Shown piece by piece: positions 1-64,000 of a stretch of DNA of 64,000 nt. The DNA lies in assembly GCA_010093605.1 (NCBI GenBank), contig MU004182.1:192368-256367 (forward strand). The letters run 5' to 3'. Position numbers and translations under genes: made by a program. The first letter of the stretch is position 1; each line of letters opens with the position of its first letter. This DNA is from Lophium mytilinum. Its lineage: Eukaryota; Ascomycota; Dothideomycetes; Mytilinidiales; Mytilinidiaceae. Below the pieces are notes generated by a model that was not told the DNA's origin, ran no database searches, and saw only the letters and a program-made list of their open reading frames with translations.

Positions 1-524
1 ACGAAACGATGCGGATATACAATCCTGTGCCAGGAGACCTGCCGCGCGAAGCTCCCAAGGAGGGGATTACAGTTGCTGGGTATTGGCTGCCACCATACGT
101 GAGTTTTAGCTTTCGCGAAAATGACGCCGGGATGTGACTGACCATGGAATAGACTCGAGCGTCAATGGGTATCTACGCAGCCTCGCATTCGGAACGTAAC
201 TTTCGAGACCCGTACGAGTTCGTTCCTGAGCGTTGGGACGATGATAACTCCATGTATGCGAACGATCAGAAATCGGCTTTCCAGCCTTTCTCGACAGGTC
301 CTAGGAATTGTATTGGCAAAAAGTGAGTACTTGAGATTCCTGTACAGTTCGTGGCTGACTATCTATGAAGTCTTGCATGGGCAGAAATGCGTCTTATTCT
401 TTCAAAGCTACTCTTCAATTTCGATATCGAGCTTTTGCCGGAAAGTAGAAATTGGGTTGACCAGAAGATGTTTGTATTATGGGAGAAGCATCCGCTCATG
501 CTCAGCTTGAAGCCGAGGCATTGA
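1..524 (+). CDS. Cytochrome P450, C-terminal part (5' end outside window)
   Basis: Partial gene with three visible exons: 1-98, 153-322 and 371-524 (TGA at 522-524). The spliced reading contains the ETMR element, the PERW motif (FVPERW) and the haem-binding loop [14 protein letters not shown], whose Cys is the thiolate ligand, followed by [11 protein letters not shown]. These fix it as the last ~140 residues of a membrane-bound class II fungal P450. The introns are 54 and 48 bp. Ending the second intron at 370 restores KNLAWAEM in frame. The style of the ETMRIYNP and [15 protein letters not shown] segments resembles CYP65-like hydroxylases of fungal secondary metabolism, but this family guess is weak. 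It is tail-to-tail with the next gene, 208 bp away. Confidence 0.93.
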
Positions 525-732
525 GGACGGAGAGGTCAAGAGCGAGAAGTCTATGAACAGGATTCGATTTGGAGATAGGAGAATAAGGAAAAGTTCCCAG
601 ATGCTATCGGCAATGGAAACAGAAATTGAAGCGTTTGATGTGAGAAGCGATCGAGCCATATTTGCGGAATGTTCTGTACAGTACCACGTAACTCTGGCTT
701 ATGCCATCGCAAGCCCACAACTCATATTTCTC

Positions 733-2387
733 CTAGTTATGTTCCCTCATAGATTTCAGCCTAGGCGAAGATGCTCGCGTATAGTCAGTATCTGCTTCCA
801 GCTCATGCGTGCCTCCTACGCTCATAAGCGGCTCCGTGACCGCCTCTGCTTCACTCATCCCGTGGTGGTCTGGTAATTCCGCGGCTTCTTTCCCAGTAGG
901 CATCTCCTTTCTATGTACCACCCCACCAAGCTCGGCAAGTGGGATTACAAGAGATTCCAATACCTTAGCTGGCTCTTCTTCTGAAGTCGTAGCTTTTCGC
1001 CGTTTTTGTCGTCGGCGTCGATAAGAGATCAAACCAATTCCAACACAGATAAGAATTGTTCCAACCCCAACACCGACTCCGATTCCCGTTTTTTCTTCAG
1101 TTGCAAGGCCGCTGATTGAGACTCGGTCAAAATGATCTCCTTGACAGTCATAGTAGTTTTCGACAACTATTTGCGTCCAGAGCGCAGCAAAATCAGAGCA
1201 ATCAAAGGTCGAGTTGTCAGAAGATATGCTCAAAGAGGCCGCATCCTTCAGCTCGGGGAAGGATACGCTGTTGTCTTGGTTAGATATTGGGTCTCCGCGT
1301 AGAAAACAAGGAAGACTCACTTCCCCATGTTTCCAGAAATATTTACTGATTCTCGGACTACTGCAAGCTTGTCGATGAGGTCAACTACCATGACTTTGGG
1401 GTTGTCTCTGATGGACAGACTGCCGGCTGATTCTAGGCTGGGTAAAATAATATAAGAAAGATCGGTATTGTTCGCAATCACAATGCTACTTTGCACGGTG
1501 TATAAGGACTCGAAGTAGATGTGAGTTAGTCCTGGATTCTCTTCTATAATGAGAGACTCTTGAACAAAGTTGAGATCGGGTGCCGCGCACGTATACACGT
1601 TTCGTAGAAGCACGTTGCTAATGTTTTTACACAAATTTAGTGTAACGTCGGGGGGACTGTAAACGTTGTTTCCAGCAATGGTGAGGCTTTTGATGCTCGG
1701 AATAAGCACAGTTATTTCCGACATAGCGTCTGGTTTTCGATGAGCAATAGTTTCGAAAGGGTTTAAATGGTCTCTTGGATAACGTACCATTATTCGAGAT
1801 GTTCAGGCTTACCATATCACTACTAGTGAATGACAAAGACCGAATGGACGTGTTGTGAATCTCCAGACTATCAATGGCGTAAAGGCCGTAGTAATCGTCG
1901 TCGATTGGCGGACCCTCCAATGCGGGCAGTGAAATAAATGAGACATTCCCTAAGTCATTGGGTACCGTCAAGTTCTGCAAATTCTCGTTTCTCTCAACCC
2001 TTAAAGCACCAGTGATAGCCCAGACGCTGGACAGGTTCAAGCTCTTCAATCCAGGTACGTCAATTGCAACAAAGTTCCCGAGGACTGCATCCAATTCCTC
2101 CATTCTTATGTCATCTGTGGTTTCAGTGGCAATTGCAATGCTACCAGAGAAAGTAGTACAGCTGGCCATGGCCAGAGCATCGGCATCTTTGTGGTTCGAA
2201 ATAGTCTTCGTGCCAAAGGTTTCAGATGCGGCAGACGGCGTGATACTACAATCCACAGCTGATCAACGGTTAATTCAGACATGGGATCTCAGCAATGAGA
2301 CGTTAGCAACATACAGGATGAGGTGGTGGTTGCTGAAACAGTCCCACTAAACAGAATCGCAACGAGAGACCAGAACAGCGCGCGCAT
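733..2387 (-). CDS. Receptor L-domain (Ecm33-like) single-pass membrane protein
   Basis: Four exons on the minus strand: 2387-2315, 2258-1788, 1729-1321 and 1267-733. Together they give 495 residues in one frame. The N-terminus MRALFWSLVAILFSG is a signal peptide. The body repeats short leucine/isoleucine-rich strands such as LKSLNLSSVWAITGAL, SLEIHNTSIRSLSF and SLTIAGNN, typical of the receptor L-domain/Ecm33 beta-helix with many N-glycosylation sites. Near residue 350 a glycine/valine-rich segment (GIGVGVGVGTILICVGIGL) followed by RRRRQKRRK forms a type I membrane anchor with a basic stop-transfer, then a ~125-residue acidic cytoplasmic tail. Classical Ecm33 is GPI-anchored, so this is a transmembrane relative with an unknown role, probably at the cell surface. 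The acceptor of intron 3 is placed after CAACAG because only this keeps the frame. Confidence 0.82.
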
Positions 2388-3095
2388 ATTTCAATTGCAA
2401 CGACGTTCGTCCACCAGGAACGTGCAAGCCTTCCAATCTTCCGAAACTTACCGGCCGCCGTCCGTCGCAGCCTATATGTTACTCTATGCCCCGAAGTACC
2501 AAGTGCCAAAGCCCAAGGACGCCCATACCGACCGCAGTTTCAAGAAGCCCCAGCCTCGCTTGAATGATTCGCCGCAAAGACTTAGCAGCTTAGTCTATCT
2601 GTTAACCTTGAATTCGTGTCCGTTTGAACCAGTGAGCGTGTTGCATTGGGGCTCGGGCGCTTCGAAGGCTGGGCAGCGTGATGCCGGCCTGCGGCACAGT
2701 ACATTGCAACCTTGGAAACTGTTGAATTTGCTCGAAATAATTCTCATTGTTTCCACTTAATGATTGTACTTATTTGCTATAAGGTTTGTAGGTTTACTAT
2801 ATCTAGTTGTTTTCTAGTTTTCTCTCTAGATAGGTACTTAAGAACAGTACGCACGTAGCTAGGTAGATTATCTTTTTAATCAGACAGTTCATCGGTTTAC
2901 CTTTCAACTGAAACCCGCAATTTTGGAACAGAACGCAGAGCTGCGGACAATTGCTGGGTGATGCACAGCCTCGGTGGGCCGGTTGGGCTGGCTGAAAATT
3001 TGTGACTTGCAAGATGGAGAGTAATGAAGTGGTGATTTGGTAATGCGAGGTGCACTGCGAGTAGTCTCATTTTACCAACAACCCCACGCTAAACG
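2388..3095. other. Intergenic, 708 bp
   Basis: This lies between the head of the L-domain gene and the tail of the RCC1 gene, so it holds the promoter of the former and the 3' flank of the latter. Open frames here have no recognisable protein character. I see no RNA gene or repeat. Confidence 0.6.
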
Positions 3096-4166
3096 TTATT
3101 CAACGTCAATCCAGCTTGTTGCACAGCCGGCTCCGAGTGATTTGACGGTCCGATGTACTTGAATCTCGTTATAGCGTCCCTGAACATCTCCGAACTCACC
3201 ATCGATAGGTAGTCCGCAATTGCCATGCTTGCCCCAGCCCCAGGCGATGACTTTGCCATCGGTCGTTATCGCAAGGACATGCTCGCTCCCAATAGCAAGC
3301 TGTTTAAGCATCGGAAGGCTTTCTGGCGGGTTGGTTCGGGTAGGTTTGCCCCAAGTGTGCAGCTTTCCACTTTGGTCCAAGACGAGAATCGAGCTCCATG
3401 TTGCTCCTACTTGTTTCCAACGAGGAGCGATTACTGGTGCGGCTGAAATAAGGTTATTCTTGTCAGAGCCGAGGACGAGGTGTTCTCCGGAGTCTACGGC
3501 ACCTAGAACATAGGTGAATTCTCTCCCGCAGACAGCGCGAACGGCTCTAAAGGGAACTGGAATCTTTCGGGGCTTCCAGCTATCTTCCCGTGGTTCGCCA
3601 AGTTGGCCATTGCGACCTTTACCCCAGCCGTATACTTCGCCATTAGAAAGGACCGTGACAAAGTGGTTCATACTGCCGTGTATATCAATTGGATGTGCGT
3701 CTGAGTCGCCCCAGGAACCAATAGGCTTCATAATCTCTGTCCATTGGTCTGAGCTGACGATAGGAAGTCCTTGTCCAAGTTCTCCTCGACGGCCAATTCC
3801 GGTCGTTAGAATCGCATAGCCAGTGTCTCTGCGGACGATTGCTGCCGACGCCTCCCAAGAAGCAGCGCACATGACAACACCATCGAGGCAATCTTGAAAA
3901 TCCACAACAAAGTTTCTGTCCTTGTCCAAGATTTGATGCAGAATTGGCCCACAGCGAGAACCGGTGTTCTCTCCCACTGCCTTCGCCGAACCATTGGATA
4001 GTTGAATTAACGTGTGATTACCACCTCCAACTATTCGCGTAACGTTGATCGAATCTAAGCCTTTGGGTGAAGGCTGAACTATACAAGATGTGGGGTCTGA
4101 TATATCATTGTTGTGGCCTAAGCCGAGCTGATAGGATCCATTTGACCCGAAGGAATAAAGCGGCAT
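3096..4166 (-). CDS. ATS1: RCC1-repeat protein, Ats1-like
   Basis: Intronless, 356 residues. The start MPLYSFGSNGSYQLGLGH is the typical opening blade of an RCC1 beta-propeller. Further blades show the same pattern, for example GEVYGWGKGRNGQLGEP, GKLHTWGKP and GKVIAWGWGKHGNCGLP. Length and opening fit fungal Ats1 (alpha-tubulin suppressor 1, about 330-360 residues) better than chromatin RCC1. Yeast Ats1 works with Kti11/Dph3 in diphthamide and wobble-uridine tRNA modification. Assigning that role here is inference from family resemblance. It shares a 290-bp divergent promoter region with RPS16. Confidence 0.75.
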   Translation of the reverse strand: MPLYSFGSNGSYQLGLGHNNDISDPTSCIVQPSPKGLDSINVTRIVGGGNHTLIQLSNGSAKAVGENTGSRCGPILHQILDKDRNFVVDFQDCLDGVVMCAASWEASAAIVRRDTGYAILTTGIGRRGELGQGLPIVSSDQWTEIMKPIGSWGDSDAHPIDIHGSMNHFVTVLSNGEVYGWGKGRNGQLGEPREDSWKPRKIPVPFRAVRAVCGREFTYVLGAVDSGEHLVLGSDKNNLISAAPVIAPRWKQVGATWSSILVLDQSGKLHTWGKPTRTNPPESLPMLKQLAIGSEHVLAITTDGKVIAWGWGKHGNCGLPIDGEFGDVQGRYNEIQVHRTVKSLGAGCATSWIDVE

Positions 4167-4456
4167 GATCTGTATTTATGTTGTTTGATCTGAAGTAGTC
4201 GTCGAGAAGCCATAACTATTTCGGATGTTGATAGATTTCAAAAAGTCTGCATGAAAGAGGATGGAGTGTTGAAGACCTGGCGATGGATGAGATGCGAGGA
4301 GAAGAGATTCGCACGTGATGGCGCTAGCCTACAAATCGAGCTAGCCACCGCCAAGCACCCACCACGATTTCGCATCTCCAAGAATTAGCAACGCCCATCG
4401 CGAACTCCTCCACGACAACTCCCACTCTCACAGCACGCATCTTTGCACACGCCAAG
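4167..4456. promoter_or_regulatory. Divergent promoter region, ATS1-like / RPS16
   Basis: This 290-bp gap separates two head-to-head genes and must hold both promoters. A CACGTG palindrome (E-box/bHLH-type site) lies at 4312-4317. The RPS16-proximal half is rich in C and CA, as is common upstream of fungal ribosomal protein genes. Confidence 0.55.
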
Positions 4457-5326
4457 ATGTCGACTACCCAGGCACGTACCCCGACGCTTCTCAATTTGGC
4501 CGGATCCAGGGCGTCACCGAGTTCCTAAGGACATTGCGAACTTTGAAGCCCTGGACCTCCAATTTGAGGAGCTGCTCCGTGTTGAAAATGAGAATCTAAC
4601 GAAGACCAGAGTGTCCAATGCTTCGGCAAGAAGAAGACCGCGACTGGTGAGTTATTGCGACTCTTGGCCTCATTTGTTGATCAAGCAAAATTGCTAACAT
4701 AATCCCACAGCCGTGGCGCACTGCAAGGTATATTCGAATCCCTCTCCTCACGACCTTGGAACCGGATACTGTGAGACAGCGATACTGATACATCTGCGAA
4801 TAGTCCGGCAAAGGCTTGATCAAGGTCAACGGCAAGCCGCTCTCGCTCGTCCAGCCCGAGATCTTGCGCTTCAAGGTCTACGAGCCTGTCCTCATCCTCG
4901 GCGTTGACAAGTTCGGTGCGTACCACGAATTCCAGCTCCGGGTACCCAAATTGCAAAGAGGGGCGAAGCACTGATAATGGATACAGCGGACGTTGACATC
5001 CGAGTTCGCGTCTCCGGTGGTGGACACACTTCCCAGATTTACGCCATCCGACAGGCCATTGCCAAGTCAATCGTATGTGCTGCCCTCGCCACTTTGAACT
5101 CCACCCTTCTTGATGGGGGAAATCCCGAAGTACATGACACTAATAACAGCCATTTCGATAGATTGCCTACTACCAAAAATACATCGACGAGCACTCCAAG
5201 AACCAGCTCAAGCAGGCCCTCGTCCAATACGACCGCACCCTCCTCGTCGCCGACAACAGGCGTTGCGAGCCCAAGAAATTCGGCGGTCCCGGTGCGCGTG
5301 CCAGATACCAGAAATCGTACCGGTAG
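4457..5326 (+). CDS. RPS16: 40S ribosomal protein S16 (uS9)
   Basis: Six exons: 4457-4471, 4610-4646, 4711-4727, 4804-4915, 4987-5072 and 5162-5326. They give 143 residues, the normal length. Landmarks are [50 protein letters not shown] and the invariant C-terminal end [14 protein letters not shown], whose tail reaches the P-site tRNA in the small subunit. The first intron appears to be of GC-AG type: a phase-0 joint after CAG (4469-4471) with donor GCACGT is the only one found that gives MSTTQSVQCF. The GTACCC three bases further on breaks the frame. The many short exons are usual for fungal ribosomal protein genes. Confidence 0.96.
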
Positions 5327-5911
5327 AGGATTCATTGTGCTTGGGGGATGGATGGTCTGGGCTGGAATGGTTGCGTCGGATGGTGGCTGCGGTATGGCTC
5401 AGCATTTCTCCGGCATGATCATGGCGATATGGACTGCGTCTTTGTGTGATTCATAAAATGGGAAATACAATTCTAGTTGTGAACACACATTGAAGGAGGA
5501 ATTGATCAAAGTGATCCTGGACAATTATCAGACGCAACGCGTGATATTGGATGGCTGAAAGAGAAACACCAGGTCCGTGATATTGGATTTGACAGCCTGG
5601 ATGGAAACTCAAGGTATAATTAGGTAAAGTTGGTCGTTCCAGCAGCACCGGTCCATGCGGGAATATACACCACACCACGCTGAAGCTCAAGAAGCCACAA
5701 GCCCACCCAGCAACCGTCCAACAACTACTTCTCCGAGCTACCCCAGAAAGCTCCCATGGCCCCTTGAACTTTATAGAACATCCACCCCTAAACCTCATGC
5801 CGCCAAACGCTAACAAAGCCGCCGATACTTCGCAAACCCTATCAACGAGTAAGCAAAGCTGCGATACAACCCTGTTGGCAGACGCATTATGCTCAGCCAT
5901 CAGAAGTCAAT
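5327..5911. other. Convergent intergenic region, 585 bp
   Basis: This lies between the 3' ends of RPS16 (+) and the ChAPs gene (-) and should contain both 3' UTRs and polyadenylation sites. The open frames present show no conserved protein features. Confidence 0.6.
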
Positions 5912-8512
5912 CTAGCCATCAGTACCATTGCTGCGGAACGCGGCGCAAAGGTCGGCATAGTGATGCGTGAGGTCCAGCACGTGCTGCGGCAGGCTGGTGC
6001 CCTGGATAATGCTGCGAATCTTGACGCCACCTTCTTCTTCGATGAGGCGGCGAATAGTGTAGAGTAAAGATGGCGAGAACTGCCAAGCCACCACATTAGC
6101 ATATCGTCTGAATGGGGGATATGGGAAAGATATAGACGTACTTCTGAGTACCACCGATACTGCCACGTCACGAGCCGCAGGAGGGCAGAGCACGTCTCCC
6201 GCACGTTGATGCGAATTTCGCTGAGGTTGAGGACGCCTTTCATGGCTTTCGGGCTGAATTTGATTTGCAGACAGCTCTGGTACGCCTCTACCGCCTCATC
6301 GGTGTGATGCAGCCGCTCCGCCAGCTCGCCAAGGATCTCCCACTCTTCGGCGGATTTCTTGTATAGGAGCTGTTGCTGCCTGTACTGCGCCATCTCAGTG
6401 CGCCAGATCGTGTAGACGCGGAGGTCTTCGTAGAGCACCATGAAGAGGTTGTCCAGCCAGCGCTCACAGAGACGCTTATTTTGGAACTGGGTATAGTTTG
6501 AGGATTGAGCTTGATCGGGCTTAGGCGTGGTGTCAGTGGATAATAATGTATAGGGGGTAATAAGGGCATGGGAGTGGAAGTCATTGGAAAAGAATTTCCA
6601 TTGCTCAACGAGAAACGGTGGGGGAGTTGCTGGCGAGAAAAAGTTGGAACCTACTTCGTCGCTGCCAGCTTTCACCTCCTCAGAGGTGATGGTGTGGCCT
6701 GGCTTTTCGATTGCGTCGCCTTCTAAGGACGACTCGCCATGGGGCGGATTTGAGACTGGTGAACTTATCTCAGTTTCACCGTGACCGTTCGTCTTGGGGC
6801 TGGGGGAGCGTAGTGCAGTTGTGCTAGCATTACGTGAACCTGGTTGATGTGTGATGGTTTGCTTTTCGTGTCGATATTCCTCCTCCATGACGAAGACCTG
6901 GCTACGGATTCGTAACAATTGGTCCCATCCAATCTTTTTTGTGATCTCAGTCAGTAGAATGTAGGCTTTTAGGAAGGTGCCCTTAAAACCAGCAGCATGG
7001 AGTTTCCGTAGTGTGGGATGCACAAGCTCAATGCTGTCCGCGTTACTGTCGTCAATCTCATCGCATATCGTCTCGGGCATCGCGGGTAGGAAGACTTTTA
7101 GTGGCTCGGGCATCCGTGGCGCATCCTTGTCCTGATAGGTGAACATCGGGCAGGAGTTTAGGGTCAATAGTGCGAGATCCCACTGCTCCATGCTGACATA
7201 GATCTCAGCAAGACGAGCCCAGGTGCCAAACTCGCTCGGAGCGGAAACCACACTCCGTTTCGCAATCTCAATAGCAAGATCGCCACGTCCCTTCTTGTTA
7301 CAAAATTCGGCTTGACAGTCTAGTAGCGAATAATCCATGGGTAGGTCTTGAATCGTCTCGTGCAAGAGCTGAACAGCCTTTACTTCTTCATCCGCAGCAA
7401 TGTATACACGAGCGAGTAAGGAGGAGATTTCGGGGTCTCGAGTACGCAGTTTCTCGAACAGGTTGATCCCAGAAGCATATCTTCCCGTAGTATTGATATA
7501 TTCGAGGAGGCCAGTAGTCAGATGGTTGGACACAAGATTGGGGACTTGGATCTCGGGATCAGATCCCAGTTGCCAGCCTGGACATCCATTAGAAGAGGCT
7601 CGATCATTGCTTATAGTTGTGCTCACCTTGGAAGAACAACCTCTCCGCCGCGTCCAAGAACTTGTGCTCGCTCTCAGTACTAGTAATTGGATTGAATCTC
7701 CGCACGCCAACAATCTTTTTTATAGTGTCGCCAGATCCATCGTCTGCGTAGGAATATGCGCGAAGAACACTGCAGAGGTAGGTTTCCAGCCACAAATCAT
7801 CCGTGGCTACGCGCTTGTCTCCCCGCTCGTCAATGCAATAGCTCTCCACTGTTCCGGGAATGGCCACCTGTACCCGCATGTCCAGACGCGAGAAGGCATT
7901 GTAGCAGCTGACCAGTCAGCGGGTTCCGACTCAACGAATAGAGAGATCCTACCAGTATAGCCCAGATATCACTTTGTTCGTCTTGTCGTGTGGGGAGTAT
8001 GTGAGAGTGTTTATGTAGGCAGCCAAGCTGGCTGATGAGGATGCATCGATGCCCGTAACATGGTGGTATACGCCAATCTGCAGAGTGTTATTTGTGGTGT
8101 ACCGGGCCGAACTTGAGGAATCTCGGTGGAGGTGGGGTGGGACGGTAAGATAGTTGATGTACCTGTTTGGTCGACTGTTTTGACTGCTTAACGAGATGGA
8201 CAAGATCCGGAGGGCCCAGTTCCCGCAGTGTCTGTAATGTTTCGGCGCGCGCTTCCACAGCTGTATGAAGCTCCTCTTCGAAAATTCTAGAGCGGTTGTT
8301 CCGTCAGCAATCTGGCCTCGAAAAGCAAGCTGAAGGCCGTCCACCCATAGGGTCCAGATATGGGCAATGGAGAGAGCAACACTGTGCTAGAGATTCCAAA
8401 GCGCGTTGAGGTGATGCAAATGAACTTATAGGGAGATCTGAGGCAGGAAAGGCGCTATATGGGCTCTTTGAGCAATGCAGACATACTCAGGAACTGATGG
8501 TGCGATCACCAT
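5912..8512 (-). CDS. Chs5-Arf1-binding protein (ChAPs/Bch1-Bud7 family), exomer subunit
   Basis: Six exons are inferred: 8512-8487, 8286-8163, 8077-7953, 7907-7627, 7577-6142 and 6079-5912 (total 2,160 bp, 719 residues). Diagnostic stretches are GPPDLVHLVKQSKQSTKQ, IGVYHHVTGIDASSSASL, AFSRLDMRVQVAIPG and the TPR-like middle (AEFCNKKGRGDLAIEIAK, WARLAEIYVSMEQWDLAL). ChAPs bind Chs5 and Arf1 to form exomer, which exports chitin synthase and other cargo from the trans-Golgi. Oddity: around 7951-7995 the peptide SDIWAILVGSLY, which I would expect just before CYNAF, reads in a frame one base away from its flanks. The in-frame model instead has HDKTNKVISGLYC. This may be an indel in the C4 run at 7992-7995 or an assembly error. 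The start at 8512 uses a 26-nt first exon. Confidence 0.88.
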
Positions 8513-8887
8513 GCTTGCCGCGGAGCGCAAGACGCGCTAGACTTGCGCAATGCAGAGAAGTGATGCACGGAAGGTCTGGACTGTCGTCGAAGTATAACAA
8601 GCGGGTTTCGCGGAGGAGTGGAGGTTGTCAACGGTGGACTTGGGAAGAAGGTGAATTCGAGAGAACGGCGCTAGTTCCTCCGCGTTTCGTTTGACGCGAC
8701 TACGTAGGGTTGGTAGAACGGCTCAACGGCTGGCCACGACTTCATTCACACTACACACGGCTTCTTCTCCTTGTTCTGCTCTCCATTCATATAACCTCTT
8801 CTGGCGTCTCTTCCATAGATGCCGTCCTCTCCTTTACCATCACCCTGACCGGCGAGCAGCTCTACAACCTCTCCGGCCCCTCCCAAT
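8513..8887. promoter_or_regulatory. Divergent promoter region, ChAPs / HIR3
   Basis: This 375-bp region lies between two head-to-head genes. It includes both 5' UTRs. No specific binding site can be argued for from sequence alone. Confidence 0.5.
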
Positions 8888-11800
8888 ATGGTACGTGGAA
8901 GCTTCAATTTATGCGCTGGCCCACCTCCCCGTCTTTCCAACCAGGCTAATGTATTATGTGTACAGTCGGCTTTCAAAGCGTTAAATGTGGAGTCAGACAA
9001 CGAATCAGAGGATGAGGTCGACGATACGAAAGAAATCCAGATCGAAGATGCCTTGAAGCTCTACCAGACAGCTCTAAAGTACCACTCCGAAGGCCCACCT
9101 TCCTACGACCAGGCTTCTGAGGCCTACAAAGTCCTCTTCGCCTCCGAAATATTCAAATATGCAGAGTCACTGTCTGAGTTCCGGCGCCATGAGCTCTACG
9201 GTGACAAGTTGGAGTTTGACAATATTTTACAAGACGATTTCGAGGCGGGGCCAGTCCAGCTCCCTGGCGCATCGGACGGCGCACCCAATACTTTGCCACA
9301 AATCCTCCATCTTTCTTATAAGAACTATGGCCAGTTCTTGCTCGAGTCGATGCAGTATCGCCTGCAACAGGCCCAGGCAGAACAAGGCCATTCCGTAGCT
9401 GATGCCGTCGCAATACGCCAGGGCACCGAGGGCCCGTTACGGTATTTTGCCGAAGCTTTGGACAAGGACGATGCCGATCTGGACTTGTGGTCACGGATAT
9501 CCTCTGTTGCCGCACTCGTAGGAAGCAGTCGGATTACCCGCTTTTGCTTGGAGGCTGTGCTGGACGGGGACGACGAGGGTCTTGAGAGCATACTCCGACT
9601 TCCGGGGCTGGAGGAAGGCTTTGCGGGCCATGAGTTGAAAGAAGTAAGCTACCATCATACCTTACACACAGCACTCACTAAGTTCATCTAGCTAGCAGAG
9701 AAGTTGCAAGACGACCTCTCGTTGATGCAGGCTCCTCTATCGTCTATGAAAAGGAAGAAGCTATCTCGACTGCTGAAAACTCGACTTAATCCATACCCCT
9801 TTGCCCCGCTGCCGTCGGAGGTCTCCAAGCTTAACTCCTCTGAAATTTCAGGCCGCACTCCCAAACAATATGCTCTGAGTCCCGCCAAGAGAGATTGGGC
9901 GGCAGTTGGAGAAGTTATCCTACAGCAATACATGGCAGAGCAAAGCGGATATTTGGACCTAGGACCAGGATCAGGCATTCAGATCAACCTTCCCCCTGAT
10001 CCAGCTCGCGAACATCACGTATCACAACCAGAGAACGACCAGGTCCCCACGATATCAGACCATGGTGCACAGTCAAATTCATCCACATCTGGAGACGACA
10101 AATCTGCGAACGGAATCGTGCAAAGCCAGGTAGCAATACCTGCAGTGGACCGGCCAACACCGGAGGGAGAAGATTCAAAGCAACCTGAAGTCGACGCAAC
10201 TGAAGATGTCACAATGACTGAAGCTGATGCAGACGCGACGGAGAAAGAGAAAGAACCTGAGCTAGCTGCTGCTCCCGAAGCTTCCTCTGCACCATCTCGT
10301 AAACGCTCTACTGATTCCGCCGAACTTCCCGAAACGGCAGATGGCGGGAGAGTGCGAAGTAAGAGGATCCGAGCCCGAGAGTCCATTGTAGAGGGCCCAG
10401 GAGTGGACGATGCCGAGATGGCCAGGCAGGCAGAGGATATGCTTGCTGCTTTTCACACCTCAGATGACGTGCTGTTTGGAACTTGGATCAAGCATCTTGA
10501 AAAGCTCGGCGTCACAGGTCTTACGCCGCCAGCGCAATTGAGGGCCTTGTATGCCGACGCGCAACCCGATGCACCCATCAATTCTGTCGACAGCACTAGC
10601 AAAGCAGTGTGCGACATGTTTTTCGTTATGAAGTACAGCCCCTCGAAAGCGGCAGCTGTTCTGCTCAGTAGCGAAACCGTGGACTTAGGTGGTATGTCGC
10701 GAGAAGCGGGTTTAAATGCCTTTCTAGGATATGCAAAATCTGGCGGCTCCTTCAACTGCACGAAGCCATTTCTGGGGGATGAAGGGCTGTCACATTTTGC
10801 AGACACAATTAATTCACGCTGGCTGAGCATGAAAGAGGTTGCGTTCGCGTGGCTTGAGACCTTATTACTGCCCAGATCCGCTGCTATGTCAGCGGCTTCT
10901 GGAGACGTCAAGGAATCCACCTATCTGCATTTTCGATGGACCGACGACTTGAAGCGACACGTCGTTCAGGTCATTGTCAATCTAGATGATTACATATCTC
11001 AACGTTTGCAAGATCAGATCTCCGAGCTGAACATCGAACAACTTGAGCATGGGACCGCAGGGTTCTCTCAAGCCTTTGAGGGCAAAGACATGGTCATATT
11101 GGAGATGGCTCAGACTCTTTTCGAGCTCCATCTGGACATCTACTCCTTGATTCGACATCCCAATAGCGGCGTTGACGAGGCAACTCAAACTATCCAAAAA
11201 GACCGCCTAGAGCGATGGGCATCAATGGCCCGAGACGTTATAACGATGCGTTCCTGTGTGCATCAAGCGGGCGATCTGGACCAGCTTGAGTTGAGACACA
11301 TCTGGGCTTCCGCATTCCATATCAGTGTTTGCGAAGATGTACCCCCGGAGCATATTCTAAATTGCATGGACGATCTGAAGAGTATTTTTAAGTCAATTGG
11401 CGAGCCGAAGATTCAGATACAGAACAATGCCGTCATGCCTGAACTGTCCGTAGCCGCCGTAGACCGGGAACTGGCAAAGATCAGCATGAAGGGCTTCTTC
11501 TTAAAAGTCTTCAACCACGACGAGAAGGATCCTGTGGCCGTCATAGAAAGCTTGGAACCAATCCTGGAACCTCTGGACTATATGCAGCAAGACATTGAAC
11601 CTATCAATGATGGCAACGATCGTAGCCAAAACGAAGGTAGTAGCACTGCAACGTTCGATGAAGACTCCACGTCGCATGAAGTTCATATGACAAACCCATT
11701 GCGAGAAATGAGGAAGTTTCTTGACACCGCCAACGTTTCTCTCCGTCTTTCGCTCTGGCAACGACTTCGAGAAGCTTATGAAGCTATTGACTATCCACCC

Positions 11801-14800
11801 AAGGTTGTCTCTTGCTACTTGCGAAGCATCGAAGTCATAACTAAGGAGTTCTGCTCGCCAACCTACCAGGACGCACAAACCTCCGACCGCTATTTCCTGC
11901 TCCTTAGCAGTCTGCGCATCATCGATGAACTGTTGATCAAAATCTTGCAGTTAGTCAAGGGTGACGATGCAGCATTCGACTGCATAGATTACGAGCACCT
12001 GCAAACCTCGATGAAAGCGATCACTCAATTCCTCGAGATTATGACGGCAGCCAACGTCTACGAAGACTTGGTGCGCGTTCAACAAATACCCACACCGAAG
12101 TATGATGGATCACATAACTCTTTGAAATTTAATGCAGTTTTAAGGAAGTTGCATGACATGCAAATGCGGGCATGGATTCTTCAATTCTCTCTCTTCAAAG
12201 AGGGAATTGTCCAGAATGCCGGGGTCTTCCCCACGCCCGATGAAGACAAGTACATGTTCCTTCGTGGTGTGCACTATACTACTGGGCTGCGAGGTTTCTG
12301 TCATGCCGCAGGTCGGACGTTTCTCAGGCTTTTAAAAGACGAAATTGTGCGTTTCTATGATTCCCCCGACGGGACCTTCCCTGATATCGGCATTGAGCTG
12401 TCACAAGTATTGTACGATTTGTATGGTTTGAACACCTTCACGGACCCTACTCAACTCATTGACTTTGATTCGAAACCGGAGGTGTTGGAGAGGAAGACGG
12501 CGACCCAACTTCTATCATTTCTCATGTCCCAGTCGCAGAAGATGAACACCAAGGATTTGCCGAAGAGCGAACTTAAGGTCGCCATCGATAAAGTGCATGG
12601 AGCACTTGGCCGGCCAAAAGCAAACGATGACATGGCAATGAATCGCAAGATTCTCAATTCGTTCATCAAGTCTCCTATCAACCCTATCGATCTTTTCAGA
12701 TGTCTGGAAGGTATTGGCACGCTTTCAGTCAAGCTCATCACTCCGAGCCGGGCCATTGCAGCCTCGAAAGGCTGGTACTATGTCATGGGTTCCATTTCTC
12801 TCGACAAATTTCGGTCACAGAAACGCATAGCCGCAGGGCCAACTGAGGATGTCAATATTGCTGCCGCCTTTTTCATGCAGGATCTTGAATACTCAACGGA
12901 CCGATGGGAAACGTGGTATCGTCTGGCACAAGCGTACGACATGCAATTGGAGGAAGCCGTATCATGGACCGCGGAGAAGTTGAACAGCAACAGTCTCGAG
13001 ATCCTCAACTTTCAACGGCATGCTATACACGCCTATACTATGGCAGTCGCGTGCGCAGTACGAGATGCCGACTCTTCACCGCAGACTATCGCAAAAGTCT
13101 CTCAGATGTATGAAGACTTTGGCAACAGAATTTATTCTTCTTCAAGGGAGCCTTTTAGTATGCATGCGTTCAACCTCCGCGAAACGGAGCAGAAGTACTT
13201 CAGTGTGCAAACTATCTTCCAAGGAGAACCCTTCTCGCCCATGCGGCCGTTCTCAGCTTGGAAATTGGCTAGCGTGCTGTTTAAGAGGGCCATTGCAGGC
13301 AATCCGAACAAGTGGCTAAACCACTACATGCTGGGGAAATGCCTCTGGAAGATGCACTATGCAGACACAGTTACGCGGAGCACCAACAAAGTTCCTAGTT
13401 ATGGAGAGGTGGTGAACGCTATTGTACGAGCAATTGACGTGCTGCCAAAGAAAGATAACCGCCGTGAACCAATACTGGAGCCTCACTACAAATTGGTCTC
13501 GATAGTCTTCAAGTTGGTTAATCGAAAGGATATTGTTCCTGAGCTCGGTAGCGAGATACTGGAGAACACGTCGTATGCGAGGAACATCCCAGCATGCACT
13601 GACCTGGATGAATGGGAACCCTACATCCTTCAAATCCTCAAGGCCCTCCGTAGCGCAGACAAAGCGGGCTGGCATCATCGCATGACTGCTCGTGCGGCGC
13701 ATGTCATCTACGACGACTCTCACGAAGACTATCCCGTCGCTCTGGGCGCCAAATCCGAGTTCACAGCGCAGATGTTCACAAAGACCATGGCTGTGCAAGT
13801 CTGGAAACCAGAGAACGAGCGTCCAGGCCGCCATTTCGTCTACACAAGTCGCTACACGCGCTTCTTCGTGCGCCTCCTTGTTCAAACCGGCGATCGCGCC
13901 AATCTCGAAACCCTCGCCCGCCGCATTCGCAAGAAACCCCACGAGTTTTTCGAGCACGCAAAGCTATGGGGAGAGCTCTGCCTCGCATACCTCAAACTAC
14001 TTCGCCGCATGGGCAATGTCCCCGAAGGCCATGAGGACGCCGTCTTCAAATCTCTCAACCACGAGGAGTTCACCGCCCGCAGCACGCGTCTAGATCAATG
14101 GTGTCACGCGAATTCAACCAATCCCATCGTTGAGGTCCTCCGCGAGGTCGTCGAGCTCAAGAAACTAAACAACGGGCTCATGAAGGCGCTGCTCATTGAC
14201 GACCTCGTCGGGGACGCCTACGCGATGCTCTACGCACAGGTTGGCCCAAGTCTAGAACCGCCTCAGCCGCCTATCCCGCAACACCAAGCCCCGGCGAATA
14301 TGATGAACCTCTCGAGTCTCATGAACATACAGACGGACGGCTCCTCGGACTCGAAACCGACCTTTCACACTCATGGTATGCCCCCACAGCAGGAACAGCA
14401 AGTGCCCCGCCCCCGCGCGAAGGGTGTTGGTCGTAGAGAGTTGCAGAAGAAGGCGGAGGCGGCGGTGCTGAGGCCGCCGGCGCCTGCAGTGCCTATACCG
14501 ATTCGCAGCCCACCAACCAGTGCGCGGACATCCCTCGCTAACCTTGTTACCATGGGCCTGGTGCCTGGCTCCGGCTCTGGTCAGTCGTCCGACACCGCGA
14601 CCCCGAACCTTGCAGTGCCTGTACTCCCGAGCAACGCGCCGCCGGAGAATCGGCTGCAGGTCCCGCTTTCTGCGGCTACGAGCTCGAGAGGAGAGGGAGT
14701 CGGAGCGAGTGGGAGTGCGCCAGTGAGTGTGCCGGGGTCGGTACATGATAGTGCGGATGACGAGAGTGAGTTGAGCGAGTTGGCGGAGGACGACGAAGCG

Positions 14801-14911
14801 GACGAGGATGAGAAGGCCAAGAGTCTCTTGCCGACTTTGGCGGCGAAAGGGAAGACGGTAGGCAATTGGAGTGGCGGGAAGAGTGTTGGCGCTGACGAGA
14901 CGGGAGCTTGA
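8888..14911 (+). CDS. HIR3: Histone transcription regulator 3 homolog (HIR complex; CABIN1-like)
   Basis: Three exons: 8888-8890 (the ATG alone), 8966-9643 and 9692-14911, giving 1,966 residues, the usual size for filamentous fungi. After splicing, the protein begins MSAFKALNVESDNESEDEVD and continues DALKLYQTALKYHSEG, the first TPR of this family. The middle is long alpha-helical repeat sequence. A central acidic/Ser-Thr linker (near residues 330-450) and a C-terminal tail rich in Pro then acidic residues (DESELSELAEDDEADEDE) are low complexity. Hir3 scaffolds the HIR histone H3-H4 chaperone for replication-independent nucleosome assembly and histone gene repression. The start is set by the conserved N-terminus, which needs the intron directly after the ATG. 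Confidence 0.92.
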
Positions 14912-15548
14912 GGGGATTTTTCCATCGGCAAAGGGGGTGTTATGCTGTACTTGTTCTCAATGGTGTTGAAGTGGAGAAGTATGCTTCTTGTTTGTTTTGT
15001 TATGCATTTACGGTGTGATGGCTACGGGCTACGGGGCGTGGGATTGCATAGGAGGCGTTAGACAATACTGTCTTACGGATCGGTAGATACCAAATTCCAT
15101 ACGACCGATCTAGTGTACGTTGTTTTAGTGCCTCGGAAGCCTACCGCTACTAAAAAGGATTGATATTCTGATTAGAACGGTGAATCATGATAGGGGTAGC
15201 GAAAAGAGTCACGTGCTATGTTCGACGGGGTCAGTTAGATTGAGTATTGCCTAGACTCTATTGGTATGTATCATCGATCCGTCTTTTACGCTTTTAAAGA
15301 CTCGAATAGTTCCAAGAACCTCGTACATGGTCTAATGTCGAACATAGTGCCTTTCAAGCTAATATATGAGGTATCTTTCGACTCTGTGAAGTATACTATG
15401 AGGCGCTGGGGGTCAGGAGCTATCAGGACTGTGAATCTCAAGCGCGGGCAGTTTACGAGGGGCCCACACCTCGCTCGCCTCCACCCACGTTCGTCGGGCA
15501 CAACGAACCTCGCAAACGTCGCAGGGGCAGCTCAAGGACATCAACAAA
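14912..15548. other. Intergenic, 637 bp
   Basis: This holds the 3' flank of HIR3 and the promoter of the zinc-finger gene. I see no gene, RNA or repeat. Confidence 0.55.
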
Positions 15549-16982
15549 ATGGCATCTCACGACTCGATGAACTTCGACCCCGCGCTCGAGAACAACGACG
15601 ACAGCCCAGACGACGACAGCGAGCCGTCGCCCAACAACACCAACCATGGTGACGCCCCGCCGCCCGACCTCGACGTGCCCGTCCCCGTCGAGGGCTCCTC
15701 GTATGCGGTACGTGACGCGCAGCTGCCGTTGTTATTGGGGAGTGCGCGATTCTAACGGGAGTGTGTTTAGGACTGGGAGGCCCTTCGATATGCCATCAAT
15801 GCGTGGGCGCTGAGGGATAAGTTCAAGACGCGGATACACAAGAAGGTATGTACATTCACATCTCATTATCGCTCCTTCTTCCATCATCTCACCTGTCAAG
15901 CTCCATTCATTGAGCTCCATCTACCATCTTCATCACTTCAATAACTCCAGCCATACTTGATAAGCCATACCTAACCCACACCCCAGGACTCCACCCGTGC
16001 CGTATATCACTGCAAATACGAAACCAAAACCAACCCGCCCTGCACCTGGCGCATCCGCGCCAACGTCTCGCGCCCCTCCTCATCCACTCCCTCGCAGCAC
16101 CCTCCCTCCGTCGTCGTCACCGTCGTCCAGCCCTTCCACACCTGCAACCCCGACGAGCACGTCGAGGACGACAAGTACTGGCGCCGCGGCGTGCAGTTCA
16201 CACAGCGCTGGGTGCGCGACTCGCTCGCCCGCTGCGGCTTCCAGGTGTCGGTCGACACGGCCCCCGCCGAAATTGTGCAGGTCATCAAGGAGCGCTTCGG
16301 CGAGGACATCGAGGAGAAGCTAGCGAAGAAGGCAAAGACGAGCCTGCTGGTCATGCGGGGCGATATCCAGCCGCCGCCGCGCGGGAAGACGCAGCGCGCG
16401 CCGGGGGTCAATCGGGGCGGGCGGCCGAGCAAGGCCATGCTGGAGGAGCGAAAGCGGGTCGCCGAGGCGGAGGCGCATATGCAGCGGCGGAGGGCGATTG
16501 AGAGGGAGCGGCGAGAGCGCGAGGGCTTGCCGCCGCTGAACGACCACGAGCTTATGCTGTTTGTGGAGGGCGAGGGCCATGGCCAGTCGCAGGCGCAGGG
16601 CGCGATGGCCATGGCGATGCAGGCACAGCAGAATCCGGCGGTTGTGACGGGCGGCGAGGACTTTGTGTTTGAGTCTGGTGAGCGGATTCTGGGCCCTGTG
16701 CAGCAGTATCTGGTGGATGCCGCGAGGGCGGGCACGACGGACCCTGCGCCGGCCTTCCATTCGCACTCGATTCCGAGTGGTGCCAGGTCTGTGGCGCCGA
16801 TGCTGGCGAATGGGAGCTCGAGGCCGTGTGAGACGTGCTCGGGGACTGGGGTGGTTAGTGTACCTGGCAGGGCGGGTGGCAGGAGCCAAGAGGACGACGA
16901 GTTGAATGTGCTGAAGAATCAGGTAGCGATGCTGGCAAAGCAGATTGCGTTGATGCAGAATCGGAGGGCGAGGGCTGGCTGA
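15549..16982 (+). CDS. MuDR/FAR1-type zinc-finger DNA-binding protein, possibly transposase-derived
   Basis: Three exons: 15549-15707, 15771-15845 and 15987-16982 (409 residues). After an acidic N-terminus, residues ~54-130 contain DWEALRYAINAWALRDKF, then a WRKY/GCM1-type finger: YHC, nine residues later a second Cys (CTWRIRANVS), then FHTC, giving C-x9-C...HxC. This is the N-terminal DNA-binding region of Mutator-like transposases and FAR1/FHY3 factors. There is no DDE catalytic domain. Downstream are GGRPSKAM, which resembles an AT-hook core, a charged helix rich in Arg/Glu, a CETCSGTG element and a C-terminal coiled coil (NVLKNQVAMLAKQIALM). The likely role is a nuclear DNA-binding protein, possibly domesticated from a MULE element. 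No terminal inverted repeats are visible. The target is unknown. Confidence 0.75.
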
Positions 16983-17954
16983 TATGGTGTGGAAGGATGT
17001 GGAAGGATTCAGTCGGTTAGAGAGAGCTTCAGGTACCTGCCCTGTGGTGTGAGGGTACATACAGTTCTAAGGCATGATCAGATAGAGTTACGCCTTTCCT
17101 AGTCCAGGGTATTATTACTCTCCGAGAGAAAGGGGGTGAGGTTTCCGTTACGGCAAAGGACATAGAATATTTAATGAGAGGCAAGGTTTCGAGTCCGAAA
17201 TGCACGGATTGTCTTTTATGTATTCGTTGACACTGCTTGAGGAGCTTCATGGTATTGTCAACGTTCCGAATAAGGGGAAACTATAGTATCTTGGACTACT
17301 AATAAGCTCTCGAGGGTATTCTACTAGAGACAATTCAACATGGTGTACACATATTCAAAGTGTATCCGCTACCCCAGGTTTCTATGGTTCGCGAGAGCCC
17401 CACGAACGATTGTAGAATAGGGAAGTGCACGAATATCTATGGCGAGGCACTGTACGTTGCCACTTTTCAAATTGAGATGAATCCCCTGAAGGCGGCCCTG
17501 CTGACCTGACCTCAAACTGGATCAGAGTAATTGCAAGGGCAATCAAGGAGCATGGGTGACTAATGGTCCAGATCTCCATTCATTAAAGCCGAGCTCATTT
17601 ACCGCGTCCCTTTTCTTTATTCCTCCGCCTCCTCCCCTCGGCCTCCCAAGTTCGACTAAGCTGCAGCTCGCAATACATTTGTTCTACTAACCCCTTCCTT
17701 AGGACTAGATAGAGAGCTACTTCATAAGAGTTAGTAGATATTATACCCTTATTGATGTATATGTAGCGAGGCGATATCCCGTATATGTGCGGGTAACTGT
17801 ACATTTCGCGTTGAAATTTAGTAATTCAGCTTCTAGATGATGGAGCAAAGCTGTTCCTGGCTGAAGATAAGCCTAAAGTAGTGTGGGTGATGAATAGAGA
17901 AGAGGGGGGATAATTAGAGGAAAGGGAGGCGATAAATAAGCTCGTCCTTCATTA
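16983..17954. other. Convergent intergenic region, 972 bp
   Basis: This lies between two gene 3' ends. Short frames on both strands have no recognisable content. The stretch at about 17690-17950 is more A+T rich than the neighbouring genes. Confidence 0.5.
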
Positions 17955-20476
17955 TCACATGAAATCTTCCCATTCATTAGCCTCCTTGTTGCCATGCCAA
18001 TCATTCCAAGGTCCAGGCGAATAATCTTCAGGCTTCAGTAGAGCTGTAATATTCTCCTGGACTTGACAACCGCTGTATTCCCAAAACCCGGCGCCTTCTG
18101 TGCCTTTGGGGGGACGGTGTTTAGAACCCTTCGGGTATGATTTACTATGCCAGTGTCGAGAGTTTGGACCCTGCGCCGTCTCTACCATTTTACAGGAGGC
18201 ATATTTGACGCATTCCTCATCGAAGCCTTCGACAAAGGAAAGGCCTGTGGCATTGAGGAAAGCGCTGCTCTCGTCTTCCAGCGGTACGAGCTTTCCTTCC
18301 TCGAGGCTGGACGAAACGCTGATGTTTCCGACTCTGCAAGGAAAGTTTCTTGATGGACCGTTGCGTGGATAGTCTTCAATCTTGTACCCAGGCGGAATTG
18401 CCTGGCCGTAGGGAGATTGTGCGACTGGTATGTTGAATACCACACCCGCCGAAAGACCAGCCATGACATGGTCGGTACTATTAGGCCGGACTTCCAGAGC
18501 AGCCGTCGCTCTTTCAATCCACGTGTCTCGGTCATTAGTCTCATTGAAGCGTGCATGGATGTAGTGAACCACGGAATGCCGGACTATATCCTGTGCCATC
18601 GTCGCCATCAGCGGAGAAAAAGTCTTACGCTCGACAGAAGGACATACCTCGGCCGTGACGTTTCCAAATTCCTTAGGGTTCTTTCGGAGGGCTTTCAGCC
18701 CGGGCGGTATACCAACCCACGGATCCGATAATCTCTTCTCTTTGAGCTTGAGGAAGGGTGAATTCAGACGAGAAGTCGTAGTCTTGATACTTTTAAAGGT
18801 GGTTAGAAACGGTTCGTAGTGTTAGGAAACACATCCCCCTACAAGTTCAGGAAAAAGACCGCATCTGGGTATTCTTCCAAACAGACTTTTGTGATGAGTA
18901 TACCTCGCAAGTCTGACTCGCAATCTCTACCGTATTCGGTGGGTGTCCAAGTAATCCAGACCCTCATCTCCCTCCAATAATGGTTGATGGCCAGACCAAA
19001 AAACAATGTATTGAACCATCGCTGGAGCTCGTCCACTGCGTCTGAATGCTTGTGCGCATGGCGTCTATGACTTGTCAGTGGCTTCTGCAGATAAGATCGG
19101 TTGTTGACCTACCCGCCGCCCAACTCGTTGACCAGCGTAGTATTGGATAAGTCCGATTTCCCTGTCTTAAACAGCTCTATTCCGCTCTTAGTGATTATAT
19201 CTATTATATCATCCCCTACGGAGGTGATGTACTCTCCATAATTTATCTCGGAGTTGTGAATGAGCTCGCTTGGAGTATGTGAGTACCAGTTCGTTTTGAA
19301 TGGGCTTTCGGGGGTGAACGTACGGGCCCTCTCTGTGATAGGCGTTGCGTAGACCAGTAAAAGCGGAAAGAACTCCACTCTGGCCGCCCATTATGGACGC
19401 CGCCACCTTCCACCCTCGTTCTATACTCTTGGTCATGCTGTCCACGGCGGCCGTTTCTGTCTGCACAACCGCTGCGATTCTCCCTGCCATCCCAAGCCCA
19501 CCAGTCATGACTGGTTGCATAGCGAACGAACCCCATTGTGCTGCGGCGCCTGCAATCGCTAGCACGGCATACAGAATAGCCAAGTCCTGTTTGTTTTCCT
19601 GTTCTCTACGTTTATCCTCCTCCGCTTCGTTCGTCTTTGCTACGTTATTGGTAAAGGTATCTTCGAGGCTCGACCTGTGTCCTTCGAAACTATCACGTGC
19701 ACTCTGCGCAGCATCTCGCATGATCGAGAGCTGGGTGTTCAGAGTGCCGACAGAGTCCAGGAAGTACCAAGCTTTGCGCTTGTCGTCCTCAGAGACATGG
19801 TCCTTGGGATCGACGAACTTACAGTTAACGGGCTATCTTGAGATTAACACCACGCGTGCCATGGCATATGTGAGAACGACTCACTGAGCAAACTCCGTGC
19901 AGATTGCAGTCCGTGATGCTATCCGCCATGTCTGGCATCCAATATGTGATCATATATTCAATGAAATGGGGATATGTTTTGTTGTCCGACTTGTTCAACG
20001 AAGCCCAGTTGGCGCGTTCTTTTTCCATCCATCCGTCGACATCGTCTTCCTCCCACACGGTCGCGTTCGAGTGTGGCCAACCGCAGGGCCCGTCGGAGTC
20101 ATCAAGTAGCCTGTGTTTGCTATGTTTGCTCTGTTTGACATGCGAGGTGGTGGAGCTGGCCGCGGAGGCTTAGAGTTTGTTTAGCAATTGAAGACGGGGA
20201 GTGCTAATATAGCGCCCAGTCATAGGTCCCTGTAGACTTTCGTTCTTCGACTAGTCTGCGAATCCATGCTAGGGCACCATAGGAGGCCTTACCTGTTGCG
20301 GTTACAGTAGCAGCTGCGGTTGAAGTAGCAACTGTAGTTGAAGTCTCAGCTGTGGTCGAAGTAGCGGCTGTGGCTGAAGTTGCTTCGTCCTTCAACCCCC
20401 GTCCATACAATCTACTCGGCTGTTCTAGAGGAGCTGCTTGAGCAAATAGCACTAGCTAAAGCCCCGCGAGCTTCAT
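17955..20476 (-). CDS. Secreted protein of unknown function, seven exons; in-frame TAG in the signal peptide
   Basis: Exons 20476-20293, 20168-19885, 19832-19324, 19268-19113, 19064-18843, 18789-18648 and 18590-17955 join in a single frame of 711 codons. Intron sizes are 48-124 bp. The N-terminus reads MKLAGL-stop-LVLFAQAAPLEQ: a good signal peptide apart from TAG at codon 7 (20458-20456). A Thr/Ala-rich segment follows, then a cysteine-containing luminal region, a coiled-coil stretch (EAEEDKRREQENKQD) and a hydrophobic helix (AILYAVLAIAGAAAQWGSFA). The architecture recalls fungal secreted proteins annotated as DUF7872, but I cannot confirm that. The gene may be a young pseudogene, carry a sequencing error, or use an unseen upstream exon, since TTTAG could also be a splice acceptor. 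No function is proposed. Confidence 0.65.
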
Positions 20477-21570
20477 TCTGACTGCGTACCAGATCGGATG
20501 AAGTGAACTTAGGAATACCGACAAGGACTGTCCGAGGCTAGAAGAACCGGTTCTGGGTGTTTGACATGAAAACGAAGACGAAGAAGGGTAGAGAGGGGCT
20601 TGGGGCCTTTGAATTACTTGAATGCCTTACTCTGAATCTAGGCCGCGCAAAGTAACCTTACCTGAATCTATAATCTTAACATAGGCTGAATATGTCTAAC
20701 ATAGGAATACTATAGTACGATCTTTGAAAGTCTAGATGATACCACATACCAAGAACAGAGTCATGCAGCACCTACTCAAACAAGCAACACTTCAGCTCTC
20801 GCCAAATCCGACAAGGCCGCCAGTAAACGCTCGGTGGGGAGATATTGGACTAGGTCAGGTCAGCTCTCTGATGTACGATAGGCCCAAACATAAACCCTGG
20901 TCACTTGGACTCTCGGTACCCTCCCAGTCTCGACCACTTCCATCCTGATCTGGCCAGAATCCACTGTGTACTCCGTTGGCTTCATCCAAGCATTCACCGC
21001 AGCCCCTCGAGCCAGTTTAAGATAACTCTTCCCCTCTTCTGCTCTTATCGTCACTATCGGTACTTTTCCTATGGGTCCGCGGCACCTGGATTTTGTTGGG
21101 GGAGTGGCGCATAGTTTTTCCGTGGGCCACGACACCACATATATCAGTACTGCTCTCCCGTACCGCGTTTACACGCTCTACTTTACCCGACACGTGTATC
21201 CCCTCATGCCCTACCACTACATTGCTTCGGTACTGTATCTGGGCTGTCACGCGGCAAAACCTACAATATTGTCGTACGGTTTTCTGCTTATATCTGCCTA
21301 CAACTATAAACCAGCCGAAGGTTGTGGCATAGTTTCACTAAAATCTTGCAGACAATTAGCATACAGCCGATCAGGAGAGATAGCTACAGAACACCCTTTT
21401 AGACTACTCACTATCAAGACAATAGTACTGATAGTGCTCGTCTAATCATGAATATAGAAACCGCAGTCTATCGTGCCTCCACCCGCTACGCGCACTTTTG
21501 GATATCATGAGAAAGGAAAGAAACCACACACAAACGAGATGTATCTCGCAGCCAACCAACCACATCTCAC
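20477..21570. other. Intergenic, 1,094 bp
   Basis: This is the upstream region of the secreted-protein gene and the 3' flank of the one-TM gene. 20630-20730 has a short repeated phrase (CTGAATCTA; AACATAGG) and is A+T rich. No coding or RNA feature is supported. Confidence 0.5.
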
Positions 21571-22844
21571 TCAACATCCATTATAGTCCCCGCCCCACCC
21601 ACCGCCGGGCGCCCCCCTCCCCTGCAACGCCCTCGCGACCTGAATCCCCTGCGTCAAGAATCCTACTGCCGTATCCACGCCTTCATGCCCCGTCCTAATC
21701 GTCCCCGGCATCGGTGGGTCCTCCGGCCGCTCAATGACGCCCGCCAGTTGCGCATCGCTCACGCTTCTTTGATGCCGATCGAGCACTAGCCGCCTGATCC
21801 CGACGTGCCACCGCTCGAACCACTGCTCCTCGCTGAGCGTGGTGTAATGCCGCTGACCGGCGGCATTGACCGTGGAAAACGGCCACACGGCTTCGACGAC
21901 AGCGTAGCGCTTTGTGGCGAAGAACAGGTACGGCCAGGCGAAGATCCATAGGAAGGAGAGGTAGAAGAGCCAGCGGATCCAGGTGGTGAGGCGCCAGGAG
22001 TTAATGCGCGAAGAGGTGTAGAGGTCCACGTAGCGGTCCTCGATGGGAAACGTGATGGAGATGCGCCCACGGTAGTTCGTGCTCCTGATCAGCCCCTCGA
22101 GCCGGTTCTTCAATGGAGTTGTGTCTATTCCGGAGACGGTGCGACTCAGGCGGAAGACGCGCAGCGTGGAAGGAGATGCGCAGTAGCGGTGGCACCATTC
22201 CTTGAGCTCTGGTTTCGCGAGTCCGACCTCTAGCTCTTTGGTATACCCCGGAGCGCGTTGCTTGATGAAGGACCCGCGGAGGACTTTCTCGCCGTTTTCG
22301 ACGGTGCGCACGGTCATGGTTTGGGAAGAGTCGGGGCGAAGGTACTCCTTGAGGGAGAGCACGAGGCGGAAGTCGACGACTTGTTGCGTCTCTTTCTTGT
22401 TGTTGGCCACTTTGCGGGTTTCGCTGTGGTGGCCTGTGGTTATGGAGTTAGCACTGGGGTTATTGGATTTAGCGTGGAGGTTGTACCCATGATATACACC
22501 AACGGTTCCGGAGCGGTCATAGCCATTTCTCGGATAGCTTGTTCGAGGTACACTGGGTCTGTGTCGTATCGCGAGTCCATCACGTTGGAGACTTCGCAGA
22601 CTACAGGCTTGCCTCCGCTCAGTGAGTATCCGGCGTCGTGGTCCATGCGATTGGAGGGCGGGGGCGGGATGTGTCGAGGCGCGGGTCTGGTGCTGCTTGA
22701 ACCACCCACATCGTCGGTATATGCAGGTGGAAGGCCAGAGATTTCGGGAGCGTCGTCGTAGTTGAAGTCGTCGGGGGTAGTGTGCATTGATAATGCGTCA
22801 GGATCGTCCCGAAAGGCCTCGGAGTCGCGAGTTGGCCGACCCAT
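21571..22844 (-). CDS. Conserved fungal-type membrane protein of unknown function
   Basis: Two exons: 22844-22487 and 22433-21571 (406 residues). The ~120-residue N-terminus is acidic and proline-rich (PEISGLPPAYTDDVGG; the PPAY is a potential WW-domain ligand). The joint GHHSETRKVANNKK restores the frame. The C-terminal half contains a folded domain with one long hydrophobic segment (TWIRWLFYLSFLWIFAWPYL), followed by a hydrophilic region (EEQWFERWHVGIRRLV) and a Gly-rich tail. I do not recognise the family by name. One membrane span with long hydrophilic ends on both sides is what can be said. It is divergent from TRM1. Confidence 0.78.
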
Positions 22845-23508
22845 GGTGAAGATTTGCAAGAGGAGTGTATGAAGCTCGTGAAGAGACTTTTGAGGTAGTG
22901 TATTCGGAGGAAAAGAAGATGATGGACGCGACGCGCCTTTTGTACTCTTGTCGGAGGAGGGGCAGGATCAGGGGCGGGTCTGACACGGTTCGTTTGGGAC
23001 AAAAGCTAGGCAACTGCTTACCTATCCCAGTCGCTGGAACCAGGCTGTCTGTGTTTGGTGTGAAGAGATTTATCGATTGGTCAATGGAAGAGTATAAGCA
23101 GTCTTTCCAGTTCTTCGATAGATGTCGTGAAATGGAACCGACTTCTTGGGTACTAAAGTCGTTAGGAAATCAGGGTCCTCGGTCGTTGATTCTCTGCAGC
23201 CATAGGACGCTAATTTAAGCTTAACGTGATCTAAAAATACTTTCGCGATTTCTTCGGCAACCTCACTTTTTCGCGCTTCGTGACATCAAGCCTCACTCAC
23301 ACGTCCGACCACACCTCATTCCTTTTCAACGCACATCATAAGCTAGTAGACGACGCTGGCAACCTACGGTCCCCTCAGTCGATCTTTATGTGCGCGGCCA
23401 GCCCTTCGAGTAACCTTCCACAGGATATGGAATTTTGGTAGTGCGACACGCCAACACCCATCTATACCTCAAACCCCAAGCCAAATCAGACGGAAATCGC
23501 TCTCTACC
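22845..23508. promoter_or_regulatory. Divergent promoter region, one-TM protein / TRM1
   Basis: This 664-bp head-to-head gap contains both promoters. A short uORF on the plus strand (ATG at 23388, TAG ending at 23441, 17 codons) would lie in the TRM1 leader if transcription begins upstream of it. Confidence 0.45.
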
Positions 23509-25815
23509 ATGGCCGCAGACGCTGTCGATACTCAAGTGCGCCAAACCAGCCAAGAACTCACTCCCACAACAGATCGCGTAGCCATCGACACCGAGTCGCC
23601 CCCAAACAGCCGCGAACCTACTCCCACGAAGGACCCTGCAACCATCGACGCCGACCCGTGCGCTGACCAACTCGTTGCCCATGACGGGGTGAATTTCACA
23701 ACCATTAAGGAGGGGCTAGCATATATTCTCGTACCGCAGGGTACCCCGACCTCCACCGATCCTAAAGCCCCGAAGGAAGATGCCGACAAGCAGTCCGTCT
23801 TCTACAATCCCATTCAACAATTCAATCGCGACCTGAGCGTGCTGGCAATAAGGGCATTTGGAGAAGATTTTGTGGCGGCTCAGAAGCTGAGGAAGGAGGC
23901 CGAACATAACAAGCCAGCGAATAAGAGGAAGTGGGATAAGAAAAGGCAGAAGAAGAAGGAATTGAAGAATCTAGGGAGGAAGGGTGAGAACGAAGAGATT
24001 GGTCCACAAAGCCCGACTAAGAAGAGGAGGATTGAGGGAAGTGGAGAACAGGTGGAAGTCACGGATGGTAGAATTCATGAGCTTGGAGCCCTGATGCCAG
24101 ACCAAGAAGAAATGGAAATCGACATCATTGTAGATAAACCTGAAGCTGCTTCTCACGAAAAAGAAGTTCTCCCATCCAGCACCGAAAATGCAGTGGTACA
24201 GGTACCTACCAATTCTGCCCCTGGTGAGATACCGCAGATGTTCGGCGAAGGGTCGAAAGGTGATGTTATTGCGGGAAATGCGAATCCGACAGACCAGCTA
24301 GCTCCGCCAAACAGCGCCGTACCAGGACTAAATGGCAACACACCACCACCAAAACCCGATATCCGAATTCTGGACGCCCTTTCAGCCACAGGTCTACGAG
24401 CGCTGCGCTATGCGCAAGAATTCCCCTTCGCAACCGCAGTCACCGCCAATGACATGTCCCAAAAGGCGACTGCATCCATTGCTCTTAATGTGAAGCACAA
24501 CAAATTAGAGGACAAGATTACTCCGAACACAGGAAATGCCATTGCCCACATGTACAGCTTCGTTGGGACGAAAGGCTACGATGTTATTGACCTAGATCCA
24601 TACGGCACCGCAGCACCATTCCTAGACTCAGCACTCCAAGCTCTCACCCATGGCGGCCTTCTCTGTGTGACCTGCACTGACTCCGGCGTCTTTGCATCCA
24701 CTGGCTACCTCGAGAAGACCTACTCCCAATACGGTGGTCTCCCAATCAAAGGCTTCCACTCCCACGAAGGCGGTCTACGCTTGATACTGCATGCCATCGC
24801 CACATCAGCGGCAAGATACGGTATGGCCACCGAGCCTCTTCTCTCCCTCTCAATCGACTACTACGCGCGCGTGTTCGTCCGCGTACGTCGATCCCCCGCA
24901 GAAGTCAAATTTCTGGCAGGCAAGCAAATGCTCGTCTACAGTTGCGATGCGGGATGTGGTGCATGGCAGACCCAGTTCCTCGCCCGCAACATACCGCGCG
25001 AAAACAAGGACGGTAGTTTATACTACAAGCACTCCTTCGCGCAAGCGCCCTCCGCCTCACCTTTCTGCGAACATTGCGGGACGAAGACTCACCTTTCTGG
25101 TCCCATGTATGGCGGGCCCCTCCACAACCCCGCCTTCATCGAACGAATCCTTGACTTCCTCCCTCATATCGACAAGGAGACGTACGCCACGACCGCGCGA
25201 ATAGAGGGGATGCTACAGACCGCGTACGAAGAGACTCTAGTCGACGCACCGGTAGTCTCGAAACGGGGGAAGCCAACCAAGGACTCGGAAACCGCCGAAA
25301 ATAAGACTGCGGACACGGACTTGTATTCTTCTTCCATCCCGAAAATGGACCCCGCGCAAATCGACCATCACCCCTTCTTCTTCACCCCCTCCAATCTCTC
25401 CAAAGTCATCCATTGCCAAGCTCCTCCGGACGCCGCCATTCGTGGCGCCTTGCGAAATGCCGGCTTTAGAGCTACGCGATCCCATTGCAAGCCGGGCACG
25501 ATTCGTACAGATGCGAGCTGGAAGGATTTGTGGCACATCATGCGCGAGTGGGTCAAGCAGAAGGCACCGGTGAGGAAGGGAGCGTTAAGTGAGGGGAGTG
25601 CGGGGTGGAAGATTTTGAGATTAGGGGAGGGTGAAGCAGAGAGAGCGAGAGACGGGGACGGTGAAGGAGAACAGGAGGATGGTGGTAAAGGAGAAGGAGG
25701 GCAGAGATACAAGGTTGTTTTCGATGAGAAGCTGGGCAGGGACGAGGGGCCAAAGTTGATGCGGTATCAGATCAATCCGAGAGCGAATTGGGGGCCGATG
25801 AATCGGGCGAAGTAA
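23509..25815 (+). CDS. TRM1: tRNA (guanine(26)-N2)-dimethyltransferase
   Basis: Single exon, 768 residues. The N-terminus has the Trm1 signature: FTTIKEGLAYILVP, then SVFYNPIQQFNRDLSVLAIR. The SAM-binding Rossmann core follows: RILDALSATGLRALRYA (motif I), TANDMSQKA and YDVIDLDPYGTAAPF (catalytic DPYG motif). Next are GGLLCVTCTDSGVF and FVRVRRSP. A Cys pair (CDAGCGAW, then CEHCGTKT) forms the zinc-binding insert. It dimethylates G26 of most tRNAs in nucleus and mitochondria. A lysine-rich insert (NKPANKRKWDKKRQKKK) could serve as nuclear localisation signal. The C-terminus is Gly/Glu-rich and ends NPRANWGPMNRAK. Confidence 0.96.
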   Translation: MAADAVDTQVRQTSQELTPTTDRVAIDTESPPNSREPTPTKDPATIDADPCADQLVAHDGVNFTTIKEGLAYILVPQGTPTSTDPKAPKEDADKQSVFYNPIQQFNRDLSVLAIRAFGEDFVAAQKLRKEAEHNKPANKRKWDKKRQKKKELKNLGRKGENEEIGPQSPTKKRRIEGSGEQVEVTDGRIHELGALMPDQEEMEIDIIVDKPEAASHEKEVLPSSTENAVVQVPTNSAPGEIPQMFGEGSKGDVIAGNANPTDQLAPPNSAVPGLNGNTPPPKPDIRILDALSATGLRALRYAQEFPFATAVTANDMSQKATASIALNVKHNKLEDKITPNTGNAIAHMYSFVGTKGYDVIDLDPYGTAAPFLDSALQALTHGGLLCVTCTDSGVFASTGYLEKTYSQYGGLPIKGFHSHEGGLRLILHAIATSAARYGMATEPLLSLSIDYYARVFVRVRRSPAEVKFLAGKQMLVYSCDAGCGAWQTQFLARNIPRENKDGSLYYKHSFAQAPSASPFCEHCGTKTHLSGPMYGGPLHNPAFIERILDFLPHIDKETYATTARIEGMLQTAYEETLVDAPVVSKRGKPTKDSETAENKTADTDLYSSSIPKMDPAQIDHHPFFFTPSNLSKVIHCQAPPDAAIRGALRNAGFRATRSHCKPGTIRTDASWKDLWHIMREWVKQKAPVRKGALSEGSAGWKILRLGEGEAERARDGDGEGEQEDGGKGEGGQRYKVVFDEKLGRDEGPKLMRYQINPRANWGPMNRAK

Positions 25816-26880
25816 GGTTGATCTAAGGTCATTTGGGATTGAGGCTAAGTAGCCTCTATATGACCAACGCGGATGAGTCGTGGATAAACCATTATGCCGC
25901 AGGAGCTTAAGAAGACGACGAACTCACTTATACTGCTTGGCTCCAATCCTGTTCACTCGACAGCACTGTAAGGAGCAGCCCAGCCAGTAAGAAGACAGTC
26001 ATCAAGAGGCAGTCCAATTTCCACTACTTGAAACTTGACATCATGCTTTTAAAAAGTCGCACCCGCTAGTCTGGCTTCACAAGTATATTCAGAGGTAGCA
26101 AAAGGCATATGCACATAGTCTGATTCCCAGTATATAGAACGTGACATCCAACTTTCAGAATCTTGCACCTGCTAGACTGGCTTCACATGTATATCGGATC
26201 TGTCAAAACGCTAAAATACGCAGTCTAATTTTAGATGCGTGAGGAATTCTATTATAAATCAGGACTTAATAAACTTACGTCCAATCCGCGGTGTATAGAA
26301 CTTGACATTGCAGTTTCACGATTTCAGTTAGTCCAGGGGCGCTTTTGGGGGTATATGGGGTGCAATTGGTTCGCCAAGTAGGACCAATCTGGCCATATGT
26401 GAGTGTGCGCAGACCTCGTGACCTATCGCTGTCAGGGGTGGCCTGAAGAGCTATCAGCCTTGTCAAGATTGTCACTTCCCAGTGTTCGGATAGGGAGCGG
26501 TGCTAAATAAGTGAGGAGCTATAGGGTATATAAGAGGCCGAGCTCGGAGCTTCCTCCATCACTTCTACCTTCCACTTTCTTTGGCACCTGCTTGATGATG
26601 CCAGGACCGCCTTCGGACCGCAGACACCTGCCAACGACTGCTCACGATACCTTCCGATTGCGGCCGCCAAGCTGTGCGACTATATCTACCTCCTCCATCG
26701 CACCATCCGACTCTCTTCCCTCAGCTTCCATAATCCAATTCTCCTCCACACTCTCATCCGTTTGACAGACCTGATCGAACGTTGAATCCACTCCAACAGT
26801 GCCATCATCCGATTCTCTTCCACACTCTCATCCGTTTGACAAATTCGATCGAACGTTGAAGCCACTCCAACGGTGCCATC
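25816..26880. other. Intergenic, 1,065 bp, with two local repeat families
   Basis: Between TRM1 and the four-TM gene. It holds degenerate direct repeats at about 26032-26330 and a recent 74-bp tandem duplication next to the downstream start codon (both listed separately). No other coding feature is supported. Confidence 0.55.
26032..26330. repeat. Degenerate direct repeats, three partial copies
   Basis: The phrase (A/G)AAC(T/G)TGACAT recurs at about 26032, 26138 and 26298. The first two copies continue in parallel (TTTC/TTTT, then GCACC.GCTAG.CTGGCTTCACA.GTATAT). The third diverges after about 20 bases. Spacing is about 107 and 160 bp. The origin is unknown. Confidence 0.6.
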
Positions 26881-26885
26881 ATGCC
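26738..26885. repeat. 74-bp tandem duplication, two copies
   Basis: The copies start at 26738 and 26812. Both share CTCATCCGTTTGACA, GATCGAACGTTGAA and CCACTCCAAC, with only a few substitutions. The second copy ends exactly at the start codon of the next gene: position 26881-26883 is ATG where the first copy has ATC (26807-26809). Confidence 0.85.
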
Positions 26886-27722
26886 TCCTCGTCGCTCCAA
26901 CCATGAGGTGAATCAAGACGCACGTCGTGTCCTCCTCCGACCCTGGCGGTCCCCCACTGGGTGGGCGTTCTTGAGCGTTCTTCTCTCTTTCCTGGGTGTC
27001 ACATTCGCCGCCGTCGACGCACAGCGTGCCTTGCATAGCGACAAAGGCCTCATGCAGAAGATCCTCACCATGCAATTCGTCATTGCCGTCTTGACCCTTG
27101 TACTGAACCTTCTGCTTCTTGGACTCCACGTCATCCGAGCATTCGAAGTCATGACACGTTTGTACCACTTCCCCTCTCTCTACCTTCGTGGGCTAACTTC
27201 TACCTAGGTAACATGTCGCCGGTTCAAGCCACCTTCCTGTTGCGTACTGTCACCTTGACGCCCCGAAATACCCCACGCCCGCCGTCGCTGGGTCACTTCC
27301 TGCCCAGCACTGGTTACCAATTCACGAACAAGTTCCGCGAAGACTGGGTCACATACGTCAAAATCATCCTTCTCGTCACCAACCTGGCCATGGGGGTCAG
27401 AAGGCTCAACAGAGCCCACGAAGAGTATAGGCCCTGGCTCCACCCAAAGGGTCTCGCCATAAGTGACGCTCGCTGGAACCTGGGATGCGCCGTTCTTCTG
27501 CTCTTTATCACCCTTTTCCTCGTGGGCTTGGATATGTTTAAACTTCTCCATAGGGTGCGTATGGAGAACTGGAAGAAACGCGGTACGTATTGTTCCTCTT
27601 CCGCTCAACCTTACGGTGTTTGAGCCCATATGCTGACGCTCTGTAAAGAAGAAGCAGCCACCGGCCGCAGATCAGCCGCTTCTTCCGAAAGAGCTGTCGG
27701 TAGCCGCCCCCACAGTGACTAG
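26881..27722 (+). CDS. Small four-TM membrane protein, unknown function
   Basis: Three exons: 26881-27157, 27208-27582 and 27649-27722, 241 residues. Hydrophobic segments are GWAFLSVLLSFLGVTFAAV, FVIAVLTLVLNLLLLGLHVI, YVKIILLVTNLAMGV and LGCAVLLLFITLFLVGLDM, giving four likely membrane spans with basic short termini. The C-terminus (TGRRSAASSERAVGSRPHSD) is Ser/Arg-rich. I do not recognise a family. All joints are in frame and use GT-AG introns of 50 and 66 bp, which supports a real gene. The start codon lies at the end of a tandem duplication. The stop is directly followed by a G-rich minisatellite. Confidence 0.68.
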
Positions 27723-27793
27723 GCAGAGGGGTACGCTGAGGGGCACGCAGAGGGGGACACTGAGGGGTACCCTGGGGGAACGGTGAGGGGAGG
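27723..27793 (+). repeat. G-rich 12-bp minisatellite right after a stop codon
   Basis: About six units of the form CTGAGGGGTACG begin at the base after the TAG of the four-TM gene. Four are exactly 12 bp (27723-27770) and the next are slightly degenerate. Each has a run of four or five G, so the plus strand and the transcript could form a G-quadruplex in the 3' UTR. Confidence 0.75.
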
Positions 27794-27926
27794 TCAGGGG
27801 TCTATTATGGGTAAACAATAGGATATTCTGCATGTTCTTTCGGCAGCGTACGAGTGGAGCAGGGGCATGCGGAGGGGCCTTTTATGCCGTAATTAGCAGT
27901 TACTATGCCTCGGCGTCAAACATTCT

Positions 27927-28390
27927 ACACTCGTTCACCACTGTTTGAGGTGCCTCACAATATTTTCAAGATGAGAGAATTCAACCTTTTGAATTACTAT
28001 TAGACTCGTGAAGCCACTCTAGACAGTGTCAGCATGATGTACGCAGATCGGCTTCCAATTCCAACACGCTCGGCATAGCGATCCGGACACTCGTTCACCA
28101 CTGTTTGAGGTGGCTCAAGTATTTTCAATCAGAAAGAATCTCAACATTTTGGACTAACAGTAAACTCGTGAGGCCACTCTAGACAGTGTCAACACGGTGT
28201 ACGCAGATTGAAATTGTATCCGATGTGTCCGACTTCCAATTCAAACACGCTCGGCACATCAATCCGTACACTCGTTCACCACTGTTTGAGGTGCCTCACA
28301 GTTCCGAATAAAAAAAGGGAAAACAGACAATTTAGACTACCGGTAGCCTCACGAGGCTACTCCAGACAGTGTCAACATGGCGTACAGAAC
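27927..28390. repeat. Three tandem ~160-bp repeats ending at the stop codon of the giant gene
   Basis: Copies begin at 27927, 28087 and 28268 with ACTCGTTCACCACTGTTTGA. Each continues to a second conserved block containing CCAGACAGTGTCAACA or CTAGACAGTGTCAGCA and GTACGCAGA or GTACAGA. CACTGT in the first block and ACAGTG in the second are complementary, so each unit could fold into a hairpin with TGAGGTGCCTCA as an inner palindrome. The last copy ends a few bases before 28393, so the array occupies the 3' UTR/terminator of the giant gene. Confidence 0.82.
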
Positions 28391-28392
28391 CT

Positions 28393-31300
28393 TCACGCGC
28401 GCCTCTCAGGCCCATCATCCGGCCTCCCATCCCATTCAGACTCCTCATCCGGCTCAACACAATACCCGCCACCGCTCTCCGCAGTCGGCGTGGTAGGCAT
28501 ACCCGTGATACCGGTCGGTATGTTCGTCGTGAAACTCCACGTATACGGCGGGAAACAGAGCGAGCTTGTCCGGACATGCGCCCTAGTGGAGCGCGTTGTG
28601 ACCGGGCCAACGCAGTAGCCTCCGCCGCTTCCTGCGGTCGGTGTGGGAGGGACACCTGTTATGCCGGAGGGGATGTCGGATGCGAAGCTCCAGGTGTATG
28701 GAGAGAAACAGAGAGAAGAAGTTTCGATCGCGGAGATGGTGGTGAGGGTGGGGCGGTGGTGAGTTGGGCGAGGCGGGGGTCTATGTCCTTCATCAGGCCC
28801 TTCTCCGTTGTCTTCGGGCCACTCCGTCACGGTTACGGTTTTTCCGGAGATGTAACATGGTTTGGAGTACGATACGGGGGTTGGCTTAGGAGTGATGACG
28901 GGAGGATGAGGGCGTTCGCAGAAGCCGTAGTCGGATTGGCAGCCTCTATCGCAGGCAAAGGGGGTGTTGCCACTGGCATGAGGTCAGTGTCAAGGTCTGG
29001 CAGCGGAAGGAAGGTATCTTACCATCGGCCATCTGGGCCACAGCATCTTCCGAACTTCGATCCCTTGCAAGTAAATCCTCTATGTTCTCCGCATGTCCCG
29101 TCCGGCGAGATGGGATTCGAAGGTGGTGTGACGGGCCGGGGCGGTTCGCAGGCGCCGAAACGAGGTTGGCATAGTTCGCCGCAAGCGAAGTCATTGTTGC
29201 CGCTGTAGTAAGGAGTTGGCAGTCAGAATGAGAATGAATGAATAGTGGGGAAGGGGTGGTTTTACCAATGACCATCTCTGCTACAGCATCTTCCAAATGG
29301 CGATCCTTTGCATGTATAGCCCCTACGGCCTCCGCATGTCCCGTCTGGCGAGATCGAGCCTGGTGGTAGGTTTGGTGTTGGCGAAGGTTCGTTTTCACAG
29401 CTCTTCTTTCCTCCTTTGATGTAGCAGGTCGAGAAAGATGAGGATGATGGGCTGGCTACCACTCCAAACGGCGAAGTTTCAGAGCTAGAATAGACAGAGG
29501 ATGATATACTAGAAGATGTCGATATTGCAGAGCGAGAATAGACGGAGGAGTCTATACTAGAAGATGTTGATGTTGCAGAGGGAACATTAGAGCTGCTAGG
29601 CGAAGGACTACTAGCGCTGGCAGAAGGGAGGCTGGTGGGCGGCGGGGCCTCTGAAGATACCGGGCTTGGGATTGAGCATGGAACCTTCATCATGCCCCCG
29701 CTAGACCGTTGAGATGTGGTTTGTCCAATAGCGCTCCTCAATGTACAAGAACCCATCGTATATGTGAAGTCGACACACTCACTCATTCCTGCGCACTGGA
29801 CTTGACAGTCTGAGAACGTTGTACGAGTTGGGGCACTTAGAACGGTCCCTGAATGAATGACTCCGCAGTACGCACGGAAACAGACATCCGAGTATTGATA
29901 CACTTGGCCGTCTTGGACTCCATTACAGGTAAGTGGCAGCGGAGATGACGACTGAACAAGCGCGGATGTTGTAATAGTGCTTGATGTAGAGCTTGGACTT
30001 GACGGAGTGGCAGAGGAACTCGCTGTGGGTGGTGGCTGTGAGCTAGTTGAAACTACCACGGTTGAGCTTGTCGGCGATGAGACCACACCACCTGGAGACG
30101 CTACGGAAGAGCTTCTAGTGGATGAAAGAGAGGCACTCAGCGTGCTTGTCGATACGGTGACTGGAGAAGGCGAGAGCGGATTGCTAGCTATGGTTGATAG
30201 TGACGAGGAGCTTGATGTTACCGGTGTAGTCGTAGGAGAGAATGGTGGCGAGCTTGAGCCGATTAACAACCGCGCTGCACAAGCCCCAGGCTGATTCCGC
30301 GACATGCCCAAAGCGCTCTTCATCTGACAGGATGAGCTCATGCTGGTATACTGGACACCCACACAGTTCCGAGCATTTCGACAAGTAGAAATGCATCCAG
30401 AGAAAGAGAGGCCTCCCATCGCTTGGCCTAGATTTCCATAGGGACCGCCCATGTAGCTGGTGTTGCACTCGACGGTAAAGTCGGATCCGGTATCCGAGTA
30501 TCCTTGACTAAGGCCGCAACAGGAGGCTGGACTGGGGCTACCAGAGAGGGTGGAGGATGAAGATGACGCTCCAGACTGTACACTCGTGGGACCACCTAGT
30601 GTCGGCGAGCCTGGTGACGAGCTGAAGGAAGATGGTATTGACGGAGTTATGACTGACCCAGAAGCCGGCAGTGAGCTTGGAAGCACGGACGAGCTTGAAA
30701 TCACGGACGAGCTTGAAATCACGGACGAGCTTGGAAGCCTAGATGACGATGACGATGAAGATGCGGACGATTGTGAGCTTGAAGCACTAGATGACGATGG
30801 CAGCGACGCTAATGGTGAGCTTGTGGCCTCGGGGGAAAATGAGCTTGGAGCTGTAAGCGAAGATGGCAGCGACACTGATGGAGAGCTCGATTCTGCTAAA
30901 GATAATGTTGTGCTCGTGGCTATAGGAGAAGACGGTGAGGCTGAGACAACGGGAGAAGCTGACGAGCTCAGAGTGACAGAAGAAGACGACGAGTTTGCCA
31001 CAGCCGATGACGGCGAGGACAGACTTAGTGCCGTAGACGACAGCGGGGAAGCAATTGATGGTGAGGTCGAAGGCACGGTGGAAGATAGCGACGCGATCGA
31101 TGCCGAGCTTAGAGCCGATGGACTTGACAAAGTCAACGAGTCTGACAGTGAGCTGGGTAGCCCAGACGAGGAAGTTGGAGCAAGCGAGGATGAACTTGAG
31201 CCAAATACCCTCCTTGCCGCACAGGCCCCTGGTTGATTGGCTGGAGTGGCAATAGTATTCTTGTATGAGCAAGTTGAGCTTGAAGGTCCTTGGTTGCCAG

Positions 31301-34300
31301 ACGTGAACTGAACGACCACACAGCCATCTGTGGTGCTGCATCCGGCTACACAATTGGCGAAGGTAAGACCACGCACGGTTCTGATGTTTTGACCTGGATG
31401 ACTGGCGTTGCATTCAACGATATAATCAGATCCGGCAGCTGTGAAGGGTCCTTCATCGAGGCCGCAACAGGTAGCGCTACTGGGACTAGGGATCGACGGG
31501 GCAGATGAGGTTGATGCACTTGATGAGCTGCTGGCTCCCAATGCCGTTGAGGGTTGAGAAGATGATACTGAGATACTGCTTGGGGAACTTCCAGGTGCCG
31601 CCGATGTGAGAGTTGAAGACGACGCTGCTGGGGTTGAAGATGGCGAACTAGTAGAGGCGGAGACACTACTGCTCAAGCTCGTGGATGTTGATGGTGGGAG
31701 ATTGCTTGGGGAGCTCCCAGGTGCCACCGATGTGAGAGTTGACGACGTTGCTGCTGAACTTGAAGAAGGCAGACTTGTAGACATCGAGGCAGTGCTTGTG
31801 GAAGGTGAGAGTACGATACTGCTTGGCGAGCTCCCGGGAGCTAGCGATGTGAGACTTGACGACGACGCTGCTGAACTTGAAGATAGCAGACTTGCAGACG
31901 TCGAGGCAGTGCTTGTGGAAGGTGAGAGTACGACACTGTTTGGCGAGCTCCCGGGTGCCAGCGATGTGAGACTTGACGACGACGCTGCTGAACTTGAAGA
32001 TGGCAGACTTGACAACGACACTGCTGAAGTTGAAGATTGCAGACTTGTAGAGACGGGAACACTGCTGCTGATGCTCGCGGATGGTGATGCTGGGCTACTG
32101 GGTCCGCTGGTAGAGATGGTTGTGGCCGGCGAAGCCGGAGAATTACTTGGAGAGATTGAACCACCAAGCCCGCTTGATAAACTACTCGATGATGATGAAG
32201 CTGGCGATGAGCTCGGGGAATTCGCTGGTGGCGAACTTGGGGAGTTGCTTGGAGAAGCTGAGCTACTGGATCTGCTAGATAAAGAGCTTGGAGAAGTTAG
32301 GGGGCCGGGTCCGCTCGATGAAATGCTCGCTGGTGGTGAAGCTGACAGATTGCTTGAAGAAAATGGGCTACTGGGTGCGCTAGATGAGTTAGTTGGCGGC
32401 GGCGGTGTTGACGAGATGCCTGGAGAGGTTGGGCCACCGGGTCCACTTGATGGACTGCTTGTTGGCGGCAAAGTTGAAGAAGCGCTCGGAGAAGTTGGCC
32501 CACTGGAAAAGCTTGATGAGTTGCTTGCTAGTGGAGATGTTGGCAGGTAGCTTAAAGAAATTGAACTACTGGATCCGCTTGATGAACTACTTATTGGCGG
32601 CAAAGCTGAAGAAGCGCTCGGAGAAGTTGGCCCACTGGAAAAGCTTGATGAGTTGCTTGCTGGTGGCGATGTTGGCGAGTAACTTAAAGAAATTGAAATA
32701 CTGGATCCGCTTGATGCACTACTTGTTGACGGCAAAGCTGATGAAGTGCTCGTAGAGCTCGCTGGTGGCGATGTTGGCGAGTTGCTCGAAGAAGTTGAAC
32801 CACTGGATCCGCTCGATAGACTAGTTATTGGCGACAGAGCTGATGAAGTGCTCGTAAAACCCGCGGGTTGAGATGGTGACAAGTTGCTCGAAGAAGCTGA
32901 GTCGCTGAGTCCACTAGACGAACTACTTGACAGTGATGAAGCTGGAGAATTGCTTAGAGACACTGAGCTACTGCTTACGCTGGTAGGACTACTCGACGCG
33001 GCTACAGATGGCGTATTTCCTGGCAAATTGACACTACTTGAATTACCGGGAGCTGATGTTGCCAGTGATATAGTCCCTGATGTGGTGGTTATTGCAGTCG
33101 TGATACTGGGTACTTGGCTTGTAGCACTTGTTGTGCTGGTCACTGAGCTTGATGAAGGCTCTTCGACCTTTTGGAAGAATGCTGCCGGCGTCTCATCAAT
33201 AGTGGGAGGTCCCTTCGTATATCTCTTAAGGGTACAAAGCCTATCTTGAGTATAGACGACACCAACGCACATAACGTTGGCTGCACAGGCACCTAAACAT
33301 GATGACAGTGGGACATTTGTCATGTTTGCAATGTCCGTGGTAGGATCGGTATAGGTTGCGTTACAGTTCGGTTGGAAGCAAACACCTCCTTGACAGTAGC
33401 TCTGCCCTTCGGCATATCCAAAGCAGCTTGTGACTGTGGGGGATGCGCTGAAGCTTGCGGAAGATGTGGTTATTGAGGGGGATGATGAGACACTGGAATT
33501 GGTCGAGGATTGTTCGAATGATAACGGTGAAGATGTCGCAGTTGACGGTGGAGAAGACGCTGGACTAGAAGAAGTTGAGGACCCAGACAGCGCCGAGCTG
33601 ATCGCACTACTTTCATCTAGAGATGATAGACTCGATGTAGCTGTCGGGCCTTGGGGCGGAGAGGAGGAAAGGCCAAGAGATGATTGCGAACTTGAGAACT
33701 CAGACAAGGTACCTAAGAGGCTGTCTGAAGAACCAAGGCTTGCTGATAGCGATAGGCTTGCTGAGGATGAGCTTGATGTAGTTGTTGCACTTTGTGATGG
33801 AGAGGAGGAGCTGCTAAGTTGCGACTGTGAGCTCGAGACGCTGCTCGAAGAGCCAAAGCTTGCCGATGGCGACAGGCTTGCTGATGTCGATAGGCTTCCC
33901 GAAGATGAACTCGATGTAGCTGTTGCATTTTGCGATGGAGAGGAGGAGCTGCTAAGTTGTGACTGTGAGCTCGAGAGGCTACCCGAAGAGCTAAGGCTTG
34001 CCGATGACGAAAGACTCCCTGAATCTGAATTCGATGTAGCTGTCGGACCTTGCGGCGCGGACGGAGAGCTGCCTGGAGATGATTGCGAGCTCAAAAGGCT
34101 AGACAAGGTACTGGACAGACTACCTGAAAAGCTAAGGCTTGCTGATGCCGATGGGCTTCCCGAGGATAGACTTGATGCTGTTGTCGCACCTTGTGATGCG
34201 GATGGAGAGCTACCATTAGATGATAGCAAGCTCAAGGGGCTAGAGAAGGGGGTCGTGAAGCTGTCCGAAGAGTTAAAGCTTAAAGTCAGCGATGGGCTTT

Positions 34301-37300
34301 CCAAAGGTGAGCTCGCTGAGAAAAATGAAGACGCGATGGAAGTTCCCGAAGATTGCGATAAGGATCCTGTCGATGGGCTTCCAGAAGACGAAGTTGCACC
34401 GATCGACATTGACGAGCTACTGGATTGACTAGTTGAGCCAGTCAAAGACGAAGAGCCACTTGCAAAGTTGCAAACTGCCGAATCGGTAGTGGGGCTGTCT
34501 GAAGGCGTGCCTGTGGTAGATTTAAGCTGGCACGATTTTGATGTTCTCCCGTAAGATACACCCACACAGTTAGCTGTTTGCTGACACGTGCTGACACAAG
34601 CCTCAAAGCTATTTTTGGTGGAAGCGAATCCAAGATTTCCAGTAGGATAATTAGTGCTGCATCTGATGGTGCATAAGCCACCACCAGGCGGAGAATATGA
34701 CGATCCGTTTGACCCAGGACACAAGCTTGAAGGCGACGAGGCAAGCGGAGATGAGGTCACGGATACTGCGCTCGATGCTCCACTTGAGGCCGAGGAGATA
34801 CCAGGTGAGCTGCTGATTGACGATGGCGTTGATCCAGAAGTGTTCAAAGACGGTGAAATAGAGGTTGTACTTGAAGCCGTAGTTGAGGCTGACGCAGGAG
34901 CCGAATTCATGACTACAGAGCTGGTGACCGATCCAGACGCGAAAGAAGAGACGGAAAGCGGAGATGATGAGGCGCTCGATGTCTGGTTGTTCCAGCTCAC
35001 GCTTGGCTGAGATGTGGACGAACTAGAATCGCTGTTGAGCGTAGATGGAGAGACTCCTGGTCCACCTGTTGAGCTGGATGATGTTCCAGACGTTGTAGCT
35101 GTTATAGACGGGGTGTTGGACGCGGGCGAAATTGACGAGGCTGAACTAGACCCAGAGGAGACGGAGAAAGTACTTGTCGTACTGGACGGGCCTGAATCTA
35201 CGGATGGGCTAGAACCGCTAATAGGCGTGGAAGAAATGCTCTCCCCACTGAATGAGCTAAACAAACCTGATGTCGATGCAAAGAAGCTAACTGAAGTATT
35301 CGAGGTAGTGGATAATGCCGAAAGGGTGGATGGACTGAAGCTGCTACTAAACGGAGGGGAAGAGAATCCAGTCCCGCTGAAGGAGGTGGGTGAGGTTGAA
35401 TTCGCTCCAGGGGAGCTCCACAGAGTACCTGATGAGGCGGAGGGGACAAAAGCTGTGGATGAGCTAGAGCTGCTACTAGTCGGAGAGGATACCCCGGTCC
35501 CACCAAAGGAGCTGGACGAGGACGAAGTCAATGCAGAGGAGCTGGACAAAGTGCTTGACGAGGTGGAGGGGGCAAAAGCTATGGATGAGCTGGAGTTGCT
35601 ACTAGTCGGAAGGGAGACCCCGCTCCCACTAGAGGAACTGGATGAAGCTGGAGGCAATCCGGAGGAGCTAGACGAAGTACTTGATGACGCGGACGTGACT
35701 GAAACTGTGGACGAACTAGAGCTGCTACTAGGCACAGACGAAACCCCCTTCCCGCTAAATGAGCTGAGTGAAGACGATGTCGATCCGGAAGAACTAGACG
35801 AAGTACTTGACGACCCAGACGAGACTGAACTTGTAGATGAGCTAGAGCTGCTACTAGGCGGAGAAGAAACCCCGTTCCCGCTGAACGAGCTGGGCGAAGA
35901 CGAAGTCGATCCGGAGGAGCTTGACAAAGTACCAGATGACGCGGACGGGACTGACATCACAGATGAGCCAGAGCTGCTGGTAAGCAGAGTAGAAGAAACC
36001 CCTTCCCCGTTGAACGAGCTTTGTGAAAGTGAAGATGTTATGGACGAGCTAGAGCTACTGCTAGTGGAAGGAGAAGAAACTCCTTGCCCGCTGAAGGAGC
36101 TTGGCGAGGGCGAAGCTATGGATGAGCTGGAGCTACTGCTAGCCGGAGGAGAAGAAACTCCTGTTCCATTAAAGGAACTGGGTAAAGGTGAAGACGATAG
36201 AGATGAGAATACGCTGGACGGGGACTCCACCGAAGTAAGGTTGGTGGAGCTAGAGCCACCTGAAACAGTACTCGGCGCAGACGAAGAGCCTGAGAATGAT
36301 GAGGGGAAGGACGACAAGTAGGTGGATCCAGATGGCAGCGAGGATGATGAGGATATTGAAGACGTCATCACAGCTATAGATGAGGCATTAGAAATGCTAC
36401 TACTACTCCCTCCCGTCGTGGATGGTGATGTCCCAGAGAGCGATGAGCTTGACGAAGGAGGGTGATAAGCAGCGCACAGTCTTGGGCCGTTGTTCGTGAT
36501 GGATGAGCCGTTCGTAGCCACGTAATAACAAGCTTGCGAGTCCGGATACCATACTGCCTCGTTGCAGCCCTGGGCATTGTCGCATATCTGAACACACTGT
36601 CCAAAAGTTGAGGAGAATGTGGAGCTTGAGCTGCCGAGATATACACCGTTACACAGGATCTCATAGGAATTGCTCCCAGAGAAGACGGTGCTGCCTTCAG
36701 CCTGCCCACAGCACAATGCAATTGATAGGGTCGACGAGGCAGCGCTTGATGATGTGGCTCCCGAAGAAACGTTAGTCATGGCGGTGATGGTCGGTGATGA
36801 GAGCGATGTTGAAGAAGGGACTGTGGTTTCTGTACCCGAGGAAGTGGTTCTACTACTCGTGTCGGAGAGACTATTCGTGCCTGTGGATAACGGTGTTGAA
36901 GCTATAGAAGAGAATTCGCTTGAAGACGAAGCGCTAGCTGAGCTGCTGTTCACTCCAGCGGAGGGTGATACCAAAGACGGCGAAAACGATGTGCTGAAGG
37001 TTGAGTTACTGGGCGGACCGCTGCTCAATGTCCCCGACGGTGATGGCGAAAATGATGATGAAAGCTCGCTCGAGGAGGGGCTTCCAGATGGACTGCTATT
37101 CGGACTACTAGGTGGTGACACGGAGGGAGGCGAAGACACCGCGCTTGAAGATGACGCACTGCTGTTCGATAAGAGAGTTGGCGGTATCGAAATAGGCGAA
37201 GAGAGCATGCTTGAAGATGAGGTACCAATTTGACTGCTATTCCATCCACCAGATGGCGATATTGAGATAGATGAAGAAAACACGCTTGAATCTGAAACAC

Positions 37301-40300
37301 TAGATTGGCTGCTGTTCGATGCGCCAGTTGGCGAAGCCGAGACAGGAGAAGGCAATGCGCTAGAAGATTGACTGCTACTCGATACTCCTGATGGCGATAT
37401 CGGACCCGGAGAAGAGGATGCACTCGAGGTCGAGATTGCAACCGAAAGGGTGGTAGGAATAGTCGTTGGAATTGAAGACGAAAATCCTGACGCGCCACCT
37501 GAAGTCGTCGCAGATACAGAAGCAGGACTGATGCTGCTGGTAATGGAGGAACTGTTTGATCCAGAAGACGATGATGTTGGAGACGGTGAAGAGGCCGCGC
37601 TTGGAGAGATTGCCACCGAGAAGGTAGTAGGAACAGTCGTTGAGATTGACGACGGAGATCCTGACGCACTGTTCGAAGTCGTTGCGGATACAGATGCGGG
37701 ACTGGAGCTGTTACTAATGGAGAGGCTGTTCGTCCATACAGTTGAGGATGCCAGAGGCGACGAGGAGAACGCCGCTGAGGATGTGATGCTTGACGAAGTA
37801 ACAACACTCGGTTGTGTGGGTGTCGAAGAGGAGATTGCCTCGCTGGACAGGTTGCTGGACACTCCAGAAGTTGATGATAGCGATGAGGTGGAGTTCGAGT
37901 ATATACTCTGTGAAAGACTGTCGGTCGTTGAAGTGATGCTCGGCGATGAAAGACCTGCACTCGATCCGGTGCTTGTCAACGAGGAAATTGTGACACTAGT
38001 CGAGCTGCTAGACACTCCAGATGTGAAGGAGCTGCCGGTAATCAGCGCGGTGCTTAAAGATAGACTACCACTAGAAGAAGAGTTCCCTAAGCTATAAGAG
38101 GGATTCGTTCCCGAGACGGTACTGCTGAATGACGAAGATGCGGCAGGTGATTGGCTACTCGACAACGAGGGTGAGCTTCCGGAGGATCCCATAGCTGGGC
38201 TTGATATAGTGCTCAGAGAATAGCTATTGCCAAATGATGAAGACCCGAGCCCCAGTGAACTGCTTGACGATGATGCAGTGGCGTTGGAAAGTGTAAAGCC
38301 TGACGTTATTGGAGAACGCGACTCTGCCGAAGTAGTCACTTCGGATGAATAAGAGGATCCAGAGGAAGTGATGAAGCTCGTGCTAGGAGGTATGGAGCTT
38401 GTTGAAGACGACGGCGCTGGTGAAGTAGATCCAGACAAGTTGAAAGCGGAAGAAAGTATGCTGAACGACCCTGGAGAGCTAGTTGTTGATGCACTCAACG
38501 AAGGCGAGCTAGGGGTTGCCGAGGGGTTGCTAGTGAGGGAGAAGTTGCTGCTCGCTCCGGTCACTAAGAATGAAGAACTCAGCGAAGAATTGCCCGTTGT
38601 AGAAGCTTTAAATGGCGAAGATGTTGGTTGGGAGACGCCGCTAGGGCTGCTGGCAACCGTAAGACTGAGAGTGGATCCAGAAGTAGATGGAGAGAGGCTC
38701 GAGGAAGAATTCAGTAACGCAGAAGAATTCGAGGGAAGACGGTAAGCTGCGCAAAGTCCTTGCACCGTGGCCAACTGGGCGTTTGGCGCGGGAGCCAAGT
38801 GATAACATTCAGAAGGATCTCCACCTGGAACCGCTGCATACCACAATACCTCACTGCAAGTAGCATCACTCTCACAGTCCTGAATACACTCGGTAAACGA
38901 CAGGTCAGTTGAGGAGGCCTCTTCTGAGGCTTGATACCAAGCATCGCAAAGAACTTGATAGGTGCCGCTTCCGGAAGCGACTGTAGATCCACACAGCCCA
39001 GCACACACTGCAGACGATGAAGTAGAAGTAATCGAGCTCGAGGTAGTAGTTGTCTCTGTCAGATCGATAGTCGTGCTTGTGAAAGTCGATGACGAGAGAC
39101 CTGAGCTTGATCCGAGGGCGAAACTTGCCGACGAAGTTGTGGCAGATGAGCTACTGTTTACTGACATTGGTGTGTTTTGACTCGGCGAAAACAACGATGC
39201 AGACATCACCCCGCTACTAGAGCTTGAGATGGTTGGGCTATTGTTGGATGCTGAGAGGCTAGAATCAATCGATGATCCCGAGTAAGACTGGCTCGCAGAA
39301 AGAGTACTGCTGCTGCGTTGTGTTTCGGACTGATTCGAGGATACAGAGCCAGATACGAGGCTACTACTACCACTATCGACTGTACCAGAAGCCGTAGGGA
39401 TGATAGTTTGTGTGCTGTTTAGAAGTGGCGAACTGACCATCGAAGACACAGTAGACATTGGTGATACTACGGCGCTTCCGTTGACAGTGGATGTCGAAGT
39501 GGTTGGAGAGCTCTCTGAACTGTTCAAGAGCGGTGAACTGAATGACGAAATAACACTTGATGATGTCGTTGTCACGCTGCTCTCACTCACGACGACTTCT
39601 GAAGTGACTGAGACACTTTGTGAGCTGCTGGAGAGTGATGAACTTTCTGTCGAAAATACGCTAGACAATGAAGACACCGTGGAACTTTCATTGACAACTG
39701 ATTCTGAAGTAGTCGATGCACTTTGCGTGCTACTCATCGTTGGGGAGGTGGCTAGGAGCATGCTCGAGTTCGTCAATGGTGAAATGACTGTCGAAAACGC
39801 GCTGAACAATGAAGATACTGTGGAACTTTCATTGACAATGGACTCGGAAGTAGTCGATATACTTTGTGTGATATTCATCATCGGGGAGGTCGCTGAGGGC
39901 ATGCTCGAGTTTGTCAATAGTGAACTAATTGCTGGAGACACGCTCGGCGATGGCGATACCACGCTGCTCTCACTTATGGACAGTGCCGACGTAATCGAAA
40001 TATTTTCCGAGCTGCTCAAAAGCAGTGAACTAGATGTTGAAGACACGTTGTTAGATGACGATACTGTAGAACTTTCACTGGCAGCGAATTCTGAAGAGAC
40101 CGAGGAGCTTTGTGTACTCAATGTTGAGGAGCTAGCCAAAGACGCGCTCGAATTCGTCAATGGTGAACTGACTGCTAGAGACATGCTCGGGGATGATGAT
40201 GCCACGCTACTGTCGCTGATGACGGGTGTAGAAGTGAGCGAGATACTTTCCGAATTTGACGGTGTACGCAAACTAGTAACCGAGCTTTCTGAAGAAGAAG

Positions 40301-43300
40301 TCAACGAACGCGAGACCCAGACCGCAGCACATGTTCCAGGAGAGTCGACAGTCACAGAGCCAGAGACAGTAACTTGAATCAGGTAGCAGATTCCTGGTGA
40401 TCCTGGAATGAACCACGCTTCGTTGCAACTGCTAGACTGTTCACATGCGTCTACGCACTCTGAAATTGACTGGGCTGAGTTGTCGGTACTGTACTGCGCC
40501 AGAGCTCCGTATAGGTATCTATCGCAGTATATTTGATAAGTATCTCCTGAGGCGACCAAAGTACTACCATCTGTCACTCCACAGCACGTGACTGGAGATG
40601 GAGTCGAAGAGATTGAGCTATTTGTTGCGCTTTCTGAGAGACTCAATGTGCTGGTGGGAGTTATGGAAATGCCCGGTACTGAGGAGCTAGGTCCAGTCGA
40701 TACGCTTGAAGAGGATGGGCTTGAATAAGGCGTACTGTTGCCAGACTGCGTGACGGATGGAACCGACGAAGGTTCGACCGACGAAGGTTCGACCAACGAA
40801 GGCTCGACCGACGAAGGCTCGACCGACGTAGGTTCGACTGACGACGATTGAGAGGATGATGATGATTGGCTCGGATTCGACGTGGTGCTGTCAGATTGTG
40901 CGTAAGTGGAGGCCGACGAAGATTCAATTGATGACGATTGAGCTGATGACGAGAATTGAATCGAAGTCGACGTTGTGTTTTCAAGCTGTGTGGTAGATGG
41001 AGCGAACGAAAATCCGGTTGAGGACGAAAGTTCGATTGACGACGATAGAGCTGATGAAGATTGATTCCACGAAGTTTGAATCGATGATGATTGAGCCGAT
41101 GAGGATTCAATTGACGGCGAAGCACTTGATTCTCCAGTCGAGGTTGCACTTGATAAAGACGCAAATCCGGACGGCGGCATCACGCTGCCCTCACTAGTTA
41201 CGGATCCTGGAGTAAACGAAGTATCTTCTGAACTGGAAAAGGCAGTAGAGGTGACCGTCAAACTTGCCGAAGAAGACAATGAGCTTGGTAGCCGTGCTGC
41301 TGCACATGAATCAGGGTATTCGAAACTATCAGGATAAGAGTCTATCAGCTGTATATGGTAACAGCTTCCTAGCGGCGATCCGGGGATGAATAGCCCTTCA
41401 TCGCAGGTGCTAACGTCTTCGCATAAACTCAGACAATCTGCGAGTGACGAGGCATCGGTATTGTTGGTCGGCGAGCCGGGTGAGAACAGGTATCTGCCAC
41501 AATAGACCTGATACGTGTCTCCTGTAGACACGAACGTACTGCCTTCTGCTACTCCACAGCATGTTGCTGCATAGGAAGTTGAAGAAGGCAAGCTCTGTGT
41601 TGGGCTTCCTGGGATACTTGCCGACGCGCTTGAAGTCTCAGGACTGCTGGGCTGGAGAGTTGAGTTCGATGATAACGATGAAGGACCAGAAGTAGCATTT
41701 GTTGAGGAAGACGAAGAGGCTGAAGACGTCTCAGAAGGCATTGAACTAGAGATGCTAGCGCTACTAGCCAGGGCTGATGGCTCTGTTGTGGTGGTGGCTG
41801 CTATAGCGGTATTTGATATCGATGTTCCTGGGGAAGCGGAGGTTGATGTGGAGCTCGAGCTACTTTGCGTTTGAGATTGATCGGGGAAACTTGATGCCTC
41901 GGAAGTGGAGTACGAAGAAGATAGCGGTGATGATGGTAGTGAGCTTGCGGCACTAGCTTCGGATGATATCGCAGCGCTCGAATTGCTCGAGAGAGCCATC
42001 GTTGGTTCGGATGACTGGCTTAGACTTTGGGATATTGGTGATGTTGATGACGGGGTGGTCACAGCTAGGACAGAAGAGCTCGAAGTCGCTGTGATGCTCG
42101 AAGTGGCTGAAGACGACGTCAGAGACTGTGATAAAGTCTCCGAAAGTGAACTGGAAAGTGAACCAGTACTCGATGCATCTGAAGATGGCAGGGAGCTCGA
42201 GAAATTATAACCCGTGGATCCCGCCGACGAAGTCACAGACTGTGATAATGATTCCGAAAGAGAAATTGAAAGTGAAGTAGTACTAGATGCGACTGAAGCT
42301 GGTAGGGAGCTCGAGAAATCAGAAGTCGTGAATTCCACCGACGAAGACCGGGATAATGACTCGGAAAGAGTCGTTGAGAGCGGTCCACTGCTTAATCCGA
42401 CTGAAGACGACGAGGTGCTCGAAGAGCTATAGACTGTGGATTCTGTCGACGAAACGGGAAGCCCTTCGCTCGTCGAAGTCGCCACGGACGTCACCGATAT
42501 GACACTTGATAAAGCCGGAGACTTGTACGCCATGCACACATTTGAGTCTGGGTAAGAGTACGCGTCCCCAGTAGATCCGAAGCAAGCCTTATTCGATTGG
42601 AACCAAATTGCATTGTCACAGTAGGAAGAGCCACTACAAGTGCGAATGCAATCTTCGTAGGTGCCGCCGCTACCACTAGACATGTACGATATGTTTGAGC
42701 CGCGGATAGTACCACAACCCTGTTGGTACGTGTCGACACCATCCGTAATAGTCGCACCGTTTGCATAACCGCAGCAAAGGGCGCTGGTGGGAGAGGGCGA
42801 CGGTGTCGATGATCTAGAGTGGTTTGGTCCCACCTGTAGTCCGCCGCATGCATCGGAGTCATAGATCGGAGGGTCGCCAGAGACGGTGGTCAAAAATTGA
42901 CAGTAACCTTGCATTTTGCTTGCGTTGGGCGGATAGTAAGCTACGTCGTTGCAGTTTGTTTGATCGTCGCAAGCGTTCATACAGTCCTCAAATGTGGGCT
43001 CGATATACCATCTCTCGTTCGTGCCTTGGTATTGACCGCACTGGACTTCGTAGATGCTTCCCGCGGAATAGTATGTTGTCCCGTTCGGCCTCCCGCAGCA
43101 GACAGAACCGGTGGGGCTTGCGAATGGAGAAATCAGGCTTGTGGATGAGGAGAGGTTAGGACTTGCGATGGGGGAGCTCGAGACAGTAGTCGAATAGAGG
43201 GTTGGACTTAGGATGGGAGGACTGGAACTGGGGGAGGAGGAGCCAGGGCTCGCAATTAGGGTACTCGATACTGTAGTCGAGGAGATGCTTGTATTGGCAA

Positions 43301-46300
43301 CCAAAGAAATTGGACTGGTAGACGAGGAGAGGTCAGGGCTGGTAATCAAGGAGCTCGAAACTGTAGTCGAAGAGAGGCTTGTATCTGTGACCGGAGCATT
43401 TGAGGTGGTTGACGAGGAGATGTCGGTGCTGGCGATCTCGGACCTTGAATCTGTAGTCGAAGAGAGGCTCGCATCTGTAACCGGNNNNNNNNNNNNNNNN
43501 NNNNNNNNNNNNNNNNNNNNNNNNNNNNNNNNNNNNNNNNNNNNNNNNNNNNNNNNNNNNNNNNNNNNNNNNNNNNNNNNNNNNNNNNNNNNNNNNNNNN
43601 NNNNNNNNNNNNNNNNNNNNNNNNNNNNNNNNNNNNNNNNNNNNNNNNNNNNNNNNNNNNNNNNNNNNNTTGAGGTGGTTGACGAGGAGATGTCGGTGCT
43701 GGCGATCTCGGAACTTGAATCTGTAGTCGACGAGAGGCTTGGGCTTTCAACCAGAGCAGTTGAGGTGGTTGACGGGGAGAGATCAGGGCTGGCGATCTCG
43801 GAACTCGACACTGCGGACGATGTGAGGCCTGGACTTTCGATAGGAGAACTGGTAGAGCTCGTGGACAAGGAAGTAGGGCTCGTGATCAGGGAACTCGAAA
43901 TTGTAGGCGAAGTGAAGCTTAGGCTTGCGATCGAAGAGTCTGAAAATGCCGAGGATGAAAACCCAAGACTGCTAGAACTAGAACTAGCTGTGACGCTCGT
44001 GCCCTGAACTAAGGCATCACAGGTTCCTATCTCAGTCTGAGGAGTTCCTCCAACAGCTCCCTGCTTGAGATAGCAGGTGGAACCGCTGGTATAAGAAACA
44101 TCTGTGCATTCTGAAGTAGTGGCACATCTCGTCATGCAGTCCACGAATGAGCCTCCAAAGCTTGGGTCGCCTAGATTGTTGAATGTTTTAATCACGTCAT
44201 ATTGGACTAGGAAAGTGGTATTCCCCAGAATTAGTGTCGTTGTGTAGTTGGCGATTCCGCCACAGACGGTGGAAGGGGTAGGAGATGGTGATGATGAAAC
44301 CGAGGATGAGCTTGGAGAGGTTGAAGATGGTACTGAGGATCCCGAGGATGAAGATGAGTAACTCGAAGTTGTTTCCGTTTGAAATGATGGCGACGGACTC
44401 GTTGTTAGAGATGTGGTTTGGGAGACGGTCGATGATGCACTTAGATCCAGTGAGCTTGACAATGGGGATGATTGACTGGTCGATACTGATGGCGACGATG
44501 GAGAGTTCGAAGTGCTTTCGGCCTGAGACGATTGGCCGGAGAACAACGTAGTAGTAAAAGTGCTCGAGGGCTCAGAGGAATAAACCGACTCGCTTTGGCT
44601 CGAAGTTATCGAAGATGTTACTGCCGTAGAGCTCTCGCTAGATGCCGATGGAGATACAGTTGGTGTAGTACTTAGAGGGCTCGAAGGCCCAGACAGTACG
44701 GAAGACTCACTAGGGCTGTCGGAGAAATGTGTAGCTGAGGATCCCGAGAGCAGCGATAGTGAGAGCGATGACGATTCGGAGGACAACGAGGGCGATGATA
44801 GAACCGACAACGAGATTGAACCTGTCGTAGCTGCAGTCTCAGAAAAGGAGCTGGTGGCAGTCGTTTCAGAGAGACTACTCGACCCAAGTGTTGACGTCGC
44901 GACTGCAGAGGAAGTCGAGCTAGTCAGACGATACCCAGCACACCAGGGGCCGATGGCCTGCAGTGTCTGTGGGCTTTCGGTCTGATATAGGTAGCAGTAT
45001 GTAGTCCCAACTGAACCGTCACTATCTGGGTAATACGCTATCTCGTCGCAGGTAGAATTCAAGCTACAATTCTGAGCACATTCCGAGAATGTAATACCGG
45101 CAATGTAATCTCCGATCGGATTCCCTGCGTAGTAAAAGCCACAGAAGATTTGATATGTGCTGCTCCCAAAGGCTGTAACGCTGCCGTCTTGCCCACATGC
45201 ACATGTTGCAGGGGACGACGTTGCGGATAGCGATAACGTAGTGCCTGAGGCGGTACCTATAGTACTTGTGATGATGCTGGAATCGGATGGACTAGTCAAA
45301 GACGATGAGGGAGCCGAAGAGGGCGTCGAGGAAGTCGATACGACCGAGGAAGAGCTTGATGGTCCAGCTATGATTACTGCATCGCATGTTCCAGTCTCAG
45401 ACGATGTGGTTCCCAGACTGCCTTTAAGGTAACATATTTGTCCTTCCGTGTACGACAGGTCCACGCAAAGTGCGTTAGTTGCGCAGGCCAACAAACAGTC
45501 GTTGAAGCTCCCATCAAAGATCGGACTACCGAGATTATCATTCGACTTGACAACGTCTGCTTCAATGAGAAATTCCACGCCTTCAACAATTGCGGTAGAA
45601 TAGTTGGCGAAACCGTAACAGCTAATAGATGGGGAGGGACTAGGACTCGATATACCTGACGAACTGCCCATTATTGAGGAGGTGAAATCACCCGACGTAC
45701 TTGCAGATGCCGAAATTGAGGAAGATGTCAGAACCGAAGTAGAGGCAGACGGGCTAGATAACGAAGGCGACGAGAAAGCTGAGAAAGAAGAAGAAGCAGA
45801 TTGGCTACTTGATACGGACGGCGTTTGTGTTGGCATCGGACTTGTACTGAACGACTGTATAACAAGCATAGCATCGCATGTTCCTGCCTCCGATGTCGTA
45901 GATCCAATATCTTGCTTAAGGTAGCATATGCCGCCGTTGGTGTAAGATAAATCAACACAAGCCGGCTGTGATACACAGCTATCGATACACTGAGTGAAGT
46001 TCAGATTATACAACGGGTCGCCGAGATTGTTGTTAGATTTCGTAACATCCTCGGTAATGACGAATGTCAGGCCCGCGCTCGTATATGTTGAGCCGCTGAG
46101 TCCGTAGCAAGAGTTGGACGGCGATGGTACAGGGGATGGCGAAGCCAGAGTCGAGGTTCCGGAGAGTGAGGGAGAAGCTTGTGGGCTTGGGCTTGGGCTT
46201 GGGCTTGGGCTTGGGCTTGGGCTTGGGCTTGGGCTTGGGCTTGGGCTTGGGCTTGGGCTTGGGCTTGGACTTGATGCTGATGGTTCCTGAGAAGAAGATT

Positions 46301-49300
46301 CCAGGGTTGACGTCGCGGTTGCCGAGAGTGAAGCCGAAAAGCTCGAGATTGATGATGAAGCCGAGACCTCTGACGACGTAGACACATCTTGCGTCGATGT
46401 AGAAGGCAGCGTCGCAGAGACACTTGTGCTACTAGACTGCGAGATGAGTAGCGCATCGCAGGTCCCCGATTGAGGCGTTGTATCCCCTACGCTCTTCTTG
46501 AGGAAACATGGTCCATTGCCCGAGAATGAGAGATCTACGCAACCTGGGGTCGCTGTACATTCTTCTATACACTGCGTGAAGTTGATGTTGTAAAGCGGGC
46601 CACTGAGATTGTCGTTTGATTTGTACACACCCGCTGAAATAAGGAAATCTTGGCCAGCGATGGTGACAATGGTGTTGTTCCCTAAACCGTAACAGGGCAG
46701 TGACGGCGATGGTGATGGTAAAGGAGTTGACGAGCTTGGAATCAAGGATACAGAAGTCAAGGTTCCGACTGATGATGAGTCCGACTCCGAAGACAGCAAA
46801 GAAGATGACGCTAGAGATGAGGAGGGTAGCCCGAGCGATGAAGCAGTCGAGCTTGTCACAGATGATGACGCAAGCTCCGACGATGGCGAAGATGATACGG
46901 AAGATAAAGATGGTAACTCGGACGATGAATCAGTTGAAGTTGGTAAGGACGATGACCCAGATTCTGAAAATATTGAGGATGATACGGTTGGAGAAGGCGA
47001 GGTGATCTCAGACGATGAAGCAATCGAGGTCGTTAAGAACGATGACTCAGGCTCAGAAGTTAACGAGGATGACACTGTTGGAGATGGCGAAGGTAGCTCG
47101 GACGATGACTCAGGCTCGGAAGTTGTTGAGGATACCGTCAGAGAAGGCGAGGGTAGCTCGGACGATGAAGCAACCGAGGTTGGTAACGACGATGAGTCCG
47201 GCTCAGAAGTTGTTGAGAATGTTACCGTTGGAGAAGGTGATGGTAGCTCGGATGATGAAGCAATCGATGTTAGAGAGGACGATGGCTCAGGCCCAGAAGT
47301 CGTTAAGGATAACATGGCTGAAGAAGTCGAGGGTAGCTGGGACGATATATCGGTCGATGTTGCCAGGGAAGAGGAGCTAGGCTCCGGCAACTGCGAGGAG
47401 TAAAACGTGGCAGACGAAGAAGACTGCGATACAAGTACGGCGTCACAGGTCCCTATTTCAGCCGTGGTGACTCCAACAGACCTCTTGAGGAAGCAGGGCC
47501 CACCGTTCGAAAATGACAAATCAACACAGTCTGGATTCGCTGCGCAAGTTGCAATGCATTCGGTGAAATTCATGTTATAGAGAGGGCCTGTAAGGTTGTC
47601 GTTCGACTTGTAGACATCCGCTGAGATAAGGAACGATTTCCCTCCAGTCGTGTATGTAGAGCTATTCCCAAGTCCATAGCAGGCCGCAGACGGGGATGGT
47701 ATGAATGCAGACGAAGAAGTTGAAGAGCTCGGCAGATTGGATGAGGATGACGACAATGTTAGAGACGAAGAGAGTGGTGTTGACGATGGTGCCGTAGAAG
47801 TAGACTGCGAGACAAGCATAGCATCACATGTACCCAGCTGGGTCGTCGTCGTTCCCACCGACTTCTGAAGAAAGCAGGGCCCATTAGTCGAGTACGAGAG
47901 GTCAACGCAATCCGGACGTGCCGCGCAAGCTGCAATGCAGTCTGTGAAATTCATGTTGTAGAGAGGGCCCGCGATGTTATCGTTTGATTTGTACACATCG
48001 GCTGCGATAAGGAACGTCTTGTCTCCTACGGTGTAAGTTGATCCGTCCCCTAAGCCATAGCAGGCCGCGGAAGGGGACGGAGTAGAAGTGACGGAGGTTG
48101 TTGGACTGGAGACCGCCGGAATTAACGAAGGCGTTGAAGAGTTTTCTGAGGTGCTCGAAGAATCTGATGAGGAGCTCGAAGCAGAGGTTGCTAGGCTCGA
48201 TGATACCGATTCCGAGGCGCTTGAAGAAGTTAACGATGAGCTGGAAGTAGAAGCTCCCAGACTCGAGGAAGGCAACGAAACCGATTCCGAAGCGCTCGAT
48301 GAACCAGATGATGAGCTCGAAGCCGAGACTTCCAGGCTCGATGATATTGATTCCGAGGCGCTCGAAGAAACTAACGCTGAGCTCGAAGCAGAGTCCGACG
48401 GGCTGGCCGAAGGCGATGAAGATAGTCCCGATGTGCTTGAGTAAACTGACGTTGAATTCGAAGCAGAGTCCGACGGGCTAGCTGAAGGCGATGAAAACGA
48501 CTCCGAAGCGCTTGGAGAAATTGACGCTGAGTTCGAAGTAGAAACTGCCAGACTCGAAGAAGGCAATGAAAACGATTCCGAAGCGCTTGAAGAAACTGGC
48601 CCTGAGCTCGAAGCAGAGTCCGAAGGGTTGCCCGAAGTCGATGAATATAGTTCCGAGGTACTCGAAGTGGCTGACGATGAGCTAGAAGCAGAGTCTGACG
48701 GGCTGAACGGCGGTGAGCTTGAGGTCGTCGAACTCTGATCTACGGCGGATGAGATAGACAGAGATGAGCTAGATAGTATTAAGCTTGATACCGACAGGCT
48801 CTCGGTGACAGAAGACGACAAAAGTAAAGAGCTGAAAGTAGAAGACGATACGTCGAACGAGCTCGATGGTGGAGTTGGACTAGTCACTACGACGGAAGAG
48901 CTCAACGGGGGACCAGGAATGCCATATGCTGCGCAATAACCTAGCAGATCCTGTATTGGGTACGATCCAGCTGATATCAAGTAACAGTAGCCAGGGGCAG
49001 TAGGAAGGTACAACGCCTCAGTGCATTCAGGATCGTCGTCGCAATTTTGTACACACTGTACGATATCAATGCCAGAGGTCGGCGTGGTGTCGGCTGATTG
49101 AGACCCAGGGTACCAAGCCCCGCAAACTAGTTGATAGTAATTGCCGCCGGACGTCACGAAAGTATATCCCTCAGCTTGCCCACAGCATGCTGCGGCTGAG
49201 GATGTCGAGGAAAGAGATGACGTGGTCCCCGAAGTGACTAAAGAAGAGGAAGCTGTTGATAACGATGAGCTCGAGGTCGAGAGGACTTCTTGTCTCAAAG

Positions 49301-52300
49301 CTCCGCACTCTCCAGGTTCCAAGACGGCATCTCCTACAGTGCCCTTCAGAAAACAGTCGTTCGAGGAAGGATGGAATGACAAGTCGAGACAAGCACTATT
49401 TGCTGCACAATAAGATACGCAAGTGTTAAAGTCCACGCCACGGTAAGTCGCAATGTCACCGTTAAGGTGGTTGATATCGCATTCTACAGTGAAAGTGACA
49501 TCATTGTTCGTGAAGGTCGTTTGGTTCTGGTAGCCGCAGCAGTATCCAGACGGAGTCGGACTTGCGGACGAGGTTGATGTTGTGGTTGTCGGGCTTCCTC
49601 CAGACAAGAGACCGTCACAGGTTCCGGACTCCGTAGATGCAGTTCCTACTGAGCTCTTCAAGTAGCAGGTCCCTCCGCTGGTGTAACTAACATCAACACA
49701 TGAAGAATTTCCTGAGCACCTAGTCAGGCAATCATTGAAGGTACCGCCGAAGAATGGGCCATCAAGGAGACCGCCGAAATGTGTGGTATCAACCGAGACA
49801 GTAAAGTTTTTTCCGCCGATAGTCGCTGTAGTTCCATTCGCATATCCTCCGCAGGACGGCTGAGCGGTTGGAGATGGAGAAGACATTGTTGCTGACGTTG
49901 AGGTTGAGGTTGAAGCTGTCGGGCTTCCTCCGGACAAGAGGCCGTCGCAGGTTCCTAATTCCGTGGATGCCGTACCAACTGAGCTTTTCAAATAGCAGAC
50001 CCCGGAATCGGTGTAGCTAGTATAGCTAACGTCAACGCAGGACGAATTTGCTGCACAGGCCGTCAGGCAATCACCGAAAGTCCCGCTATAGATGGGGTCC
50101 CCCAGATTGCCACCGAAGTGCGTGACGCCAACTTGGACGGTAAAGCTTTTGCTCCCTATAATTGCCGTAGTTCCATTCGCGTATCCACCACAAGTTGGTG
50201 GAGCGCTCGGGGAAGGGGATGAGGATGTTGCTGTCGTTAAGGTTGAGAGGGACGGGCTTCGCCCCGATAAGAGGCCGTCACACGTTCCTACCTCTGCGTT
50301 TGCATTTCCGACAGAACTTTTCAAGTAGCAAACCCCTGAGTCGGTGTAACTAGTGTAGCTAACGTCAACACAAGAGCTGTTCCCCGCACAAGCCGTCAAG
50401 CAATCGGCAAAGGTGCCGCCGTAGATGGGATCTCCCAAATTGCCGCCAAAATGCGTAACGCCGAGTTGTATGGTGAAGGTTTGGCCACCTATGACTGTCG
50501 TGGTTCCGTTCGCATATCCACCGCAAGTGGGCGGAGCGCTTGGAGAGGGAGAAGAGGTTGAAGACGAAGTCGAAGATGACGCCGTCGGTATTGGTAGGAG
50601 ACCGTCACAGCTTCCGGCTTCAGCATAGGCATCGCCCACGGAACTTTTCAAGTAGCAAGTCCCACCGCTTGTGTATGTGACATCAACACAACTGGAATTT
50701 CCCGCACAGGCCGTCAGGCAATCGTTGAAAGTACCACCAAAGAAAGGACCTGCCAAATTACCACCAAAGTGCGTGATACCCAACTGAACCAAAAATGGCT
50801 TCCCGCCCACAGTAGCTGTGGATCCGTTTGCGTAGCCGTAGCAGTCCGTCATGCTTGGGGAGGGTGCCGGGGAAGAGGAAACTGTGGAACTTGACGTCGT
50901 TGATATTGGCAAAAGACCATCACAGGTGCCCGCTTCAGCGTAAGAGCTCCCTACTGAGCTCTTGAGATAACAGGTTCCTCCGATTGTGTAAGATACATCT
51001 ACACAGCTGGAGTTCCCCGCACAGGCGTTTAGGCAGTCAATGAACGTCAGACCGAAAAGTGGGTCTCCTAGGTTTCCACCAAAGTGTGTAGTCCCTAGAC
51101 TTATGAGGAAGGTCTTACCACCAGTAGTAGCTGTAGACCCATTTGCATACCCGTAACAATCTGTCATACTAGGGGACGGAGACGGGGAGGCGGTCGTTGA
51201 GCTTGATGCCGTTGATATTGGCAAGAGACCATCGCAAGTACCTGCTTCAGCAAAGGCAGTTCCTACGGAGCTCTTCAGGTAACAGGTACCCCCAACTGTG
51301 TAGGATACGTCTACGCAGCTGGAGTTTGATGCACAACTGGCCAAGCAGTCGCTGAATGCAAGATTGAAAATCGGGTCTCCGAGATTCCCACCGAAGTGCG
51401 ATATTCCTGTTTGGATAAGGAACTGCTTTCCTCCAATCGTCGCCGTAGATCCGTTCACGTAGCCGCCGCAGGCCTGCACCGTTGGAGATGGGGAAGAACT
51501 CGATGTTGACGTCGTTGAGGATGGGCTGCTTGGAAGGAGGCCGTCACAGCTCCCCGGATCCGAGATTGTGTTTCCCACAGAACCTTTCAGATAGCAGGTC
51601 CCACCAGAGGTATACGTCACATCCAAACAGCTAGAATTGCCTGCGCATGCTGCTAGACAGTCGCTGAATGCCAGATTATAGATAGGGTCGCCTAGGTTCC
51701 CACCGAAGTGACTAATTCCAGACTGGATTAAGAACGATTTACCTCCAACAACCGCAGTAGACCCATTTGCGTAACCATAGCATGCGGATGGAGACGGCGA
51801 AGCAGCAGCTGAAGAAGAAATAGTCGAAGTACTAGAGGGCGAAGCTTGAGGGTACAATCCATCACAGGTGCCAGCCTCGTAAACCCGACTACCGACCGAG
51901 TTCTTCAAATAGCAAGTGCCCCCGCTGGTGTATGAGGCATCAACACAGGCAGGGTTTGCGGCGCAACGTGCCAGACAGCCGGTGAAGTTGAGGTTATAGA
52001 CTGGTCCCTCAAGATTTCCGCCGTTATGGGAAAGATCTGACTCGACGAAGAAAGGTATGCCGGCTACTATGGCCGTAGAGGCGTTTGCATAGCCATAGCA
52101 GGGAGACGAAGGGGACGCTGTAGCTGACGACGATACAGTCGGAGACACGCTATTCGTTGATGAGGAGCTTGGTGTACTCGAACTCACTAGGGCATCGCAA
52201 GTCCCGGCCTGATATGTCGGATTGGTTCCAGCGACGCCCTGATTCAGATAACAGGTACCTCCGCTGGTATATGCAGCATCTGTGCACCCCTGAGTAGTAG

Positions 52301-55300
52301 CACAAGTTGTCATGCACTGCGTGAAATTGAGATTGTAGAGGGGTCCAGCGAGCAGCTTATTTGAATTGACGGTGTTAGTTTGGACCAAAAAGGTCACTCC
52401 GTTGATGGTGGCTGTGGTACCGTTTGCGTATCCATAACAGCTTACGGATGCAGATGGAGATGACGAAGCGAATGTTGATGTTCCAGACGTCGCAGAATTC
52501 GAAATGGTTGTCGACGTTACTACGGACCTCACGGACACCAAGGCGTCACAAGTCCCGGCCTCATACGCTGGATTTGTCCCAGCAACTCCCTGTTTTAGAT
52601 AGCACGTGCCTCCGCTGGTGTACGAGAGATCTGTACATGTCGAATTTGACGCGCAGGCCGTAATGCATTGCGTAAAATTCAAATTGAAGAGCGGGTCTCC
52701 AAGATTGTTATTGGAGTTCCTAGTGTTTGAGTTGATGACAAAGGTGACGCCGCCGAATGTAGTAGTTGCAGAGTCCGCGTATCCATAACAAGACGCGGAT
52801 GGCGACGGCGATGGCGACGAAAAGGTCGACAGTGACGATGACGGTGAGATGGATGCTATTGAGCTTGAAGCGGACGAGCTAGATAGCGCTGGCGATGAAG
52901 ACGCCGAGAGCGAAGAAGAGAGTGAGCTGGATGCTGTCGAACTCGAAGTGGACGAGGATTGCGATGACGTCGATGAAGAAGCCGAGAGCGAAGAGGAAAG
53001 TGAGCTGGATGTCGTCAAGCTCGAAGCGGATGGCGACGGCGATGGGGACGAAGAGGCCGAGAGCGAAAGCGAAGCTGAGCTGGTGGCTGTCAAGCTTGAA
53101 GTCGACGAGCTGGACAGCGATGCGCTCCCGATCACCAAAGCGTCGCATGTACCACTTTCTGAACTTTTAGTTCCAACGCTCTGTTTCAGATAACAGGTCC
53201 CGCCGCTGAGATGAGTAGTCAGTAAATATCTGCGGTCTCAGGCATAACACCCATACCTTGTATATGCAAGATCAACACAAGCCGCGTTAATTGTGCAGTT
53301 CCCCAAGCAGTCTAGAAAAGAACCTCCGAACAGAGGGTTACCCAAGTTATTGTTTGACTTCGTCACGCCGTATTCAATGTAGAAGGTGACTCCATTGACT
53401 GTGGTTGTTGTGCCATTGGAGTAGCCATAACATGTTGGCGGAGCTACAGACGTAGTTGAAGATAGTGCCGAACTAGTAGAAGACCCAGGGCTTGCTGAGG
53501 GTGCTGAGGTAGGAGACAGGGACTGGGACGATGACACTGCGGAAACTGCATTAGAGCTGGAGCTTCCCAGAAGAGTCGTCAGAACGCCGGTGAGAACAAA
53601 GCCTAGCCCAATAGTCGAAGTACTTGGAGGAGTTGAATACAGATTGCAGACTGAAGTCGTAGCGTTATAGACCGCCGATTGGCATGCGTTGTTTCCCCAG
53701 CCCGCACAGACGTCTAGACACAACTGAAGCGAAAAAACTGCCGAGACGCTGGAAAGAAGGGTTCCTGGGGTAGCGTTATTGCACAGAACGGTGTAGTTCT
53801 GGCCACTGCTCAAGTATGTCGTGCCATTAGCAGCTGGGCAAGTGAGGGCAGTAGTTGAAGGAGACGCCGACGAGACTATACTGGAAGATGTCGTAGAAGA
53901 TATCGTGGGACTCGTAGACCCACTGGCACTTCCACTCGAACCCAGAAGGGAGCTCAAGATGCCCGTCAACACGTTACTCACGCCGGTTACTAAGAAATAT
54001 GATGTCCCTGATGCTGCGCGTCTCAGTGTACACACTTGGCTTGTAGCGTTGTATGAGGCAGTGCCACATCCGCCGCTCGAGTCTAAAAAGCTTGAGCAAT
54101 AATTGACGCATGTTACCAGATCTGCTGTTATGACGGTGCCAATGACAGTCCCTCCGGAAGTATCTGTACCGCACAGAACGGTGTACTGTTGGCCATTGCT
54201 CGTGTAGGTTGTGCCGTTAGCACCAGGGCACACTAATGCGGATGCTGAGGCTGAGGGTGATGCGGACGCGACTGAGGGGCTGGGACTGCTTCCACTAGAG
54301 CCTCCTAGAAGGCCGCTCAGAACCCCGGTCAATAGATCAACTGTGCCCCCTACCAAACCAGTTCCAGAGCTTACAGCGGCTCTCAGTGTACAAGTAAGCG
54401 TAGTTGAATCGAATGTAGACGAAGCACATTGGCCGTTCGAGTAGCCGGCGCAATAGTTCAGGCAGGTTGTAAGGTCCGCAACGCCATTAACAGTGCCCAG
54501 TATAGTCCCTCCAGTGTTTGTGTAACACAAAACCGTATACGTTCGCCCATAACTAGTATACATTGTTCCATTGGCAGACGGACAACTCAAAGCAGTCGAA
54601 GATGGCGATGCTGACAGGCTCGTGCTAGAGAGAACAGTGCTACTACCTGTAGAACTCGATGCCAATGTGGAACTTGAAAAAAGGCTAAGCGCGGTAGAGC
54701 TTGTAGAACTGGATGGTATTATAGAGCTTGAAGGGGAACTAGTAGCCACTAAAGAGCTTGTAGAACTTGAGGCGAATGTGGAGCTCAAAGGGGAGCTAGT
54801 GGCGGTAGAGCCTGAAGAAGAACTAGTAGCCACTGAAGAGCTTTTAGTCGTCGTAGAACTTATAGGTGAGACGGAGCTAGAAGCCACCAAGGAGTTCGAG
54901 GTTGTAGGCGATGAAGAACCTCCGACCCCTCCAAGATTGATGCTGGTAATCGATAGACTCGGAAAACTTAATGACAGACCGGAGACAGCGGCGGAGCTGG
55001 ATATCACCGAATTGCTCGAAGAGACCGAGCTAATGATCGAGACTGAGATCGAAAGCACGCTCGACGTTGTTGTAGCAGAAACGGCACTCGACGCAGATGT
55101 TGTAATCAGGCTGGTTATGGACGGAGCGCGGGACGAGCTCGAACTCGAACTCGACGAGGAAAGCAGTGTAGCAGAACTCGTAACAGCCGGCGAGCTTGTC
55201 GTCAACGCTGTCGATGACGACGTAGCCACTGGAGATGAAGACGGGGCTACCGTCCGCACGGCATCCCAAACCGTGGGATTATAACTACCAGTGTTGGCGA

Positions 55301-56057
55301 GAGACTTGACATAGCACTCGGCAGGTCCTTGAGAGTGGAGCGGGATGTATCCGACATCTTGACAATTGCTCAAGGAGTTGCAGTAGCCGATACAGGCATC
55401 GAACGAGCCAGAGTAAGGCGAGTAAAGGGGCCCGGCAATGTTCGCGTCGTACCTATCCAGATAGCAGGTGATGGTGTAGTAGTATGTTCCTATCCGAACG
55501 ACCTGGCCATCATTTGCGGGACAGCTGATAGTCGTGGATGGCGAAGCTACAACAACAACGGTGGTTGAAGGCGTCTGGGTGGTGGTCGTTGCCACCAATA
55601 CTGCTGAGGATGATGGAACTCCTGTATAGCGCACAGCATCGTGGACCGTGGCGACATATGAGCCCGAATTGACCGCACTTTTAGGGTAGCATTGTGGAGG
55701 ACTCCCAGCGTTATAGCTGACAGCCACACAGTTGGAGAGGGAGGCGCAATAATCAATACAAGCGTCCATGGTGGCGTATCCGTAGTAGGGGCCGCCAATG
55801 TTCGAATCATAGCGATCGTATGAACAGGTGATGAGGTATGATTTCGATCCGGAAGTGTATATGGTGCCGGATGATCCAGGGCAGACAATCGCGCGTTCTG
55901 CCAGTTGTCGCTCTGTCAAGATTTCTGGCACTGCTAATTCCTTACCCGCCAATGCAGGTACTCGTGCTGGTGCTCCATAAACGAGCGATGTGAAGTGTAA
56001 GTTTACCAAAAGAATTGCGAGGCGCCTGTGCCAGGCGCCTCTGCTAGAACTCGCCAT
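28393..56057 (-). CDS. Giant (~9,166-residue) secreted mucin-like protein with ~36 PAN/Apple-like modules and two CBM18 domains
   Basis: Four exons: 56057-53257, 53205-29266 (23,940 bp), 29202-29023 and 28972-28393. They total 27,501 bp, divisible by three, including the N gap. Introns are 51, 63 and 50 bp. Each joint rebuilds a conserved unit: exon 1/2 makes AYTSGGTCYLKQSVG, and exons 2/3 and 3/4 rebuild CBM18 cores. The start (ATG 56055-56057) opens a signal peptide (LAILLVNLHFTSLVYGAPA). About 36 modules follow with pattern CYGYANGST...FxxCLxxCAxNxxCVDVSYTSGGTCYLKxxVG...GTCDGL, which I assign to the PAN/Apple superfamily. They are separated by Ser/Thr/Pro linkers likely to be heavily O-glycosylated. 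Two CBM18 modules (~residues 8885-9000) and a duplicated C-terminal motif end the protein. There is no GPI or membrane anchor. Inferred role: cell-wall or extracellular-matrix glycoprotein or adhesin. No enzyme domain is seen. Confidence 0.9.
28455..28725 (-). repeat. Duplicated C-terminal motif of the giant protein
   Basis: Two copies of about 37 residues: TSSLCFSPYTWSF...SGGGYC (about 28725-28615) and TSSLCFPPYTWSF...SGGGYC (about 28570-28465), separated by a basic linker (TTRSTRAHVR). Both hold two Cys and the phrase IP[ST]GITG[VM]P. The protein ends ~15 residues later in hydrophilic sequence. I do not recognise the motif. Confidence 0.85.
28915..29350 (-). other. Two CBM18 (hevein-type) modules split by introns
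   Basis: Module 1 reads DGTCGGRRGYTCKG, FGRCCSRDGHCG, NNDFACGELC and FGAC. Module 2 reads DGTCGEHRGFTCKG, FGRCCGPDGRCG, NTPFACDRGC and YGFC. Each has the eight hevein cysteines in order. An intron interrupts each at the same place, after TG of the CG cysteine codon, so the pair arose by duplication of a module with its intron. The aromatic residues that stack on chitin in hevein (S-x-W-G-W-C and E-Y-C) are replaced by D, H/R and A. Confidence 0.85.
32467..32760 (-). repeat. 132-bp linker minisatellite
   Basis: Units begin at 32467, 32599 and 32731 (GGCAAAG), period exactly 132 bp or 44 residues. The first two are nearly identical (AAGCGCTCGGAGAAGTTGGC) and the third is partial. It encodes Ser/Pro-rich linker. 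Confidence 0.85.
40768..40842 (-). repeat. 15-bp minisatellite encoding VEPSS repeats
   Basis: Five units of GAAGGTTCGACCGAC with single-base changes. The coding strand reads a five-residue repeat VEPSS/VEPTS. It adds regularly spaced acidic and proline residues to an otherwise Ser/Thr linker. Confidence 0.9.
43231..43950 (-). repeat. 90-bp linker minisatellite spanning the N gap
   Basis: Units of 90 bp (30 residues, containing SLSSTTDS and SEIAS) start at 43231, 43321, 43411, two inside the gap, 43681, 43771 and 43861. The phrase TGAGGTGGTTGACG is at 43401, 43671 and 43761, so the spacing across the gap is exactly 270 bp. Confidence 0.88.
43485..43669. other. Assembly gap (185 N) inside the giant gene
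   Basis: A run of 185 N lies within the 90-bp minisatellite. The minus-strand frame is the same on both sides, and the repeat register is kept. Gap length is therefore probably about right, although the missing sequence is not known. Confidence 0.97.
46183..46266 (-). repeat. (GGGCTT)14 hexamer microsatellite encoding (Ser-Pro)n
   Basis: Fourteen perfect GGGCTT units on the plus strand. On the coding strand this reads AGC CCA, a Ser-Pro dipeptide run in the linker before module 22. The triple-G runs sit on the template strand of the giant gene. Confidence 0.97.
48925..53435 (-). repeat. Dense array of PAN-like modules (modules 6-18)
   Basis: Thirteen modules of ~85 residues lie close together with short linkers. 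Approximate start points (first Cys) are 53435, 52793, 52443, 52103, 51783, 51476, 51170, 50852, 50528, 50192, 49860, 49540 and 49190. The nine from 52103 to 49860 inclusive of neighbours are most alike (HFGGNLGDP, NSSCVDVSYT, GGTCYLKSSVG). Two of them carry the same insertion YTSYTDSGVCYLK. The last two (CCGYQNQ, CCGQAEG) are divergent. Confidence 0.85.
53580..55890 (-). repeat. N-terminal PAN-like modules 1-5
   Basis: Two tandem modules starting with CPGSSGTIY (about 55888) and CPANDGQVV (about 55533) share SYDRYDSNIGGP / YLDRYDANIAGP. After a Ser/Thr linker come three modules starting CPSANGTMY, CPGANGTTY and CPAANGTTY (about 54590, 54232 and 53843). Each of these ends in a hydrophobic tail such as LLTGVLSGLLGGSS or VLTGILSSLLGSS, absent from later modules. 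Confidence 0.82.
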
Positions 56058-56749
56058 ACTCACCTGCTAGGCTCGGCCTAGAAGAGAACGTCGCGGATAA
56101 CTCGAGTCGCCGATCGAGATGGGGAAAATGAATGGTAGGCCGGGGAACTAATGAGTGATGAAGGCCGTAAATCGCGAGAAAGACAGCCAGAGGAAGGCTA
56201 GTCGACAGCAAGACGCGTCTCGGATGACTTTTCCAGAAGAGCGGCCTGATCTCTTAATCCCGGGGTACGTGGCGCGTCCATATTTTCGCGGTCTAGTTGG
56301 AATGGAGATCTCTCAAGGCATATCTCCGCATGGGAATGCACCAAAGGCGAGATGGTGGTACATAGGGATCGCTTGTACGGCAGTTGAGCAAGACTGTCGG
56401 GTTTGAAGATATAATTGACTACGCGCAGTACAGACTTCAAATACTCTTAATCTAAACGAAGTGGAAATGAGTGCAAACCCACGTAGCCTGTGTATGACGC
56501 CCACACGTCTGTGGTAATCATGTATGAACTTACATATCGAAAGTTTAGTGGCGATCATGCATCAAAACAGCAGCGTAATCACCCATGCCAGCTTTTCTAG
56601 ATCTTGATGGACACATGCTGATTCACAGCGTGTCAAATTTGCAGTAGTTGAAATGCTCTTATCCTCACTAATCGCCCTCTCTTTCTTGGGCTCTGCCGAC
56701 GGAGCCGTTGTAAGGGTCGGGCCGCCAATGTCTTCAGCAAGGGGGTTCT
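56058..56749. promoter_or_regulatory. Upstream region of the giant gene, 692 bp
   Basis: This lies between the SDR gene's 3' end and the giant gene's start. On the coding strand GTGAGT directly precedes the chosen ATG, so a 5'-UTR intron donor is possible there. No specific control site can be supported. Confidence 0.45.
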
Positions 56750-57745
56750 CTACATTCTTGGTTTCAATTTCGTGCTGTCAATTCGCTTGCCCTCGTCAGC
56801 CTGCTCAGGAACCGTGAGATCTGGAAAATTCGCCGGCATAATACGTCGAGGTGTGCTGCCGGGGACGACATTGTACTTGGAAAAGTCCGTGATGCCAGTT
56901 TTGCGAAGAAAATCTTCGTCCAACTCCAGGCAGCCGTTGACCACGGACGGAGGCGCCCGCAGAATGGCCAGGATTGCATCCGAGTATATGGTCGGTTTCC
57001 TTAAGTCCTTCAGGTTCTCGTGCTCCACATTCTCCGTGGCGGCGGACTGAATAGCGACTGCGGGCCAGATGCTGGTGATTGCCATATCAGTCTTGCCCTC
57101 CCTCTCGAAATCTACTGCCAGCCCTTTCGTAAGGATACTCATACCAACCTTCCCCATCGCGTAAGCCGTTTTTCCGCGAAAGAACCTCGAATAAATTGGA
57201 GGGCTGACGACAATTATCCGGCCCTTCCAGCCATTGTTCTTGAAATGCGGCAACGCAGCCTGAAGAGTCCCATATAAGCCCTCGATGTTCACCCGTTGCA
57301 TCAGCTGGAACCGCTTCATGGGTGTGTTTTCTACGCTCGCCCACCAAATCGCACCGGAATTATAGATGAGAACGTCCAGACGGCCATAGATCTCAATCGT
57401 CCGCGCGACCAATCTTTCCACGCTGGCAAAGTCGCGCGCGTCTACCGCGACAGCTGTGGCATCGCCTCCAGCTTCGCGGATCTCGCGCTCTACCGTACTG
57501 ATTGTAGAATGTGGGGAGTTCGGGTCCGGTGGAAACGGAGTCGTTTTCGAGGCATCAGATGTACTTTTCGCAGCGACAACCACTACACATCGAGACATTG
57601 TCAGCCATTTATCTACATGCAACTTCACGATATTCTCCGTGGTTGACAGACCTGCATAGCCGTTCTTCGCTAGATCAATGGCAACCTGTCTCCCAATGCC
57701 TCTTGAAGCTCCAACAATGAGCGCGACCTGTTTCCCAGAGGCCAT
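56750..57745 (-). CDS. Short-chain dehydrogenase/reductase, HSDL2-like
   Basis: Two exons: 57745-57652 and 57582-56750, 308 residues. The start MASGKQVALIVGASRGIG has the NAD(P)-binding TGxxxGIG-type loop. The splice joint restores AKNGYAVVVAAKSTS, the second beta strand. The 69-bp intron is a multiple of three and has no stop, so unspliced translation would insert 23 residues there. Other landmarks are VDARDF, YNSGAIWWASV (NNAG-type), IIVVSPPIYSRFF and the catalytic pair YAMGK. SPP, SIWPAVAIQSAA and LDEDFLRKTGITDFSKY match the N-terminal domain of HSDL2, a peroxisomal/mitochondrial SDR. The SCP2 domain of animal HSDL2 is absent. Substrate is unknown. It is divergent from the GST kappa gene. 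Confidence 0.88.
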   Translation of the reverse strand: MASGKQVALIVGASRGIGRQVAIDLAKNGYAGLSTTENIVKLHVDKWLTMSRCVVVVAAKSTSDASKTTPFPPDPNSPHSTISTVEREIREAGGDATAVAVDARDFASVERLVARTIEIYGRLDVLIYNSGAIWWASVENTPMKRFQLMQRVNIEGLYGTLQAALPHFKNNGWKGRIIVVSPPIYSRFFRGKTAYAMGKVGMSILTKGLAVDFEREGKTDMAITSIWPAVAIQSAATENVEHENLKDLRKPTIYSDAILAILRAPPSVVNGCLELDEDFLRKTGITDFSKYNVVPGSTPRRIMPANFPDLTVPEQADEGKRIDSTKLKPRM

Positions 57746-58184
57746 TGAGCCTTCTGTCCTTGGATAGAGCAATGTAAAGGGGATGCAGTGGGGATATCTC
57801 TCGGGAACGATGTGCTATGCGTGGATTAAGACACTCCATATAAGAAAGACGACGTCGAAGCAGGCATCATCATTGCTGTAAATCCGCAAATGACGACAAA
57901 AAGTCAATCTGGCATGTGTGCCTCGGTCATTCAAAGCTCACAGTCTCGTTGGTTAGAGCAGGACATTGACATGACAATATTGAAGGAAGAAAGAGGGGGA
58001 TTAGTGATCGGTCGTAGTGGTCTTGAAGCTGTCTCAAACTGAACCTCGGCGATGCCAATCTTGCCAAGAATTCCATCCACGACGCTTCTCCATCCCTCTT
58101 CACGAACATTTAGTCAACATACTCATAGACCTGTAAGCAGTTCTCATTACAGGGAAAGAGTGAACCTGCCGAGCTATATTGACC
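57746..58184. promoter_or_regulatory. Divergent promoter region, SDR / GST kappa
   Basis: A 439-bp head-to-head gap. Both neighbours are small redox-type enzymes, so shared control is plausible, but no site is demonstrated. Confidence 0.45.
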
Positions 58185-59352
58185 ATGGGTGGAAAGATTG
58201 AGTGCTATCTTGACGTTGGTATGTTCATTCAGCAGTAGACCATGAAACTTTGGTAGTTGCTGATAGGGCCGAAGTCTCTCCATACTCTTATTATGCTCTG
58301 CTCTATCTAGAAAAGAACAGGGAGACCTTGAAATCTCATGATGTCGATATCGAGTGGGTGTTTCTTATTTGTCGCATTTCTTTTATCCATCGTCGTCACA
58401 TGACCGATACCTATTATGTCTGTATTCGCAATGGTCCCCTCCTCCGAGCATATGGTTATTTGAATCGGCGGGTTCCAGATTCTCAAGTGTCCTGCTCATC
58501 TGCATTCACAATTGCCTTCAAGATACATTGCCTATTGACCAAAACCCGAATCATCCACGCGATCACGTGTTATATTCCTTTTAGTCATGCCTACAGAATA
58601 TCCTCACTGATTTGTTATTAGTATAATTCCCGTCTTCCTCGGCGGCATAAACGTAGGAAGCGGAAACAAACCCCCCTGGACCCTCCCGGCCAAAGCAAAT
58701 TACAGTAACTACGACTCCGCCCGCGCAAAGAAGTACTTCGGCGTGCCCGATATCAAAACCCCCTCCTTCTTTCCAATACTTTCTCTCCCAGTATGTCATT
58801 CATCCCGTGTTAGCTTCATGATTAATACCCTACCCCTACTTTACTGTGTAACGGCTCGCTCACACTTTCGCCCTCCAGCCCCAACGCGCTCTAACCTATA
58901 TCCGCGCCCACCATGCTTCCCTCCTAATCCCCACCTTTCTAACCCTCTTCTCTGCCATGTGGCTCGACGGCCATGACATCAGTAAACCAGATCTGCTAGC
59001 ACAGGCACTGAGCGCCCACTTCTCCCCCGAGGAGACCAAAGCGATCCTCGAAGGCGCGAACCAGCCACACTACAAGCAAGAGCTCTCGGCCAAGACACAA
59101 GAGGCCCTAGACCGCGGCGCGTTTGGATGTCCGTGGTTCTGGGTCACTAATACTGCTGGGGTGGGGGAACCATTCTTCGGAAGCGATAGGTACGTTTCTA
59201 GTTTCAAAATTCATATTGGGTGACGTGCCACGAAACGGGTTGAAGAGTTGATGCTGATCGGACGTAGGTTCCACTTCATATGGGAGTACCTTGGCTTGCC
59301 CTGGAAAGCTGTTGAGCTGTTGCCTTCTGCGCAGGCGAAGGCCAAGATCTAG
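58185..59352 (+). CDS. Glutathione S-transferase kappa / HCCA isomerase-like (DsbA-fold)
   Basis: Five exons: 58185-58218, 58275-58353, 58622-58790, 58879-59189 and 59268-59352, 225 residues. The N-terminus MGGKIECYLDVVSPYSYYAL is the kappa-class opening, with the SPYS motif holding the serine that contacts glutathione. Then come PVFLGGINVGSGNKPPW, ARAKKYFGVPDIKTPSFFP, AMWLDGHDISKPDLLAQAL (helical insert) and GCPWFWVTNTAGVGEPFFGSDR with the cis-Pro region of the thioredoxin fold, ending FHFIWEYLGLPWKAVE. It should conjugate or isomerise substrates using glutathione, in mitochondria or peroxisomes in known relatives. Intron 2 is long (268 bp). All phases agree. Confidence 0.92.
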
Positions 59353-61758
59353 GTGCGGAAGGCCGGCGGGAGCGTGCGTGCAGGGAGGCGGAATGGCGTG
59401 CAGCATATTGTACGGGGACTCCATGGGCGGAGGAGTAGGGATGTCCTTGTATACTACCTGCTCTTCTGCGACTCTAAATCGTCTAAAACGGCTGTTCGTT
59501 TGTCCCTTCATCAAAGAGACGTTAGCCGCCCTCAAATGAGCATCTTATCCGGATTGCGAGCCGTGCCGAAAAGCTTCGATGGAGGCCGGAAATCGAAACA
59601 CGTCGTACAGAGCCGACCCAATTCCTGGCATGAAAGATTGGTTGTACCAGAGCATGGTGGAGGCTTCCGCAGTTCCAACAGTCGACCCGTCATTGCAGTC
59701 AGTCGTGGCACTAACGCGCGAGGCGAAGCAAACAAGCTCCCGCTGTCGGCACGGGAACATGCGTCCGCAGCGGCGCAGAGCGAGTTGCAGGACTGAGAAC
59801 AAAGAAAGAACATATCTTGTTCAAGGATGAAGCTTGGATGCCATGTGCTGTCACCCGGCATGGCCTGCATATGCAATGTCGTTGCTTTGAGGAGAAGGCC
59901 AAGTTCCCTGCGTGTCAGAAGTTTATCTTGCAAGCTGTGACACTCTAGGGCGGATCTGCCAGCAGTGAATACTAGAGCTAGTCTAGGTTAAGAATGAATT
60001 GTTCTCTTTGTCGAGTGTTCCACGGCTGTGGATATGGTTATGTCATGTCACTGGATGAGCACATACCTTACATTTCCGTTGCTTCTTTAAACTTGCAACA
60101 ATGCCAATTGGATTATGTGACCTATTTGTCGCTATATGACACTAGAGGTCGTAATGCTGACACCATCAGCAGGGCAGATCTGAACTCCAGCTCCCTTGTG
60201 CTTGTCTTTCGACGCTTCACCATCTCGATCTGCCTACACCTTTTCAGCATTCGGCACCATCCCAAAGCTTGCTGCAGGCAGCCGAAGGCGGCCACGTTGG
60301 ACAGGGCTACGGGAAGCGAAAGATAGCGCAACAAGAATGCACGGCGAACGGCTGCGCACACGCCATAGGCATAGAGGGGCCTGGGGATATGCACGTGGCC
60401 GTTGCGGACGTCCAATGGTGCTCGCTAATATCCGGAGTGGCTTTGAGGTGCGCTGCGTAGAAGATAGTTTTGGCAGAGTTGACGATGATATGTTTGCGTT
60501 GGAGGCAGATGACAGCTATGAGACTTGCCAGCACGTTGAGCCATTTTCGGTGTTTTGAAGATGTAAATGATAACTTAGCAAGACTGTACAGCAGATGCGA
60601 AGATTCGAGCCCAGGCTCTCATAGGCAAGATAGACTTTAGCATTGGCCAGCTGATCCGCACCCCCTGGGAGTACCAGAGGACCAGTCAGATTCATTCCCT
60701 AGGCAGTGTTGCTGTGGGACTCGACGAATAAAGTTCGCAGAGAGCGGGTGGAAGTGGAGATGGAGAACCTTCTGTCGGGAACAAGGACGGGCCATGGCTC
60801 TTCAAACGCATTCTTGATAGCACGGGTTGGAACCCTGACAGGATGGGTGGTCTTGTTGAGATCTGATTCTTAAAGACCGTCTGCGAGAAGGAAGGGAGTT
60901 TAGGTTTCTGATCTTTAGCACGATGTTTGTTGGTTGAGATTCGTCCGCTCGTTACTCGTACCTTTTTACGGGAAAGCGCGGTATTCACGCATTTGCGAGT
61001 ATTTCAACGCCTATCGCACCTATCACGACATCGGGGCTGCATGTTTGTGTCCTATCCAGATCAGTAGCATCAAAGTCATTCGGCCATTGCAAGCTTTTTC
61101 TGTCCACGGTAGATCTTGGCCCACGAAAGACACATGAGGTGCTGGCAAGTTGACAAGTTTCTTCCCAGCTCCCGTGGCGAGCCTCTGTACGATCCAGAAA
61201 TCGTATAGAAAGCTGAAGGCCTTTTGCAGCGGTGTGTCGTCAGCTGAATATCCTATCTAAGGCTCCGAATCTGTTCAAGCCTAGACTGCATCATCATTTG
61301 CTCGGAACCCATAACTGTCCGGATCTGCGAGCGGCAGCTATCCTGACAGCTGCAGGTGTCAGACCGTGCTGCTGGGCCGTGTCCAGAGTTGCGGATTGAT
61401 GCTCCGGAGCGGTCAAGTTGGTCTCGGCGAATCGTAGCATCCAGCACCAGCGATACTGTCAACAAGCTGCAAGACCCCTTGGACAGCTCATAGCTCAAAT
61501 TCGGCCTCCCCACATTCGACCACACCGTCTACAAGACTCCAACCGAGAAGCGGTCAAGTGCACTGAATGGGCCAATAACGATTGCGAAGCTGGCCAGCGG
61601 TAAAGCGACTTCACACTGCCGGGAGCCATCTTTGCGTGAGTCGGTTTTGATCACGGTACTTTCGCTCGCAGTATTATTCAAGACCTCATCCATCCCTCGG
61701 TCTCTTGTCTCACAGCGGAAGCTCCCGTTCGTTTGTGCTCTCGTCGACAGTGGACACA
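59353..61758. other. 2.4-kb stretch without a supported gene
   Basis: Open frames up to about 147 codons occur on both strands but none has recognisable motifs, consistent splice joints or family resemblance. Base composition is like that of neighbouring coding DNA, so it is not an A+T-rich repeat-mutated tract. The right part may include a long 5' UTR or promoter of the Myb-like gene. A noncoding RNA or a decayed gene cannot be excluded. Confidence 0.5.
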
Positions 61759-63282
61759 ATGCCTTGTTTCAATCGCTCGGATCCTCCTGCGATACTTCCA
61801 GATGCGAACCATGTTGTGAGTACTCTCACAGGGATCTGAAGTCGAAGAACTTGCACTGACACCGGACTGTACTAGTGGAATAACATACCTGCTTCACATC
61901 ATGGTGTCTTCAAGGGCCCAGCCCAATCGAGCTATCACGGACAAGAAGTAAATGCATTCGAGGCCTCAATTGATAGCGTCCACACAACCAGCGCAGCCTT
62001 ACAGAGCGAACAACACCTTCAGTTACCAACAACAGACCCACCTTCCGTCGATCTGACCAAGCCTTTTTGGAGTCCGACTCCTACCTCGTGCCCGGTCAAG
62101 ACAGAGAGCGAGAGGTTCTTCGACGTCCAAATCAATGCTGCCAACTGGGACACCTCCAACTTCTTCGACAAACCTTGCGACGTGACCCTTGCAGACCACG
62201 ACTTTTTTGGCATACCTTTCACGGCAAGCTCAGACCGCGATATACACGGACTATCCCCAGCCGCCACCACTTGGAACTTCCCCAGTTCACTCAGCGACCA
62301 GTCTGATTGCAGTCGGGCATTCAGCTTCACCGGGAGCCTCGACCATCCTTCGCCAACCAGCACATACCTGAGTGATAGCACATACACCAATCCAAAGAAC
62401 GGCCTGAGGGGCAGATACGATACAACGCATTCGCCAGATCCCCGGCTCTCTCTGGGAGCTCATCTCCTCGATTCGACAAGACTCTCCTCACAGCACAAGC
62501 TTGACATCCCCGCATATCAACCGGAACACGATGGCGAGATGTCGTGCGACTCAAACTTCGGAGCCTTAGAACACTGTCAAACTACTCCGGATGCATTCCA
62601 GACACCAATGACCGCTAGGATATCATGGCCACCAGAGGATTGGGATCCAAATGCATGGGAACATCCGCAGGCAACTCCTAGCCAGAGCATAGCCCCGTGG
62701 AATAGCAGCGACATATTGCTCACTAATTATCGCGCCCAGAGCATTCAGAGTAACGACACATTGCCACAGCGCCCATTCGAACAGATCAACCACTCACAAT
62801 ATGCCAATCCAACACAGGATGACCCTCAAACCATCCGGTTTCCGAACTCGCGGCGAAAGAGAGAAGACCACTTCCTGGTGACCTCTAAGCGAAAGGGAAT
62901 GACATACAAGCAGATCCGCGAGAAGGGAGGGCTCCAGGCTGCAGAATCTACACTGAGAGGGAGGTTTAGGGCATTGACGAAGGATAGGAGGGACAGGGTA
63001 CGAAAGCCAGTGTGGACGGACAAAGATGTGAGTATATTATGAAACGCAAGGGTAAAGACCTGCTTGCTAAACATGCGGCCGCAGATTCAACTCCTTCATC
63101 TCGCAGTCCAGCGGGAGATTGAGGGACTGGAAACCAGTGGTTTCTCCAGGGCGGCAGACATCCAAGCGCTTGGATCGAAAGTGTCCTGGAAGAAGGTGGC
63201 CGACTGTATCATGGCGAAAGGCGGGTCTTACCGTTTCGGCAACGCAACGTGCAAGAAGAAGTGGAAGGAATTGATGCACTAG
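61759..63282 (+). CDS. Myb/SANT-like DNA-binding protein
   Basis: Three exons: 61759-61815, 61876-63027 and 63085-63282, 468 residues. Residues 1-350 are low-complexity Ser/Thr/Pro/Asn/Gln, probably a regulatory region. The C-terminal ~120 residues form the DNA-binding part: KRKGMTYKQIREKGGLQ, AESTLRGRFRALTK, RVRKPVWTDKDIQLLHLAV, then KVSWKKVADCIMAKGG and FGNATCKKKWKEL. This has the spaced tryptophans (W...W...W) of a Myb/SANT helix-turn-helix. A PVWTDKD / WKKV / KKWKEL layout occurs in fungal Myb-like factors of unknown target. The intron at 63028-63084 splits the domain at WTDKD|IQLL in phase 0. Confidence 0.8.
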
Positions 63283-63692
63283 GCTTGCGACTTATTTCGA
63301 CGATTTGGCAGTATTGGGTAGCTGTGTACATTGGTACGATGGTGACTGGGAGTATTGAACTAATGGATTCCGGGCGTGCTCTTACATTCACCGGCATTCT
63401 GCAATGCGAAAGCATCAGCGAGGCTCGATTTGTGTAGCGTTTACGCGTGCTTTTTGCATCACACGATATAGATAGACCCACTAGGTAGCAAGCAAGGCAT
63501 CGAATGCCTTCCAATGAAATAATATCTGGAAGACAACACCAAATAGGAACAATCGTGAAAGTTTGTAGAGCTGATGTCCGAACAAACTTGGGATCTTCAC
63601 CTAGCACCAAGCCCGCGCCATCACACCAAGCATCTCTCAGCACCCATCGCGTCACCACCAACAGCCTCAATTGCTCTCTCCAACCGCCCATA
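63283..63692. promoter_or_regulatory. Intergenic, 410 bp, upstream of the Ap4A phosphorylase gene
   Basis: Holds the 3' flank of the Myb-like gene and the promoter/5' UTR of the next gene. No further feature seen. Confidence 0.45.
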
Positions 63693-64000
63693 ATGCTACT
63701 CGGTCTCTCCGAACCTCTCCCACGTCTTGTGAACACCAAGTTCAGCGTCGCAAAGGCCGCGCAGCACCTCCTCTTCTCATCCACCGAACTCGCCGTCGTC
63801 CAGACCACAACGGGCATCCCGGTGAGTAAGTTACTTCCCTTTGCCGCTTCAGCTTTCTATAGATATTGACTTCCTCCGAGTTTCAACTCCGGTACTGTCC
63901 AGCTCTCGCCAAGAAGCCCACAGCCTCGAAAGATGATGCGCCCCGCGAGAAGAAAGACCCGTTCGACAATCCCTCCCCCGATCTCTGGATAGCAGATATA
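63693..64000 (+). CDS. APA2: Ap4A phosphorylase (ATP adenylyltransferase), N-terminal part
   Basis: Exon 1 63693-63821 and exon 2 from 63881 to the window edge, open to the right. The spliced reading starts MLLGLSEPLPRLVNTKF and continues FSSTELAVVQTTTGIP, then FQLRYCPALAKKP and KKDPFDNPSPDLWIADI. FQLRYCPALAKKP and DPFxNPSPDL are hallmarks of fungal diadenosine 5',5'''-P1,P4-tetraphosphate phosphorylase, a HIT-superfamily (GalT-like) enzyme that converts Ap4A and phosphate to ADP and ATP. The catalytic histidine motif lies beyond the window. APA1 and APA2 cannot be separated from this fragment. Confidence 0.88.

Follow-up and report, generated by a model that had tools for sequence, protein, structure and literature searches.

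The very long open reading frames on the minus strand of the Lophium mytilinum DNA analyzed here (a stretch of 64 kb, hereafter the window) raise the question whether they belong to one gene and, if so, what kind of protein it would provide to the fungus. A preliminary description had proposed a single gene spanning 27.7 kb (28393-56057), with four exons and three introns, for a secreted, titin-scale protein made of about 36 PAN/Apple-like modules, Ser/Thr-rich linkers and two CBM18 modules. Its coordinates proved exact: splicing of the four minus-strand exons (Table 1) yields a coding sequence of 27,501 nt including the stop codon, a multiple of three, that encodes 9,166 amino acids, with a calculated polypeptide mass of 898 kDa when X is counted as Ser. 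The comparison with titin was too generous. Titin comprises roughly 35,000 residues, and the protein considered here is therefore about a quarter of its size.

Table 1. Features of the giant PAN gene (positions in the window)
Feature	Positions	Strand	Description
Exon 1	53257..56057	-	2,801 nt; PAN modules 1-5 and first part of module 6
Intron 1	53206..53256	-	51 nt, GTATGG...CTGAC...CAG; in-frame TGA inside
Exon 2	29266..53205	-	23,940 nt, no in-frame stops; remainder of PAN module 6, modules 7-36, Ser/Thr/Pro linkers, beginning of first hevein-like module
Dense block, PAN modules 6-16	49596..53441	-	residues 873-2137; linkers of 15-108 residues; spans intron 1
N run	43485..43669		185 N within exon 2, residues X4113-4174
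Intron 2	29203..29265	-	63 nt, phase 2; within first hevein-like module
Exon 3	29023..29202	-	180 nt; end of first hevein-like (CBM18-like) module and start of second
Intron 3	28973..29022	-	50 nt, phase 2; within second hevein-like module
Exon 4	28393..28972	-	580 nt; end of second hevein-like module, proline-rich segment, twin motif, acidic C terminus, stop

Both long open segments are real. The frames underlying the gene extend over 942 codons (53238-56066) and 7,991 codons (29262-53237), while the longest open frame in 100 simulated order-2 Markov sequences of 64 kb reached 481 codons, which rules out a chance origin; across exon 2, the other five frames contain between 183 and 703 stops. 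The start codon at 56057 is the first ATG beyond an in-frame stop and opens a hydrophobic, signal-peptide-like N terminus, from which we conclude that the protein is probably secreted. All three introns follow the GT-AG rule, and each joint rebuilds a cysteine module, just as had been claimed: removal of intron 1 restores PAN module 6, and joints 2 and 3 restore the two hevein-like modules, in which the introns occupy matching positions. Introns that remove most of the linker DNA had been named as a finding that would overturn the single-gene model. We rejected such hidden introns because a strict pattern of donor, branch point and acceptor gave no candidate in the gene for introns of 45-120 nt with a length divisible by three, and because branch-like CTRAY sites are rarer than in synonymous shuffles (50 observed vs. 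81.0 expected, z -4.5). Donor sites are weakly rarer (19 vs. 27.2, z -2.0), and the donor hexamer GTGAGT (5 vs. 4.7), like some others, is not depleted.

The 23.9-kb segment had been regarded as unbroken. It contains no stop and its frame is kept throughout, but it harbors a run of 185 N that had been overlooked. This run sits in a 90-bp linker repeat whose frame and phase match on both flanks; across it, an identical peptide reappears at a distance of exactly 90 residues (3 x 30), and 43 bp match without a difference at a spacing of 270 bp. Since repeat phase and reading frame agree on either side, the gene very likely continues through the run, on account of which its exact length is uncertain. 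An assembly artefact, in which duplicated repeat units or chimeric joining would have fused several genes into one, might be suspected from the position of this gap in a tandem repeat and from a further genomic locus that likewise contains a run of 130 N (L060). We consider it highly improbable, however, as neighboring modules are strongly divergent at synonymous sites (dS at least 1.36 among the measurable pairs listed), a single frame is maintained through 23.9 kb, and identical repeats of at least 40 nt within the gene amount to three pairs (42, 55, and 43 nt), the TGGGCT array aside. Modules that have diverged to this extent are not copied reads, and together with the scarcity of exact repeats this largely rules out read duplication or chimerism.

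Counted by cysteine spacing, the protein contains 36 PAN/Apple modules, in full agreement with the earlier estimate. In a Pfam profile search, the protein piece encoded by 45705-53204 matched PAN_4 (PF14295; 3e-50) and PAN_1 (PF00024; 7.8e-46). The search of single modules against PAN/Apple profiles that had been suggested as a check recovered 24 of the 36 with PAN_1 and 24 with PAN_4 at E 0.01, each model, counted separately, missing 12; one module additionally matched KIAA0319_N (2e-4). WSC models found no match in the 36 single modules at E 0.01, nor, at E up to 1, in six pieces covering the whole protein minus the exon 1/exon 2 joint. The alignment of all 36 modules, which carry either 6 or 8 cysteines, has five invariant cysteine columns; a C-4-C-6-C core is present in 33 of them, and modules 3-5 display C-4-C-8 or C-4-C-10. 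When compared with solved proteins, the module profile retrieved the apicomplexan microneme protein MIC4 (5.1e-10), a Kelch-domain protein (4.1e-7) and factor XI (9.7e-6), so that the Apple domains of MIC4 and factor XI are among its best sequence relatives of solved structure. These two proteins possess a few tandem Apple domains and are not known to carry mucin-like linkers of the size found in the giant.

The linkers sum to 5,519 of the 9,166 residues and are free of cysteine. With 44.4% Ser, 11.7% Thr, and 8.6% Pro, they match in composition and repetitiveness the long Ser/Thr/Pro-rich regions that are O-glycosylated in mucins. The preliminary view of one giant Ser/Thr-rich PAN protein of the secreted type is supported. 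Ser and Thr add up to 3,906 residues and N-glycosylation sequons to 118, and the product is very probably heavily O-glycosylated. Tandem-repeat periods are divisible by three in all 29 rows within the gene vs. four of six elsewhere in the window (rows overlap). Six comparisons of linker repeat units gave dN/dS values of 0.34-1.05, the recent repeats being near neutral in two of them (0.88 and 1.05). For the modules, 52 pairs more than 50% identical were considered, of which 38 had saturated dS and gave no estimate; dN/dS was below 1 in each of the remaining 14, with a median of 0.16, and these measurable close pairs thus show purifying selection. On the module tree, the modules sort into distinct classes, and modules 9-16 branch as a ladder, which suggests that they arose by stepwise tandem duplication. 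Conserved modules and freely changing linkers would together constitute an internal record of the giant's growth through module duplication.

These data bear on the possibility that the protein acts as a fungal mucin, secreted to fill the matrix or to form mucilage, in which the mass and hydration of the glycosylated linkers matter and the PAN modules mainly cross-link by self-association. The share of the linkers in the protein, the dN/dS values of their repeat units and the fact that an anchor sequence is not evident would all suit such a role. Nevertheless, we judge it rather unlikely, as the low median dN/dS of the measurable module pairs and their distinct classes on the tree suggest specific binding rather than filling.

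The giant does not stand alone in its genome. Smaller relatives with one to three PAN modules each share its module family: a Ser-rich frame of 2,010 amino acids with three PAN-like modules (C7), a gene combining PAN with a multicopper oxidase (C10), and four single-PAN proteins (C13, C17, C22, and C23). C7 and the four single-PAN proteins are 44-59% identical to the query module, and the latter four are nested among the giant's own modules on the tree. Viral or prokaryotic relatives were searched for with a one-module query; 73 pattern stretches (genome_contigs) and nine (viral_contigs) were retrieved, and tblastn confirmed none of them. The existence of single-PAN and few-PAN proteins in the same genome, along with the difficulty that so long a strand would presumably pose for intact secretion, might speak for a mature product consisting of several proteins, generated either by Kex2-like cleavage into PAN fragments or from shorter transcripts through multiple promoters or poly(A) sites. 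Yet the 9,166 residues include just seven dibasic KR/RR pairs, five of which fall within PAN or hevein-like modules; a regular dibasic cutting pattern is consequently absent, and we regard a product in several parts as unlikely.

What had been called two CBM18 modules at the C terminus holds in part. Both copies display the eight-cysteine hevein spacing 8,8,1,6,7,4,7, and Chitin_bind_1 (PF00187) is the sole Pfam match of each; its scores of 16.9 and 16.0 bits, however, fall below the cut-off of 27.8, and PF00187 did not appear at E up to 1 when a longer C-terminal piece served as query. Aromatic residues of hevein-type modules contact the sugar. In the first copy, which matches the pokeweed lectin 1uha weakly (E 0.15), D, H, and A take the place of the lectin's W, Y, and Y, and aromatics are absent from the first (CCSRDGHCGNNDFAC) and the second copy (CCGPDGRCGNTPFAC) when compared with 1uha (CCSQWGYCGTTDNYC), whereas a canonical hevein-type module elsewhere in the same genome retains them (CCSAYGWCGSTDAYC). 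Six matches to the pair outside the gene, at 34-59% identity, span the CBM18-like part and the sequence up to query residue 95, which excludes the twin motif. A coat protein anchored through binding of its CBM18 pair to wall chitin would draw on the cysteine spacing, the Pfam match, these outside matches and the identical intron placement in both copies; the missing aromatics and the sub-threshold scores weaken the case for a functional chitin anchor to a degree that makes this reading improbable. The twin SSLCFxPYTWSF...GGGYCV repeat of exon 4 has no Pfam relative (just DUF4336, E 0.33) and none in the PDB at E up to 1. The C terminus, which reads EPDEESEWDGRPDDGPERRA, is devoid of hydrophobic segments of the membrane or GPI type, and the eight most hydrophobic 19-residue windows listed are all situated outside the last 1,500 residues.

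On balance, we favor the interpretation that this is one continuous gene whose product is secreted, very probably O-glycosylated, and acts as a multivalent adhesive strand at the surface of the fungus or in its extracellular matrix. O-mannosylated linkers would form stiff bristles of micrometer length; the closely packed N-terminal block (modules 6-18) and the widely spaced C-terminal modules would bind glycans or proteins weakly but many-fold; and the hevein-like pair together with the twin Cys motif may anchor the chain in the wall or matrix through contacts that need not involve chitin. The strand could thereby stick hyphae together or cover the surface, as has been proposed for the small wall protein Ss-Sl2, with a far longer reach. 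The role as surface coat, adhesin or matrix component put forward in the preliminary description is thus one that we, too, infer from sequence features.

This functional assignment is made by analogy with Ss-Sl2, Wsc1, and CBEL (PMC3338822, PMC9024836, PMC3532174). Ss-Sl2 of Sclerotinia sclerotiorum is a PAN-module cell wall protein with a role in cell integrity; like the giant, it stems from an ascomycete and is secreted, but compared by description only, it has two PAN modules in 352 residues against 36 in 9,166 (PMC3338822). In Wsc1, a PAN-fold head sits on a glycosylated Ser/Thr rod that acts as a nanospring, an arrangement reminiscent of the PAN/Apple modules and adjoining Ser/Thr-rich linkers of the giant; sensors of this type, however, possess one WSC domain, a transmembrane segment and a cytoplasmic tail (PMC9024836), whereas the giant matches PAN rather than WSC models. 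CBEL of Phytophthora, a wall-associated protein with galactose/GalNAc lectin activity, likewise combines non-catalytic PAN/Apple modules with small Cys-rich modules of the carbohydrate-binding type, but this oomycete protein pairs two PAN modules with CBM1, in contrast to the 36 PAN and aromatic-free hevein-like modules of the giant (PMC3532174). The architecture also fits the layout of GPI-anchored fungal adhesins (Flo, Als, Hyr type), namely ligand-binding modules, here putative, on a Ser/Thr-rich stalk; the C-terminal hydrophobic GPI signal of these adhesins is missing by hydrophobicity windows. We found no description of a giant PAN protein of this kind in the open-access PMC literature among the titles listed, and to this extent the earlier impression of an undescribed architecture stands. 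The giant is not isolated, however, given its smaller relatives in the same genome, C7 included, and the PAN wall proteins already known in fungi (PMC3338822). Fungal surface proteins with PAN modules are a small family already known, of which this gene appears to encode an extreme form.

A more far-reaching picture can be offered tentatively. Extended, the strand might exceed 1 micrometer and carry dozens of lectin-like PAN modules on linkers that form glycan bottlebrushes. Its compact binding block at the N terminus would be held away from the cell, on a stalk along which modules are ever wider spaced, and its modules would belong to a pool shared with small secreted PAN proteins of the genome. 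Such a strand would be to fungi what giant matrix and mucin proteins are to animals, and would work through many weak contacts, with neither a GPI nor a chitin anchor. If made as one protein, the giant would, to our knowledge, be among the largest fungal extracellular proteins. Its expression in this form would mean that fungi, as animals do, construct giant multi-domain matrix proteins, and it would render testable whether surface stickiness is achieved via many weak PAN contacts vs. a few GPI-anchored adhesin heads.

With regard to the surroundings of the gene, neither tRNAs nor Rfam families above the gathering score were detected in the window. For the genome as a whole, an affiliation with the Pezizomycotina is suggested by its HET-domain matches, of which at least 152 were counted.

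Joining the two long, abutting minus-strand open frames (942 and 7,991 codons) at the locus of the giant PAN gene to two further exons yields a coding sequence of 27,501 nt for a protein of 9,166 residues, whose sole stop codon is the terminal one. The one-gene model with three short introns of the preliminary description is thereby borne out; these introns measure 51, 63 and 50 nt, and all three have GT-AG borders and are in phase 2. Excision of intron 1 removes an in-frame TGA and rebuilds PAN module 6 (counted from the N terminus), and introns 2 and 3 occupy the identical Cys codon position in consecutive hevein-like modules. The start ATG at 56057 is the first one downstream of an in-frame stop, and the hydrophobic residues 13-31, LAILLVNLHFTSLVYGAPA, represent a candidate signal peptide.

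Several features of this frame speak to its coding nature. The longest open frame in 100 order-2 Markov simulations (64 kb, exon-2 composition) reached 481 codons, and the remaining five frames of exon 2 contain 183-703 stops. Tandem-repeat periods are divisible by three in 29 of 29 rows inside the giant, which overlap and are hence not independent, versus four of six elsewhere in the window. Among 52 module pairs more than 50% identical, dN/dS is below 1 in all 14 with finite dS (median 0.16; the other 38 are saturated); for linker repeat units the ratio ranged from 0.34 to 1.05 in six comparisons. Judged against 200 synonymous shuffles, branch-like CTRAY is depleted in the coding sequence (50 seen, 81.0 expected, z -4.5) and donor-like GTRHGT slightly so (19 versus 27.2, z -2.0); some individual donor hexamers are not depleted (e.g. 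GTGAGT, 5 versus 4.7). When donor, branch site and acceptor all had to fit a strict pattern, no hidden 3n intron of 45-120 nt was found in the coding sequence. A TGGGCT array (15.3 copies, 46182-46273) encodes a Ser-Pro run and is likely variable in length.

The long segment is not unbroken, as had been described, since a run of 185 N at 43485-43669 had been missed; another locus of this genome likewise contains 130 N. This gap bears on the alternative that the giant is an assembly artefact. A 90-bp linker repeat flanks the N run on both sides, the peptide IASTDISSSTTS recurs across it 90 residues apart, exactly three 30-residue units, and an exact 43-bp match recurs 270 bp apart. Because these spacings keep frame and repeat phase concordant, it is very likely that one giant gene runs on through the gap, its length being a best estimate.

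Coordinates of the giant gene, its neighbours and selected relatives
Feature	Position	Strand	Remarks
RCC1-repeat frame	3096-4175		
ChAPs (Chs5p-Arf1p-binding) frame	5893-7719		
1,739-codon open frame	9692-14911	+	No Pfam match at E 0.01
TRM1 tRNA methyltransferase frame	23350-25815		
Giant, joined CDS	56057-53257, 53205-29266, 29202-29023, 28972-28393	-	Four exons
Short-chain dehydrogenase frame	56750-57814		
Ser-rich 2,010-aa frame	L054:2091-8120 (contig C7)		Three PAN-like modules; frame as read
Two PAN modules and multicopper oxidase, one frame	L055:2828-5404 (contig C10)		CBM18-like segment immediately upstream
Single-PAN proteins with CBM_4_9-type domain	Contigs C17, C22		C17 above cut-off, C22 slightly under

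The approximately 36 PAN/Apple-like modules previously proposed were recovered as 36 cysteine clusters. The core reads C-4-C-6-C in 33 of them and is wider in the remaining three (modules 3-5). Each module contains six or eight cysteines, and five Cys columns are invariant in the alignment of the 36. At E 0.01, PAN_1 and PAN_4 each matched 24 of the 36 modules taken singly; PAN_3 matched 13 and KIAA0319_N one. In the PDB, the module profile matched 15 distinct sequences with E no higher than 1, of which 11 reached 1e-4 or better. At the top stand MIC4 (5.1e-10) and a Kelch-domain protein (4.1e-7), which we take to be a Colletotrichum oxidase, followed by microneme antigen L2 at 8.8e-6 and coagulation factor XI at 9.7e-6. 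Three alike hydrophobic stretches, LVGGTVDLLTGVLSGLLGG, FLVTGVSNVLTGILSSLLG and TSTIGLGFVLTGVLTTLLG (53565-54356; starting at residues 568, 688 and 813), follow modules 3, 4 and 5.

The linkers between modules add up to 5,519 residues, 44.4% of them Ser, 11.7% Thr and 8.6% Pro, and contain zero Cys; they are 12-108 residues long among modules 6-18 and 107-669 from module 28 onward. As a mucin-like chain spans about 0.25 nm per residue, the extended linkers alone would reach about 1.4 micrometres. The giant is probably a strand of the surface or matrix that is glycosylated and binds multivalently; rival readings of the same chain are a precursor processed into fragments and a mucilage filler. 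For the surface or matrix strand, the nearest functional precedents are the wall PAN protein Ss-Sl2, required for sclerotial development and cell integrity (PMC3338822), Wsc1, whose PAN fold sits atop a glycosylated Ser/Thr rod with nanospring behaviour (PMC9024836), and CBEL, a Gal/GalNAc lectin combining PAN and CBM1 (PMC3532174).

Anchoring to chitin, another alternative, hinges on the two CBM18 modules claimed near the C terminus. Both copies preserve the hevein cysteine spacing, but they score 16.9 and 16.0 bits against PF00187 (cut-off 27.8), which was absent at E up to 1 with the whole 676-residue C-terminal piece as query, and the W, Y, Y of pokeweed lectin 1uha read D, H, A in the first copy (weak match, E 0.15). 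A pattern search of the 11 fetched regions found three further hevein-like segments: a canonical one on contig C15, CCSAYGWCGSTDAYC, and two located next to PAN modules, CCGPDNKCGASVDFC (C10) and CCNKDGWCGKSVSCC (C15). PF00187 has 13 matches genome-wide, 10 above cut-off. Given the low scores, altered aromatics and PAN-adjoining segments, the pair looks like a degenerate, PAN-associated subclass, as far as these few cases suggest, and its binding to chitin cannot be taken for granted. Downstream lie a twin SSLCFxPYTWSF...GGGYCV repeat, for which neither the PDB nor, at E 0.01, the rest of this genome yielded a relative, and an acidic end; sequence and hydrophobicity windows revealed no evident GPI-type hydrophobic tail.

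A single-module query returned 36 genome matches, of which 24 fall within the giant and the other 12 on contigs C3, C7, C10, C13, C14, C15, C17, C22 and C23. The module HMM matched ten of the 11 fetched regions, the exception (L063) having been picked for its CBM18. The PAN-multicopper oxidase gene on C10 encodes a PAN-bearing laccase-type enzyme. A tree was built of 48 modules, with good support for 15 of its 45 inner branches; in it, modules from C17 and C22 cluster with module 25 (99/99) and those from C13 and C23 with modules 19-21 (95/84), all four nested in a clade of giant modules plus these relatives (98/88). Since they nest there, the giant and the small PAN proteins share one module pool, and either could be the source. 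The ladder formed by modules 9-16 suggests stepwise tandem duplication.

No title among the matches listed in the open-access PMC literature describes a giant fungal PAN protein, and among the PAN surface proteins of fungi we regard this one as a variant both new and extreme; its orthologues may well be annotated somewhere already.

With RCC1-repeat, ChAPs, TRM1 and short-chain dehydrogenase frames as neighbours, the giant resides among ordinary chromosomal genes. The genome (43.2 Mb, 24 contigs) has at least 152 HET-domain matches, an abundance that seems typical of filamentous ascomycetes. Directly 3' of the giant, at 27926-28391, lie intergenic repeat copies spaced 160-183 bp; a 481-bp query from them found 39 further genome matches (68-84% identity), and they consequently belong to a dispersed, apparently non-coding repeat family.
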